Position numbers and translations under genes: made by a program. A stretch of 35,401 bases of DNA from Nitrospirota bacterium. GTDB taxonomy: Bacteria; Nitrospirota; Thermodesulfovibrionia; Thermodesulfovibrionales; UBA1546. Below, in pieces: positions 1 through 35,401 of this stretch. The notes beneath the pieces were generated by a model, which saw nothing but the letters and a program-made list of their open reading frames with translations, did not search any database and had not been told where the DNA came from. Positions within the stretch are counted from its first letter, which is position 1; each line of letters opens with the position of its first letter. The stretch is from NCBI GenBank assembly GCA_016195565.1, contig JACPZK010000023.1, positions 1 through 35,401 of the forward strand, written 5' to 3'.

Positions 1-79
1 CTGCTACTGACGCCTCATTCCTCAAGCCTGCCAATACCATTTTCTGCTTCTCTTCTGCGCTCCATTTCTTTCTTGCCAT
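1..79 (-). CDS. IS3-family transposase OrfA, N-terminal fragment (runs off the window)
   Basis: Only the first 26 codons lie in the window. The peptide begins MARKKWSAEEKQKMVLAGL, which matches the helix-turn-helix start of IS3-family OrfA proteins. Such proteins bind the IS ends and are fused to the DDE catalytic OrfB by frameshifting. A good ribosome-binding site (AAGGAGGA) lies a few bases upstream of the ATG at 79. The gene reads outward, off the left edge. An identical fragment reads off the right edge at 35324-35401. The family call rests on a short peptide. Confidence 0.75.
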   Translation of the reverse strand, partial: MARKKWSAEEKQKMVLAGLRNEASVA

Positions 80-139
80 CTGCTTCCTCCTTCCGGAGGA
101 CTAACTTACCAGTTGTTCCTAATTTCGTCAAACCCTACA
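2..139 (-). mobile_element. 5' terminal 138 bp of an IS3-family insertion sequence (left copy)
   Basis: These 138 bases are a perfect reverse complement of 35264-35401. The outer tip reads TGTAGGGTTTGAC (on the minus strand from 139), followed by the OrfA leader and start. Identity stops at the tip: position 140 enters Rhs coding sequence, while the right copy borders a DUF4160-like gene. The boundary therefore marks the IS end. The insertion truncated the Rhs gene that begins at 140. Confidence 0.9.
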
Positions 140-904
140 AGTGGATTTAACTCTGATTGTTCGCCTTTATCCGCAAGTTTCAAATATGATGCTCTTGGCA
201 GAAGAATAGAGAAGACTGTTAATGGAAGGACGATAAATTATTTGTATGACGGATTAGATATAGTGCAGGAAATTGAGAGTGGAACGGTTACAGTGAATTA
301 CATCCGCACCTTGAACATAGATGAACCTTTGGTAAGAATCAAATCTGATGGAACAGTCAGGTATTATCAACAAGATGCTCTTGGTAGTGTGATTGCTTTG
401 ACTGATGAGAGCGGCACAATCAAGACAACATATTCTTATGATCCATTTGGCAATGTCACTGTTTCAGGCGAAGCATCAGATAATCCTTTCCAATTTGCTG
501 GAAGAGAGAATGATGGAACAGGTCTTTTATTTGAGAGAAACAGATATGACAGTCTTGAACTGCAAAGATACATCTCTCAAGACCCCATCGGACTTGCTGG
601 CGGGGATGTGAACTTTTATGTTAGGGTTTGGAACGATCCTGTAAATTGGGTTGATCCTGAAGGATTGAAAGGCTCCGGTGGAAAGGGAAAGGGTATAATC
701 GACGGCATAGGCAATCTTCCCGGTTTCAATATGGGTGCTGAACCAGGACAGGTATACGGGACAAAACACGTGTGCGCTGCGTGGGAGTGTAAGGATAAAT
801 GCGGAAAAATATCGTATGCTTACAGCGATGCCGTTTTACATTCACCTGACACAGTTTGCAGGTGTGTGAGATATTATGATACTGGTGAGTTAATAAAGTA
901 TTAA
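140..904 (+). pseudogene. Rhs/YD-repeat protein, C-terminal part with variable tip; 5' end lost to an IS
   Basis: The open frame continues into the IS, but authentic Rhs sequence starts at 140. Visible YD-repeat signatures include FKYDALGRRIEK, YSYDPFGNV and FQFAGREND. The Rhs core hallmark RYISQDPIGLAGG is followed by NWVDPEGL, which ends near 669. After it comes a tip of about 78 residues with a CAAWECKDKC cluster and a second CRC pair. In Rhs proteins this position holds a polymorphic toxin domain. I do not recognise the tip, so toxicity is inferred from position only. The N-terminal shell-forming part is missing, so this copy is probably not made as a functional toxin unless it recombines. 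A likely immunity gene follows 84 bp downstream. Confidence 0.8.
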
Positions 905-988
905 AGAATGGTCACATGCTGATTCTTTGAAATTAGGAAGTTGGTTTTTCCCTTGGACGGTTTTATTGTTTTAATAAGGGAGGATTGA

Positions 989-1495
989 TTGGAATATATT
1001 TACTCTATAATAAAACGATTATTCTTATGGATTCTATTGATTCTATCAGGGATGCTTGGCAGCTTCTTATTTTATATTTGTTATGACTTCTCAAATAAAT
1101 TGCTATGGTCTCGGAATTTAAGTCGTCTTATCCAGCATCTCCTAACATGGATAAATCCAAGAACAGAGTTCCAGCATTTTATTTTCTTTGTAAGCTTAAA
1201 TATTGTTGTTGCTTTCACCTCGTCATTGCCCGGTTCAGTCTTATGTGGATTACTACTGGTTAGATTATTCAGGGACAGGGCAATGCTTTATGGGGTGGGG
1301 TTTGTCTGCATTTATTTATTATTAACCTTTCATTACCGGCGCCTTGTCGACGCCCCCGATTTAAGCCTTCAAGTAAGTGTTCTTATTATGCCTATAGTTG
1401 CAAGTCTTACTCTTCTTCTGAGTATTTTGATAATAAGAAAATATTCGTTGCTTTTCCCTGCTGAAAAACTAGGCATAAATAGTAGGCATAAATAG
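989..1495 (+). CDS. Small polytopic membrane protein, candidate immunity protein
   Basis: A 168-residue protein, rich in Leu, Ile and Phe, with about four predicted membrane spans (roughly residues 8-30, 62-85, 95-112 and 125-148) and a basic C-terminus. The start is TTG at 989, preceded by AAGGGAGG at 976-983. No ATG gives a comparable frame. No family is recognised. It follows the Rhs tip on the same strand, where immunity genes normally sit, and membrane immunity proteins are known for toxins acting at the envelope. The last codons lie in a short tandem duplication (GGCATAAATAG twice, about 1470-1494), so the C-terminus may have been altered by the adjacent mobile remnant. Confidence 0.5.
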   Translation: MEYIYSIIKRLFLWILLILSGMLGSFLFYICYDFSNKLLWSRNLSRLIQHLLTWINPRTEFQHFIFFVSLNIVVAFTSSLPGSVLCGLLLVRLFRDRAMLYGVGFVCIYLLLTFHYRRLVDAPDLSLQVSVLIMPIVASLTLLLSILIIRKYSLLFPAEKLGINSRHK

Positions 1496-1502
1496 GGACA
1501 CA

Positions 1503-2183
1503 TGTTAATGCTCACTAAATAGGTAACTCTTTTGGTACGATAAAAAACTAAAGGAGGCCCTAATGCAATATTCAAGTCAGGTTATAGTAAAGCGCTGGAT
1601 TCCAATCCTTAAGGAGTATGAGCGAACCAAAGCTAAAGTTAATCCTCGCCCCTTTAAATTTGTAAAAAACCTATGCGATGCACACCACATATCGAGGAAG
1701 GCACTTGGTCGCTATTACCGCAAATGGATTCAAGGCAATAAATTAGATGAAGCTCTCTTGCCAAACAAAAGAGGAGTGCGTCCCGGTTCAAGGAGGACAC
1801 CTAAAGAAGTAGAGCGAAACATAATCAAAGCTTACAGGAGATTCGGCTCAAACAGATATGAACTTGTTCTTCTTTTTAAGCCTTACTATCTGGATAAAAC
1901 GCCTTCTCCTGCGACAATGGACAGAATAAAGGCGCGTTATCCTCTGAATGAGGCGCAGAAGCAAATAATAAAGCGTTACGAAAAACAGTCGCCTGGAGAG
2001 CTTGCCCATATAGATATGACCAAGATTCCAAAGGATATAAGATGCTCTTTTAAAATCAAAGAACTCTATGTTGCTGCCTTGTGCGATGATTGCACAAGGC
2101 TTACCTATGCTGAAAAGACAAGGAAGAAAAGGGGACGGTTCTATTTAAAAGAGAAATATGAGAAATCTGTCAACACAGAGTAA
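1503..2183 (+). pseudogene. IS481-like transposase, C-terminally truncated
   Basis: The frame 1563-2183 has a strong ribosome-binding site (AAAGGAGG at 1550-1557). It encodes an N-terminal helix-turn-helix region (about residues 30-75) and the start of an rve/DDE integrase fold. The first acidic residue is in ELAHIDMTK (about 145-153) and the second in CDDCTRLTY (about 172-180). Homology ends soon after, near 2110, so the third acidic residue and the rest of the catalytic core are missing. The final 20 or so residues look like unrelated read-through. TGTTAATGCTCAC at 1503 resembles an IS481-type terminal repeat. GGGGACGGTTCT near 2133 resembles debris commonly seen beside transposases. The element is not functional. 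Confidence 0.7.
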
Positions 2184-2231
2184 ATATCTAATACTCCGCT
2201 ATCTGCTGATTCGGAGGATTATTCTATTTTT

Positions 2232-2478
2232 AGCCCTCTATGAATATCTGAAAAGACTAACTGAAGCTACTAGCCCATGGGGAAGTATTAATTACGCCTA
2301 TGACCCTGTCGGCAATAGAGCCAACACAACAGCAGATGCATCCAACAGACTTCTTGAGAATGCAATATATACCTACGCCTATGACAACAACGGAAACCTC
2401 ATTACAAAGACAAAAAAGGCTACAGGAGAGATAACCAGATACTACTGGGACTATGAAAACAGGCTTGTGAGGGCAGCG
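2232..2478 (+). pseudogene. Internal Rhs/YD-repeat fragment
   Basis: One frame across this interval carries dense YD-repeat motifs: YAYDPVGNRANTTADASNRL, YTYAYDNNGNL and YYWDYENRLVRAA. Sequence on both sides in the same frame is not Rhs-like. This segment is the piece that normally precedes the KYDALGRR motif with which the fragment at 140 begins. The two fragments are therefore complementary parts of one Rhs layout but lie in reversed order. It has no start or stop of its own and is a relic. Confidence 0.75.
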
Positions 2479-2608
2479 GCAAATTTTTTATCAAGACTCA
2501 GATTCTGGAAAAAAGTTAAAACAGTTTTGTTTTTCATGCAGAAACCGCTCTGTTTCTGCCTGTCCTTTTTGCCTCATCCGCCGCATGAAGCGCTTCCTCT
2601 GCGCTGTC

Positions 2609-2983
2609 TCATCCACCTCTGTTTACCGCAAGGGAAATATGCTCTAAATCATTGAGGATATTCTCTATCTGGAAAGGTTTGTTTATGCATCTCAAAACAC
2701 CCTGCTCCATAACATCATTCAGAATACCTTCAGAGAGATATGATGAGATAACTATTACAGGGGTAACTATTCCCAATTCCTTAATCTTTCTCACGAGTTC
2801 AGCGCCGCTTATATCGGGTAGTTTTAGATCAGTAATAACCACATCATACTGGTTTTCCATAATCTTCTGAAGGGCGTCATTACCGGTATAAACACAGCAC
2901 ACAGAATGCCCGGCATGTTTTTCGAATGCCCTCTTCAATGACCAGCAGATAAGTTCTTCGTCATCCACAACCAATATTCTCAT
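2609..2983 (-). CDS. Stand-alone receiver-domain response regulator
   Basis: A CheY-like receiver with no output domain, about 124 residues from the ATG at 2983. It shows the acidic pocket (VVDDEE), the phospho-acceptor Asp in VVITDLKLPD, the switch Ser in VIVISS and the conserved Lys in INKPF. A longer frame starts at 3019, but that would overlap the upstream cytochrome; the ATG at 2983 has GAAGGG upstream and lies 11 bp after the cytochrome stop, suggesting one transcript. Its N-terminus (ELICWSLKRAFEK) is close to that of the sigma-54 activator in this window (KFITWSLKQHLEK), so both may answer to the same haem-motif kinase (inference). Confidence 0.88.
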   Translation of the reverse strand: MRILVVDDEELICWSLKRAFEKHAGHSVCCVYTGNDALQKIMENQYDVVITDLKLPDISGAELVRKIKELGIVTPVIVISSYLSEGILNDVMEQGVLRCINKPFQIENILNDLEHISLAVNRGG

Positions 2984-2994
2984 TGCGCCGCCCT

Positions 2995-3732
2995 TCACTT
3001 TATATGACAGGTAAGACATAGAGCGCTTCCTGAATTAGACTTTCTCAAAAATGGAGAGACACCAGGATCGTGGACATTGTGGCAGGAAGGACACTCTACT
3101 TTGCCACTATAGAATTTTAAGCCGCCACCTTCAACAGTTGAGGCGACGTTGAATTGTGATGATGAAGGATAAGTCATTGAGATTGGATGGTCCTTTGATA
3201 AGTCTGTCCCTAAATAGGTAGCACGTGAATCATGAGAAGCGCCGCCGGTGTGACACTCTCCACAATTATTAGCACCTTCCTTCATTTGATAATGAAAGGA
3301 TGCAGCATTCTGTCCATACCATGGGCCTCCTGTGTTATAGCCTGCACCAGGGGCGTTAATAATAGCGTCAGCAGCAAGCACTCCATCATGGCAGCTTAGA
3401 CAGGCACGGGAAACGCCGCTTGGAGGATTTGATGGTGAAGTCTGCATTGTAGGGCTACCGTATACGGTATAAGTTGCAGTATATGCAGACCTGTTCCACA
3501 GTGGAGCTCCGCTGTACATGCTATTAGTATTTGCCGCATGAGGAGTATGGCAATAAACACAAACTTCGCCGTAATTATTAAGAGTCTGCTTCATAAGGCC
3601 GCTGCCAACGTCGTATGCGTGTTTAAGGTCGTGTTTTGAACCTACAATGGTCGCACCGTATGCCCACACTGTGATCATGAATAATATCAGAACAACAAGA
3701 ATCAAAACTGTCATTCTCAATTTCCTCTGCAT
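2995..3732 (-). CDS. Pentahaem c-type cytochrome, exported
   Basis: Five CXXCH motifs (CVYCH, CLSCH, CGECH, CPSCH, CLTCH) in about 245 residues after a signal peptide. The start at 3732 gives MQRKLRMTV plus a hydrophobic stretch ending WAYGA, with AGAAGGAG just upstream; the longer frame from 3819 has no better signal. The layout GSKHDL...CVYCHTPH...APLWNR...CLSCHDG...LRKSNSGSALCLTCH is shared with the neighbour at 3990-4655 and with the tetraheme protein at 18856-19569, so the three are paralogues. Expected location is periplasm or cell surface, role electron transfer. A -24/-12 promoter candidate lies at 3868-3884. The receiver protein gene follows directly. Confidence 0.9.
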   Translation of the reverse strand: MQRKLRMTVLILVVLILFMITVWAYGATIVGSKHDLKHAYDVGSGLMKQTLNNYGEVCVYCHTPHAANTNSMYSGAPLWNRSAYTATYTVYGSPTMQTSPSNPPSGVSRACLSCHDGVLAADAIINAPGAGYNTGGPWYGQNAASFHYQMKEGANNCGECHTGGASHDSRATYLGTDLSKDHPISMTYPSSSQFNVASTVEGGGLKFYSGKVECPSCHNVHDPGVSPFLRKSNSGSALCLTCHIK

Positions 3733-3867
3733 TTTACACTCTCCTTCTGAAGTTTCCTCCTTCGGTAACCCGGCCGTCTTCTCTTTTTGAAGACCCGTTG
3801 CTTTCCGCCCCATTCTCACGAAAGGTTTGGCTTTATCGGGAGAACTATAAAATTCTAACTATCAGAT

Positions 3868-3884
3868 ATGCAAAAACTATTCCC
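3868..3884 (-). promoter_or_regulatory. Candidate sigma-54 (-24/-12) promoter for the pentahaem cytochrome
   Basis: On the minus strand this reads GGGAAT-AGTTT-TTGCA, with the invariant GG and GC exactly 10 bases apart. The first position is G instead of T. It closely resembles the promoter candidate of the neighbouring pentahaem gene (TGGAAT-GTTTT-TTGCT). The predicted leader is about 125 nt. Confidence 0.55.
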
Positions 3885-3889
3885 ACTAA

Positions 3890-3921
3890 AAGACAGGTAA
3901 AATACTACCCTTACCTGTCTT
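3890..3921 (-). terminator. Hairpin, probable terminator of the 3990-4655 cytochrome; shortest copy of the hexamer element
   Basis: AAGACAGGTAA at 3890-3900 pairs perfectly with TTACCTGTCTT at 3911-3921 around a 10-base loop. On the minus strand the stem ends in a short T-run, about 70 bp past the pentahaem stop codon. Its arms are the terminal motifs of the hexamer-repeat element seen elsewhere in the window. Confidence 0.55.
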
Positions 3922-3989
3922 CATTGTGGGATTTCACTCACGAGGTGCGCTAAATTAAGCAAAAATTTACATAACTGGCATGTCTGTTC

Positions 3990-4655
3990 TTATTTTATAT
4001 GGCATGTATAACACAATGCACTCCCTGAGTTAGATTTCCTGAGAAAAGCCCCTCTGCTCGGGTCATGGGGGTCATGACAGGAAACGCATTCAACCCTGCC
4101 ACTATCTAACTTCACATCACTCCATCCCTTCTGTGTGTCAGGTGGTGTGTTAAAAGCAGGATCCTGTATAGTTGTAGGATATGTATTGGAGATAGGATGA
4201 TGCGCATTAAGGTTTAAAGGTTGTGTTGGGTTATCCCCGAAAAGACGCAAATTATTATCCGTAGTCCAATGACATCTATCACAATTGGGGTTTGATGTTG
4301 TATCAGGTATACTGCCCGCACCCGGGCCATTAATTAAATCATGCATTTTATTATTTGCATTTACGCCGTCATGGCAGCTAAAACATACAAGGGAACGAGG
4401 ATTAGGAGTAGCAGGGCATGTGGTGTTCATCGTGGGGCTTGAATAAGGTGTAAAGGTGTTTGTTGTAGTCTGCCTGTTCCATAGAGGTTTTAAAGCTGTA
4501 TTTGAAAAATGAGGCGTGTGGCAGAATACGCATATTTCTTCTCCAGCAGTGCTAATATCGTGCTTTGAACCCACGATGCTTGCGCCATATGCCAGTACAG
4601 CTATCATGGGCATTAGGAAAATTATTAAAAAAATTAGTTTTGCATTAATTTTCAT
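3990..4655 (-). CDS. Pentahaem c-type cytochrome, exported (paralogue of 2995-3732)
   Basis: Five CXXCH motifs (CVFCH, CFSCH, CDRCH, CVSCH, CYTCH) follow a signal peptide that begins MKINAKLIF and ends near VLAYGA. The frame is open to 4721, but a -24/-12 promoter candidate at 4684-4699 lies inside that extension, so the ATG at 4655 is preferred; AAGGCTGG is a modest ribosome-binding site. It shares GSKHDI, CVFCHTPH, KPLWNR, CHDPHD and LRKSNSGSALC with its neighbour, indicating a tandem duplication that has since diverged. Probable periplasmic or extracellular electron carrier. No partner-specific role can be read from the sequence. Confidence 0.9.
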   Translation of the reverse strand: MKINAKLIFLIIFLMPMIAVLAYGASIVGSKHDISTAGEEICVFCHTPHFSNTALKPLWNRQTTTNTFTPYSSPTMNTTCPATPNPRSLVCFSCHDGVNANNKMHDLINGPGAGSIPDTTSNPNCDRCHWTTDNNLRLFGDNPTQPLNLNAHHPISNTYPTTIQDPAFNTPPDTQKGWSDVKLDSGRVECVSCHDPHDPSRGAFLRKSNSGSALCYTCHIK

Positions 4656-4683
4656 AGATTGCACCAGCCTTTGTGTAACAATT

Positions 4684-4699
4684 AGCAAAAAACATTCCA
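4684..4699 (-). promoter_or_regulatory. Candidate sigma-54 promoter for the 3990-4655 cytochrome
   Basis: The minus strand reads TGGAAT-GTTTT-TTGCT, with GG and GC separated by exactly 10 bases and a perfect TTGCT -12 box. The predicted start, about 12 bases downstream, leaves a short leader containing the ribosome-binding site before the ATG at 4655. Confidence 0.65.
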
Positions 4700-4740
4700 G
4701 AATAAAGACAAGGCAGCTCAATAACTAAAGGGGGTTTTAA

Positions 4741-4818
4741 TGTCATTGCGAGGAAAAGATAGATTCCTCACCTGTCATTGCGAGGCACATGAAATGAGCC
4801 GAAGCAATCTCATGACAG
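4741..4818. repeat. GTCATTGCGAG-type dispersed repeat, rearranged copy
   Basis: TGTCATTGCGAG occurs at 4741 and again about 31 bp later, followed by GAAGCAATCTC. The same words form clean inverted elements at 17223-17294, 21871-21937 and 24546-24623. Together with a single hexamer-repeat arm (about 4854-4877) it fills the 4722-4922 gap. I see no gene there. Confidence 0.75.
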
Positions 4819-4922
4819 TTGCGGTAAACAAAAATTTAATACCCTTATTTTATTTACCTTTACCTTTTCCTGTCTTTTATCGTGGGATTTTACGCAAAGT
4901 GTGTGCAAATGCGCAGAAAATT

Positions 4923-6392
4923 TTACGGAATGGGCGAGAAGTTTTCTGCAAAATCTGTAATAAAACGTTTCATTTCCTCTGGCATGGAGGCGTGTATGGA
5001 CTTAATCTGCGAGCCGATACAGGAATGCTCCATCAGAAGCTTCATGACAGCTGTCATGTAGTCTCTTTTGAATACAGTCATGCTTTTTAGTTTTGAAAAC
5101 TTGTCCATATAAAAAATTCTCGTGGCCTTATTGAGCTCATCCCTTAATTCATCAATGGTCATATTTGTAGGTTTTACGACAGGTTCTATGAGATTATACT
5201 TGCTGTAGTCTTTTGTTACTACATAAGGTTCCAGTTCCTTATATATATCTGCATAAGGCCACGGCGCAATGGCGAGGAAAAAAGCCATGTCGGGATTATA
5301 ATGTTTTGAAAGTTCAACCGTGGCATTAATGGATTCCTTTGTTTCTTCCGGCATTCCGAGGACAAAGGATGTCTCGGAGATAATATCATGTTGGTTTATC
5401 AGGTCAATTGCTAATTTAGATTCCTCCACTTTTATGTCCTTTTTAAACCTGTCCAGCGTTTCCTGACTGGTGGATTCAACGCCTGCATATATATGGGCAA
5501 TGCCTGCCTCTTTATATTTCCACAGGATATCCTGATCCCTTATAATGTCCTCAACCCTTGTCTCCATGAGAAGCTCTATATCCATTCGCCTTTCTATAAG
5601 GAGATAAAGTATCCTTTCCCATCTTATTCTGTCAAAGGTCGGAGTCTCATCAGGAATCATAAACACATTAACACCGTATGTTTTATGGAGATATTCAATT
5701 TCTAAAACAAAATTCTCAGGAGACCGTGCCCTCCAGGTGCGGCTCCAGAAAAGCTGCTGTGAGCAGAAACTGCACTGCTGGTTGCATCCCCTTGACGAGC
5801 TGACAATGCCGAGTATGGAGTTTTCTTTTGGTCTGTATGAATAAATCTTCCAGTCAATTAAATCCCAGGCTGTGGGCAGAACATCAAGATCTTGTATATA
5901 TTCCCTCTGAGGAGTTGCAACAGCCCTGCCGTCAGCCCAATATGCTATGCCTTTTACCTTTGAAACATCACCTCTTGCAAAATGGCAGTCAAGGAGTTCG
6001 GGAAGCGTCAGTTCGCCCTCGCCTTTTACGATGTAATCCACATAGTTATGATTATTCCTGAGGATTTCTTCCCACATGAATGTGGGATGGACGTTGCCAA
6101 CAATAGTGACTATCTCGGGATTAATCTTTTTTGATAATCTGCATACTTCAATGCAGTCATTTATAGAGGCTGTAATTGCTGTTGTTGCAACCACATCGGG
6201 CTTACTGGTTTGTATTTTTTTAATAATTTCGTCATAAGTATGGAAATAAGACATGGCATCGTATAGCTCCACATCATAACCGGCGTTCCTGAGACTTCCC
6301 GCAAGATAAACAAACCCCAGGTTAAGCCATGTGCCTGCTGACTCAACCACGCCTGAGTGATACGGCGGTGTGATAAGCATTACCTTTTTCAT
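4923..6392 (-). CDS. B12-binding-domain radical SAM protein (BchE/methyltransferase-like class)
   Basis: A 489-residue protein. The N-terminal Rossmann-like domain (about 1-140) follows the cobalamin-binding layout, with ITPPYHSG and VGNVHPTF-type motifs, but has no DxHxxG, so any cobalamin would be bound without a lower His ligand. The radical SAM core starts near residue 195 with the cluster motif C203-N-Q-Q-C207-S-F-C210, then GGE-like and GVES motifs. The C-terminal 100 residues have no recognised domain. Substrate unknown: relatives act in tetrapyrrole, hopanoid and methyl-transfer chemistry. Its ATG overlaps the lipoprotein stop (ATGA), so it belongs to the ResB-ResC-lipoprotein operon. 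A role in haem or envelope-lipid chemistry is possible but is inference. Confidence 0.85.
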   Translation of the reverse strand: MKKVMLITPPYHSGVVESAGTWLNLGFVYLAGSLRNAGYDVELYDAMSYFHTYDEIIKKIQTSKPDVVATTAITASINDCIEVCRLSKKINPEIVTIVGNVHPTFMWEEILRNNHNYVDYIVKGEGELTLPELLDCHFARGDVSKVKGIAYWADGRAVATPQREYIQDLDVLPTAWDLIDWKIYSYRPKENSILGIVSSSRGCNQQCSFCSQQLFWSRTWRARSPENFVLEIEYLHKTYGVNVFMIPDETPTFDRIRWERILYLLIERRMDIELLMETRVEDIIRDQDILWKYKEAGIAHIYAGVESTSQETLDRFKKDIKVEESKLAIDLINQHDIISETSFVLGMPEETKESINATVELSKHYNPDMAFFLAIAPWPYADIYKELEPYVVTKDYSKYNLIEPVVKPTNMTIDELRDELNKATRIFYMDKFSKLKSMTVFKRDYMTAVMKLLMEHSCIGSQIKSIHASMPEEMKRFITDFAENFSPIP

Positions 6393-6904
6393 TTATTGCC
6401 CTTTTCTTCCTTCTTTTTCTCTGTTTTTACTTTTATCTCATTAATGAGCCATTTATTGTCTTTTTTAAGCAAAATATATTCCATCTCGTAATATATGCCT
6501 GAAGCAGGCAGAACTGATTGTTTGGTCTCAAGATTCTTGTACTCGTATATCCAATCCTCTAAAGTTATGACATTTGCACTGTTTCCAGATATGGTAATAT
6601 TTTTGAATTTAATATTTTCAAGCCTGCCGTTCATATACACATTAGAGTCATGCCACGAAGCAATCCAATGATTAAGTTTTTCTCTCTCCTTCTGAACTAA
6701 TATGTCCTTCATTGGCTCCGTATCGCCGGTCTTTGCAGCCTCAATAAGCATATTGTTGTAACTTATGACCGTATCTTTTATTAAAGTTTTGTCCTTTGCC
6801 GTTTCTATTTGAGAGCAGGAAAAAAGACAGGTTAAGGCTAAGGTTATGGTTAAGAAACGAATGATTTTTTTATGAAATTTTTTACATTTATTTTTCTCTT
6901 CCAT
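6389..6904 (-). CDS. Small lipoprotein of unknown function, signal peptide encoded by repeat DNA
   Basis: 171 residues. A basic n-region is followed by FLTITLALTCLFSC, with the lipobox Cys at residue 30. The mature part resembles small exported SnoaL/NTF2-like proteins in length and in its WLINEIK-type ending, but I do not assign a family. The h-region is translated from a hexamer-repeat arm, and the opposite arm supplies the ribosome-binding site in front of the ATG (see 6821-6923). It lies 20 bp after ResC and overlaps the radical SAM gene by four bases, so all are probably cotranscribed. Confidence 0.8.
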   Translation of the reverse strand: MEEKNKCKKFHKKIIRFLTITLALTCLFSCSQIETAKDKTLIKDTVISYNNMLIEAAKTGDTEPMKDILVQKEREKLNHWIASWHDSNVYMNGRLENIKFKNITISGNSANVITLEDWIYEYKNLETKQSVLPASGIYYEMEYILLKKDNKWLINEIKVKTEKKKEEKGNK

Positions 6905-6923
6905 TTTTCTTTTACCTGTCTTT
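6821..6923. repeat. Hexamer-repeat inverted element forming a gene start and signal peptide
   Basis: The outer ends AAAGACAGG (6823-6831) and CCTGTCTTT (6915-6923) are exact inverted matches. Read on the minus strand, the first arm gives the ribosome-binding region before the ATG at 6904. The second arm, a run of TTAACC/TTAGCC units, encodes the Leu-Thr-rich h-region (residues 18-25) ending just before the lipobox. Confidence 0.8.
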
Positions 6924-6924
6924 A

Positions 6925-7758
6925 TCAGAAATATGCTGAATGCAGCGATTCCACAGTAAATGGCACAAGATAGATACTAAATATTGACAGCACAAAACAG
7001 AACACGAGCATCCATGCGGCTTTTCTGCCCTTCCAGTTAAAAAATAGTCTCGAATGCAGATAAAGCCCATATAGCAGCCATGTTATCAGGGACCATATCT
7101 CTACAGTGTCCCATCCCCAGTATCTTCCCCATGCCTGATTTGCCCATATTGCCCCTGCAACAATGGTAATACTCCAAAATATAAAACCAAAACCGACAAA
7201 CTTATAACTGTAAGCATCAAGCACATTGATAGATGGAAATTTTTTGAAGAATTCAGTTTCACCCTTTTTCTCTTTTAAAAGGTATAGCACCGATGCCCCG
7301 AGTGCAATAATCAAAGCGCCCACCGAGAGATGATTGAATGTTACATGGATGACAAGCCATATACCTTTAAGGGATGGAGGCAAACCTTTTATTTCAGGAT
7401 TCATAAACAGACCGATTGTCATCATCAGAAAGCTCAGCGGCACAACAACAACACCTGCCGGTCTCATTTTCGTGTATCTCAAAGCAGCAATCAGAAACAT
7501 AACAATAACCACCCATGCATTGGAGGAAAGTATTTCGTATTTCATAAGGTAAGGCCCATGCCCCGTTGCCCACCATCTTAAACCGAGGGCAGCGGAATGG
7601 AATAAGAGTCCAAGGAATGTAAAAAACATTGCAGGCTTAATAGTCTTTTCCTTCCGGAAAGAGACACTGTAAGCAAAGAAGATAGTTGAAAGTATATAAA
7701 ATCCCACAGCTATCCAATGCAGGACAACTTCATATTTCAACATCAATAAATCATCCAT
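6925..7758 (-). CDS. resC: ResC/CcsA-type cytochrome c assembly protein
   Basis: A polytopic membrane protein of about 277 residues with eight likely spans. It carries the haem-handling WWD-type motif, here WGRYWGWDTVEIWSLITWL, where the usual DPKE is DTVE. Likely external-haem histidines lie in HVTFNHLSVG and in YLHSR. With ResB it exports haem and ligates it to CXXCH apocytochromes outside the membrane (System II). ATG 7758 was chosen over GTG 7764 because AGGAG lies about 10 bases upstream; either overlaps the end of ResB, as is usual for coupled pairs. No CcdA or authentic thioredoxin-like ResA is present in the window. Confidence 0.93.
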   Translation of the reverse strand: MDDLLMLKYEVVLHWIAVGFYILSTIFFAYSVSFRKEKTIKPAMFFTFLGLLFHSAALGLRWWATGHGPYLMKYEILSSNAWVVIVMFLIAALRYTKMRPAGVVVVPLSFLMMTIGLFMNPEIKGLPPSLKGIWLVIHVTFNHLSVGALIIALGASVLYLLKEKKGETEFFKKFPSINVLDAYSYKFVGFGFIFWSITIVAGAIWANQAWGRYWGWDTVEIWSLITWLLYGLYLHSRLFFNWKGRKAAWMLVFCFVLSIFSIYLVPFTVESLHSAYF

Positions 7759-9103
7759 CTCCACTCACTCCTAATTCTGCTTTTATATTACTCAACTCTT
7801 CTTCAAACATTGCATGGTATCTCTTTGTTGAACCACTTATAGATATTACTGAATCCCCACGGATTCCCAATTGTATCTCTTTATATGGAAGCAGATAATT
7901 TATTATCATACCAGTAATAGCAATTACAAATCCTGCATAGGCTATATTTGTTCCGATGTTTTTGGCAAATATCAGGCCGCTCCAACTTCTGATTGCTGCA
8001 AACAGTAAGATATCGTTTTTGACTTTTATAGCCTGCCCCGGCATTAAGAGTCCTTCAAACACGGGCGTCTCTCTTTCAATAACTCTAAGGTAAAGAATTG
8101 GTTTTGACGGATAGAAAGATGGTTTTGTAATATCAGGATAAAATTTCATATCAAATATATAATCTGTAGTTGCAAAATCAGACCTGCCAATGGCCGGTCT
8201 TCCGATTCTGTCAGGCCTATCCAGAAGAAAATGTGTTACAACCTGTTTGCCTGTTGAGCTTTTAAGTAAAAACGACAGGACATAGCCATAATTTGAAGAT
8301 TGATATATCTTAACACCATTGATATTAAGGGGACTGTTTACAGAGATATTATAGTCTGCAGTAGTATCCCCTTTAGTGACAGCAACAGAGCTTTCCAGTG
8401 ATTTAATATCGCCCGTATCCCAGTAAGTATGCTGAAATCCGGAAAGATGGATTTTAAAACCGGTGTCAAACCTCTTTGAAAAAAGCCCCATATATTTAAC
8501 AAGAAAATCTGAATCGCTTCCCGAGAAAACCTCACCCTCCATAACCTGAACAAACCCCCTTTTCTGAAAGGCAAGACCGATGAGCGCCGCAATAATTATC
8601 AAGAACAATCCAGAGTGGAATATCACGCCTCCCCATCTGTTGATAGAATGTTTTGAAAATGCCAGTAAGCCCTCACTCCTATTCTTCAGTGCATACCTCT
8701 TTTTCTTCATGAATTTTATAAGGCTTTCCCCCGTAACTACTGCTCCTGCCTCTACAGCATCCCAATTAACATTGTCCGGTGCAATAAAGTCTTTTCTTTT
8801 CAGATTCCTCTTAACCTGCAAATAGATTGAATACCCCAGCGATAACATAATAATAAAAACAAGCAACAGAAACCATGCGGATGCATAGACCCTGTTAAGC
8901 TGAAGGAAATTCACGATGTAAAATGTCTTAGGCGATGTCAACTTCCATGTCTCGAAATAAGAAGGGCTTTTATAGCTGACCTGGGGCACAAGAACACCTA
9001 TGAAAGTAGCGATCAGGATCAGGATTATCAGGGTAATAACAAATTTTGGTCTGGTTATGGTTGTAAAAAAATGCACATCATTTAATAATTTTACTTCTTT
9101 CAT
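7751..9103 (-). CDS. resB: ResB/Ccs1-type cytochrome c assembly protein
   Basis: A 450-residue member of the ResB family. A first span lies near residues 22-40, a second near 75-95, a third around 160-182 (INRWGGVIFHSGLFLIIIAAL, with the conserved His), then a large periplasmic domain of about 200 residues and a last span near 390-410. It works with ResC as the System II cytochrome c synthase, needed here to mature more than 50 haem sites. It is the first gene of a ResB-ResC-lipoprotein-radical SAM operon. A weak -24/-12 promoter candidate lies at 9202-9217. Confidence 0.93.
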   Translation of the reverse strand: MKEVKLLNDVHFFTTITRPKFVITLIILILIATFIGVLVPQVSYKSPSYFETWKLTSPKTFYIVNFLQLNRVYASAWFLLLVFIIMLSLGYSIYLQVKRNLKRKDFIAPDNVNWDAVEAGAVVTGESLIKFMKKKRYALKNRSEGLLAFSKHSINRWGGVIFHSGLFLIIIAALIGLAFQKRGFVQVMEGEVFSGSDSDFLVKYMGLFSKRFDTGFKIHLSGFQHTYWDTGDIKSLESSVAVTKGDTTADYNISVNSPLNINGVKIYQSSNYGYVLSFLLKSSTGKQVVTHFLLDRPDRIGRPAIGRSDFATTDYIFDMKFYPDITKPSFYPSKPILYLRVIERETPVFEGLLMPGQAIKVKNDILLFAAIRSWSGLIFAKNIGTNIAYAGFVIAITGMIINYLLPYKEIQLGIRGDSVISISGSTKRYHAMFEEELSNIKAELGVSGDG

Positions 9104-9201
9104 TTCTTTCGTCTTTTCGTAAAGCTTTCGGTCTGTAGTAACAAAATTATGGGGTTAACCCGAAGTAAATACAATCAACGCCTTATATACTATTTTGAAC
9201 A

Positions 9202-9217
9202 AGCATGTTTGAAACCA
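9202..9217 (-). promoter_or_regulatory. Weak sigma-54-like promoter candidate upstream of ResB
   Basis: The minus strand reads TGGTTT-CAAAC-ATGCT, with correct GG-to-GC spacing (10) but a poor -24 box after TGG and ATGC instead of TTGC. It lies in the 9104-9249 gap between the large cytochrome and ResB. That gap otherwise contains only a GGGTTAACCC palindrome. Confidence 0.3.
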
Positions 9218-9249
9218 AAAATTTATGCTGTAAAACAGCGGATACTCTT

Positions 9250-11322
9250 TTATGGGTCGGCGCCAGAAATACCACCATGACCGCCGCAATTTGTAGAGCA
9301 GTTGCTTTGAGCATAGGTACCGCTCGTTTTTTTAAACCCTGTAACCTTAAGACTATTGCCATTATAATTGTATGGCGAAAGGTCTGTATTATATCCGATG
9401 AGCCTTGATCTCTTTGAGCCATGCGGCACTGCCATATGGCAATTAACACAGTATGCCCCCCTTGTAGACATTCCAGAATGGGCGCTATTTTTCCAGCTTC
9501 CATCGTATATCGGATGACAGTTCTTGCAGAAAAGGGCTGTATTACTCGTATCAGTTGTATTTAGTGTCCATAGAGTTGAGCCGTCAGACTTTGTAGGCCA
9601 GTACTTACCAGTCCCCTTGAGCATATATTTATAACTTGACCCATGGGGACCTTTAGGGTCTCCTGATGCCTCATTATCAGTGCCGTGGCAGTCAGAGCAG
9701 TACATAGTCTGATTTCCTACATTTGTTGCCCACGGCGAAGACATCTGTGCTGTTGTCAATGGCTTCGGCGCATAAGAGCCTGTCTGGTTATTTAATGTAA
9801 CCACAACAGGATGGGCTGACTTGTTGTTCGGATTGAATTCCATTGCCTGATCCGTTACTGTCACGCCTGATGCAGTTGTGTATGTTGTAATCCCATCACC
9901 GTCCCTCAATGCCCAGTATGAATGGCACTTAAAGCATATCTGGTATTCGTATGTTGAGGACTCCTGCGTAGTAAAGGTTGTAGGCACTGTCCATATTGCC
10001 GGCCATGTAGGTTCAACGCCTGTTACGCCGGTAAGGGCTCCTGATTTTGCTGTCTGGTTGGATTTATTATCAACAGTAGTTGGATACCATGCGGCTGTCC
10101 CCACACGGGCAGGTGTATTCTTTGCCTTGTGCGGATTATGACAGTCAACGCACTCAGCATGTCTTGAGTCCGACCACTGAAGACCCTTGCCGGCAGCCGT
10201 AGGATAGAGAACATCAAGGTTCGTATGAACCCCTGAGATTGTTGTTGTCGGATGCTTGTATGTCCGTGTTATAACTGTCTGTATCCTGTTTGTTGTTGCT
10301 GAAGCGCTTGAGCCGTGACATGCTGTCTCAGTAGTCAAGCCGGATGCTCCCTGAAAACATGTGGTCTCTTCAGCCTGCCTTAATAGATAAGGCGCGCCGA
10401 GGCCTTTGTGCGGCCTGTGGCAGTTCATACAGACAAGGGATGATATGGTGCCTGCATCAAATGTGGTATTAACAGTTGCATCTGAATAAGCATTTGCGGC
10501 GGTCTGGTGGATACTTCCAGTCCAGCCTGTCTTTGAATGGCAGGCGCTGCATGTATTGCTTATCTTGGCTGCAAGGGTGCCTCCAGTGGTATCTCTTAAA
10601 AATTTCTGCTTACTGTATCCAGTATCTATATGGGGATCATGACAAGATGAACACTCAACATAGTTCTTGGCGCTTATACTATAGAGTTTCATAGCCGTAG
10701 ATGTCGGATTCGATATAAGTTCTATGCTCCTTGAGCCTGAACCGAAGGAAATTGTTATTGCCGAGTTATACTCGATGCCAACAGGATGGTGTTTTGTGAG
10801 GTCTGTGCCTATATAGCCGGCCGCAGTTGTGGGCATCTTATCTGCGGTAACGCCTGACATGGCAATTACATTGTTTCCAAGGATTGTTCCTCTTACCAAA
10901 TAAATCGCTCCGACAGCAACCGTGCCGTCATGGCAGCTCAGACATTGCCTTGAAAGCATTCCCGGCTCTCCAGTAGCAGCGCCAAGCCCTGATGGGACTG
11001 TATAACCTGCCCTTGTCAGATAGTCACTGTTATACATGGTATAGCCGGTAGTCGGCATATCATGATTCCACAATGGCCTGCCTGCTTGGGCATTATGGGG
11101 TATGTGGCAAAACACGCATATCTCTGTCTCAGAGCCCGCTGGTATAGGGGCTGGTTGGGTTACCTGGGCTTTTATGGTAGCAGTAGGAGGCGCCGATGTC
11201 GACATATTGTGAACTGTGTTTGAAATCCCAGCATAAGAAAAATAGGCAAAGGTTAAGGTGAAGGCAAGGAAAACCAATAAAATTAAGAAGATATTTGCCT
11301 GTTTCTGAATAAGGCGTTTCAT
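9250..11322 (-). CDS. Large multihaem c-type cytochrome (10 canonical CXXCH plus non-canonical sites)
   Basis: 690 residues with a signal peptide cleaved near SYAG (about residue 32). Canonical motifs in order: CVFCH, CLSCH, CSSCH, CSACH, CMNCH, CVDCH, CFKCH, CSDCH, CKNCH, CVNCH. Between the fifth and sixth is C322-X12-C335-H336, a possible unusual haem site, and near the end C675-STN-C679-GGH. The first 260 residues follow the fold of the smaller cytochromes here (CHIPH, PLWNH, CLSCHDG, CHDPH). The rest is Thr/Ser/Asn-rich, as in surface-exposed cytochromes. A good ribosome-binding site (GAGGGGAG) precedes ATG 11322. It has its own sigma-54 promoter candidate. Likely the outer or extracellular electron carrier of the conduit (inference). 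Confidence 0.9.
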   Translation of the reverse strand: MKRLIQKQANIFLILLVFLAFTLTFAYFSYAGISNTVHNMSTSAPPTATIKAQVTQPAPIPAGSETEICVFCHIPHNAQAGRPLWNHDMPTTGYTMYNSDYLTRAGYTVPSGLGAATGEPGMLSRQCLSCHDGTVAVGAIYLVRGTILGNNVIAMSGVTADKMPTTAAGYIGTDLTKHHPVGIEYNSAITISFGSGSRSIELISNPTSTAMKLYSISAKNYVECSSCHDPHIDTGYSKQKFLRDTTGGTLAAKISNTCSACHSKTGWTGSIHQTAANAYSDATVNTTFDAGTISSLVCMNCHRPHKGLGAPYLLRQAEETTCFQGASGLTTETACHGSSASATTNRIQTVITRTYKHPTTTISGVHTNLDVLYPTAAGKGLQWSDSRHAECVDCHNPHKAKNTPARVGTAAWYPTTVDNKSNQTAKSGALTGVTGVEPTWPAIWTVPTTFTTQESSTYEYQICFKCHSYWALRDGDGITTYTTASGVTVTDQAMEFNPNNKSAHPVVVTLNNQTGSYAPKPLTTAQMSSPWATNVGNQTMYCSDCHGTDNEASGDPKGPHGSSYKYMLKGTGKYWPTKSDGSTLWTLNTTDTSNTALFCKNCHPIYDGSWKNSAHSGMSTRGAYCVNCHMAVPHGSKRSRLIGYNTDLSPYNYNGNSLKVTGFKKTSGTYAQSNCSTNCGGHGGISGADP

Positions 11323-11385
11323 ATACTCCCCTCTTTAATCGTTTTAATCACTACATCACTCGTGTCTATATCCGTTATATTATCA

Positions 11386-11402
11386 AGCAAATTTAGTGCC
11401 AT
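11386..11402 (-). promoter_or_regulatory. Sigma-54 promoter for the large cytochrome
   Basis: The minus strand reads TGGCAC-TAAAT-TTGCT, a full match to the -24/-12 consensus. The predicted leader is about 50 nt before ATG 11322. A GTTCAC inverted repeat begins exactly 10 bp upstream of the -24 T, the same geometry as at 19670-19685. Confidence 0.8.
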
Positions 11403-11410
11403 AATTTTAA

Positions 11411-11472
11411 GTTCACCGTTCACTGTTTACGATTATTTAATTGCTGTGAACCGTGAACCGTTGACTGTGAAC
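11411..11472. repeat. GTTCAC inverted repeat overlapping the end of the NHL gene
   Basis: GTTCACCGTTCACTGTTTAC at 11411-11430 faces GTGAACCGTGAACCG and TGTGAAC at about 11455-11472. The repeat covers the last NHL codons, so its C-terminal tail (SSQSTVHGSQQ) is translated repeat sequence. A longer copy is at 19695-19804. Both abut sigma-54 promoters, so it is either a dispersed repeat or an activator-binding array. Confidence 0.75.
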
Positions 11473-12505
11473 TTTTAATATACCTGAACACCTGCACCCT
11501 CATATTATAAGAATCCGCTACATATATTTTATCATCATTTGAAATGCTTATGCCTCCCGGAAGCGCAAACTCTCCATGCTTCGTCCCCTGTCTGCCGAAC
11601 ACAAGCAGCGGCTGCCCTGACTTATCAAATATAGTAACCGCCTCAAAAAGCGTATCGGTTATGTATATATGGCCTTCGCTGTCGAGGGCAATACCCCTCG
11701 GATTGGCCAAATCTCCTGCAGCATTTCCCCTTCTGCCGAACTTGCCAACAAATTTCCCCTGTTTATCAATTATTTGAACTCTTATATTCATTGTATCGGT
11801 AATGTATAAATTTCCATCTCTTCCAAGAGCAATAAAGGTCGGACGGTTAAACTCGCCGTTGCCGCCGCCGTACCCTCCGATTGTTTTTATATATTTGCCG
11901 TCCAGACTATAAACAAAAATTTTGCTTGCAAGGGTATCAACCACGTAGAGGGCGCCTGACATATTGTCTATAGCGATTCCGGTAGGCCTTTGCATAACAT
12001 TGTCAGAGCCTATTTCTCTCAGAAACTTTCCCATTTTATTAAAAACATATACCCTTCTCATGACAGAGTCTGATATGTAGATATTGCCTTCATTATCCAC
12101 CGCCACGTCTATAGGGGAAGAAAGACGGGTTTTCTTACTTACACCCTCTATAACAAAATATTTGCTATCTTTGGGGTCAAAGACATGAACTGACTGATCG
12201 GCAGTATCTGTAACATATAGCCTGCCGTTGTCGTCAGCAAAAATGCCAAAGGGCTTTATAAGTCCTTCCCTTGACTCACCTGCAACAAACTCCCATACGC
12301 GGCGGAAAAAACCCTTTTTAATCTGAAAATCATCAGGGGTTGTGATGGAATATAAAAATTCTATCCTCGGCTCCCAAGGCGGCGGAGGCCAGACAATATG
12401 CTCCTTTTGGACTTCGCCGGTATTCTTACCCGGTCCCATGCTGATGCTCATAAAAGCAGCCATGATAATGAGGAGATAAAGGGTTTTTCTAAGTTTTGTT
12501 ATCAT
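11420..12505 (-). CDS. NHL-repeat beta-propeller protein, exported
   Basis: 361 residues. A signal peptide (MITKLRKTLYLLIIMAAFM) without a lipobox is followed by the proline-rich WPPPPWEPRIEFL, then about six NHL blades with repeated RPTGIAID, GALYVVDT, GNLYITDT and GHIYITDT signatures. NHL propellers are protein-interaction or scaffold modules and accompany barrel-cytochrome conduits in metal reducers. It is the last gene of the conduit operon and directly abuts the preceding HAMP gene. A paralogue with a lipobox is at 17360-18469. The C-terminal 15 or so residues come from a GTTCAC repeat and are probably dispensable. Confidence 0.88.
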   Translation of the reverse strand: MITKLRKTLYLLIIMAAFMSISMGPGKNTGEVQKEHIVWPPPPWEPRIEFLYSITTPDDFQIKKGFFRRVWEFVAGESREGLIKPFGIFADDNGRLYVTDTADQSVHVFDPKDSKYFVIEGVSKKTRLSSPIDVAVDNEGNIYISDSVMRRVYVFNKMGKFLREIGSDNVMQRPTGIAIDNMSGALYVVDTLASKIFVYSLDGKYIKTIGGYGGGNGEFNRPTFIALGRDGNLYITDTMNIRVQIIDKQGKFVGKFGRRGNAAGDLANPRGIALDSEGHIYITDTLFEAVTIFDKSGQPLLVFGRQGTKHGEFALPGGISISNDDKIYVADSYNMRVQVFRYIKSSQSTVHGSQQLNNRKQ

Positions 12506-13096
12506 TCAATCTCTCAAAACGAGACGACAGTTATACAGTTTTTCAGCAAATACCTTGCTCATACCTTCAATATCATTTAAAAGTGTAACCTTCTCCTGCT
12601 GCGTCTTCTCCATTTTCTCAACAAGGTTCTGCATCCCCTTCCGGGCGGCCTGCAATGAAGTTATATCCTGTTTCATCGTCTCGGTAAGCAATTTTAATGG
12701 TTCGTTGATCTCCTTTATACCATTGTCGAGGTTCGTAAGGGTGAGATTTCCTTCACCAATATTTTTTAATGCATCGTTAAAAGACAAAAGCCTTGCGGAT
12801 ATCCTCTTAAATATGAGATGAGCAAATAAATATGCCGCGATAACGAGCGCTGCTGTGGATATAGCCACTGTCTTTATCATTACAGGAAAAACTACTTCCC
12901 AAGGGGTAATGGGTGAAATATGCGACCTGTAGATTAATCTATCGAATTCCTTTGCTGAGAAATGCCAGATAAGCATACTGGCGCTCACAGTAATAAACAG
13001 ACCGAGTATCAGAAAGTAGATGGTAAACCTGCCCTGGAGTCTTCTGTTTATGAAATAATGTCTTCTTTTGTAAGGGCGTTGCAGATTCTCAGCCAT
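12506..13096 (-). CDS. HAMP-domain membrane protein without output domain
   Basis: 196 residues. A basic start (RPYKRRHYFINRRLQGRF), TM1 about 25-45, a short loop, TM2 about 72-95, a HAMP segment from FKRISARLLSFNDAL, and a coiled-coil tail (about 135-185). No kinase, methyl-accepting or cyclase domain follows. With the similar protein at 13905-14438 it flanks the heptahaem cytochrome gene, which suggests a membrane assembly or signal-relay role for that cytochrome (inference). The ribosome-binding site GAGGAGG is the end of a hexamer-repeat arm. Confidence 0.75.
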   Translation of the reverse strand: MAENLQRPYKRRHYFINRRLQGRFTIYFLILGLFITVSASMLIWHFSAKEFDRLIYRSHISPITPWEVVFPVMIKTVAISTAALVIAAYLFAHLIFKRISARLLSFNDALKNIGEGNLTLTNLDNGIKEINEPLKLLTETMKQDITSLQAARKGMQNLVEKMEKTQQEKVTLLNDIEGMSKVFAEKLYNCRLVLRD

Positions 13097-13118
13097 TTAA
13101 CCTCCTCTACCTTTACCT
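13097..13118. repeat. Single hexamer-repeat arm supplying a ribosome-binding site
   Basis: On the minus strand this reads CAGGTAAAGGTAGAGGAGG immediately before ATG 13096. It is the same repeat arm as in the inverted elements, without an obvious partner arm. Its purine-rich end is the Shine-Dalgarno sequence of the downstream HAMP gene. Confidence 0.65.
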
Positions 13119-13120
13119 GA

Positions 13121-13876
13121 TTATTTCTTGTGACACGCCAGACAGAGGGCGCTGCCCCTGTTACTTATTGCAAGATCAAACCTTTCCTTTGAATATATGT
13201 TATGGCACGACCCACAGCCAATTTTTCCATCAAAAAACCTGATGGAAGGGTTTATGCTCGATGGGTGTTTCAACCCGCCATCCCTGTAAGCCTTCATATA
13301 TTCTACACCAATTGGGTGAGAGACGCCATTGCCGTGGTTCCATATCCCTGAACCAATCTTAACAACTGATGCCCTTGCGAGGGCGCTATCGTGGCAGCTC
13401 AGGCATTCCATAGACAGCCTGTCTATGGGATTTCCTTTATTAGTTACCTCAAACCCTCTTACATCTACAGCGCTTCGTGAGTGCGCAGGCTGGTCGGATC
13501 CACTATGCCTTCCCATAGCTCCCTTATGGCAGGTATAACAAAAAACCCTCCCTATCTTTTCTCCCCTCAGCAAGGGTTCACTACTGCCATGGACATCATG
13601 GCACGTGGCGCAGGTTATCCTGCCTGCCCAATCGAGGGGGAACTTATCGGGTATAGGCATTGACGGCCTCATGCCTGATGGATGAGAAAGGCCGAGGTCC
13701 CCATGACAATCCTTACATTGAAAGTCGATCTCTTTAACAAAAATCCTCTTGCCATCTGATGAAGTGAGATGACATAGAGAACACTTCCCTTCAAAGTTAT
13801 GCGCCGGTTTTTTTGCCATTAATAGCAACGGGATCATCGCAATGGTTAATAGAAGAAACCACTTCAGGGGGCTCAT
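13121..13876 (-). CDS. Heptahaem c-type cytochrome, membrane-anchored or exported
   Basis: Seven CXXCH motifs: CSLCH, CKDCH, CATCH, CYTCH, CLSCH, CGSCH, CLACH. The frame opens at 13984, but the part before MSPLKWFLLL overlaps the upstream HAMP gene and is not signal-like, so ATG 13876 is chosen, 28 bp after that gene's stop. The hydrophobic segment ends PLLLMAKKP with no clear cleavage site, so it may stay as a membrane anchor. CHDVHGS and the C-terminal SNRGSALCLACHKK tie it to the doubled-CXXCH class. Between two HAMP membrane proteins and downstream of the barrel, it is the likely periplasmic partner of the outer-membrane conduit (inference). Confidence 0.88.
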   Translation of the reverse strand: MSPLKWFLLLTIAMIPLLLMAKKPAHNFEGKCSLCHLTSSDGKRIFVKEIDFQCKDCHGDLGLSHPSGMRPSMPIPDKFPLDWAGRITCATCHDVHGSSEPLLRGEKIGRVFCYTCHKGAMGRHSGSDQPAHSRSAVDVRGFEVTNKGNPIDRLSMECLSCHDSALARASVVKIGSGIWNHGNGVSHPIGVEYMKAYRDGGLKHPSSINPSIRFFDGKIGCGSCHNIYSKERFDLAISNRGSALCLACHKK

Positions 13877-13904
13877 GAGGGAAAGGGAGTTTCCTCCACA
13901 GTTC

Positions 13905-14438
13905 CTAAACTCTGAATCTTTCAATCGCCTTACCAAGGTTATCCACCTTTTCCTTGAGCCTTTCTGCAGATTCAGGCGTATCATCTATTTCCTTTCTCGC
14001 TCCCTCAAATTCCTCATAGGCATCGCTGATGGCGCGAAAATGTTCATTCAGTCCGTTTATCATTGTATTAAAACTGCCGGCAGTATCCTGAAGCTGGTCA
14101 TAGCTTCTGAAGGTTATGGGTCTGACCTTTCTTGTGTTCACAAGTTCATTAAGGACCCTCCGGAGGCTGTAAACCGGACCGGCTATCTTATGTGAGGCAA
14201 GCACTGCAACCAGGACGACCACGCCGGATATGACTATAGACTCCACTATTAAAGCGGCCCTTATAACGCCTGAAAGGGCGTCATCGGCCTCTATGAATGA
14301 CTGTATGGCATCAGCATAGTGCCTGATTTCTAAACTCGGGATAGCAATATAAAGTAACAGGGCAATTACACCCATGCCTGTTAACACAATGCCTGTGAAT
14401 CTCAGAATAAATTTACGCTCAAAACTCTTCTCTATCAT
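13905..14438 (-). CDS. HAMP-domain membrane protein without output domain
   Basis: 177 residues: TM1 about 10-34, a periplasmic loop of only about 25 residues, TM2 about 58-82, a HAMP segment (KIAGPVYSLRRVLNEL), then an acidic coiled coil. It is a paralogue in architecture of 12506-13096 but with little visible identity. Such HAMP-only proteins lack a signalling output and could act as membrane adaptors. Its ribosome-binding site lies in a hexamer-repeat arm (14439-14463). Part of the barrel - HAMP - heptahaem - HAMP - NHL operon. Confidence 0.75.
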   Translation of the reverse strand: MIEKSFERKFILRFTGIVLTGMGVIALLLYIAIPSLEIRHYADAIQSFIEADDALSGVIRAALIVESIVISGVVVLVAVLASHKIAGPVYSLRRVLNELVNTRKVRPITFRSYDQLQDTAGSFNTMINGLNEHFRAISDAYEEFEGARKEIDDTPESAERLKEKVDNLGKAIERFRV

Positions 14439-14463
14439 TCCCTTTTCCTTTACCTATACCTGC
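14439..14463. repeat. Single hexamer-repeat arm between the barrel and HAMP genes
   Basis: On the minus strand it reads GCAGGTATAGGTAAAGG then AAAAGGGA, directly preceding ATG 14438. The repeat provides the Shine-Dalgarno sequence and nearly fills the 26-bp intergenic gap. Confidence 0.6.
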
Positions 14464-14464
14464 T

Positions 14465-16141
14465 TTAAAATGGTCTTGATACTTGGAAAAATGTAGTTGA
14501 CCTTGTCTTGACCCCTTGAGGCCCTTTCTCCTGCCACAAATCATTTTTGAGGTTCATCGTAATACTCCTTAATCTGTATTCTACACCTAAAGAGCCCAAA
14601 GTTGTGCTGGTGTTGTTAATGCTTTCTTTATAAAAATTCAGCCCTGCATTCAAGGACAAATCCCTTCTCAACACATACCTGAAAGTCAAATTGCCGTATC
14701 TGAACGTCCTCGGAGTCGTTCCCCTCTCGAATATTATCCCAGCTTTTGCATCAAGGCTGCCTCTAAAGCCTAACTGCATAAAGTATCCTAAAGAATTATC
14801 GGATGTAAGATTTTTTGTCTTTGTGACGGTCGAGGTCCCATCTGTCTCATCACCAATGGTATTTTCCTCAGAGAAATTAAGAAGACTCTGGAAGGTAAGG
14901 TTCTGTATAAAACGGTTTATAAATCCTGCATTATAGACATATCTCGTGGTCTTTCCTCCCAGAGATGAGTTATATAAATAGTAGGAGCCGCCGCCGTTGA
15001 TTTCTGATTTTATTTTGTCAAATAATTTGGAAACCCTTCCGCCGATTGAATAGGACATAGAATTTCTATTCTCTGATGTCTCAGATTGCTGTGCCGTACC
15101 GTTTGCAGATGTGTCCGCAGAAAATGTAAGACTGTCAGGCAGCGGCTTTGTAAAGGCAAGTCCGAGCGTCAGCGCCTCCGTCGAGTCGTTTCCGGAATCG
15201 CCTGTGCTTTTATAGAGCATAAGGTTCTGGTTTGTTGTAAAAAATTGACTGATTTTATATGTCGAATTCCCGAAAAAGGTCGCAAAGTTACCGATTTCTT
15301 CCTTTTGTTTTATTCGGCTTGCATATAAGCTAAGATTAGAATTAAAGTCAGACGATGGCACATAGTTGAAATTCATATTAGAGCCTATGGTCGTAAATTC
15401 GTTATAACTGTTGTCATTATAACTCGTATCCATGTTGAACCTTGTGTCTTTGCCGGGCTTCAGGCCGAAGGAGACCTTTGCATCGTTTATAGCCTCAAAC
15501 CTATTGCTCTCTTTTTCAAGATTGTGTTGATATGAATAGCTTGCGTCAATATACGTTTCACCTTTCCTGCTGTCTATTCCAAATAATAAACTCCTGTTCC
15601 TCTGGTCTGTTACATCAGTTGCACTTGTAGTCTTTGTGTTGTCCTGATGAATATCGTATTTTAGATTTGTTCCAGCGCCTATGCGGGCATTACCAAAGAG
15701 TCCATATCTATCAGTGGTTTGCCTTGTCAGGAAGCTCTGTTCAGGCTGTATTGTCCATGTGGGCAGTTCAAATTTTTCCTTGTATATTGTGAACGGATAT
15801 TTTGTGCCCTGAATAAAGTCCAGCTTGAGATTGTAATCGTGGCTTTTTGCTTTGACAGTTGTCTCCCCGGAACTGGATTCATCGGTCTTGGAATCCTCTT
15901 CTCTGAATGAACCACCAATGTTATACATTAAAAGCCTCGGGCTATAAATAGCTCCCTGATACCGTAATTTATATTCCTGAATAAATGAGCTTTTTTTAGA
16001 CTCAGCATCTATGTCTTTATTTTCATCCTGCTGGTACGTATATTGTAAAAGTCCTGAAAGCCTTTCCTGCTGGGCAAACAGCGGCATGGGGAACATCATG
16101 GCAACAAATGTGATTAATGCATAAATCCATACCCCTCTCAA
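14465..16141 (-). CDS. Outer-membrane beta-barrel (porin of a porin-cytochrome conduit)
   Basis: 558 residues. A signal peptide ends PLFA-QQ (about residue 23). The rest shows alternating polar/aromatic strands with Asn/Ser/Thr-rich turns throughout and ends FFQVSRPF, with the terminal Phe expected for BAM-inserted barrels. Length fits a barrel of about 20 or more strands. The start is TTG at 16141, with AGGGGGA upstream. No haem motif is present. Between a PPIase and multihaem genes, it most likely forms the pore that holds a cytochrome across the outer membrane, as in Geobacter and Shewanella conduits; this is family and context inference. Confidence 0.82.
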   Translation of the reverse strand: MRGVWIYALITFVAMMFPMPLFAQQERLSGLLQYTYQQDENKDIDAESKKSSFIQEYKLRYQGAIYSPRLLMYNIGGSFREEDSKTDESSSGETTVKAKSHDYNLKLDFIQGTKYPFTIYKEKFELPTWTIQPEQSFLTRQTTDRYGLFGNARIGAGTNLKYDIHQDNTKTTSATDVTDQRNRSLLFGIDSRKGETYIDASYSYQHNLEKESNRFEAINDAKVSFGLKPGKDTRFNMDTSYNDNSYNEFTTIGSNMNFNYVPSSDFNSNLSLYASRIKQKEEIGNFATFFGNSTYKISQFFTTNQNLMLYKSTGDSGNDSTEALTLGLAFTKPLPDSLTFSADTSANGTAQQSETSENRNSMSYSIGGRVSKLFDKIKSEINGGGSYYLYNSSLGGKTTRYVYNAGFINRFIQNLTFQSLLNFSEENTIGDETDGTSTVTKTKNLTSDNSLGYFMQLGFRGSLDAKAGIIFERGTTPRTFRYGNLTFRYVLRRDLSLNAGLNFYKESINNTSTTLGSLGVEYRLRSITMNLKNDLWQEKGPQGVKTRSTTFFQVSRPF

Positions 16142-16156
16142 CTTTCCCCCTACGTT

Positions 16157-16256
16157 AAAGACAGGTAGAGGAAGAGGTAAAGGTAGAGGTAGAGTAAAAA
16201 AACAAAAAAATCCTTTGCCTGTCTTTCTTTACCTTTACCTCTTCCTCTACCTGTTT
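16157..16256. repeat. Hexamer-repeat inverted element, non-coding copy
   Basis: The left arm (16160-16195) is runs of AGGTAGAGGAAG/AGGTAA; the right arm (16222-16254) is CTTTACCTTTACCTCTTCC then CTACCTG. The arms pair over about 30 bases around an A/T-rich centre. The element fills the gap between PpiC and the barrel and could fold as an mRNA hairpin. A short frame beginning ATG 16257 overlaps the PpiC stop but soon terminates; I do not call it a gene. Confidence 0.8.
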
Positions 16257-17344
16257 CATTGAATGTACTGTATCTTTGCATTCTCTCTAAGTCTTTTTAT
16301 AAGACTTTCTAATCTGTTTTTCTGCATGGACTCTGTGAGCTCTTTTTTGAGCTTATCTTTTACCTCCTTAAAAGACACCTGTCTTGACGCCCTTTTTTCT
16401 TCGACTTTCAAGATATGAAACCCTATGTCTGTCTCAATAATTTCGCTTAGCTGTCCAACTTTTAACGAAAAAGCTGCCTTTTCTATATCCTGAGGCATCA
16501 TTCCCCTGTGAACAAATCCTACATCGCCTCCCTTTACCCTGCTCATGTCATGAGAATAAGTCTGTGCTATCTGGGCAAAATCCGAGCCTGACTTAATCTT
16601 TGAATAAGCCTCTTTTGCCCTCTCTTTAGCCTTTTTCCTTCCGTCGGGCTCCGAGGGATTTATCTTTACATACACGTATCCAAGCCTTACTGCCTCAGGT
16701 TCCTTGAACTTCTCTGTATTTTTTTTGTAGTATTCTTCAAGGTCGTTATCTGTAAGGGAAACCTTCACCTCTTTTTCAATGAGCTTTTCAACCACAAGGT
16801 TCTTCCTGACCTTCTCCTCAAAAACAGGCATTGTCATACCGCTTTTTTTCAGGGCATCCTTAAATGCCTTAGTAGAGGGATACGATGCCTTGACAGAGCT
16901 TATACTTTTTTCCAGTTCTGAATTATCAACCTTCAGATCCTGTCTCTTTGCCTCAATATAAAAAAGCTCTGCATCTATAAGATTCTCAATGGCCTTTTTT
17001 TCCATCTCTTTCTGTTTTTCAGGGGATATGCTTCGATGATAAAGCTCTTGAGGCGCCAACCTGTTGATTTCCATGTCCAGTTCGGCACGGGTAATCCCGG
17101 CGCCATTTACAAATGCCACAACCTTGCTTTCTTTTAGATCGTCAGCAGCAAAGGCAATTGAATTCAAAATGCAAAATGCAAAAATCAAAATTGATGGAAT
17201 CCCAAATCCAGCGACAAGAGTTGTCATTGCGAGTGAAACGAAGCAATCTCGCCTTTTGCTATGAGATTGCCACGGGCTCCGCCCTCGCAATGACGTCTTC
17301 TCGGTGTAATTTTTGAATTTTAAGTTGTGATTTTGCATTTTCAA
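16256..17344 (-). CDS. PpiC/SurA-type peptidyl-prolyl isomerase, exported
   Basis: A SurA-like N-terminal chaperone helix region (about 75-215) is followed by a parvulin domain (about 220-320) with HDMSRVKGGDVGFVHRG and FSLKVGQLSEIIETDIGFHILKV-type signatures, and a charged C-terminal helix. Such proteins fold outer-membrane barrels or secreted cytochromes, and one sits beside cytochrome-conduit genes in several metal reducers. The first 67 residues are unusual: residues 20-41 are translated from a GTCATTGCGAG inverted repeat, and the hydrophobic signal segment (GIPSILIFAFCILNSIAFA, about 48-66) from an A/T-rich ATGCAAAA repeat. No convincing ribosome-binding site precedes TTG 17344, ATG 17338 or ATG 17227, so the start is uncertain. 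Confidence 0.85.
   Translation of the reverse strand: MKMQNHNLKFKNYTEKTSLRGRSPWQSHSKRRDCFVSLAMTTLVAGFGIPSILIFAFCILNSIAFAADDLKESKVVAFVNGAGITRAELDMEINRLAPQELYHRSISPEKQKEMEKKAIENLIDAELFYIEAKRQDLKVDNSELEKSISSVKASYPSTKAFKDALKKSGMTMPVFEEKVRKNLVVEKLIEKEVKVSLTDNDLEEYYKKNTEKFKEPEAVRLGYVYVKINPSEPDGRKKAKERAKEAYSKIKSGSDFAQIAQTYSHDMSRVKGGDVGFVHRGMMPQDIEKAAFSLKVGQLSEIIETDIGFHILKVEEKRASRQVSFKEVKDKLKKELTESMQKNRLESLIKRLRENAKIQYIQ
17158..17202. repeat. ATGCAAAA-type A/T-rich repeat forming the PpiC signal segment
   Basis: CAAAATGCAAAATGCAAAAA is followed by TCAAAATT. A related sequence in opposite orientation lies at about 17306-17350. On the minus strand it is translated as the hydrophobic core of the PpiC signal peptide. 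Confidence 0.65.
17223..17294. repeat. GTCATTGCGAG inverted-repeat element inside the PpiC reading frame
   Basis: A 72-bp element with perfect 11-bp ends, GTCATTGCGAG and CTCGCAATGAC, plus internal GAAGCAATCTC and GAGATTGCC. It lies in frame within the N-terminal extension of PpiC. Other copies are intergenic. Confidence 0.85.
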
Positions 17345-17359
17345 TTTTAATTTTTTAAT

Positions 17360-18469
17360 TCATTTCAGCAGGTATTCCTTATATTTCTCGGGATTTTCCT
17401 TTTTCCATTTCTCGCTCAGATACTGGAATATCTGCACCCTGTGGTTATAGGAATCCACAATATATACCCTGTCTTTTTCATCCACATATACGCCTGCGGG
17501 GAGCCAGAAATGTCCTGGTTCATGCCCCGGTCCTCCTATGAAAAGAAGGAGTTGCCCCTTGTCATCGAATATCTGAAGGTTGTCAAATGCAGCATCAGCA
17601 ATATAAATATGCCCTTCACTGTCAACTCCGATGCCCTTAGGACGGGTAAATGTCCCTGGAGCATCTCCAATTTGGCCGAATCTTTTTACAAATTTACCGT
17701 CTTTATCAAACACCTGAACCCTAAAATTCTGCGTATCGACTACATAGACATTGTCCGTCTTTCTTTCTACAGCAATATTGGAAGGAAAATTAAATTCACC
17801 GTCTCCATCCCCTCTCTTACCAAAGGCAAACAACGGCTCGCCTTTTGTTGAATACACATGCACCATATGTCCATAACTGTCAACTATATATAGCCTTCCA
17901 AGTTCATTGTTTACAGCTATACCTGCCGGGTTTTTAAATTCATCTTTCTTGCCGAGGGCTATTTTCAGATTTCCGTTCGCATCATAGCCGAATACCCTCT
18001 TCTGTTTTGCATCCGACACAAAGACAATTCCGTCGGAAGTAACAGCCACACCTATAGGAAGGGCAAGCTTTCCCATATCCTTATCCCCCATAAAGGTCAC
18101 TTTCCGCTCCTTCAGGTCAAAGACAAATACAACAGCGCTCCCGGTATCCGTAACATACATCTTATCTCCATAAGCGGCAACCCCATAAGGCTTCCGGAGT
18201 TCAGATATTAACTGCTCCTCTCCAAGAACAAACTCAAGAAAACCCTTTTTCTTAAAATTGCTTTCCCCTTTATAACTGTTCAGATAAACTATTTTTGGCT
18301 CCTCAGGAGGTGAGGGATAGATAAGCTTAACTTCCTTTGTGGGCGCTGCACAGGAAGACAGGAAAAACAACAGGCAAAGGTAGAGGTAGAGATAGAGTTT
18401 TTTACTGCTGTTTTCTTTACCTTTACCTATACCTTTACCTGTTTCTGCCTTTACCTGTCTTTTACTCAT
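17360..18469 (-). CDS. NHL-repeat lipoprotein with a repeat-derived signal peptide
   Basis: 369 residues. The lipobox LSSC places the lipidated Cys at residue 40, then a YPSPPEEPKIVYL segment and about six NHL blades (KPYGVAAYG, KMYVTDTG, GRLYIVDSYG, NVYVVDTQN, GHIYIADA, RVYIVDSYN). It is the lipidated partner of the NHL protein at 11420-12505. The signal peptide is translated repeat: residues 11-18 are GKGIGKGK from the purine arm and residues 25-33 LYLYLYLCL from the pyrimidine arm of one inverted element. ATG 18469 overlaps the RHH gene by eight bases. Likely periplasm-facing outer-membrane lipoprotein scaffold of the conduit (inference). Confidence 0.88.
   Translation of the reverse strand: MSKRQVKAETGKGIGKGKENSSKKLYLYLYLCLLFFLSSCAAPTKEVKLIYPSPPEEPKIVYLNSYKGESNFKKKGFLEFVLGEEQLISELRKPYGVAAYGDKMYVTDTGSAVVFVFDLKERKVTFMGDKDMGKLALPIGVAVTSDGIVFVSDAKQKRVFGYDANGNLKIALGKKDEFKNPAGIAVNNELGRLYIVDSYGHMVHVYSTKGEPLFAFGKRGDGDGEFNFPSNIAVERKTDNVYVVDTQNFRVQVFDKDGKFVKRFGQIGDAPGTFTRPKGIGVDSEGHIYIADAAFDNLQIFDDKGQLLLFIGGPGHEPGHFWLPAGVYVDEKDRVYIVDSYNHRVQIFQYLSEKWKKENPEKYKEYLLK
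18356..18463. repeat. Hexamer-repeat inverted element encoding the NHL lipoprotein signal peptide
   Basis: It begins with GACAGG at 18356. The arm 18371-18397 (AGGTAGAGGTAGAG-type) faces the arm at about 18414-18460 (CTTTACCTTTACCT and TTTACCTG units), ending CCTGTCTTTT. Both arms are in frame with the lipoprotein because the unit is six bases long. All of the signal peptide after residue 3 lies within the element. Confidence 0.85.
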
Positions 18470-18653
18470 TGTCCACCTCTGTTTCGCCCCTATCGTTTAG
18501 ATGCCTCCCCTGTTTTTCTAAATATTCCCTTAATGCATCCCGTATTATATCAGACATGGCAGCCCGTTTGCCCTGCCTTTTACTCATGTCGGCAGCCATC
18601 TCAAGCAAGTGCATCTTTATATCTTTGTCTAAATATATTGTTGTCTTTTCCAT
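18462..18653 (-). CDS. Ribbon-helix-helix (CopG/Arc-type) DNA-binding protein
   Basis: 63 residues. The start MEKTTIYLDKDIKMHLLEMA is a typical RHH beta strand and first helix, followed by a second helix (SDIIRDALREYLEK). The C-terminus is short, acidic and without an antitoxin-like tail. No toxin gene is adjacent; the next gene, overlapping by eight bases, is the NHL lipoprotein. As first gene of the conduit operon it may be an autoregulator of it (inference). Confidence 0.8.
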   Translation of the reverse strand: MEKTTIYLDKDIKMHLLEMAADMSKRQGKRAAMSDIIRDALREYLEKQGRHLNDRGETEVDNE

Positions 18654-18660
18654 CTTAAAA

Positions 18661-18772
18661 CAGTAAGAAGGAAAAGGTAAAGGTAGAGGGAAAGGAATAG
18701 CAAAAAATAAAGTTTCTTTTGTTTGCTTTTTGTTTCTTCATCTTAACCTTTGCCTTTACCTGTCTTCAATGC
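18661..18772. repeat. Hexamer-repeat inverted element upstream of the RHH gene
   Basis: The arm at 18670-18693 (AAGGTAAAGGTAGAGGG-type) faces the arm at 18744-18768 (TTAACCTTTGCCTTTACC then TGTCTT). It occupies most of the leader of the RHH-headed operon. No -24/-12 promoter is visible in this gap. Confidence 0.75.
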
Positions 18773-18798
18773 CATATATATGTCAAACTTAAGAATCC

Positions 18799-18830
18799 AA
18801 AAAAAGGGGGAATTCTTCCCCCCTTTTTTT
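18799..18830 (-). terminator. Bidirectional rho-independent terminator after the tetraheme cytochrome
   Basis: A run of seven A, then GGGGGAA, loop TTC, TTCCCCC and seven T. The stem and T-run work on either strand. On the minus strand it lies about 25 bp past the stop at 18856, separating the tetraheme cytochrome message from the RHH-headed operon. Confidence 0.88.
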
Positions 18831-18855
18831 AACTGAATACTACCTGAATACTACC

Positions 18856-19569
18856 TTATTTGCCGTGACAGCTGAGGCAAAGTGCGCTGGATGCATTGCT
18901 TAGTCTCAAAAATAATGCTCCTGCAGTTGTTCCCTGCCCGGTTGTGTCTCCAGTATTCGCATGGGGATCATGACAGCTTGAGCATTCTACCTTGCCGTTC
19001 CTGAGGAGGGCTGCTAATGTCGAAGTACCAAATACAGTCGTGGTTGCCTTCAGGCTTGCCGTTCCAGCAGTGTAGGTGATTGAAACCGGATGATCATCTG
19101 CAAGGGTTTGCCCGATATTGGTTGATGTCCCAGTCATTAGGAGCGCTGTTCCCAGAGGGGTTGCACCGAATGCTACGTTAGTACCGGCAGTAACAACTCC
19201 ACCTGAACCAGCCTGGTTAACTAAGGAGTTGATAGCGTTTACGCCATCATGGCAGCTCAGACATGCCTTGGTAATACCATTTGGTGTTGCATCAGGAGTT
19301 GTACCTGCTATGGTTGTTCCATACATTGTGTATGAACCTGTTGGAGTCGCCTTGTTCCATAGCGGGGCGCCTGTAAAGCCTGTGTTAGCAAAGTGAGGGG
19401 TATGACAGTATACGCAGATTTCGTCGTTCTGCTGGCCTGCGCTTGCCTTGACTGTGCCACTACCGGTGTTGGATAGATTATGCTTTGTGGCTGATATGCC
19501 TGCCAGCGCTGCGCCTGCGCTTAAAAGCGCTATTGCTACTACCATTACTACTAAAATCCTACTTTTCAT
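18856..19569 (-). CDS. Tetraheme c-type cytochrome, probably abundant; candidate filament-type subunit
   Basis: 237 residues from ATG 19569, chosen because a perfect AAGGAGGTGA lies just upstream; the longer frame from 19674 overlaps the promoter. The signal peptide is cleaved near GAALA-GIS, leaving about 210 residues. Four CXXCH motifs: CVYCH, CLSCH, CSSCH, CLSCH. Signatures SATKHNLSNTG, CVYCHTPHFANTG, APLWNK, CLSCHDGVNA and CHDPHANTG link it to the pentahaem proteins. Gly/Ala/Thr-rich, low in charge. It has its own sigma-54 promoter, best-in-window ribosome-binding site and strong terminator, consistent with high expression. Size, haem count and neighbourhood resemble OmcE-type tetraheme filament cytochromes, but this is inference without structural evidence. 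Confidence 0.9.
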   Translation of the reverse strand: MKSRILVVMVVAIALLSAGAALAGISATKHNLSNTGSGTVKASAGQQNDEICVYCHTPHFANTGFTGAPLWNKATPTGSYTMYGTTIAGTTPDATPNGITKACLSCHDGVNAINSLVNQAGSGGVVTAGTNVAFGATPLGTALLMTGTSTNIGQTLADDHPVSITYTAGTASLKATTTVFGTSTLAALLRNGKVECSSCHDPHANTGDTTGQGTTAGALFLRLSNASSALCLSCHGK

Positions 19570-19669
19570 TATATTCACCTCCTTTTGTTTGGATTTGAAG
19601 CCTATTACTTTTTCAGTCATTATCTCATCACCCCCTATCATTAATTTCGAACATCTTGATAATAGAATA

Positions 19670-19685
19670 AGCAAGCCTTATGCCA
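19670..19685 (-). promoter_or_regulatory. Sigma-54 promoter for the tetraheme cytochrome
   Basis: The minus strand reads TGGCAT-AAGGC-TTGCT, one mismatch from consensus and correct 10-base GG-GC spacing. The predicted leader is about 90 nt and carries a second ribosome-binding-like GGGGGTGATGAG before the true start. A GTTCAC array begins 10 bp upstream of the -24 T. Confidence 0.75.
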
Positions 19686-19694
19686 GATGGAAAA

Positions 19695-19804
19695 GTTCAC
19701 TGTTCTCTGTTCACTGTTCACGGTAAGCCTTTGATTATTAATTATTTTTTATCTCAACTTTTTTTTACTATAAACTGTGAACCGTGAACGGTGAACTGTG
19801 AACT
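19695..19804. repeat. GTTCAC inverted-repeat array between divergent cytochrome promoters
   Basis: Three GTTC(A/T)C-type words from 19695 (GTTCACTGTTC, TGTTCACTGTTCACGG) face GTGAACCGTGAACGGTGAAC and TGTGAACTT at 19777-19804 around an A/T-rich centre. It lies between the minus-strand tetraheme promoter and the plus-strand promoter at 20052. It may be an enhancer array for the NtrC-type activator or a mobile repeat. Confidence 0.75.
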
Positions 19805-19883
19805 TATTTGTTGCGTAATATCACGCAGTAAGTGAGGAAAATAACGGTTCTTTCGTAAAAAAGTTGAAAATTATACAAATGAC

Positions 19884-19985
19884 AAACCTTCTGGATTCCC
19901 CGAACAAGTCGGGGAATGACGGATTTTGCAAGTCAGAGAATGACCTCTAATTCTGTCATACTCCGGCTTGACCGGAGTATCCAGT
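19884..19985. repeat. GGAATGAC/GTCAT-type dispersed repeat
   Basis: TGGATTCCCCGAAC, TCGGGGAATGACGG, then GTCATACTCCGG and ACCGGAGTATCCAG form two nested inverted pairs. With the GTTCAC array and the promoters it accounts for most of the 520-bp gap 19570-20091. I see no additional gene there. Confidence 0.7.
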
Positions 19986-20051
19986 TTGTCTTTTTCAACT
20001 TAAATACGACTGAGGGAAATAAATTCTTTCCTTTACCTGTTTCTTTTTTTG

Positions 20052-20067
20052 TGGTAAGATTTTTGCA
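20052..20067 (+). promoter_or_regulatory. Sigma-54 promoter for the small tetraheme cytochrome
   Basis: TGGTAA-GATTT-TTGCA, with perfect TTGCA and exactly 10 bases between GG and GC. The predicted start near 20078 leaves about 14 nt including the AAGGG ribosome-binding site before ATG 20092. It is the only plus-strand example. Confidence 0.7.
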
Positions 20068-20091
20068 AATATCATATAAGGGTTTTATTTT

Positions 20092-20433
20092 ATGAAATAT
20101 ATTGTTTTTGCTTTAATCATTATATCATCAACACTGATATCTCACCAGATATACGCGCTCCAGACAAAAGAATGCACAGCATGTCATATATCGTCTAACG
20201 GAGGCCCTGTAAAAAAACCGCTCACCGAGTTATGCGTCGGCTGTCATAGAGAGCGCATAGAAACAGGAGAGCACAAGGTGGATATAATTCCAAGGTATCA
20301 GGTTCCACAAAATCTTCCTCTCACTAAAGACGGCAAAATCACATGTATAACATGCCACGACCAGCACTCCGCAGAATATATGATGCTGCGATTTGAGACC
20401 ATGGTTCTGTGCAACAAATGCCATAAAAAATAA
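20092..20433 (+). CDS. Small tetraheme c-type cytochrome, periplasmic
   Basis: 113 residues: a signal peptide (MKYIVFALIIISSTLISHQIYA) and about 91 mature residues holding CTACH, CVGCH, CITCH and CNKCH. Spacing fits two paired CXXCH units. The small size, soluble character and C-terminal CHKK suit a periplasmic electron shuttle between inner and outer membrane carriers. It is the only plus-strand gene in the cytochrome region. It ends one base before the convergent stop of the sigma-54 activator gene and starts directly behind a -24/-12 promoter. Confidence 0.88.
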   Translation: MKYIVFALIIISSTLISHQIYALQTKECTACHISSNGGPVKKPLTELCVGCHRERIETGEHKVDIIPRYQVPQNLPLTKDGKITCITCHDQHSAEYMMLRFETMVLCNKCHKK

Positions 20434-20434
20434 G

Positions 20435-21829
20435 TCAGAGCAGTCCGAATTTCTGCATCTTATATCTGAGGGCATCCCTCGATATGCCGAGCAGTCTTGC
20501 AGCCCTTGTCTGATTTCCGTTAACCATCTGCAATGCCTTAATAACCAAATCCTTTTCCATATTCTTAAGAGAAAGACCCTCTGGAGGGATTCTAAGCATT
20601 GTCTTTTCTTCTTCAGCAGGCGCTTCCGGCTCTGTCTGAAATGAATCGGCATAGTCGACTATCTCTGAAGGTATATTCTCAGGATATATTATATCCGTAT
20701 CTTCTAAAATACAGATTCGCTCTATAACATTTTTAAGCTCCCTCGTATTGCCGTGCCACGGATAATCAATAAGCAGTTTTTCGGCTTCAGGGGAGATGCC
20801 TTTTACATTCTTTTTGAACTCCTTGTTAAACAGTTTCATATAGTGCATTGCAAGCGGTATGATGTCCTCTTTTCTTTCCCGCAGCGGCGGTATGAATATG
20901 GGAATAACTTTAAGCCTATAATAAAGGTCAGCCCTGAAGCTGCCGTCCTTAACAGCCTTCTCGAGGTTTTTGTTCGTGGCGGCTATAATCCTTACATTTA
21001 CGCTTATATCTTTCAGCCCGCCGACTCTTTTAAATGTCCTATCCTCTATAACCCTCAGCAGCTTTGCCTGCGAGGCAGGCTTCATATCTCCTATCTCATC
21101 AAGATAAATTGTGCCTCCGCTGGCAAACTCAAAGAGCCCTTTTTTGGAGGCCTTTGCATCTGTAAATGCCCCTTTTTCGTAGCCGAATAATTCGCTTTCT
21201 ATAAGCATTTCAGGTATGGCGGTAGATGTCACTTCAACAAACAACTCGGAGGCCTTTGGACTATGATAGTGAATAGCCCTTGCTATAAGATTTTTCCCCG
21301 TGCCGCTCTCGCCCTGAATTAGGATTATATTGGCATCGATATCTGCAACCTTCTTTGCAAGGGAGATCACATCCCTCATAGCTTTTGAAATGCCTATTAT
21401 ATTATTAAAGCTGTATTTATCATACTGCTCTTCCCTGAGATAAATGACTTCCCTTTTCAGATTTATAGTCTCCAGCGCCTTTTTAATGAGGACAGATATT
21501 CTATTCAAATCAAAGGGTTTCTCCACAAAATCGTAGGCCCCAAGCTTTATAGCAGAAACCGCTGTCTCTATATCCCCGTGCGCAGTTATAATAACCACGA
21601 TAACTTCCTTGTTTATCTTTCTTATGGCCTCAAGGGTCTCAAGGCCACTGATGCCTGGCAGATTTATGTCGAGGAGAATAATATCAGGGATTTCTGTTCT
21701 GAACACTTCAAGTCCGTCTTCTCCTGATTCGGCAGTAAAAACCTCATAGCCCTCTTTTTCGAGATGTTGCTTAAGGGACCATGTTATAAACTTTTCATCA
21801 TCGACAACAAGGATCTTAGCCTGAACCAA
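20435..21829 (-). CDS. NtrC-type sigma-54-dependent response regulator
   Basis: Receiver domain with Asp acceptor in IILLDINLPG (about residue 54); AAA+ domain with Walker A GESGTGK (about 173), Walker B TIYLDEIGD and arginine-rich sensor region; C-terminal Fis-type helix-turn-helix (NGNQTRAARLLGISRDALRYKMQ). The sigma-54 contact loop is GAFTDA in place of GAFTGA. TTG 21829 is chosen over ATG 21850 because AGAGGAGGT lies directly before the TTG, inside the longer frame. It follows the kinase gene with a repeat between, forming a two-component pair. Sigma-54 promoter candidates at five cytochrome genes make this its likely regulon (inference). Confidence 0.93.
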   Translation of the reverse strand: MVQAKILVVDDEKFITWSLKQHLEKEGYEVFTAESGEDGLEVFRTEIPDIILLDINLPGISGLETLEAIRKINKEVIVVIITAHGDIETAVSAIKLGAYDFVEKPFDLNRISVLIKKALETINLKREVIYLREEQYDKYSFNNIIGISKAMRDVISLAKKVADIDANIILIQGESGTGKNLIARAIHYHSPKASELFVEVTSTAIPEMLIESELFGYEKGAFTDAKASKKGLFEFASGGTIYLDEIGDMKPASQAKLLRVIEDRTFKRVGGLKDISVNVRIIAATNKNLEKAVKDGSFRADLYYRLKVIPIFIPPLRERKEDIIPLAMHYMKLFNKEFKKNVKGISPEAEKLLIDYPWHGNTRELKNVIERICILEDTDIIYPENIPSEIVDYADSFQTEPEAPAEEEKTMLRIPPEGLSLKNMEKDLVIKALQMVNGNQTRAARLLGISRDALRYKMQKFGLL

Positions 21830-21870
21830 AAGACCTCCTCTTTCGTTCATGATTCATCGTTGATGGCTCA

Positions 21871-21937
21871 GTCATTGCGAGGGCGCCAGCCCGAAGCAAT
21901 CTCAATAACGGGATTGCTTCACTACACTCGCAATGAC
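21871..21937. repeat. GTCATTGCGAG inverted-repeat element between kinase and regulator
   Basis: A 67-bp element with perfect ends GTCATTGCGAG and CTCGCAATGAC and inner GAAGCAATCTC / GATTGCTTC. It separates the kinase stop from the regulator start and would fold into a hairpin in the shared transcript. Confidence 0.85.
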
Positions 21938-21955
21938 ATCTCCTTGAACCATGAG

Positions 21956-23464
21956 CTATGAACCTTTTATCGGTAAGTATACCGTAAATATGCTTCCCTT
22001 ACCAACTTTGCTTTCAACGGTTATCTCGCCGCCGTGTTCCTGAACAATCTTCCGGCTTATGGATAATCCAAGACCAGTGCCTTTGGTCTTCTTGGTGAAG
22101 AACGGTTCAAAGATGTGTTGCAAATCCTCAGACGATATGCCCTTACCTGTATCCTGCAACTTAACTGCTAATACCTTTTCGCCCTCTATGGGTCTCTTTA
22201 TCGAATTCTCTACCTCCTGACGGTTCTTCTTTGAGGCGAAGATTGTCAGAACTCCGCCGTTTGGCATGGACTGTATGGCATTTATTACTATATTTAAAAA
22301 TACCTGCTGCATCTGATCGTGATCCATCAATATATCAGGCATGTCTTCCGAGACATTGTTGTTTATGACGACATTGTGCTTTTTGGCTTCTGGATAGACA
22401 AAGAAAAGTGCCTTTTCTAAAATATTGCTTATTTTATCAGGCAAAAACTGCAAAGGCTTTGGCTTTGCATAACTCAAGAGATCCTTCACTATCCTGTCGA
22501 GCCTGTTTACCTGATTTAAAACCTCGGTAATAATAGGTTTTCTGCTGTCGTCCTCGCTAAGCTCGGAATGAAATACCTGAACCGCACAGCTTATCCCTGC
22601 CAGAGGGTTCTTTATCTCATGGGCAATCCCTGAAATAACCTCGCCGAGGGAGGCAAGTTTTGCAGCCCTTTCCATCTGCTGTATATGGCATACTTCTAAA
22701 TCCCTTTTTGCCGATTCAAGAGACTTAACCATTTTATTAAAAACACTCGCGAGATAACCAAACTCATCTTTACCGCCTTCTTTTGTTCTCGCTGATAAAT
22801 CTCCTGTCTCCACCTTTTTCATTACTCCCATGAGGTCCCTTAGTGGCCTATTTATAAGCCTTTCTCCGCCAACCATGAAAATTAAACTTATCATGACAAA
22901 GCCTATAACAAGGCCTGCAAAATGTCTGTATGTCAATTCTTTGATAGACTGCTGTGCTACCGCGAGGGAAACCTCCACATCAAGAACTCCCCGTATCTTT
23001 TCCTTTGGAGAATGACACCTATAGCATTCAGGCCTGTTCTCTATGGGTATGACCCTGGTGGCAAATATCTCACCCTCTTTTTTTATTACAAAGGGAGACA
23101 CTTCCTGCCTTATAAACCTATCCCAGTCTTTTTCATATATCTTCTTTCCCATATCTTCTCTTTCATTTGAAACAATAATACGACCGCTTACCGGATGGAA
23201 TATCCTCACCTCTTTCAATTCAGGATTATTTCTTGTAAAATCCTCTATCTGACTCTGGAGCTCTTTCCATTTGTTTTCAAGCATAAGGATCATTATGCTC
23301 TGTTTGATTACCTCGGACAACAGAACAGCCTTTTCCTTTTGCGCATCAATCAGCCTTGCCTTTGTATCCTCTATGTCCGACCAGACGATCAGTGATGTAA
23401 CTACAAAGACCGATAAAAGGGAGAGGAACAACAACTTAATTCTGACACTGCCTAATAGCTTCAT
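21956..23464 (-). CDS. Sensor histidine kinase with a periplasmic c-haem motif
   Basis: 502 residues. TM1 about 10-28; periplasmic sensor domain about 30-180; TM2 about 182-199; HAMP about 200-252; HisKA with GIAHEIKNPL (His282); HATPase with NIVINAIQ, DTGKGIS and GTGLGLSIS. The sensor domain holds C147-Y-R-C150-H151 in the context NRPECYRCHSPKEKIRGVLDVEVSL, a covalent c-haem site known in some redox/gas-sensing kinases. The periplasmic haem likely reports redox state or a ligand such as NO or CO (inference). The gene starts one base after the octahaem cytochrome stop and pairs with the NtrC-type regulator. Confidence 0.92.
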   Translation of the reverse strand: MKLLGSVRIKLLFLSLLSVFVVTSLIVWSDIEDTKARLIDAQKEKAVLLSEVIKQSIMILMLENKWKELQSQIEDFTRNNPELKEVRIFHPVSGRIIVSNEREDMGKKIYEKDWDRFIRQEVSPFVIKKEGEIFATRVIPIENRPECYRCHSPKEKIRGVLDVEVSLAVAQQSIKELTYRHFAGLVIGFVMISLIFMVGGERLINRPLRDLMGVMKKVETGDLSARTKEGGKDEFGYLASVFNKMVKSLESAKRDLEVCHIQQMERAAKLASLGEVISGIAHEIKNPLAGISCAVQVFHSELSEDDSRKPIITEVLNQVNRLDRIVKDLLSYAKPKPLQFLPDKISNILEKALFFVYPEAKKHNVVINNNVSEDMPDILMDHDQMQQVFLNIVINAIQSMPNGGVLTIFASKKNRQEVENSIKRPIEGEKVLAVKLQDTGKGISSEDLQHIFEPFFTKKTKGTGLGLSISRKIVQEHGGEITVESKVGKGSIFTVYLPIKGS

Positions 23465-24451
23465 CTATTTTTTATGACACATCTGGCACAAGCTGTTAGG
23501 ACTGATTTCATCGTTGGCAAAAAGCGACCTTGAATTAGAGGCATGGGGATTATGACAGCTTGCACACGAAAGCTCCTTCCCGGGACGAAGTGGATCGGGC
23601 CTGCCCTTTGTAGGATGTGTAGACCCAAAAACAAATCCAGCAATAACATGCCTGCCTGAGGCCCTGTCTTCATGGCATGTAACACACAAATCCCATGAGG
23701 GTTTTTTGAGCCGTGAAATATTGTTTGAGGCATGGGGGTTGTGGCATATGCTGCAGTTTCCGGTTGCAGTTGGCCCGTGCCAATACTTTTTGGGTGTCCA
23801 CTCCTCTTTTTTCTCTTCATGGCAGACAAAACATAATTCTTTCTCAGGCTGCCGTGTAATATATTTCACTGGTTTTGAATTTTGCTCATGGCAGGACAGA
23901 CAATCCCATCTTGCAGCAGGCCCATGGACATAGCCATAGTCTGTTATCATCTTATGGCATGGATAACAGACAGAATCGCCGGGCTTCTGCGGCTTCAAAT
24001 CCTTTCCGGATGTCTTCATTTCATGGCATGACAGACATGCCTTTTCGTTATTTTCCTTATGAAACGGCTTTTTCTGGAATTCCGGAGGAGCGATCCTGAA
24101 TTCCATGGATATGTCTGACCTGTAAAAAACAATTATTTTTTTGGATTCAACAACCCTGCCGTTTTCCACTGCATTCACAACTATTTCATTAGGGCCGAAA
24201 TTCAGCTTCACTGTTTTGCAGAGATATTCTTTTCCCCTGATATCGGGTATATTAAAGACCTCGTCTTTATTCCTGGCAATGGTGACTGCATATATATTGC
24301 CGTTCAATTTTATAACAATGGGACTTAGTTCTCCTTCTACCATACTGTAGTCCACAGGCCTGATTACAGAAAATCTATCGGGATTAGCCGCTGCAATAGC
24401 TGTAATAATAAGCATTAAAAAAAGACAAGATATTATTATGAGTCTCTTCAC
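23465..24451 (-). CDS. Octahaem c-type cytochrome with N-terminal beta-rich domain
   Basis: A signal peptide (VKRLIIISCLFLMLIITAIAAA), then about 95 residues without cysteines that look like a beta-sandwich, then eight CXXCH motifs: CLSCH, CYPCH, CLSCH, CFVCH, CSICH, CVTCH, CASCH, CQMCH. Repeated YVHGPAA, YWHGPTATGNC and CHNPHASN signatures define the doubled-CXXCH family. GTG 24451 is preferred, with GGGGGA upstream; the ATG at 24487 has no ribosome-binding site and adds a non-signal extension. It directly precedes the haem-motif kinase gene, so it may be the kinase's electron donor or simply an operon partner (inference). Confidence 0.87.
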   Translation of the reverse strand: MKRLIIISCLFLMLIITAIAAANPDRFSVIRPVDYSMVEGELSPIVIKLNGNIYAVTIARNKDEVFNIPDIRGKEYLCKTVKLNFGPNEIVVNAVENGRVVESKKIIVFYRSDISMEFRIAPPEFQKKPFHKENNEKACLSCHEMKTSGKDLKPQKPGDSVCYPCHKMITDYGYVHGPAARWDCLSCHEQNSKPVKYITRQPEKELCFVCHEEKKEEWTPKKYWHGPTATGNCSICHNPHASNNISRLKKPSWDLCVTCHEDRASGRHVIAGFVFGSTHPTKGRPDPLRPGKELSCASCHNPHASNSRSLFANDEISPNSLCQMCHKK

Positions 24452-24545
24452 AAATCCCCCATTTATAATACCATATTCACCATGCATTGTTTGTTATTGT
24501 CACTTGCCTGAATCCAGATATAGAACGAGAAAAGCGATTAATGTC

Positions 24546-24623
24546 TGTCATTGCGAGAACCCGAAGGGTTCGTGGCAATCTTATTGCAAAAGATGAGATT
24601 GCTTCGCTTTGCTCGCAATGACA
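24546..24623. repeat. GTCATTGCGAG inverted-repeat element, intergenic
   Basis: A 78-bp element with perfect 12-bp ends TGTCATTGCGAG and CTCGCAATGACA, plus internal inverted words. It lies between TlpA-TPR and the octahaem gene and could form an intra-operon mRNA hairpin. Confidence 0.88.
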
Positions 24624-24667
24624 ATTTTTCTATATCGGGATTTGTCATTTACCCTGATGGACAGCTT

Positions 24668-25795
24668 TTATTCTTTTATCTTCAAAATAAGTTCAAGGGC
24701 CTTTTTGTAATCAGATGCAGCCTCTTTCAGTATCTTGCTGTTTTCATAAGTCTCTCCCCTCAGAGAGTATATAACGGGGTCATAAGGGTTCAGGGAAAGG
24801 GCGCTCTCAAAGGCCTTTAGAGATTCATTCATCTGCCCGTTTTTTCCAAGGGCGTAAGCATGATAATAATATGCAGGGGTGTATGAATTCTTTTTTATCG
24901 CCGCACCAAGTATCCCGACAGCCTCGGCTGTCCTGCTTGTCTTCGTAAGAAAATAACCGAGTTCGGTCATGACAGCAACATTATCAGGCTCTACAGATAA
25001 TGCCTTTCTCAATATCTCTTCCGCCTCCACCCTCTTGCCGTCAATCTCGTACAGTTTTGCAAGCTCTACATACGGAAGCATGTACTTAGGGTCCTTCTCT
25101 ATCGCCTTCTTAAAAAAAGGATACGCCATCTCGTATCTCTTTTTCTTCACTAATCCCCTCGCAAGATTTGTATCAGCGATGGCGTCATAACGGGGCATGT
25201 ACTTAGGTCCCATCTTTTTCTTGGGCTGTTCTCCTGCAAGAACAAGCAGATAATCAAACATATCCTCCGTGCCTACAAGCGGAAGTCCCGGAAGCTCATA
25301 TGCTATCTTGCCCTCCGTTATAACTATAGTGGATGGCAGGGCGATTACGCTGTATTCATGGAATGTCTTTAAACCCTTATCCAGAACCATCGGAAATGTA
25401 ATATTAAGCTCTTTTATAAGGCTCTTTATTTTTTCAACATCTCCGTTAGCAAGAGTTTGGTTATCCGCATTAATCCCGATTACCTGTATGCCCTTGTCTT
25501 TATATTTTTTGTAAAACTCTTCGAATCTCTTGAGGGCATTAGGGGACTTGGCGCTCCAGGTAGACCAGAACACGACAACAACAGCCTTCTTCTGCGAATA
25601 CTGCGAGAGAATCATATCCTTTCCTTCTACGTCTTTAAGCGAGAAGCCAGGAGCCTGTGCCCCTGTCTGGAGCAAGGCCTGAGCAGTTGCGGTATAAGCA
25701 AAAAGGTAAAGGTAAAGGAAGAAAAATAATAAATAATAAACTACTCCTATACCTCTACCTTTGCCTTTACCTGCTTTTTCGTTAATATCCCTCAT
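24668..25795 (-). CDS. TlpA-like thioredoxin fold fused to TPR repeats; active-site cysteines replaced
   Basis: 375 residues. A signal peptide ends TATAQA (cleavage about residue 40). A TlpA/AhpC-type thioredoxin fold (about 45-190) has FWSTWSAKSP where redox-active members have WCxxC: both cysteines are Ser (81 and 84), while the cis-Pro loop ALPST remains. TPR-type repeats fill 205-372. It is unlikely to be a disulfide reductase and is more likely a binding or chaperone protein. The signal peptide is repeat-encoded: GKGKGRGIG (9-17) and LYLYLF (27-32) come from opposite arms of one element. ATG 25795 overlaps the TPR gene stop (ATGA). Confidence 0.87.
   Translation of the reverse strand: MRDINEKAGKGKGRGIGVVYYLLFFFLYLYLFAYTATAQALLQTGAQAPGFSLKDVEGKDMILSQYSQKKAVVVVFWSTWSAKSPNALKRFEEFYKKYKDKGIQVIGINADNQTLANGDVEKIKSLIKELNITFPMVLDKGLKTFHEYSVIALPSTIVITEGKIAYELPGLPLVGTEDMFDYLLVLAGEQPKKKMGPKYMPRYDAIADTNLARGLVKKKRYEMAYPFFKKAIEKDPKYMLPYVELAKLYEIDGKRVEAEEILRKALSVEPDNVAVMTELGYFLTKTSRTAEAVGILGAAIKKNSYTPAYYYHAYALGKNGQMNESLKAFESALSLNPYDPVIYSLRGETYENSKILKEAASDYKKALELILKIKE
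25697..25776. repeat. Hexamer-repeat inverted element encoding the TlpA-TPR signal peptide
   Basis: The arm at 25701-25720 (AAAAGGTAAAGGTAAAGG) faces the arm at 25745-25774 (CCTATACCTCTACC, TTTGCCTTTACCTGC). On the minus strand the first-read arm encodes the Gly-Lys/Gly-Arg n-region and the second the Leu-Tyr h-region. Confidence 0.85.
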
Positions 25796-26418
25796 TCCTT
25801 TCCCACCCTTACCTTATGAGTCTTTATCCCTTCCTTAAAATGTACAATAGCCTTTTCATAATCATTGAGTTTTTCATAGACAAGCCCCAGCGCATAATGG
25901 GTCATTGAAGGATAAGGATTTAATATCAAGGCATCCTTAAGAATAGCCTCCGCTCCTTTTAAATCGCCCTTCTTCAATAGGGCAAGGCCTATGCCTGTCT
26001 TGGAGGTGCGCATCATGGGATTTATCTTCAGGGCGGAGTTGAAGGCGCTAATCGCATCGTCCAACTGTCCTTTTTTTAAGAGTATATAACCGAGATGGTC
26101 ATGGGCATCTGGATAATTTGGGTCTGCCTTAATAGCCTCTTTGACTACATCCATTGCCCTGTCTATATTGCCATCTTCAAAGAGCTTAACAGACTCCCTG
26201 TAAAAGGCTTTAGCCTTATCGCCCTCTACTTGCTGAGCAAAAACAACAGGCGGGAAAAAGATGAAAAGGCAAAAAAGACAGAGTAAAAAAAACTTGAGAA
26301 AACCGTCATTCCTGCGAAAGCAGGAATCTATGTTTCTGCTTTTTTTCTGGATTCCAGCTTGCGGGGGAATGACATTTTCATTATTTTTTGGGCTAAGTCT
26401 CCGGAATCTCTGCTCCAT
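25792..26418 (-). CDS. TPR-repeat protein, exported
   Basis: 208 residues. After a hydrophobic segment (FFLLCLFCLFIFF, about 43-55) and a likely cleavage site VVFAQQ come about four TPR units (residues 68-205; AFYRESVKLFEDGNIDRAM, YPDAHDHLGYILLKKG, AISAFNSALKINP). Residues about 16-39 (NVIPPQAGIQ, SCFRRNDG) are translated GTCATTCC-type repeat lying between the start codon and the signal segment. No alternative start lies after the repeat. ACAGGTAAG before ATG 26418, a hexamer-element end, serves as ribosome-binding site. It sits between the large cytochrome and TlpA-TPR, consistent with a cytochrome-assembly or scaffold role (inference). Confidence 0.82.
   Translation of the reverse strand: MEQRFRRLSPKNNENVIPPQAGIQKKSRNIDSCFRRNDGFLKFFLLCLFCLFIFFPPVVFAQQVEGDKAKAFYRESVKLFEDGNIDRAMDVVKEAIKADPNYPDAHDHLGYILLKKGQLDDAISAFNSALKINPMMRTSKTGIGLALLKKGDLKGAEAILKDALILNPYPSMTHYALGLVYEKLNDYEKAIVHFKEGIKTHKVRVGKE
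26304..26375. repeat. GTCATTCC inverted repeat inside the TPR reading frame
   Basis: GTCATTCCTGCGAAAGCAGG at 26304 faces GGATTCCAGCTTGCGGG and GGAATGAC ending about 26374. It is read in frame as part of the TPR protein N-terminus. A relative lies at 19884-19985. Confidence 0.8.
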
Positions 26419-26423
26419 AAATC

Positions 26424-27803
26424 TTACCTGTTTTTAACTGGGTTTGTTCTATCATAACTAAATGTCTGATGACATCCTGGTGAACAGGAGCCGCCTGTAT
26501 TGGTCTTTTTATGGTTTATTGGCAGTCCCCATGCCCCGAATGGAACTGCATCCCTTATGTGCTTCGGATTATTTGTGGCATGTACATCGTGGCAGGCCCT
26601 GCAGGTACGTCCTTTGTCTGGCTTGTTTACATGTTTGAAATGAAGATTCTGCTCACCATTTCTGAATCCAGTTAATGTTGTTGTCTTGGGATCGATCACC
26701 AATGTCTTCTCGTGGCAGTTGAAGCATAGTTCGTAGTTCTTTAAATCAAAGGGCGCATAGAATACAGGAGGGAAGTATTTTCTGAGTATCCTGAAGTTAT
26801 CGGAACCATGGGTATTATGGCAGGCCGAACAATCTTTCTGTTTAATTGGACCGTGCCAGTCATGGTTTTTGGCCAAATATGTTTTCATGTCAAGAATCTT
26901 TCCGCTTGGTGTATCAAGCGATTTGTCATGGCATGTCAGACAGACATCCATAGGCGCTTTTACCAATTGCTTTACATAATCAGAAACATGGGGGTCGTGG
27001 CATACAAGACAGTGCCTCTCTGTATCCAGTCCTCCATGTTTCGTTTTCACATTCGCAACCCATTCCTTCTTATCCTTATGACATCCAAAACAGAGGTCCC
27101 TTGTTCCATCCACCTTTAAGTTATATTTATAGTCCCCTGCATGCGGGCTGTGGCAGTTGACGCATTTTTCACCTGCCGGTTTATGAACAAATTTTTTCCC
27201 TTTCAATGCCTCTGCCTTATCAGTATGGCATGTAAAGCATACGTCATTGTCTGCAGCCTTCAGCATCTTCGGAAAGTCCGTCTGATGCGGATTGTGGCAC
27301 ATAGAGCAGCCGCCTACTGCAACAGGGCCGTGTACAAACTTGCCGGAGGCAATCTTTTTGTCATGACACATAAAACAGAGGTTCTGCCCGTCCGCGCGAA
27401 GCTGGAACTTGTACGGAGACTGATGAGGGCTATGGCAGTTTGTGCAGTTGCCTTCTTTCACAGGAGGATGGACAGTTCTCATTGTATCTACCCTGTCATG
27501 ACATTTGTAACAGAGTTGTCCTACATCTTTTATGGGCGCAAATTTATTGCTTGCCGGCGATGATCTGTGTTTATCTGCCTCCCCTTTATGGCATACATGG
27601 CATTCACCAACAGCTACAGGGCCATGTACAAACTTGTCCTTTCCCATCTTGCTGTGGCATTTATCCGTGACGCAAGAATCTTTGGGTTGGGCATTAACAG
27701 TTCCTTGCTGTCCTGATAGATAATAAGAAAAAATAAAAACAGAGATGATAAGACAGAAAACGAAAAAAAACCCTCTCTTCCACCTGACTCCCATGTCCCC
27801 CAT
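26424..27803 (-). CDS. Large doubled-CXXCH cytochrome, 13 canonical and 2 non-canonical haem sites
   Basis: 459 residues. A signal anchor or peptide (about 10-30) is followed by CX4CH (C44-VTDK-C49-H50), then 13 canonical motifs: CHVCH, CYKCH, CTNCH, CFMCH, CSMCH, CFTCH, CVNCH, CFGCH, CLVCH, CLTCH, CSACH, CFNCH, CRACH. It ends with CX3CH (C440-SPG-C444-H445) and the family ending FSYDR. Repeated KFVHGPVAVG and CHSPH/CHNPH words mark the paired-CXXCH family. AGGAGGG lies five bases before ATG 27803. First gene of the operon running through the TPR proteins and octahaem cytochrome to the two-component pair. Likely a periplasmic or surface electron store or wire (inference). Confidence 0.9.
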   Translation of the reverse strand: MGDMGVRWKRGFFFVFCLIISVFIFSYYLSGQQGTVNAQPKDSCVTDKCHSKMGKDKFVHGPVAVGECHVCHKGEADKHRSSPASNKFAPIKDVGQLCYKCHDRVDTMRTVHPPVKEGNCTNCHSPHQSPYKFQLRADGQNLCFMCHDKKIASGKFVHGPVAVGGCSMCHNPHQTDFPKMLKAADNDVCFTCHTDKAEALKGKKFVHKPAGEKCVNCHSPHAGDYKYNLKVDGTRDLCFGCHKDKKEWVANVKTKHGGLDTERHCLVCHDPHVSDYVKQLVKAPMDVCLTCHDKSLDTPSGKILDMKTYLAKNHDWHGPIKQKDCSACHNTHGSDNFRILRKYFPPVFYAPFDLKNYELCFNCHEKTLVIDPKTTTLTGFRNGEQNLHFKHVNKPDKGRTCRACHDVHATNNPKHIRDAVPFGAWGLPINHKKTNTGGSCSPGCHQTFSYDRTNPVKNR

Positions 27804-27983
27804 GACAACCCTCCTGAAGTAAATTTTCTGTAAACTCGTTTTTGCTCAAGATTTTAATTATTAACTTTTCTTTATGTCAAGTTTCTATTCAGGAATAATG
27901 TAAACTATATCTATCCCCATCGTCAAGACACCGAATTGCATTGTATGCCACATTAGAAATGTCCTATAGCGGGTAGAATTAAA

Positions 27984-28017
27984 ATGGTTCTATGGGAATT
28001 GCCGCCCATAGAACCAT
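27984..28017. terminator. Strong hairpin between the tRNA gene and the cytochrome operon
   Basis: ATGGTTCTATGGG (27984-27996) pairs perfectly over 13 bases with CCCATAGAACCAT (28005-28017). The T-run on the minus side is short (TTTTAATT). It may be a second terminator for tRNA-Asn read-through. The rest of 27804-28018 shows no gene. Confidence 0.55.
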
Positions 28018-28018
28018 C

Positions 28019-28050
28019 AAAAAAGAACTCAGCAAACGGTTTTGCTGAGA
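28019..28050 (-). terminator. Rho-independent terminator of tRNA-Asn
   Basis: On the minus strand the stem CTCAGCAAAA/TTTGCTGAG is followed by TTCTTTTTT, starting about nine bases after the encoded CCA of the tRNA. Confidence 0.8.
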
Positions 28051-28058
28051 GTAACGTC

Positions 28059-28134
28059 TGGCTCCCGGGGAGGGATTCGAACCCCCGACAGGGTGGTTAA
28101 CAGCCACCTGCTCTGCCAGCTGAGCTACCCGGGA
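28059..28134 (-). tRNA. tRNA-Asn (anticodon GTT)
   Basis: A full cloverleaf on the minus strand: acceptor TCCCGGG/CCCGGGA, D-arm with AGCTCAGCTGGCAGAGC, anticodon stem GGTGG/CCACC around CTGTTAA (anticodon GTT), T-arm with GGTTCGAATCC, discriminator G and an encoded CCA at 28061-28059. It has its own promoter and terminator. Confidence 0.97.
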
Positions 28135-28156
28135 ATTTCTCGGTTAGAAGGTTTTT

Positions 28157-28187
28157 ATTATACACCAAAAAAGCGCTGCCGTGTCAA
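28157..28187 (-). promoter_or_regulatory. Sigma-70-type promoter of tRNA-Asn
   Basis: On the minus strand a perfect TTGACA (28187-28182) and a perfect TATAAT (28162-28157) are separated by 19 bases, somewhat longer than the optimum. The start would fall about 16 bases before the tRNA 5' end. Confidence 0.7.
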
Positions 28188-28193
28188 ACTCTC

Positions 28194-28958
28194 CTACCCT
28201 CTTCTCTCAAATGCCTTTACTCCGGCAAAAACAAAGATAACCGACAGCACAACAATAACCGCAAGGTCAGTAACAAGGCTGAAATCAGGGCTCATCGGTC
28301 CCTGTGCAAGCGGAGAAATCACATGCTTCAGCGCATCCACGCCGTAAGTGAGAGGATTAAGCTTGGCTGCAAACCTCAAAGCTTCAGGCAGAAGCTTTAC
28401 AGGATACATTGCGCCCGAGAGAAAGAACATCGGCATGATGATGAAATTCATAATTGCACTGAAACTTTCATAACTTTCATAAAAAGTTGCTATCACTATT
28501 CCAAAGGCAGACACCGAGAAAGACACAAGCATACATATAACTACTGCGCTGATTATATCTGCTGCGCCGAGCTTAAGCCCAAGAAGAGGGAAAAGCAAAA
28601 GTACAATCACAGCCTGAAGCGTTGATATAATGCTTCCGCTTAATGCCTTACCTATGACAATTGAAAGCCTTGACACTGGAGCGACAAGGATCTCTTTCAT
28701 GAACCCGAACTCTTTATCCCAGATAATAGAGATTGAGGAGAACATTGAGCTGAATAAAATTGTCATGCCCAATATGCCCGGAAATATGAATTGCATATAT
28801 GAAACGCCGTCAACGGGCGGAACAAGCCTTGACATCCCGGCGCCGACAAGGAAAAGCCATACCAATGGCCTTGCTAACGCAGAGACAAGCCTGGACCTTT
28901 CCCTTATAAACTTCTTAAACTCCCGCGCAACTATAACGTATATCGCATTAAATTCCAT
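28194..28958 (-). CDS. ABC-2 type exporter permease
   Basis: 254 residues with about six spans and the ABC-2 signature near the last spans (MFFLSGAMYPVKLLPEALRFAAKLNPLTYGVDALKHV, split by spans). It belongs to the DrrB/NodJ class that exports drugs, lipids or polysaccharides with a separate ATPase. It overlaps the upstream ATPase gene by 11 bases. AGGAGAAGG precedes ATG 28958. Substrate unknown. Confidence 0.92.
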   Translation of the reverse strand: MEFNAIYVIVAREFKKFIRERSRLVSALARPLVWLFLVGAGMSRLVPPVDGVSYMQFIFPGILGMTILFSSMFSSISIIWDKEFGFMKEILVAPVSRLSIVIGKALSGSIISTLQAVIVLLLFPLLGLKLGAADIISAVVICMLVSFSVSAFGIVIATFYESYESFSAIMNFIIMPMFFLSGAMYPVKLLPEALRFAAKLNPLTYGVDALKHVISPLAQGPMSPDFSLVTDLAVIVVLSVIFVFAGVKAFERRG

Positions 28959-29931
28959 GCCTTCTCCTGTACGCCCTAACCTCAGCTTTTATAGTATCCG
29001 TATTCGTGCCCTCCTCGTCTCTTATCGCCTTCCCGGTCAGTTTTAAAAAAACATCATTAAGAGTCGGCCTCTGTAGCCTCACAGACAAAACGCTGTCGCC
29101 GAGTGTTCTTATAAGTTCGGGAATGCACGTATCTCCTCTGACTGTTGAAATAAAAAGCTCGCCGTCCCTTATTGATGCGTCAATATCCAGCGCGCTCTTT
29201 ATCACATCCGCTGCCTTTGCATTATCCCTTGTTTTCAGATATATGACATCTCCGCCTATTACTTTCTTGAGTTCTTCGGGACTGTCCATTGCAATAATGT
29301 TTCCATTATCAATAATGGCTATGTTATCGCAGACCTCTGCCTCATCCATATAATGCGTTGTCATGAAGATTGTCACTCCGTATTTTCCGGGAAGCGCTGT
29401 TATGAATTCCCATAGACTTGATCTGCTCTGCGGATCCAGCCCCAGTGTCGGTTCGTCCAGAAACAACACCTTCGGCCTGTGTATCAGCCCCCTTGCAACT
29501 TCAAGCCTTCTCTTCATGCCGCCGGAAAATTTCTTAACAAGGTCATCTTTTCTGCTGAATAAATCAACAAGCTTCAAGACGTCATCAACCCTTTTTCTGC
29601 GTTCGGCTTTTTCAACGTTATAGAGATACGCATGGAATAAGAGGTTTTCCTCAGCAGTGAGGTCTTTATCAAGAGTTGTATCCTGAAACACTATGCCGAT
29701 TGATTTTCTTACGGATGAGGATTCTTTTTCGCAGTCATATCCATTCACAAAAGCATTCCCTGAAGTTGGCACAAGCAGGGTGCAGAGGATGCTTATCGTT
29801 GTTGTCTTTCCTGCGCCGTTAGGCCCGAGGAAGCCGAATATTGCGCCTTCCTCAACATTAAAGGAGATGTTATTTACAGCAGTAATGCTGCCAAATCTTT
29901 TTACTAAATTCTCAACCTTAATTATCGGCAT
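28948..29931 (-). CDS. ABC transporter ATPase (DrrA class)
   Basis: 327 residues. Walker A GPNGAGKTT, signature KFSGGMKRRLEVARGL, Walker B VLFLDEPTLGLD, H-loop TTHYMDEAE, then a C-terminal extension of about 100 residues typical of DrrA-type exporters (ending near RPTLNDVFLKLTG). Partner of the overlapping ABC-2 permease. Starts six bases after the MacB-like permease stop, so it is probably in the same operon. Confidence 0.94.
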   Translation of the reverse strand: MPIIKVENLVKRFGSITAVNNISFNVEEGAIFGFLGPNGAGKTTTISILCTLLVPTSGNAFVNGYDCEKESSSVRKSIGIVFQDTTLDKDLTAEENLLFHAYLYNVEKAERRKRVDDVLKLVDLFSRKDDLVKKFSGGMKRRLEVARGLIHRPKVLFLDEPTLGLDPQSRSSLWEFITALPGKYGVTIFMTTHYMDEAEVCDNIAIIDNGNIIAMDSPEELKKVIGGDVIYLKTRDNAKAADVIKSALDIDASIRDGELFISTVRGDTCIPELIRTLGDSVLSVRLQRPTLNDVFLKLTGKAIRDEEGTNTDTIKAEVRAYRRRHGI

Positions 29932-29937
29932 TTTCCC

Positions 29938-31146
29938 TCACTCATATCTCAACGCTTTTATGGGATCATACAGCGACGCCTTTCTTGCCGGATATACGCC
30001 GAAGAATATTCCAACTGCCGCTGAAAACAAAAAAGCGACAATAACAGACCACAGGGCCAGATGTGTCGGAAGAAATTCAACAAAATAAGGGATGACAAGA
30101 GAGAGCAAGCCGGCAAACAGAATACCCACTGTTCCTCCTATAAGGCTCAGAGTAACGGACTCTATCAGAAACTGCAATAAAATATCCCTGTTCTTTGCGC
30201 CAAGCGCCTTTCTTATGCCTATTTCCCGCGTCCTTTCTCTCACTGAGACAAGCATTATATTCATTATTCCTATCCCGCCGACAAGCAATGAAATTGCAGC
30301 TATGCCTGCAAGCACAGCAGTCATTATATTCAATATCTTGCCCATCACGGCAACCATCTCATCCTGACTCATTATCGTAAAGTCTTCCCTGCCTGCATGT
30401 CTTTTCATCAGTATCTGCCTTATGTCCTCTTTTGCGGCGTCTATTTCTGTTGCGCTTCTGACCTTGACAGTTATATTAAACAGGCTGTCGGTATCAAACA
30501 ATTCCTGCGCAGCAGTTGTAGGTATAAACACGATGTCATCAAAATCAATTCCAAGCGTAACACCCTTCTTTTCCATCACGCCTATGGCCCGGTATTTGCC
30601 GTCGCCTATTGCCACAAGGGCGCCGAGCGCATTTTTATCTCCGAAAAGGTCCTTCTTCACTGTCCTTCCGAGAACACATACTTTTCTTCTTGAATCAACA
30701 TCCGATGCGCTGATAAACCTGCCTGATTCAACTGACAGGTTTCTGATTTCAAAATAAGTTTCCGTAATCCCCACTACAGAATTATCCCTGCTCTGGTTCA
30801 GATATTTAATCTTGGAGGTGCCAAGAATCAGCGGAACTGCGTCTTGAATATGCCTGGAACGTTTTTTAATTATTAGAGCATCATCATAGACAAGTTTTCT
30901 GACCGTAGTTGCGGCAGGCGGATGAAAACCTCCCTTGGCAGAAGTTTTGCCCGGCACTACAATCAATATGTTCGTTCCGAGATTGCCAAGCTCTCTGCCT
31001 ATGTAGGACCTTGCGCCCTCGCCTATTGAAACAAGCATAATAACGGATGCAACCCCGATAACAACACCAAGCATTGTAAGGAACGACCTTACCCTGTTGC
31101 CCATAAGAGAGTCCCTTGAAACCCTTATAATCTCAATAACATCCAC
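29938..31146 (-). CDS. MacB/FtsX-type ABC permease
   Basis: 402 residues. An N-terminal span (about 20-42), a periplasmic MacB core domain of about 200 residues, then three spans with VGGIGIMNIMLVSVRERTREIGIRKALGA-type features (the FtsX domain). These permeases drive periplasmic efflux or lipoprotein work with a tripartite partner. It overlaps the ATPase gene upstream by 14 bases and lies behind a membrane-fusion protein, so MacAB-like efflux is likely. No TolC homologue is in the window. Confidence 0.93.
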   Translation of the reverse strand: MDVIEIIRVSRDSLMGNRVRSFLTMLGVVIGVASVIMLVSIGEGARSYIGRELGNLGTNILIVVPGKTSAKGGFHPPAATTVRKLVYDDALIIKKRSRHIQDAVPLILGTSKIKYLNQSRDNSVVGITETYFEIRNLSVESGRFISASDVDSRRKVCVLGRTVKKDLFGDKNALGALVAIGDGKYRAIGVMEKKGVTLGIDFDDIVFIPTTAAQELFDTDSLFNITVKVRSATEIDAAKEDIRQILMKRHAGREDFTIMSQDEMVAVMGKILNIMTAVLAGIAAISLLVGGIGIMNIMLVSVRERTREIGIRKALGAKNRDILLQFLIESVTLSLIGGTVGILFAGLLSLVIPYFVEFLPTHLALWSVIVAFLFSAAVGIFFGVYPARKASLYDPIKALRYE

Positions 31147-31801
31147 TCTGGCAAACCCCGTCTCTTATTGTTATTATCTTCCCTGCCTGTTCAGCAATAT
31201 CTTTCTCATGGGTAACAACCACAATCGTTACGCCTTCCTTATTTAAATTTTTAAATGTCTCTATGATTTCTTTTCCCGAACGGCTGTCAAGGTTTCCGGT
31301 GGGCTCATCCGCAAGTATTATCGCAGGGCCGTTTATGAGCGCCCTTGCAATTGCAACTCTCTGCTGCTCCCCTCCTGAAAGTTCGCTCGGATAATGCTCT
31401 GCCCTGTGAGAAAGGCCGAGTTTCTCAAGCATTTCAAACGCTTTTTTTTTCCTTGTATTAGGCTCCACCCCGCCATAAAGCAGAGGCAGTTCGACATTTT
31501 TCCATGCAATAAGTTTCGGAAGAAGATTAAAACTCTGAAATACAAAGCCGATTTTTCTGTTTCTTATCTCTGCAAGTTCGTTGTCTGTTTTTCGGCTGAC
31601 ATCAACATCAAGGAGCAGATATTGCCCTGATGTCGGCCTGTCAAGACAGCCGATGATATGAAGGAGCGTTGATTTCCCTGAGCCTGAGGGTCCCATCACA
31701 GCCACAAAATCCTTCTCTGCGACTTCCATGTCTATGCCCCTTAAGACCTCTACTGTCACCTTTGGCAGCACATACGACTTCCTTATGTTCCTGAGCGACA
31801 T
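31133..31801 (-). CDS. MacB/LolD-type ABC ATPase
   Basis: About 222 residues. Walker A GPSGSGKST, Q-loop FQSFNLL, signature LSGGEQQRVAIARAL, Walker B ILADEPTGNLD and H-loop VVTHE. ATG 31801 overlaps the stop of the membrane-fusion gene (TGATG) and is preferred to GTG 31804. It is a separate ATPase paired with the next permease, unlike the fused E. coli MacB. Confidence 0.94.
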   Translation of the reverse strand: MSLRNIRKSYVLPKVTVEVLRGIDMEVAEKDFVAVMGPSGSGKSTLLHIIGCLDRPTSGQYLLLDVDVSRKTDNELAEIRNRKIGFVFQSFNLLPKLIAWKNVELPLLYGGVEPNTRKKKAFEMLEKLGLSHRAEHYPSELSGGEQQRVAIARALINGPAIILADEPTGNLDSRSGKEIIETFKNLNKEGVTIVVVTHEKDIAEQAGKIITIRDGVCQSGCY

Positions 31802-32892
31802 CACTCTGTTTTTTTCTTCTCTCTTACTCTCCTGCCGTCAGCAAGTCCCTGCGCATCAGGATTGATAATCACTGTATCACCCTCTTTAACGCCTGATGTT
31901 ATCTCTGTAAAATTCCAGTTGAACTGCCCTGTTTCAACAGGAATAAGTTTTGCTGTTGAACATTTTTTAATAAAAATAAACTTCCTGTTGTTTTTCTCCA
32001 TAAGCGCATGGGATGGAACCACAAGCGCATTTTTAATGTTGTCCACAATAATCTCCACATCAGCAGACATCCCCGGTTTTATAATGATTTGTTTTTCTTT
32101 AAGCCGTGTCCTTACCTCAAAGGTCCTTGTTTCCTGCTTGCCGCCAAGGACCACAGGCGATATCCGGTAGATTTCACCTTTAAAAACATTTCCCTGATAC
32201 GCATCCATAGTGATATTAGCCTGCTGCCTCAGTTTAACCTTTGCAACATCAGCCTCATCTATAAACGCCTCTATATAAAGGTCATCCATAGCGACAACAT
32301 GCACCACTAAAGCGCCCTTTGCAGTTGTCTCGCCAACCTTGACAGGCCTTGATGTTACTACGCCTGATATCGGAGATTTTATAAACGAATAATCATAGTT
32401 AAGCTTTGCAAGCGAAAGCGAACTCTCCGCCTCTTTTACGCTTGCATAAGCGACATTATATTCTTTCTGTACTGAATCAAAATCTATATGAGAGATATAT
32501 CCCTTTTCCCTCAGGTCGCTGAATCTCTTTAATCTTGTCTCGGCCTCCTTCAGAATTGATTTTGCCTTGTCTATGGAGGCAAGTGAAATATTAAGGTTCA
32601 GATGCGCCTCCTCAGGGTCAAGCTCTGCTATCATTGAGCCGGGCTTAACTATACTGCCCTCTTCAACAAAGAGCTTTGTAATCTTCCCTATTCTCTGTGC
32701 CGTAATCTTAACCTCTGTTTCTGATTTTATGGTCCCTGTTGAAGTGGCAGTTACCGTAATCGCAAGCTCCTGCCTGTTTACAGGCGCTGTTTTAACATCA
32801 ACTGCGCTGAAGGTTCTCTTGAGGATAAAAAACATTACCAAAAGGATTATTGCCGAAAGAAACCAGAAACTCCGCTTTCTGTAAAAAGACAT
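31801..32892 (-). CDS. Membrane-fusion (adaptor) protein, MacA/HlyD type
   Basis: 363 residues. An N-terminal anchor (about 9-27), a lipoyl/barrel-sandwich half, a helical hairpin (about 90-150), the second lipoyl half (YSFIKSPISGVVTSRPVKVGE split over the motif) and C-terminal beta-barrel and membrane-proximal domains. It links the inner-membrane pump to an outer-membrane channel. AAGGAG precedes ATG 32892. It follows UbiA by about 60 bp and overlaps the ATPase by one to four bases. Confidence 0.93.
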   Translation of the reverse strand: MSFYRKRSFWFLSAIILLVMFFILKRTFSAVDVKTAPVNRQELAITVTATSTGTIKSETEVKITAQRIGKITKLFVEEGSIVKPGSMIAELDPEEAHLNLNISLASIDKAKSILKEAETRLKRFSDLREKGYISHIDFDSVQKEYNVAYASVKEAESSLSLAKLNYDYSFIKSPISGVVTSRPVKVGETTAKGALVVHVVAMDDLYIEAFIDEADVAKVKLRQQANITMDAYQGNVFKGEIYRISPVVLGGKQETRTFEVRTRLKEKQIIIKPGMSADVEIIVDNIKNALVVPSHALMEKNNRKFIFIKKCSTAKLIPVETGQFNWNFTEITSGVKEGDTVIINPDAQGLADGRRVREKKKTE

Positions 32893-32955
32893 TATTTTCT
32901 CCTTATTAAAATCAAATCACTTAAAGTTTAACATAAAAAAAAAGACAGGATAAAC

Positions 32956-33807
32956 TTAAACAAGATAATCAAGAAGCGTAAACACAAACACTGTCATACT
33001 TATATATCCGTTCATATTGAAAAAAGCCATATCAAGCCTGCTCAGGTCATCTGGCTTCACGAGAGAATGTTCATATATAAAAAGCCCTCCCGATGCAGCC
33101 ATTCCTATCCAATAAAATATCCCGAGATTAAAGAATAAGCCCGTAAGCGCAAGCAGTCCCCATGCGATAACATGAAATATCCTTGAAAAAAGCAGCGAGT
33201 CTTTGACGCCGAATCTTGCGGGAATAGAGTAAAGGCCTAATGACCTATCAAATTCAATATCCTGAAGAGCGTAAAGAACGTCAAAACCCGCAAGCCAGAA
33301 AATAACTGTAAATGCCATTGGCAAAATCTCAGCATTAAATGTGCCTCTTACTGCAATCCATGCTCCGACAGGTGCGGCAGAGATTGCAATACCGAGGACA
33401 ATATGCGAGAGCCATGTGAATCTTTTTGTATATGAATAGATAAAAAGCACTGCAATGGCAATCGGCGAGAGTTTGAGGCAGAGGGGGTTCAGCATATATG
33501 CGGCAAAGATAAGAATGGCAAATGAAATAGCTGCAAATAAAACAGCATTGGACATCTTTATCTTGCCGGAGGGCAACTCGCGATTAGCTGTCCTTGGATT
33601 TGAAGCGTCAATCTTTATGTCAATAATCCTGTTCAATCCCATTGCGCCTGACCGCGCACTGACCATTGCAACGACAATCCAGAATATCTGCTTTAGCGAA
33701 GGGATGCCCGATGCGGCAAGTATCGCGCCAGTAAATGCAAATGGCAGCGCAAAGATGGAATGGGAAAACTTAATCATCTTCAGATATAAGACTATTTTTT
33801 CAAACAC
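32956..33807 (-). CDS. ubiA: UbiA-family prenyltransferase (quinone biosynthesis)
   Basis: About 284 residues with roughly eight spans. The two Asp-rich catalytic motifs are NRIIDIKIDASNPRTANRE and DIEFDRSLGLYSIPARFG. The enzyme attaches an isoprenoid chain to an aromatic acid in ubiquinone or menaquinone (including the futalosine route) synthesis at the inner membrane. For an anaerobe menaquinone is more likely, which would feed the cytochromes (inference). GTG 33807 is chosen, with AAGGAG upstream; the longer frame to 33849 lacks a ribosome-binding site. It leads the efflux operon. Confidence 0.9.
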   Translation of the reverse strand: MFEKIVLYLKMIKFSHSIFALPFAFTGAILAASGIPSLKQIFWIVVAMVSARSGAMGLNRIIDIKIDASNPRTANRELPSGKIKMSNAVLFAAISFAILIFAAYMLNPLCLKLSPIAIAVLFIYSYTKRFTWLSHIVLGIAISAAPVGAWIAVRGTFNAEILPMAFTVIFWLAGFDVLYALQDIEFDRSLGLYSIPARFGVKDSLLFSRIFHVIAWGLLALTGLFFNLGIFYWIGMAASGGLFIYEHSLVKPDDLSRLDMAFFNMNGYISMTVFVFTLLDYLV

Positions 33808-33900
33808 AAGCAAATTCTCCTTATCAAATGATTCAAAATAATAACACAATTCAAATCAGATTCTATGTTAAAAAAAAGACTATTTATCTATAGAATTTTT

Positions 33901-33929
33901 TTGACATGACTTCTGTATTGCCGTATTTA
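33901..33929 (+). promoter_or_regulatory. Possible sigma-70 promoter for the 34001 gene
   Basis: TTGACA at 33901-33906, a 17-base spacer, then TATTTA (a weak -10). It lies in the 150-bp divergent region between UbiA and the plus-strand hypothetical gene. Confidence 0.4.
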
Positions 33930-34000
33930 ATGCTTTATGCTATCTTAACGCAAATAGCTTGAATCTATCTGCAAGGTAGATTATATATTAGGGCAATGAA

Positions 34001-34477
34001 ATGAAAATAATGACGAATACTATTATCTGCATTCTTTTGGTGACGGCTGCCAGTGCTGATGATTGCAAGCCGTCAAAATTGTCAGACCAAGCAATAAAGC
34101 TGATTAAACCATTGATGGAGCTACGTGTAAGACAGAACAAAGAGCAATTTACGGAAGACGGTCGTTGGCGTGGTGAATCTCAATATACTCCTGACGTCGA
34201 AAAGCGTTTTTATTCTATATTGAAAAACCGATCCAAAGCTGGCGATGAGGCAGTTGCATACTTACTTAATGTGTACATGGGTGAACATTCCGGAGAGGAA
34301 TTAGTCTGTGAAGTTATTAATCGCGGTAAGCGCATGCTTCCGCTGATCAGGGAGTATAAGAAATGTATACCATTAATAGGCATCGAACCACTTCACAAGT
34401 TTGTTCGAGGTTCGGGCTACCTTCCGCAATATGCAGAGGAGGGCATATTGAAAGACGAGAAATGCACACACGAATAG
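34001..34477 (+). CDS. Exported hypothetical protein
   Basis: 158 residues with a short signal peptide (MKIMTNTIICILLVTAASA) and about 140 mature residues, mostly predicted helical, with four cysteines (DDCKPS, LVCEV, KKCIP, EKCTHE) that could form two disulfides. No family recognised. AGGG lies eight bases before the ATG. It is followed by transposon debris and stands outside the efflux operon, so it belongs to the accessory right end. Confidence 0.65.
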   Translation: MKIMTNTIICILLVTAASADDCKPSKLSDQAIKLIKPLMELRVRQNKEQFTEDGRWRGESQYTPDVEKRFYSILKNRSKAGDEAVAYLLNVYMGEHSGEELVCEVINRGKRMLPLIREYKKCIPLIGIEPLHKFVRGSGYLPQYAEEGILKDEKCTHE

Positions 34478-34485
34478 GCCATGGG

Positions 34486-34522
34486 GAGAAATGAGGGGGG
34501 AGAAATGAGGGACACATCCGTA
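34486..34522 (+). repeat. Transposon-associated debris with a short tandem duplication
   Basis: GGGGAGAAATGAG occurs twice in succession, followed by GGGACACATCCGTATTTTTC. A similar GGGACACAT word lies at 1496 beside the IS481-like remnant. Such words commonly flank transposase relics. Confidence 0.45.
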
Positions 34523-34642
34523 TTTTTCTTAACCACACTGCTGATTTAGGGTGTTAACTGCGAAAACGATAGATGAATTCAGATAAAAGAGAAGAGGCAC
34601 GGGCATGATAAAATTCATCAGCTCAAAAGGATGTAAATAGCT

Positions 34643-35149
34643 ATGGGCTGCCTATTGGTTCTCGTCTTGGCCGGCATATCAGCAGCCGTGATATTCTTTT
34701 TCGGATATTCAAATGTGGCCTTGATTGTTTTAGGCTTATTATGGCTTGCCGCCGTTGTTTATTCCGCAATTTTTGGACATCGTGGTTTTGGCGGCGGACC
34801 GAGAACTGATCTTCTGATTGTGATTGCAGGAGCGGGCATTACAGCAGCATTAATCATCCCTAATTACACTGCCCAAAAACCTTGTAATCAAGTCAGAACA
34901 GCTCTGACAAAAATTTCTGACGCCGAAAATACATATTTTGCCGAACATAAAACTTTTACCAAAGACCTCCATCTCTTGCGCCTTTCTCTGAAACCGGAAG
35001 TTGATATTTCAGTCATTAAAGCTGATGAACAGTCATTTATCGCTACGGCATCGCACAGGTTATGCGATAAAGATAATGATGGGATACCTGATGCGTTTAT
35101 GTGGGATTCTGCCAGAGGCGGGCTACAACCTGCTGATGTAGGCCGTTAA
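34643..35149 (+). CDS. Membrane protein with a type IV pilin-like domain
   Basis: 168 residues: spans about 2-21, 24-44 and 56-76, then a soluble domain. The third span and what follows (AALIIPNYTAQ, ISDAENTYFAEHKTFT) resemble the N-terminal helix and alpha-beta loop of type IV pilins, and DKDNDGIPDAFMWDS resembles the Ca-site-like loop of pseudopilins. There is no prepilin peptidase site (Gly-Phe-Thr-Leu-Glu type), and two spans precede the pilin helix, so it is unlikely to be a processed pilin. Ribosome-binding site AAGGATG. Function unknown. Confidence 0.65.
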   Translation: MGCLLVLVLAGISAAVIFFFGYSNVALIVLGLLWLAAVVYSAIFGHRGFGGGPRTDLLIVIAGAGITAALIIPNYTAQKPCNQVRTALTKISDAENTYFAEHKTFTKDLHLLRLSLKPEVDISVIKADEQSFIATASHRLCDKDNDGIPDAFMWDSARGGLQPADVGR

Positions 35150-35204
35150 ACAACAGTCAACGAATTGTCATGAAGTATTCTGAAAAATTTGATATATTAT
35201 TGAC

Positions 35205-35263
35205 ATGCCGTCAGTCAAAGATATTTCCGGGCCCTATCGGTTTTTCTTTTATGCAGGTGATAG
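35205..35263 (+). pseudogene. DUF4160-family protein, N-terminal fragment cut by an IS
   Basis: An ATG at 35205 opens MPSVKDISGPYRFFFYAGD, which matches the start of DUF4160 proteins (GPYRFFFY followed by an H-x-H region). The IS end begins at 35264 inside codon 20, so the rest is lost. DUF4160 genes often pair with DUF2442 genes in possible toxin-antitoxin modules. Recognition rests on 19 residues. Confidence 0.6.
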
Positions 35264-35401
35264 TGTAGGGTTTGACGAAATTAGGAACAACTGGTAAGTT
35301 AGTCCTCCGGAAGGAGGAAGCAGATGGCAAGAAAGAAATGGAGCGCAGAAGAGAAGCAGAAAATGGTATTGGCAGGCTTGAGGAATGAGGCGTCAGTAGC
35401 A
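35264..35401 (+). mobile_element. 5' terminal 138 bp of an IS3-family insertion sequence (right copy)
   Basis: A perfect inverted copy of 2-139. The tip TGTAGGG is at 35264 and interrupts the DUF4160-like gene. The two copies point outward, away from each other. Target-site duplications cannot be assessed because the far ends are outside the window. Confidence 0.9.
35324..35401 (+). CDS. IS3-family transposase OrfA, N-terminal fragment (runs off the window)
   Basis: 26 codons identical to those of the left copy (MARKKWSAEEKQKMVLAGL...ASVA), preceded by AAGGAGGA at 35311-35318. The gene continues beyond the right edge. Confidence 0.75.
   Translation, partial: MARKKWSAEEKQKMVLAGLRNEASVA

Follow-up and report, generated by a model that had tools for sequence, protein, structure and literature searches.

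The cytochrome genes on this Nitrospirota contig appear to make up a sigma-54 regulon that is largely complete in itself, serves an outer-membrane cytochrome conduit and is controlled by a haem-sensor switch; we put the probability of this reading at about 0.8. The window, the whole stretch of DNA analysed, is the entire contig C23 (35,401 bases), one of the 33 contigs that make up the 2.30-Mb genome. Its genes include those for eight multihaem cytochromes with 5, 5, 10, 7, 4, 4, 8 and 13 CXXCH motifs, a pair of NHL propeller proteins, a PpiC foldase, cytochrome maturation proteins of the ResB/CcsA type, and a histidine kinase with an NtrC-type regulator. A 558-residue barrel-like protein of the cluster (14465-16141) found no match in a Pfam search and may be an outer-membrane barrel.

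In the proposed circuit, a sigma-70-type promoter at about 27851-27880 would drive an operon that ends in the genes for the histidine kinase and the NtrC-type activator. The Cache-like domain of the kinase would hold a covalent c-haem and report either the redox state or the presence of a haem ligand (NO, for example). Once phosphorylated, the activator would bind a 16-bp palindrome, approximately TGYGTGAWATYACRCA, usually as two dimers spaced by about 21 bp. From palindromes that precede the sigma-54 sites by 56-240 bp it would drive open-complex formation at sites 1, 2, 4 and 5, and hence expression of their cytochrome genes. Site 3 would be a sigma-54 promoter too, and may use another of the 16 activators of the genome. 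We infer from the sequence which protein occupies the palindrome, which signal is sensed, that the sensor carries haem and that the promoters are active.

The preliminary description had proposed five TGG-N10-GC promoters, each directly before a different cytochrome gene. Site 1 (GGGAATAGTTTTTGCA, 3869-3884, minus strand) lies upstream of a 5-haem gene that starts at 3732 (2995-3732, minus; Pfam Paired_CXXCH_1), and site 2 (TGGAATGTTTTTTGCT, 4684-4699, minus) upstream of a second 5-haem gene, starting at 4655 (3990-4655, minus). Site 3 (TGGCACTAAATTTGCT, 11386-11401, minus) precedes the 10-haem gene (9250-11322, minus). Sites 4 (TGGCATAAGGCTTGCT, 19670-19685, minus) and 5 (TGGTAAGATTTTTGCA, 20052-20067, plus) precede divergent 4-haem genes, one starting at 19569 (18856-19569, minus) and the other lying at 20092-20433 (plus). 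The placement holds throughout: five different genes with 4-10 CXXCH motifs, each with its site in the correct orientation. The GG-N10-GC spacing is found in all five; the full TGG is found in sites 2-5, whereas site 1 reads GGG. Against TGGCACG-N4-TTGCW the sites score 8-11 out of 12, these being consensus scores rather than values from an experimental weight matrix.

A score of at least 10/12 within 200 bp upstream was found for four of the eight multihaem genes and for none of the 26 others (34 genes; Fisher p 0.0015). The chance of an equal score in Markov-shuffled upstream DNA, taken region by region, is 0.038 for site 1 and 0.012, 0.0003, 0.002 and 0.0007 for sites 2-5. Matches to a loose consensus are common in the window (56 observed, 43 expected), and the evidence therefore rests on position, orientation and conservation, by which the five sites are confirmed as genuine sigma-54 promoter candidates. 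No comparable sigma-54 site was found upstream of the multihaem genes at 13121, 23465 and 26424 (three of the eight in the window). A further match, TGGAATATATTTTGCT at 6468-6483 (minus; 9/12), lies 75 bp before a radical-SAM gene (4923-6392) and recurs in four relatives; it sits within the coding sequence of the 6389 gene.

The gene starts at 4655 and 19569, which had been corrected earlier, both hold. The best start of the 3990 frame is ATG 4655 (MKINAKLIFLIIFLMPMIAVLAYGA, followed by a signal peptide) and that of the 18856 frame is ATG 19569 (ribosome site AGGAGGTG); longer versions of these frames would cross sigma-54 sites 2 and 4. For the 2995 gene, ATG 3732 should likewise be preferred over GTG 3819 for its ribosome site and signal peptide; the longer frame from GTG 3819 stops short of the site 1 promoter.

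Conservation was assessed in syntenic clusters, whose metagenome-derived genomes are for the most part labelled Nitrospirae or Thermodesulfovibrionales: G046, G037 and G026 (family f12), G005 (same genus, partial cluster), several named records, and G032, whose partial cluster is without kinase and regulator. Identity over the 16 bases of each of the five promoters is 83-100%, compared with 28-44% in the 80 bases upstream and 60 bases downstream, and the promoter site ranks first or second among 141 windows in every set; as the clusters are orthologous, these are non-independent observations. Orthologues of site 1 are 88% identical, against 28-30% in the flanks, and read either GGGAAT (G037, L307) or TGGAAT (G026, G046). 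Site 3 is kept in seven of seven clusters and site 4 in five, and site 5 is identical in G046 and G026; G037 has TGGTAAGATTTTTGTA there, with GT replacing GC. The best form of site 3, TGGCACGAAATTTGCT, is held by G005, in which a search for an orthologue of the regulator found none. The same genome has a copy of the 18856-gene orthologue (L086, upstream of the gene at 2093, reversed strand) with TTGACA-N16-TATAAT, an apparent promoter swap in which the sigma-54 site has been replaced. Given this copy and a site 3 kept with no regulator found, sigma-54 control is not universal.

The genome is equipped for sigma-54 transcription. rpoN, whose presence had been set as a check, is encoded (PF04552, E 5.1e-62), as are 16 full NtrC-type activators, and the sigma-54 promoter of nifH, TGGCATATATATTGCT, an internal control, is present and supports functioning sigma-54 transcription. 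The suggested test for enrichment upstream of cytochrome genes gave a qualified answer. Pattern searches, with the stretches around the matches, gave 21 strict promoter-like sites: the nifH promoter is among them, and five others lie before genes with four or more CXXCH motifs (hypergeometric p 3e-8, assuming 2,300 genes and 12 multihaem genes, both counts being estimates). Genome-wide enrichment is only weakly testable, because the PF09699 cytochromes of the genome lie nearly all on this one contig. On another contig, a 9-haem gene (G000:C6:13006; locus L204, about 2006) has a sigma-54 site of its own, TGGCATCTTAATTGCT, and adjoins a different NtrC-type activator.

Footprinting by aligned upstream regions revealed the 16-bp palindrome upstream of sites 1, 2, 4 and 5, recurring in the same form before different genes. 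The copy TGAGTGAAATCCCACA (3925-3940) lies 56 bp upstream of site 1, TGCGTAAAATCCCACG (4881-4896) lies 197 bp upstream of site 2, and TGCGTGATATTACGCA (19812-19827) lies between the divergent sites 4 and 5. Each of these candidate enhancers has a weaker second palindrome close by: TGCTTAATTTAGCGCA (3946-3961) at 21 bp, TGCGCATTTGCACACA (4900-4915) at 19 bp and ACCGTTATTTTCCTCA (19833-19848) at 21 bp, respectively. The best neighbouring copy is 19-22 bp distant at 17 of 19 places, with a commonest spacing of exactly 21; about 21 bp would be two helical turns, as two activator dimers on one face of the DNA need. In the 2.3-Mb genome TGNGTNANATNNCNCA has three matches, of which two fall in the cluster. 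A palindrome matrix was built from ten sites, with G032 outside the motif set; in G032 two matches of 18.5 and 11.3 bits precede a 12/12 sigma-54 site by 100 and 80 bp, and one of 14.8 bits precedes a second sigma-54 site by 110 bp. No palindrome was found within 700 bp upstream of site 3 in any of the seven clusters, and this promoter may use a different activator.

Several other repeated elements were set aside. Close to sites 2, 3 and 4 lie the repeats GTTCACGGTTCAC and TGTCATTGCGAGG, which we did not accept as enhancers because further copies occur elsewhere in the window; intergenic repeats of the GTTCACGGTTCAC, TGTCATTGCGAGG and CCTTTACCTTTACC types are dispersed near several promoters (3900-4900, 11410-11474, 19770-19810 and 24571-24629). 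Palindrome matches inside genes, TGCGTGTTTTGCCACA, were discarded as CXXCH codons, and the TGAGTAATTTTACTCA palindromes of G003 and G011 were discarded because they precede an unrelated gene and occur without the regulator too.

Palindrome and promoter are also paired in other genomes of the order. Forty loci were read around palindromes listed from 121 genomes, the loci being chosen by eye from the palindrome listing with the downstream gene not known at the time of choice. Outside the orthologues of the f12 cluster, seven palindromes that had no part in building the motif lie 350 bp or less from a sigma-54 site, and all seven pairs front cytochrome, cytochrome-cluster or haem-sensor genes. 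These are 5-haem genes at L294 (with two palindromes 21 bp apart) and L309, 4-haem genes at L310 and L314, an NHL gene adjoining 7- and 4-haem genes at L311, an HD-GYP protein with a CXXCH sensor at L296, and a 21-haem gene at L300, where the site is weak (AGGCTTGAATATTGCA) and the palindrome falls within an ORF on the automatic call. An orthologue of the regulator is present in every genome holding one of the seven pairs. No such pair was found in the sampled genomes in which the regulator was not found (e.g., G051, G083, G106, G058, G065, G109, G077, and G079), and some regulator-bearing genomes are likewise without one (e.g., G076, G091, and G011).

The likely activator and its kinase are encoded in the same cluster, as first described. 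The NtrC-type response regulator (20435-21850, minus) has a receiver, a Sigma54_activat domain and a Fis HTH. The loop of its central domain reads GAFTDA, not GAFTGA, a form shared by nearly all orthologues, seen only in this regulator among the activators of the genome, and listed among the loop variants expected to keep activity (PMC4641369). The recognition helix SRDALRY[KR]MQKFG is largely retained in orthologues that are 53-60% identical to the regulator, and in the cassettes read at length their neighbours are ResB, CcsA and a CXXCH kinase, in most cases joined by a receiver-only regulator; a receiver-only response regulator is encoded at 2609-3019 (minus) in the window. Upstream of the regulator gene, the 8-haem cytochrome, thioredoxin-TPR and TPR proteins and 13-haem cytochrome (23465-27803, minus) probably share an operon with kinase and regulator, one that opens with the 13-haem gene and ends with the kinase and regulator. 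Before it lies TTGACA-N18-TAAAAT (27851-27880, minus), conserved in four clusters, with a spacing of N17 in relatives; this conservation makes the regulator operon look sigma-70 driven.

The histidine kinase (21956-23464, minus) has a periplasmic Cache-like domain with a CYRCH c-haem motif, and an Asn and the CXXCH are invariant in the periplasmic domain of 23 of 23 kinases. The AlphaFold model of the sensor domain (mean pLDDT 89.3) matches, by Foldseek, the Cache domains of WalK, CitA and DcuS and the haem sensors GSU0935 (3b42) and GSU0582 (3b47). A PDB sequence search with the domain returned chance matches only. In Pfam the domain stays under the cut-offs, at 19.7 of 27 bits for Mcp40H-20_sensor and 12.5 of 24.1 for Tll0287-like, and is therefore termed Cache-like with a c-haem motif and left unassigned to sCache_heme. 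Haem Cache domains fused to signalling modules have been reported to have NO-sensor-like properties (PMC12889525), and the signal here may accordingly be NO and not redox potential. Of the redox-controlled sigma-54 regulon originally predicted, the sigma-54 part is well supported, given rpoN, conserved sites, a shared palindrome and an activator and kinase in the cluster; redox control is a surmise, and the signal could be NO.

The sites could be sigma-54 promoters while the palindrome belongs to another regulator, either a different one of the 16 activators or a factor unrelated to sigma-54, with the neighbouring kinase and regulator controlling something else. This we consider unlikely. In its favour, binding of the regulator to the palindrome is a prediction from the DNA, the genome has 15 other activators, site 3 is without the palindrome, and the 9-haem gene on C6 has a site of its own next to a different activator. 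Against this, pairs of palindrome and sigma-54 site were seen only in genomes with the regulator orthologue, pairs and regulator have been passed on with the cluster, the recognition helix is conserved, and the tandem layout at about 21 bp fits an NtrC-type activator.

Mis-binning of the contig, which would mean that rpoN and the counted activators come from another organism, gains some credence from the regulator, which is 88-89% identical to those of family f12, with no close orthologue in the same-genus genomes searched. It is nevertheless very improbable, since UbiA, encoded on the flank, has 83-92% identity to same-genus genomes against about 75% to f12, and part of the cluster is present in the same-genus G005. 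The simplest reading is a native contig with a cluster that has been shared horizontally. Chance matching in AT-rich intergenic DNA is hardly credible as the origin of the five sites: loose matches do exceed expectation and site 1 is weak by itself, but the sites are strongly conserved amid unalignable flanks, are correctly oriented and placed at five of eight multihaem genes, and have independent enhancer-promoter counterparts in other genera.

With the sites taken as promoters of a regulon switched by the haem-sensor kinase, the cytochrome wiring appears to pass between species in one package with its switch, because near four of the five promoters lie matching palindromes that are most likely binding sites of a regulator switched by the haem sensor. 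This suggests that a cytochrome conduit can pass horizontally together with its own switch, and inheritance in this form would explain how it could function in a new host. A bolder proposal, which we regard as tentative and rather doubtful, is a portable redox feedback module, in which the haem sensor would exchange electrons with the cytochromes it controls, the wire would report its own load of electrons, and the whole set of promoters, enhancers, sensor and conduit would move between families across the order as one unit.

Sigma-54 control of cytochromes is already known in Geobacter (PMC2725144) and Desulfovibrio (PMC4641369). The RpoN regulon of Geobacter sulfurreducens resembles the present one in its sigma-54 promoters (consensus there TTGGCACGGTTTTTGCT) and in that extracellular-electron-transfer cytochromes are reported to be affected; it belongs to another phylum, and the available text ties no haem-sensor kinase or tandem palindrome to cytochrome genes (PMC2725144). 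In Desulfovibrio vulgaris, the DVU3142 gene for a sigma-54 activator lies beside the octahaem-cytochrome operon ohcBAC, and both conserved sigma-54 promoters and predicted sites for the activator are present; DVU3142 is a one-component regulator with GAFTGA that lies divergently to a single operon, whereas here a two-component GAFTDA regulator faces promoters across a large cluster (PMC4641369). The sCache_heme sensors GSU0582 and GSU0935 share the periplasmic single-Cache-like fold and conserved CXXCH, and Nitrospirota are rich in such domains (PMC12889525); the domain in the window differs in its sub-threshold Pfam scores and in its output, a kinase facing a cytochrome regulon. OetABI-type porin-cytochrome conduits likewise combine multihaem cytochromes with an outer-membrane beta barrel and show inferred horizontal movement (PMC10553843), a likeness of gene-cluster make-up.

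A literature search found no paper on sigma-54 control of cytochromes in Nitrospirae, nor a description of how extracellular electron transfer is controlled in uncultured Nitrospirota-type bacteria; the lineage, the enhancer and the sensor coupling look new. The circuit offered, of haem sensor, activator, enhancer sequence and promoters, is open to test, and the motif could be used for finding electron-transfer genes in other genomes. The left flank of the cytochrome cluster (113-2655) holds fragments of RHS-type repeat proteins and an integrase-like ORF. The ends of the contig (2-139 and 35264-35401) are perfect inverted repeats of 138 nt, which may be an assembly feature or flanking copies of a mobile element.

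Follow-up and report, generated by a model that had tools for sequence, protein, structure and literature searches.

The DNA analysed, hereafter called the window, is a stretch of 35,401 nt from a Nitrospirota bacterium (UBA1546; assembly GCA_016195565.1, contig JACPZK010000023.1, positions 1 to 35,401). Its features are given in Table 1. The histidine kinase that it encodes shows the domain order TM1, c-haem Cache sensor, TM2, HAMP, HisKA and HATPase. The two membrane spans (residues ~9-29 and ~180-200 according to hydropathy) flank the CYRCH motif, which therefore sits in the loop between them; here, ORF translation and hydropathy agree with the original prediction. Two of the four Cys of the kinase belong to CYRCH and the others, Cys259 and Cys293, lie in the cytoplasmic part. 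With the composition of the Cys-poor proteins of the window, the probability of a chance CXXCH in a stretch of 155 aa is about 1e-4. By the known role of the HisKA His, His282 is presumably the residue that is phosphorylated.

The kinase gene belongs to a gene run that begins with a 13-CXXCH cytochrome, and its ATG (at 23464) abuts the stop codon of the 8-CXXCH cytochrome gene. The kinase had been placed at the end of a cytochrome operon: its membership in a run of cytochrome genes holds, but the last gene is that of the response regulator. The pairing with a sigma-54 activator was borne out, as the activator gene comes after the kinase gene, and the System II haem ligation machinery that had been invoked is encoded within the window by ccsA and resB. 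The segment 9250-18469, with its cytochromes, NHL proteins, prolyl isomerase and 558-aa protein, resembles an outer-membrane porin-cytochrome conduit. A fragment with RHS repeats (113-904) is found at the left contig edge.

Table 1. Genes, protein features and candidate regulatory sites of the window; positions preceded by an L number belong to other loci.
Feature	Position	Strand	Remark
Sensor histidine kinase, 502 aa, ATG start	21956..23464	-	ORF and Pfam scan
Periplasmic sensor domain, residues 28-182, predicted single Cache fold	22919..23383	-	
CYRCH, predicted covalent haem-binding motif, residues 147-151	23012..23026	-	
Met61 codon, predicted distal haem ligand	23282..23284	-	alignment to Met60 of GSU0935
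His282 codon, HisKA, predicted phosphorylated His	22619..22621	-	
Multihaem cytochrome, 13 CXXCH	26424..27803	-	first gene of the kinase-containing run
TPR protein	25792-26418	-	upstream of kinase
Thioredoxin-fold/TPR protein	24668-25795	-	upstream of kinase
Multihaem cytochrome, 8 CXXCH	23465..24487	-	directly upstream of kinase
NtrC-type response regulator (receiver, sigma-54 AAA+, Fis HTH)	20435..21850	-	Pfam
Small cytochrome, 4 CXXCH	20092..20433	+	predicted target
Cytochrome, 4 CXXCH	18856..19674	-	predicted target; true start probably ATG near 19569
Cytochrome, 10 CXXCH	9250..11322	-	predicted target
ResB, System II cytochrome c biogenesis	7751-9103	-	
CcsA, System II cytochrome c biogenesis	6925-7764	-	
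B12-binding radical SAM gene	4923-6392		beyond weak sigma-54 like site
5-haem cytochrome	3990-4721		beyond weak sigma-54 like site
NHL proteins	11420-12505, 17360-18469		
Prolyl isomerase	16256-17344		
558-aa protein	14465-16141		no Pfam match
Perfect sigma-54 promoter TGGCACTAAATTTGCT	11386..11401	-	before 10-haem cytochrome
Sigma-54 type promoter TGGCATAAGGCTTGCT	19670..19685	-	before 4-haem cytochrome 18856-19674
Weaker sigma-54 type promoter TGGTAAGATTTTTGCA	20052..20067	+	before small 4-haem cytochrome
Weak sigma-54 like site	4684..4699	-	before 5-haem cytochrome 3990-4721; recurs in 1 of 2 relatives
Weak sigma-54 like site	6468..6483	-	before 4923-6392
Palindrome TGCGTRATATYACGCA, candidate response-regulator binding site	19812..19827	.	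between divergent sigma-54 sites
Kinases with CXXCH plus CX4CH	L092:4950-6626, L094:4860-6635	+, +	acidobacterial
Sensor of c-haem Cache kind with two haem motifs	L038:1060-2691	+	same genome as window
ResB with insertion (examples)	L053:10260-11816, L054:1549-3111, L055:10508-12073, L077:2254-3813	-, +, -, +	

A predicted haem-binding sensor

Orthologues of the kinase were sought in 61 genomes (its own included) by a full-length match at E <= 1e-60, which takes no account of the motif. This yielded 29 kinases including that of the window, and all of them (29/29, the 29th being L008, also shown as L049) have CX2CH at the aligned place with constant spacing. The conservation on which the original prediction was staked is hence seen throughout. 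When the full-length kinases were aligned (28 sequences, L065 being omitted as a near copy of L064), residues M61, G94, S99, N143, C147, C150 and H151 of the sensor were found to be invariant. A wider scan of GTDB genomes gave 80 kinase loci. CXXCH is present in 14/14 of those whose alignment reaches the sensor and in two (L084 and L104) of the other 66, whose alignment is confined to later parts. Met occupies column 61 in 15 of 16 aligned sensors (window plus 15 wider-scan loci), the exception being the divergent CXXCH kinase L084, which has Val. The Nitrospirota kinase L090, located beside ResB-CcsA, has lost the sensor between its spans.

Some relatives appear to carry additional haem motifs. 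Two acidobacterial kinases combine CXXCH with CX4CH at the aligned place. The genome of the window encodes six more proteins of the c-haem Cache type (L030, L031, L032, L033, L037 and L038). Two of them are kinases and two are GGDEF proteins, one of the latter with two motifs; the others are a HAMP-only protein and a chemoreceptor. Two haem motifs are found in the sensor of L038.

A profile built from 28 sensors was compared with all PDB sequences. Only 3b42 (GSU0935, E 1.2e-7) and 3b47 (GSU0582, E 2.6e-6) were significant, the third match having an E of 0.34. The invariant Met61 aligns with residue 26 of the 3b42 chain; as the first Cys of the motif is residue 106 of this chain and Cys140 of the full protein, residue 26 corresponds to Met60. 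The Pfam family PF21563, which takes its name from sensors of this type, matches 26/28 sensors at E 0.1 (best 3.1e-11), and its score for the window sensor (18.1-20.9 bits) is below the curated cut-off of 27. PF11845 does not match the window sensor at E 0.1. The AlphaFold model of the sensor (15 sequences; pLDDT 92.3, pTM 0.84) is a single Cache fold in which strands 105-115 and 130-139 flank a short helix (118-122) where CXXCH starts. Foldseek retrieved 3b42 and 3b47 among 20 matches with E <= 0.001, with an rmsd of 14-15 A and about 18% identity; such a large rmsd would be expected for helix-swapped crystal structures set against an unswapped model. The top structural scores were obtained with haem-free Cache domains, such as that of WalK (Z 15.6, rmsd 2.3 over 135 residues, 16% identity). 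Tll0287 (5b82) is not among the structural matches listed, which is no evidence against kinship. As WalK-type domains are closest in structure and GSU0935/GSU0582 closest in sequence, the fold indicates a Cache domain and the sequence a c-haem Cache domain.

We infer from these sequence comparisons that the sensor almost certainly carries a covalently bound haem c outside the membrane. Ligation of the iron by His151 on the proximal side and by Met61 on the distal side is predicted as probable. Alternatively, the Cys pair might form a disulfide or a metal site, so that the kinase would sense thiols or metal, as could be argued from the score below the Pfam cut-off and the haem-free WalK-type folds. 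This is very unlikely, given that His151 is as invariant as both Cys, that the CX2CH spacing is kept in 29/29 kinases, that Met61 is invariant and that the only significant sequence relatives in the PDB are haem proteins. Furthermore, the window shows all signs of the production of c-type cytochromes.

Sigma-54 sites and the response regulator

The first scan for sigma-54 promoters relied on the generally known consensus, written as TGGCAC-N5-TTGCW with up to two mismatches. It gave 28 sites in the window versus 19 expected, a number reached by one of 100 shuffles. A consensus of the form tGGcacg/tTGCt is reported in PMC4641369. Among 17 genes with comparable upstream regions, the sites kept under a strict rule were those at 11386 and 19670. 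The same rule applied to 300 shuffled decoy patterns left no site for 294 of them, one site for five and two sites for a single one. The 11386 site is perfect in 4/4 syntenic genomes, though the DNA around it differs, and is one of the two perfect sigma-54 sites of the 2.3-Mb genome. The 19670 site has one mismatch in 4/4 syntenic genomes and its spacer varies. The weaker 20052 site is identical in two of three syntenic relatives and differs by one base in the third. As for the weak site at 6468, it is found at an equal distance in one of two relatives and further upstream in the other.

Between the sites 19670 and 20052 lies the palindrome TGCGTAATATCACGCA (19812..19827), to which the response regulator may bind and which is kept in 4/4 genomes with at most one mismatch. 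At up to two mismatches, it is the sole match in each of three relatives, and one further, weaker match occurs in the genome of the window. Heptad arrays of GTTCACNGTTCAC (11411-11458 and 19709-19803) were also considered as a regulator binding site and rejected. In the window, they occur next to the two sigma-54 sites kept under the strict rule and nowhere else, and they face each other. The heptad has 64 matches in its own genome (41 forward, 23 reverse) and is dispersed through related genomes too, and the relatives have no such array at the promoter of the 10-haem cytochrome; these arrays are therefore dispersed repeats.

The response regulator contains a receiver (motif PDIILLD), a Sigma54_activat AAA+ domain and a Fis HTH. 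Sigma-54 activators usually read FTGA within the GAFTGA loop, which touches sigma-54. All 27 regulators, from the window and its orthologues, have FTDA instead (GAFTDA in 25, GSFTDA in one and FAFTDA in one). PMC4641369 lists GAFTDA as one of the variants that should be functional in Desulfovibrio vulgaris. The genome has a single rpoN gene and encodes 16 sigma-54 activators, so that another one could act at the cytochrome promoters; only one of them is encoded within the window, which makes its assignment to the promoters of the cluster likely.

Taken together, it is fairly probable that the kinase and its regulator govern the cytochrome genes of the cluster. The proposed feedback loop on cytochrome expression is upheld insofar as conserved sigma-54 promoters precede cytochrome genes of the cluster, but not as a direct feedback of the system on its own operon. 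No sigma-54 site is listed before the operon of the window that starts at 27803 and holds the kinase. Likewise, a sigma-54 promoter before the ResB operon of distant relatives was rejected, as 0/22 scanned loci have one (L056 and L063, with a short upstream stretch, were omitted). Neither result supports direct autoregulation.

Linkage to haem attachment genes in relatives

In distant relatives, resB and ccsA lie immediately upstream of the kinase gene and in the same direction in 24/24 loci with visible upstream DNA (L047-L070; L046 ends at a contig end). The response regulator gene comes right after that of the kinase in 23/24 of them (it is missing in L047) and is itself followed by a gene for a lone receiver in 20 distant loci. 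In the wider scan, the linkage with ResB-CcsA was found in six of the 14 loci whose alignment reaches the sensor (L077, L081, L082, L083, L087 and L097), all titled Nitrospirae or Nitrospiraceae.

The ResB proteins of these relatives display a peculiarity: 15 of 24 aligned sequences contain 45 extra residues, inserted into the loop that follows TM3. Ten were scanned with Pfam, and the insertion matches HTH_8 in seven at E 0.05 (five above the cut-off, best 1.3e-7). HTH_8 is the HTH of Fis type that NtrC regulators have. In the model of the L077 ResB, the insertion forms three helices (222-237, 242-249 and 253-263; pLDDT about 84-89). By the known topology of ResB, this loop would be outside the cell membrane. 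It is odd that a haem lyase should contain a DNA-binding fold, in an operon that has a gene for an NtrC-type regulator as well.

The cluster of the window is syntenic with that of three genomes of another family (G026, G037 and G046), which share the kinase, the regulator, the cytochromes, the NHL proteins, the prolyl isomerase, the 558-aa protein and ResB-CcsA (identity of 69-82% for the kinase and 88-89% for the regulator). Both the kinase and the 13-haem cytochrome are absent from 7/7 genomes of the same genus, two of which are only 66 and 74% complete. As five of these seven genomes have the flanking UbiA-like gene (83-92% identity), the contig belongs to this genome. For the cluster (3990-27803), loss from small genomes fits as well as a gain by horizontal transfer. 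From the ResB-CcsA linkage, the synteny and the sigma-54 promoters, a haem-c circuit that drives the cytochrome genes is thus well supported.

Possible signals and known systems

The system may be viewed as a two-component pathway leading from a c-haem Cache redox sensor, through an NtrC-type activator, to sigma-54 promoters of cytochrome genes, a reading to which we give a probability of about 60%. The haem c borne by Cys147 and Cys150, with His151 as proximal and Met61 as distal ligand, would sense redox conditions on the outer side of the inner membrane. By analogy with GSU0935 and GSU0582, Met61 would bind the reduced iron and be released on oxidation; this ligand change would shift the long N-terminal helix that carries Met61, and the movement would be relayed through the membrane and HAMP to the kinase. 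The kinase would then phosphorylate the NtrC-type activator, which would switch on the sigma-54 promoters of the multihaem cytochrome genes of the cluster. In GSU0935 and GSU0582, a redox-linked ligand change is reported, with midpoint potentials of -251 and -156 mV, and Met60 is described as the distal ligand in one subunit of GSU0935 (PMC8396549). That redox is the main signal of the kinase stands at even odds.

The same haem-c sensor could rather respond to a gas, above all NO, that would bind the haem, break the bond to Met61 or His151 and so switch the kinase; the cytochrome genes of the cluster would then respond to nitrosative stress or nitrogen oxides. GSU0582 and GSU0935 are reported to bind NO in either redox state and CO in the reduced state, Met60 being displaced (PMC8396549), and a HAMP-linked sCache_heme protein of Pseudomonas azotoformans releases NO with a koff of 6e-4 per s and gives no stable complex with O2 (preprint PMC12889525). 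However, the sixth ligand of this NO-binding relative is described in the preprint as water rather than Met. Moreover, the neighbourhood of the kinase consists of cytochromes and haem attachment genes, and no NO-handling gene was found among 18 window proteins scanned with Pfam. NO as the signal is a possibility, although a rather unlikely one.

Another hypothesis is that the sensor, as a substrate of CcsBA, gauges cytochrome c maturation: it would stay apo when haem or CcsBA capacity is lacking, the signal being its apo or holo state. It is the ResB-CcsA-kinase order, found in 24/24 assessable distant loci, that suggests it, and the substrate motif CXXCH is also the most conserved part of the sensor. 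Cytochrome-rich surroundings are nevertheless common for redox genes, the ResB operon lacks a sigma-54 promoter for its own activator (0/22), and the invariance of Met61 points to a functional ligand switch rather than mere occupancy, so that this hypothesis is improbable. It is equally doubtful that haem supply or the capacity for attachment, together with the redox state, sets cytochrome expression through the sigma-54 promoters.

How expression is matched to redox state and haem supply in bacteria rich in multihaem cytochromes is poorly known. Here, a c-haem sensor kinase, its activator, haem attachment genes and conserved sigma-54 promoters before cytochrome genes occur together, which makes a control of cytochrome expression by redox, NO or haem supply directly testable; Met61, His151, the promoters named above and the candidate binding site provide handles. 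In the published literature searched, neither the fixed order ResB-CcsA-kinase-activator nor the sigma-54 promoters were found. A search combining haem-sensor kinase, multihaem cytochrome and Nitrospirota returned nothing, and, among the papers listed on haem or cytochrome c biogenesis with two-component systems or sigma-54, the titles and abstract openings contain nothing on the ResB-CcsA linkage.

Sensor domains with haem c are already known in kinases (PMC8396549, PMC12889525). For Geobacter sulfurreducens, PMC8396549 mentions eight annotated two-component proteins among the c-haem signal transducers (GSU0283, GSU0303, GSU0356, GSU0599, GSU1302, GSU2314, GSU2816 and GSU2916); they are likened to the window protein, by description only, as signal transducers with a c-haem motif. 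The sCache_heme family, related to DUF3365/Tll0287 (PF11845), is characterized by a CXXCH on an added short helix, occurs in kinases, MCPs and GGDEF proteins and is described as abundant in Nitrospirota (Deshpande et al. 2026, preprint PMC12889525). The data sets of this preprint count the GSU0935 branch within the family. The window sensor belongs to this branch, unlike Tll0287 proper (PF11845), which has His/Cys ligation: the Cys axial ligand of the Tll0287 type is absent from the sensor, Cys259 and Cys293 both being cytoplasmic. The likeness to the extracellular Cache domain of WalK/YycG, which is no CXXCH family, is one of fold only. The closest counterparts are GSU0935 and GSU0582 of G. 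sulfurreducens (PDB 3b42 and 3b47; PF21563), which share with the kinase a periplasmic Cache/PAS-like domain between two spans, a single CXXCH, a Met at the place of the distal ligand and a HAMP after TM2. These two proteins are chemoreceptors with an MCP output, whereas the window protein is a histidine kinase with an NtrC-type partner.
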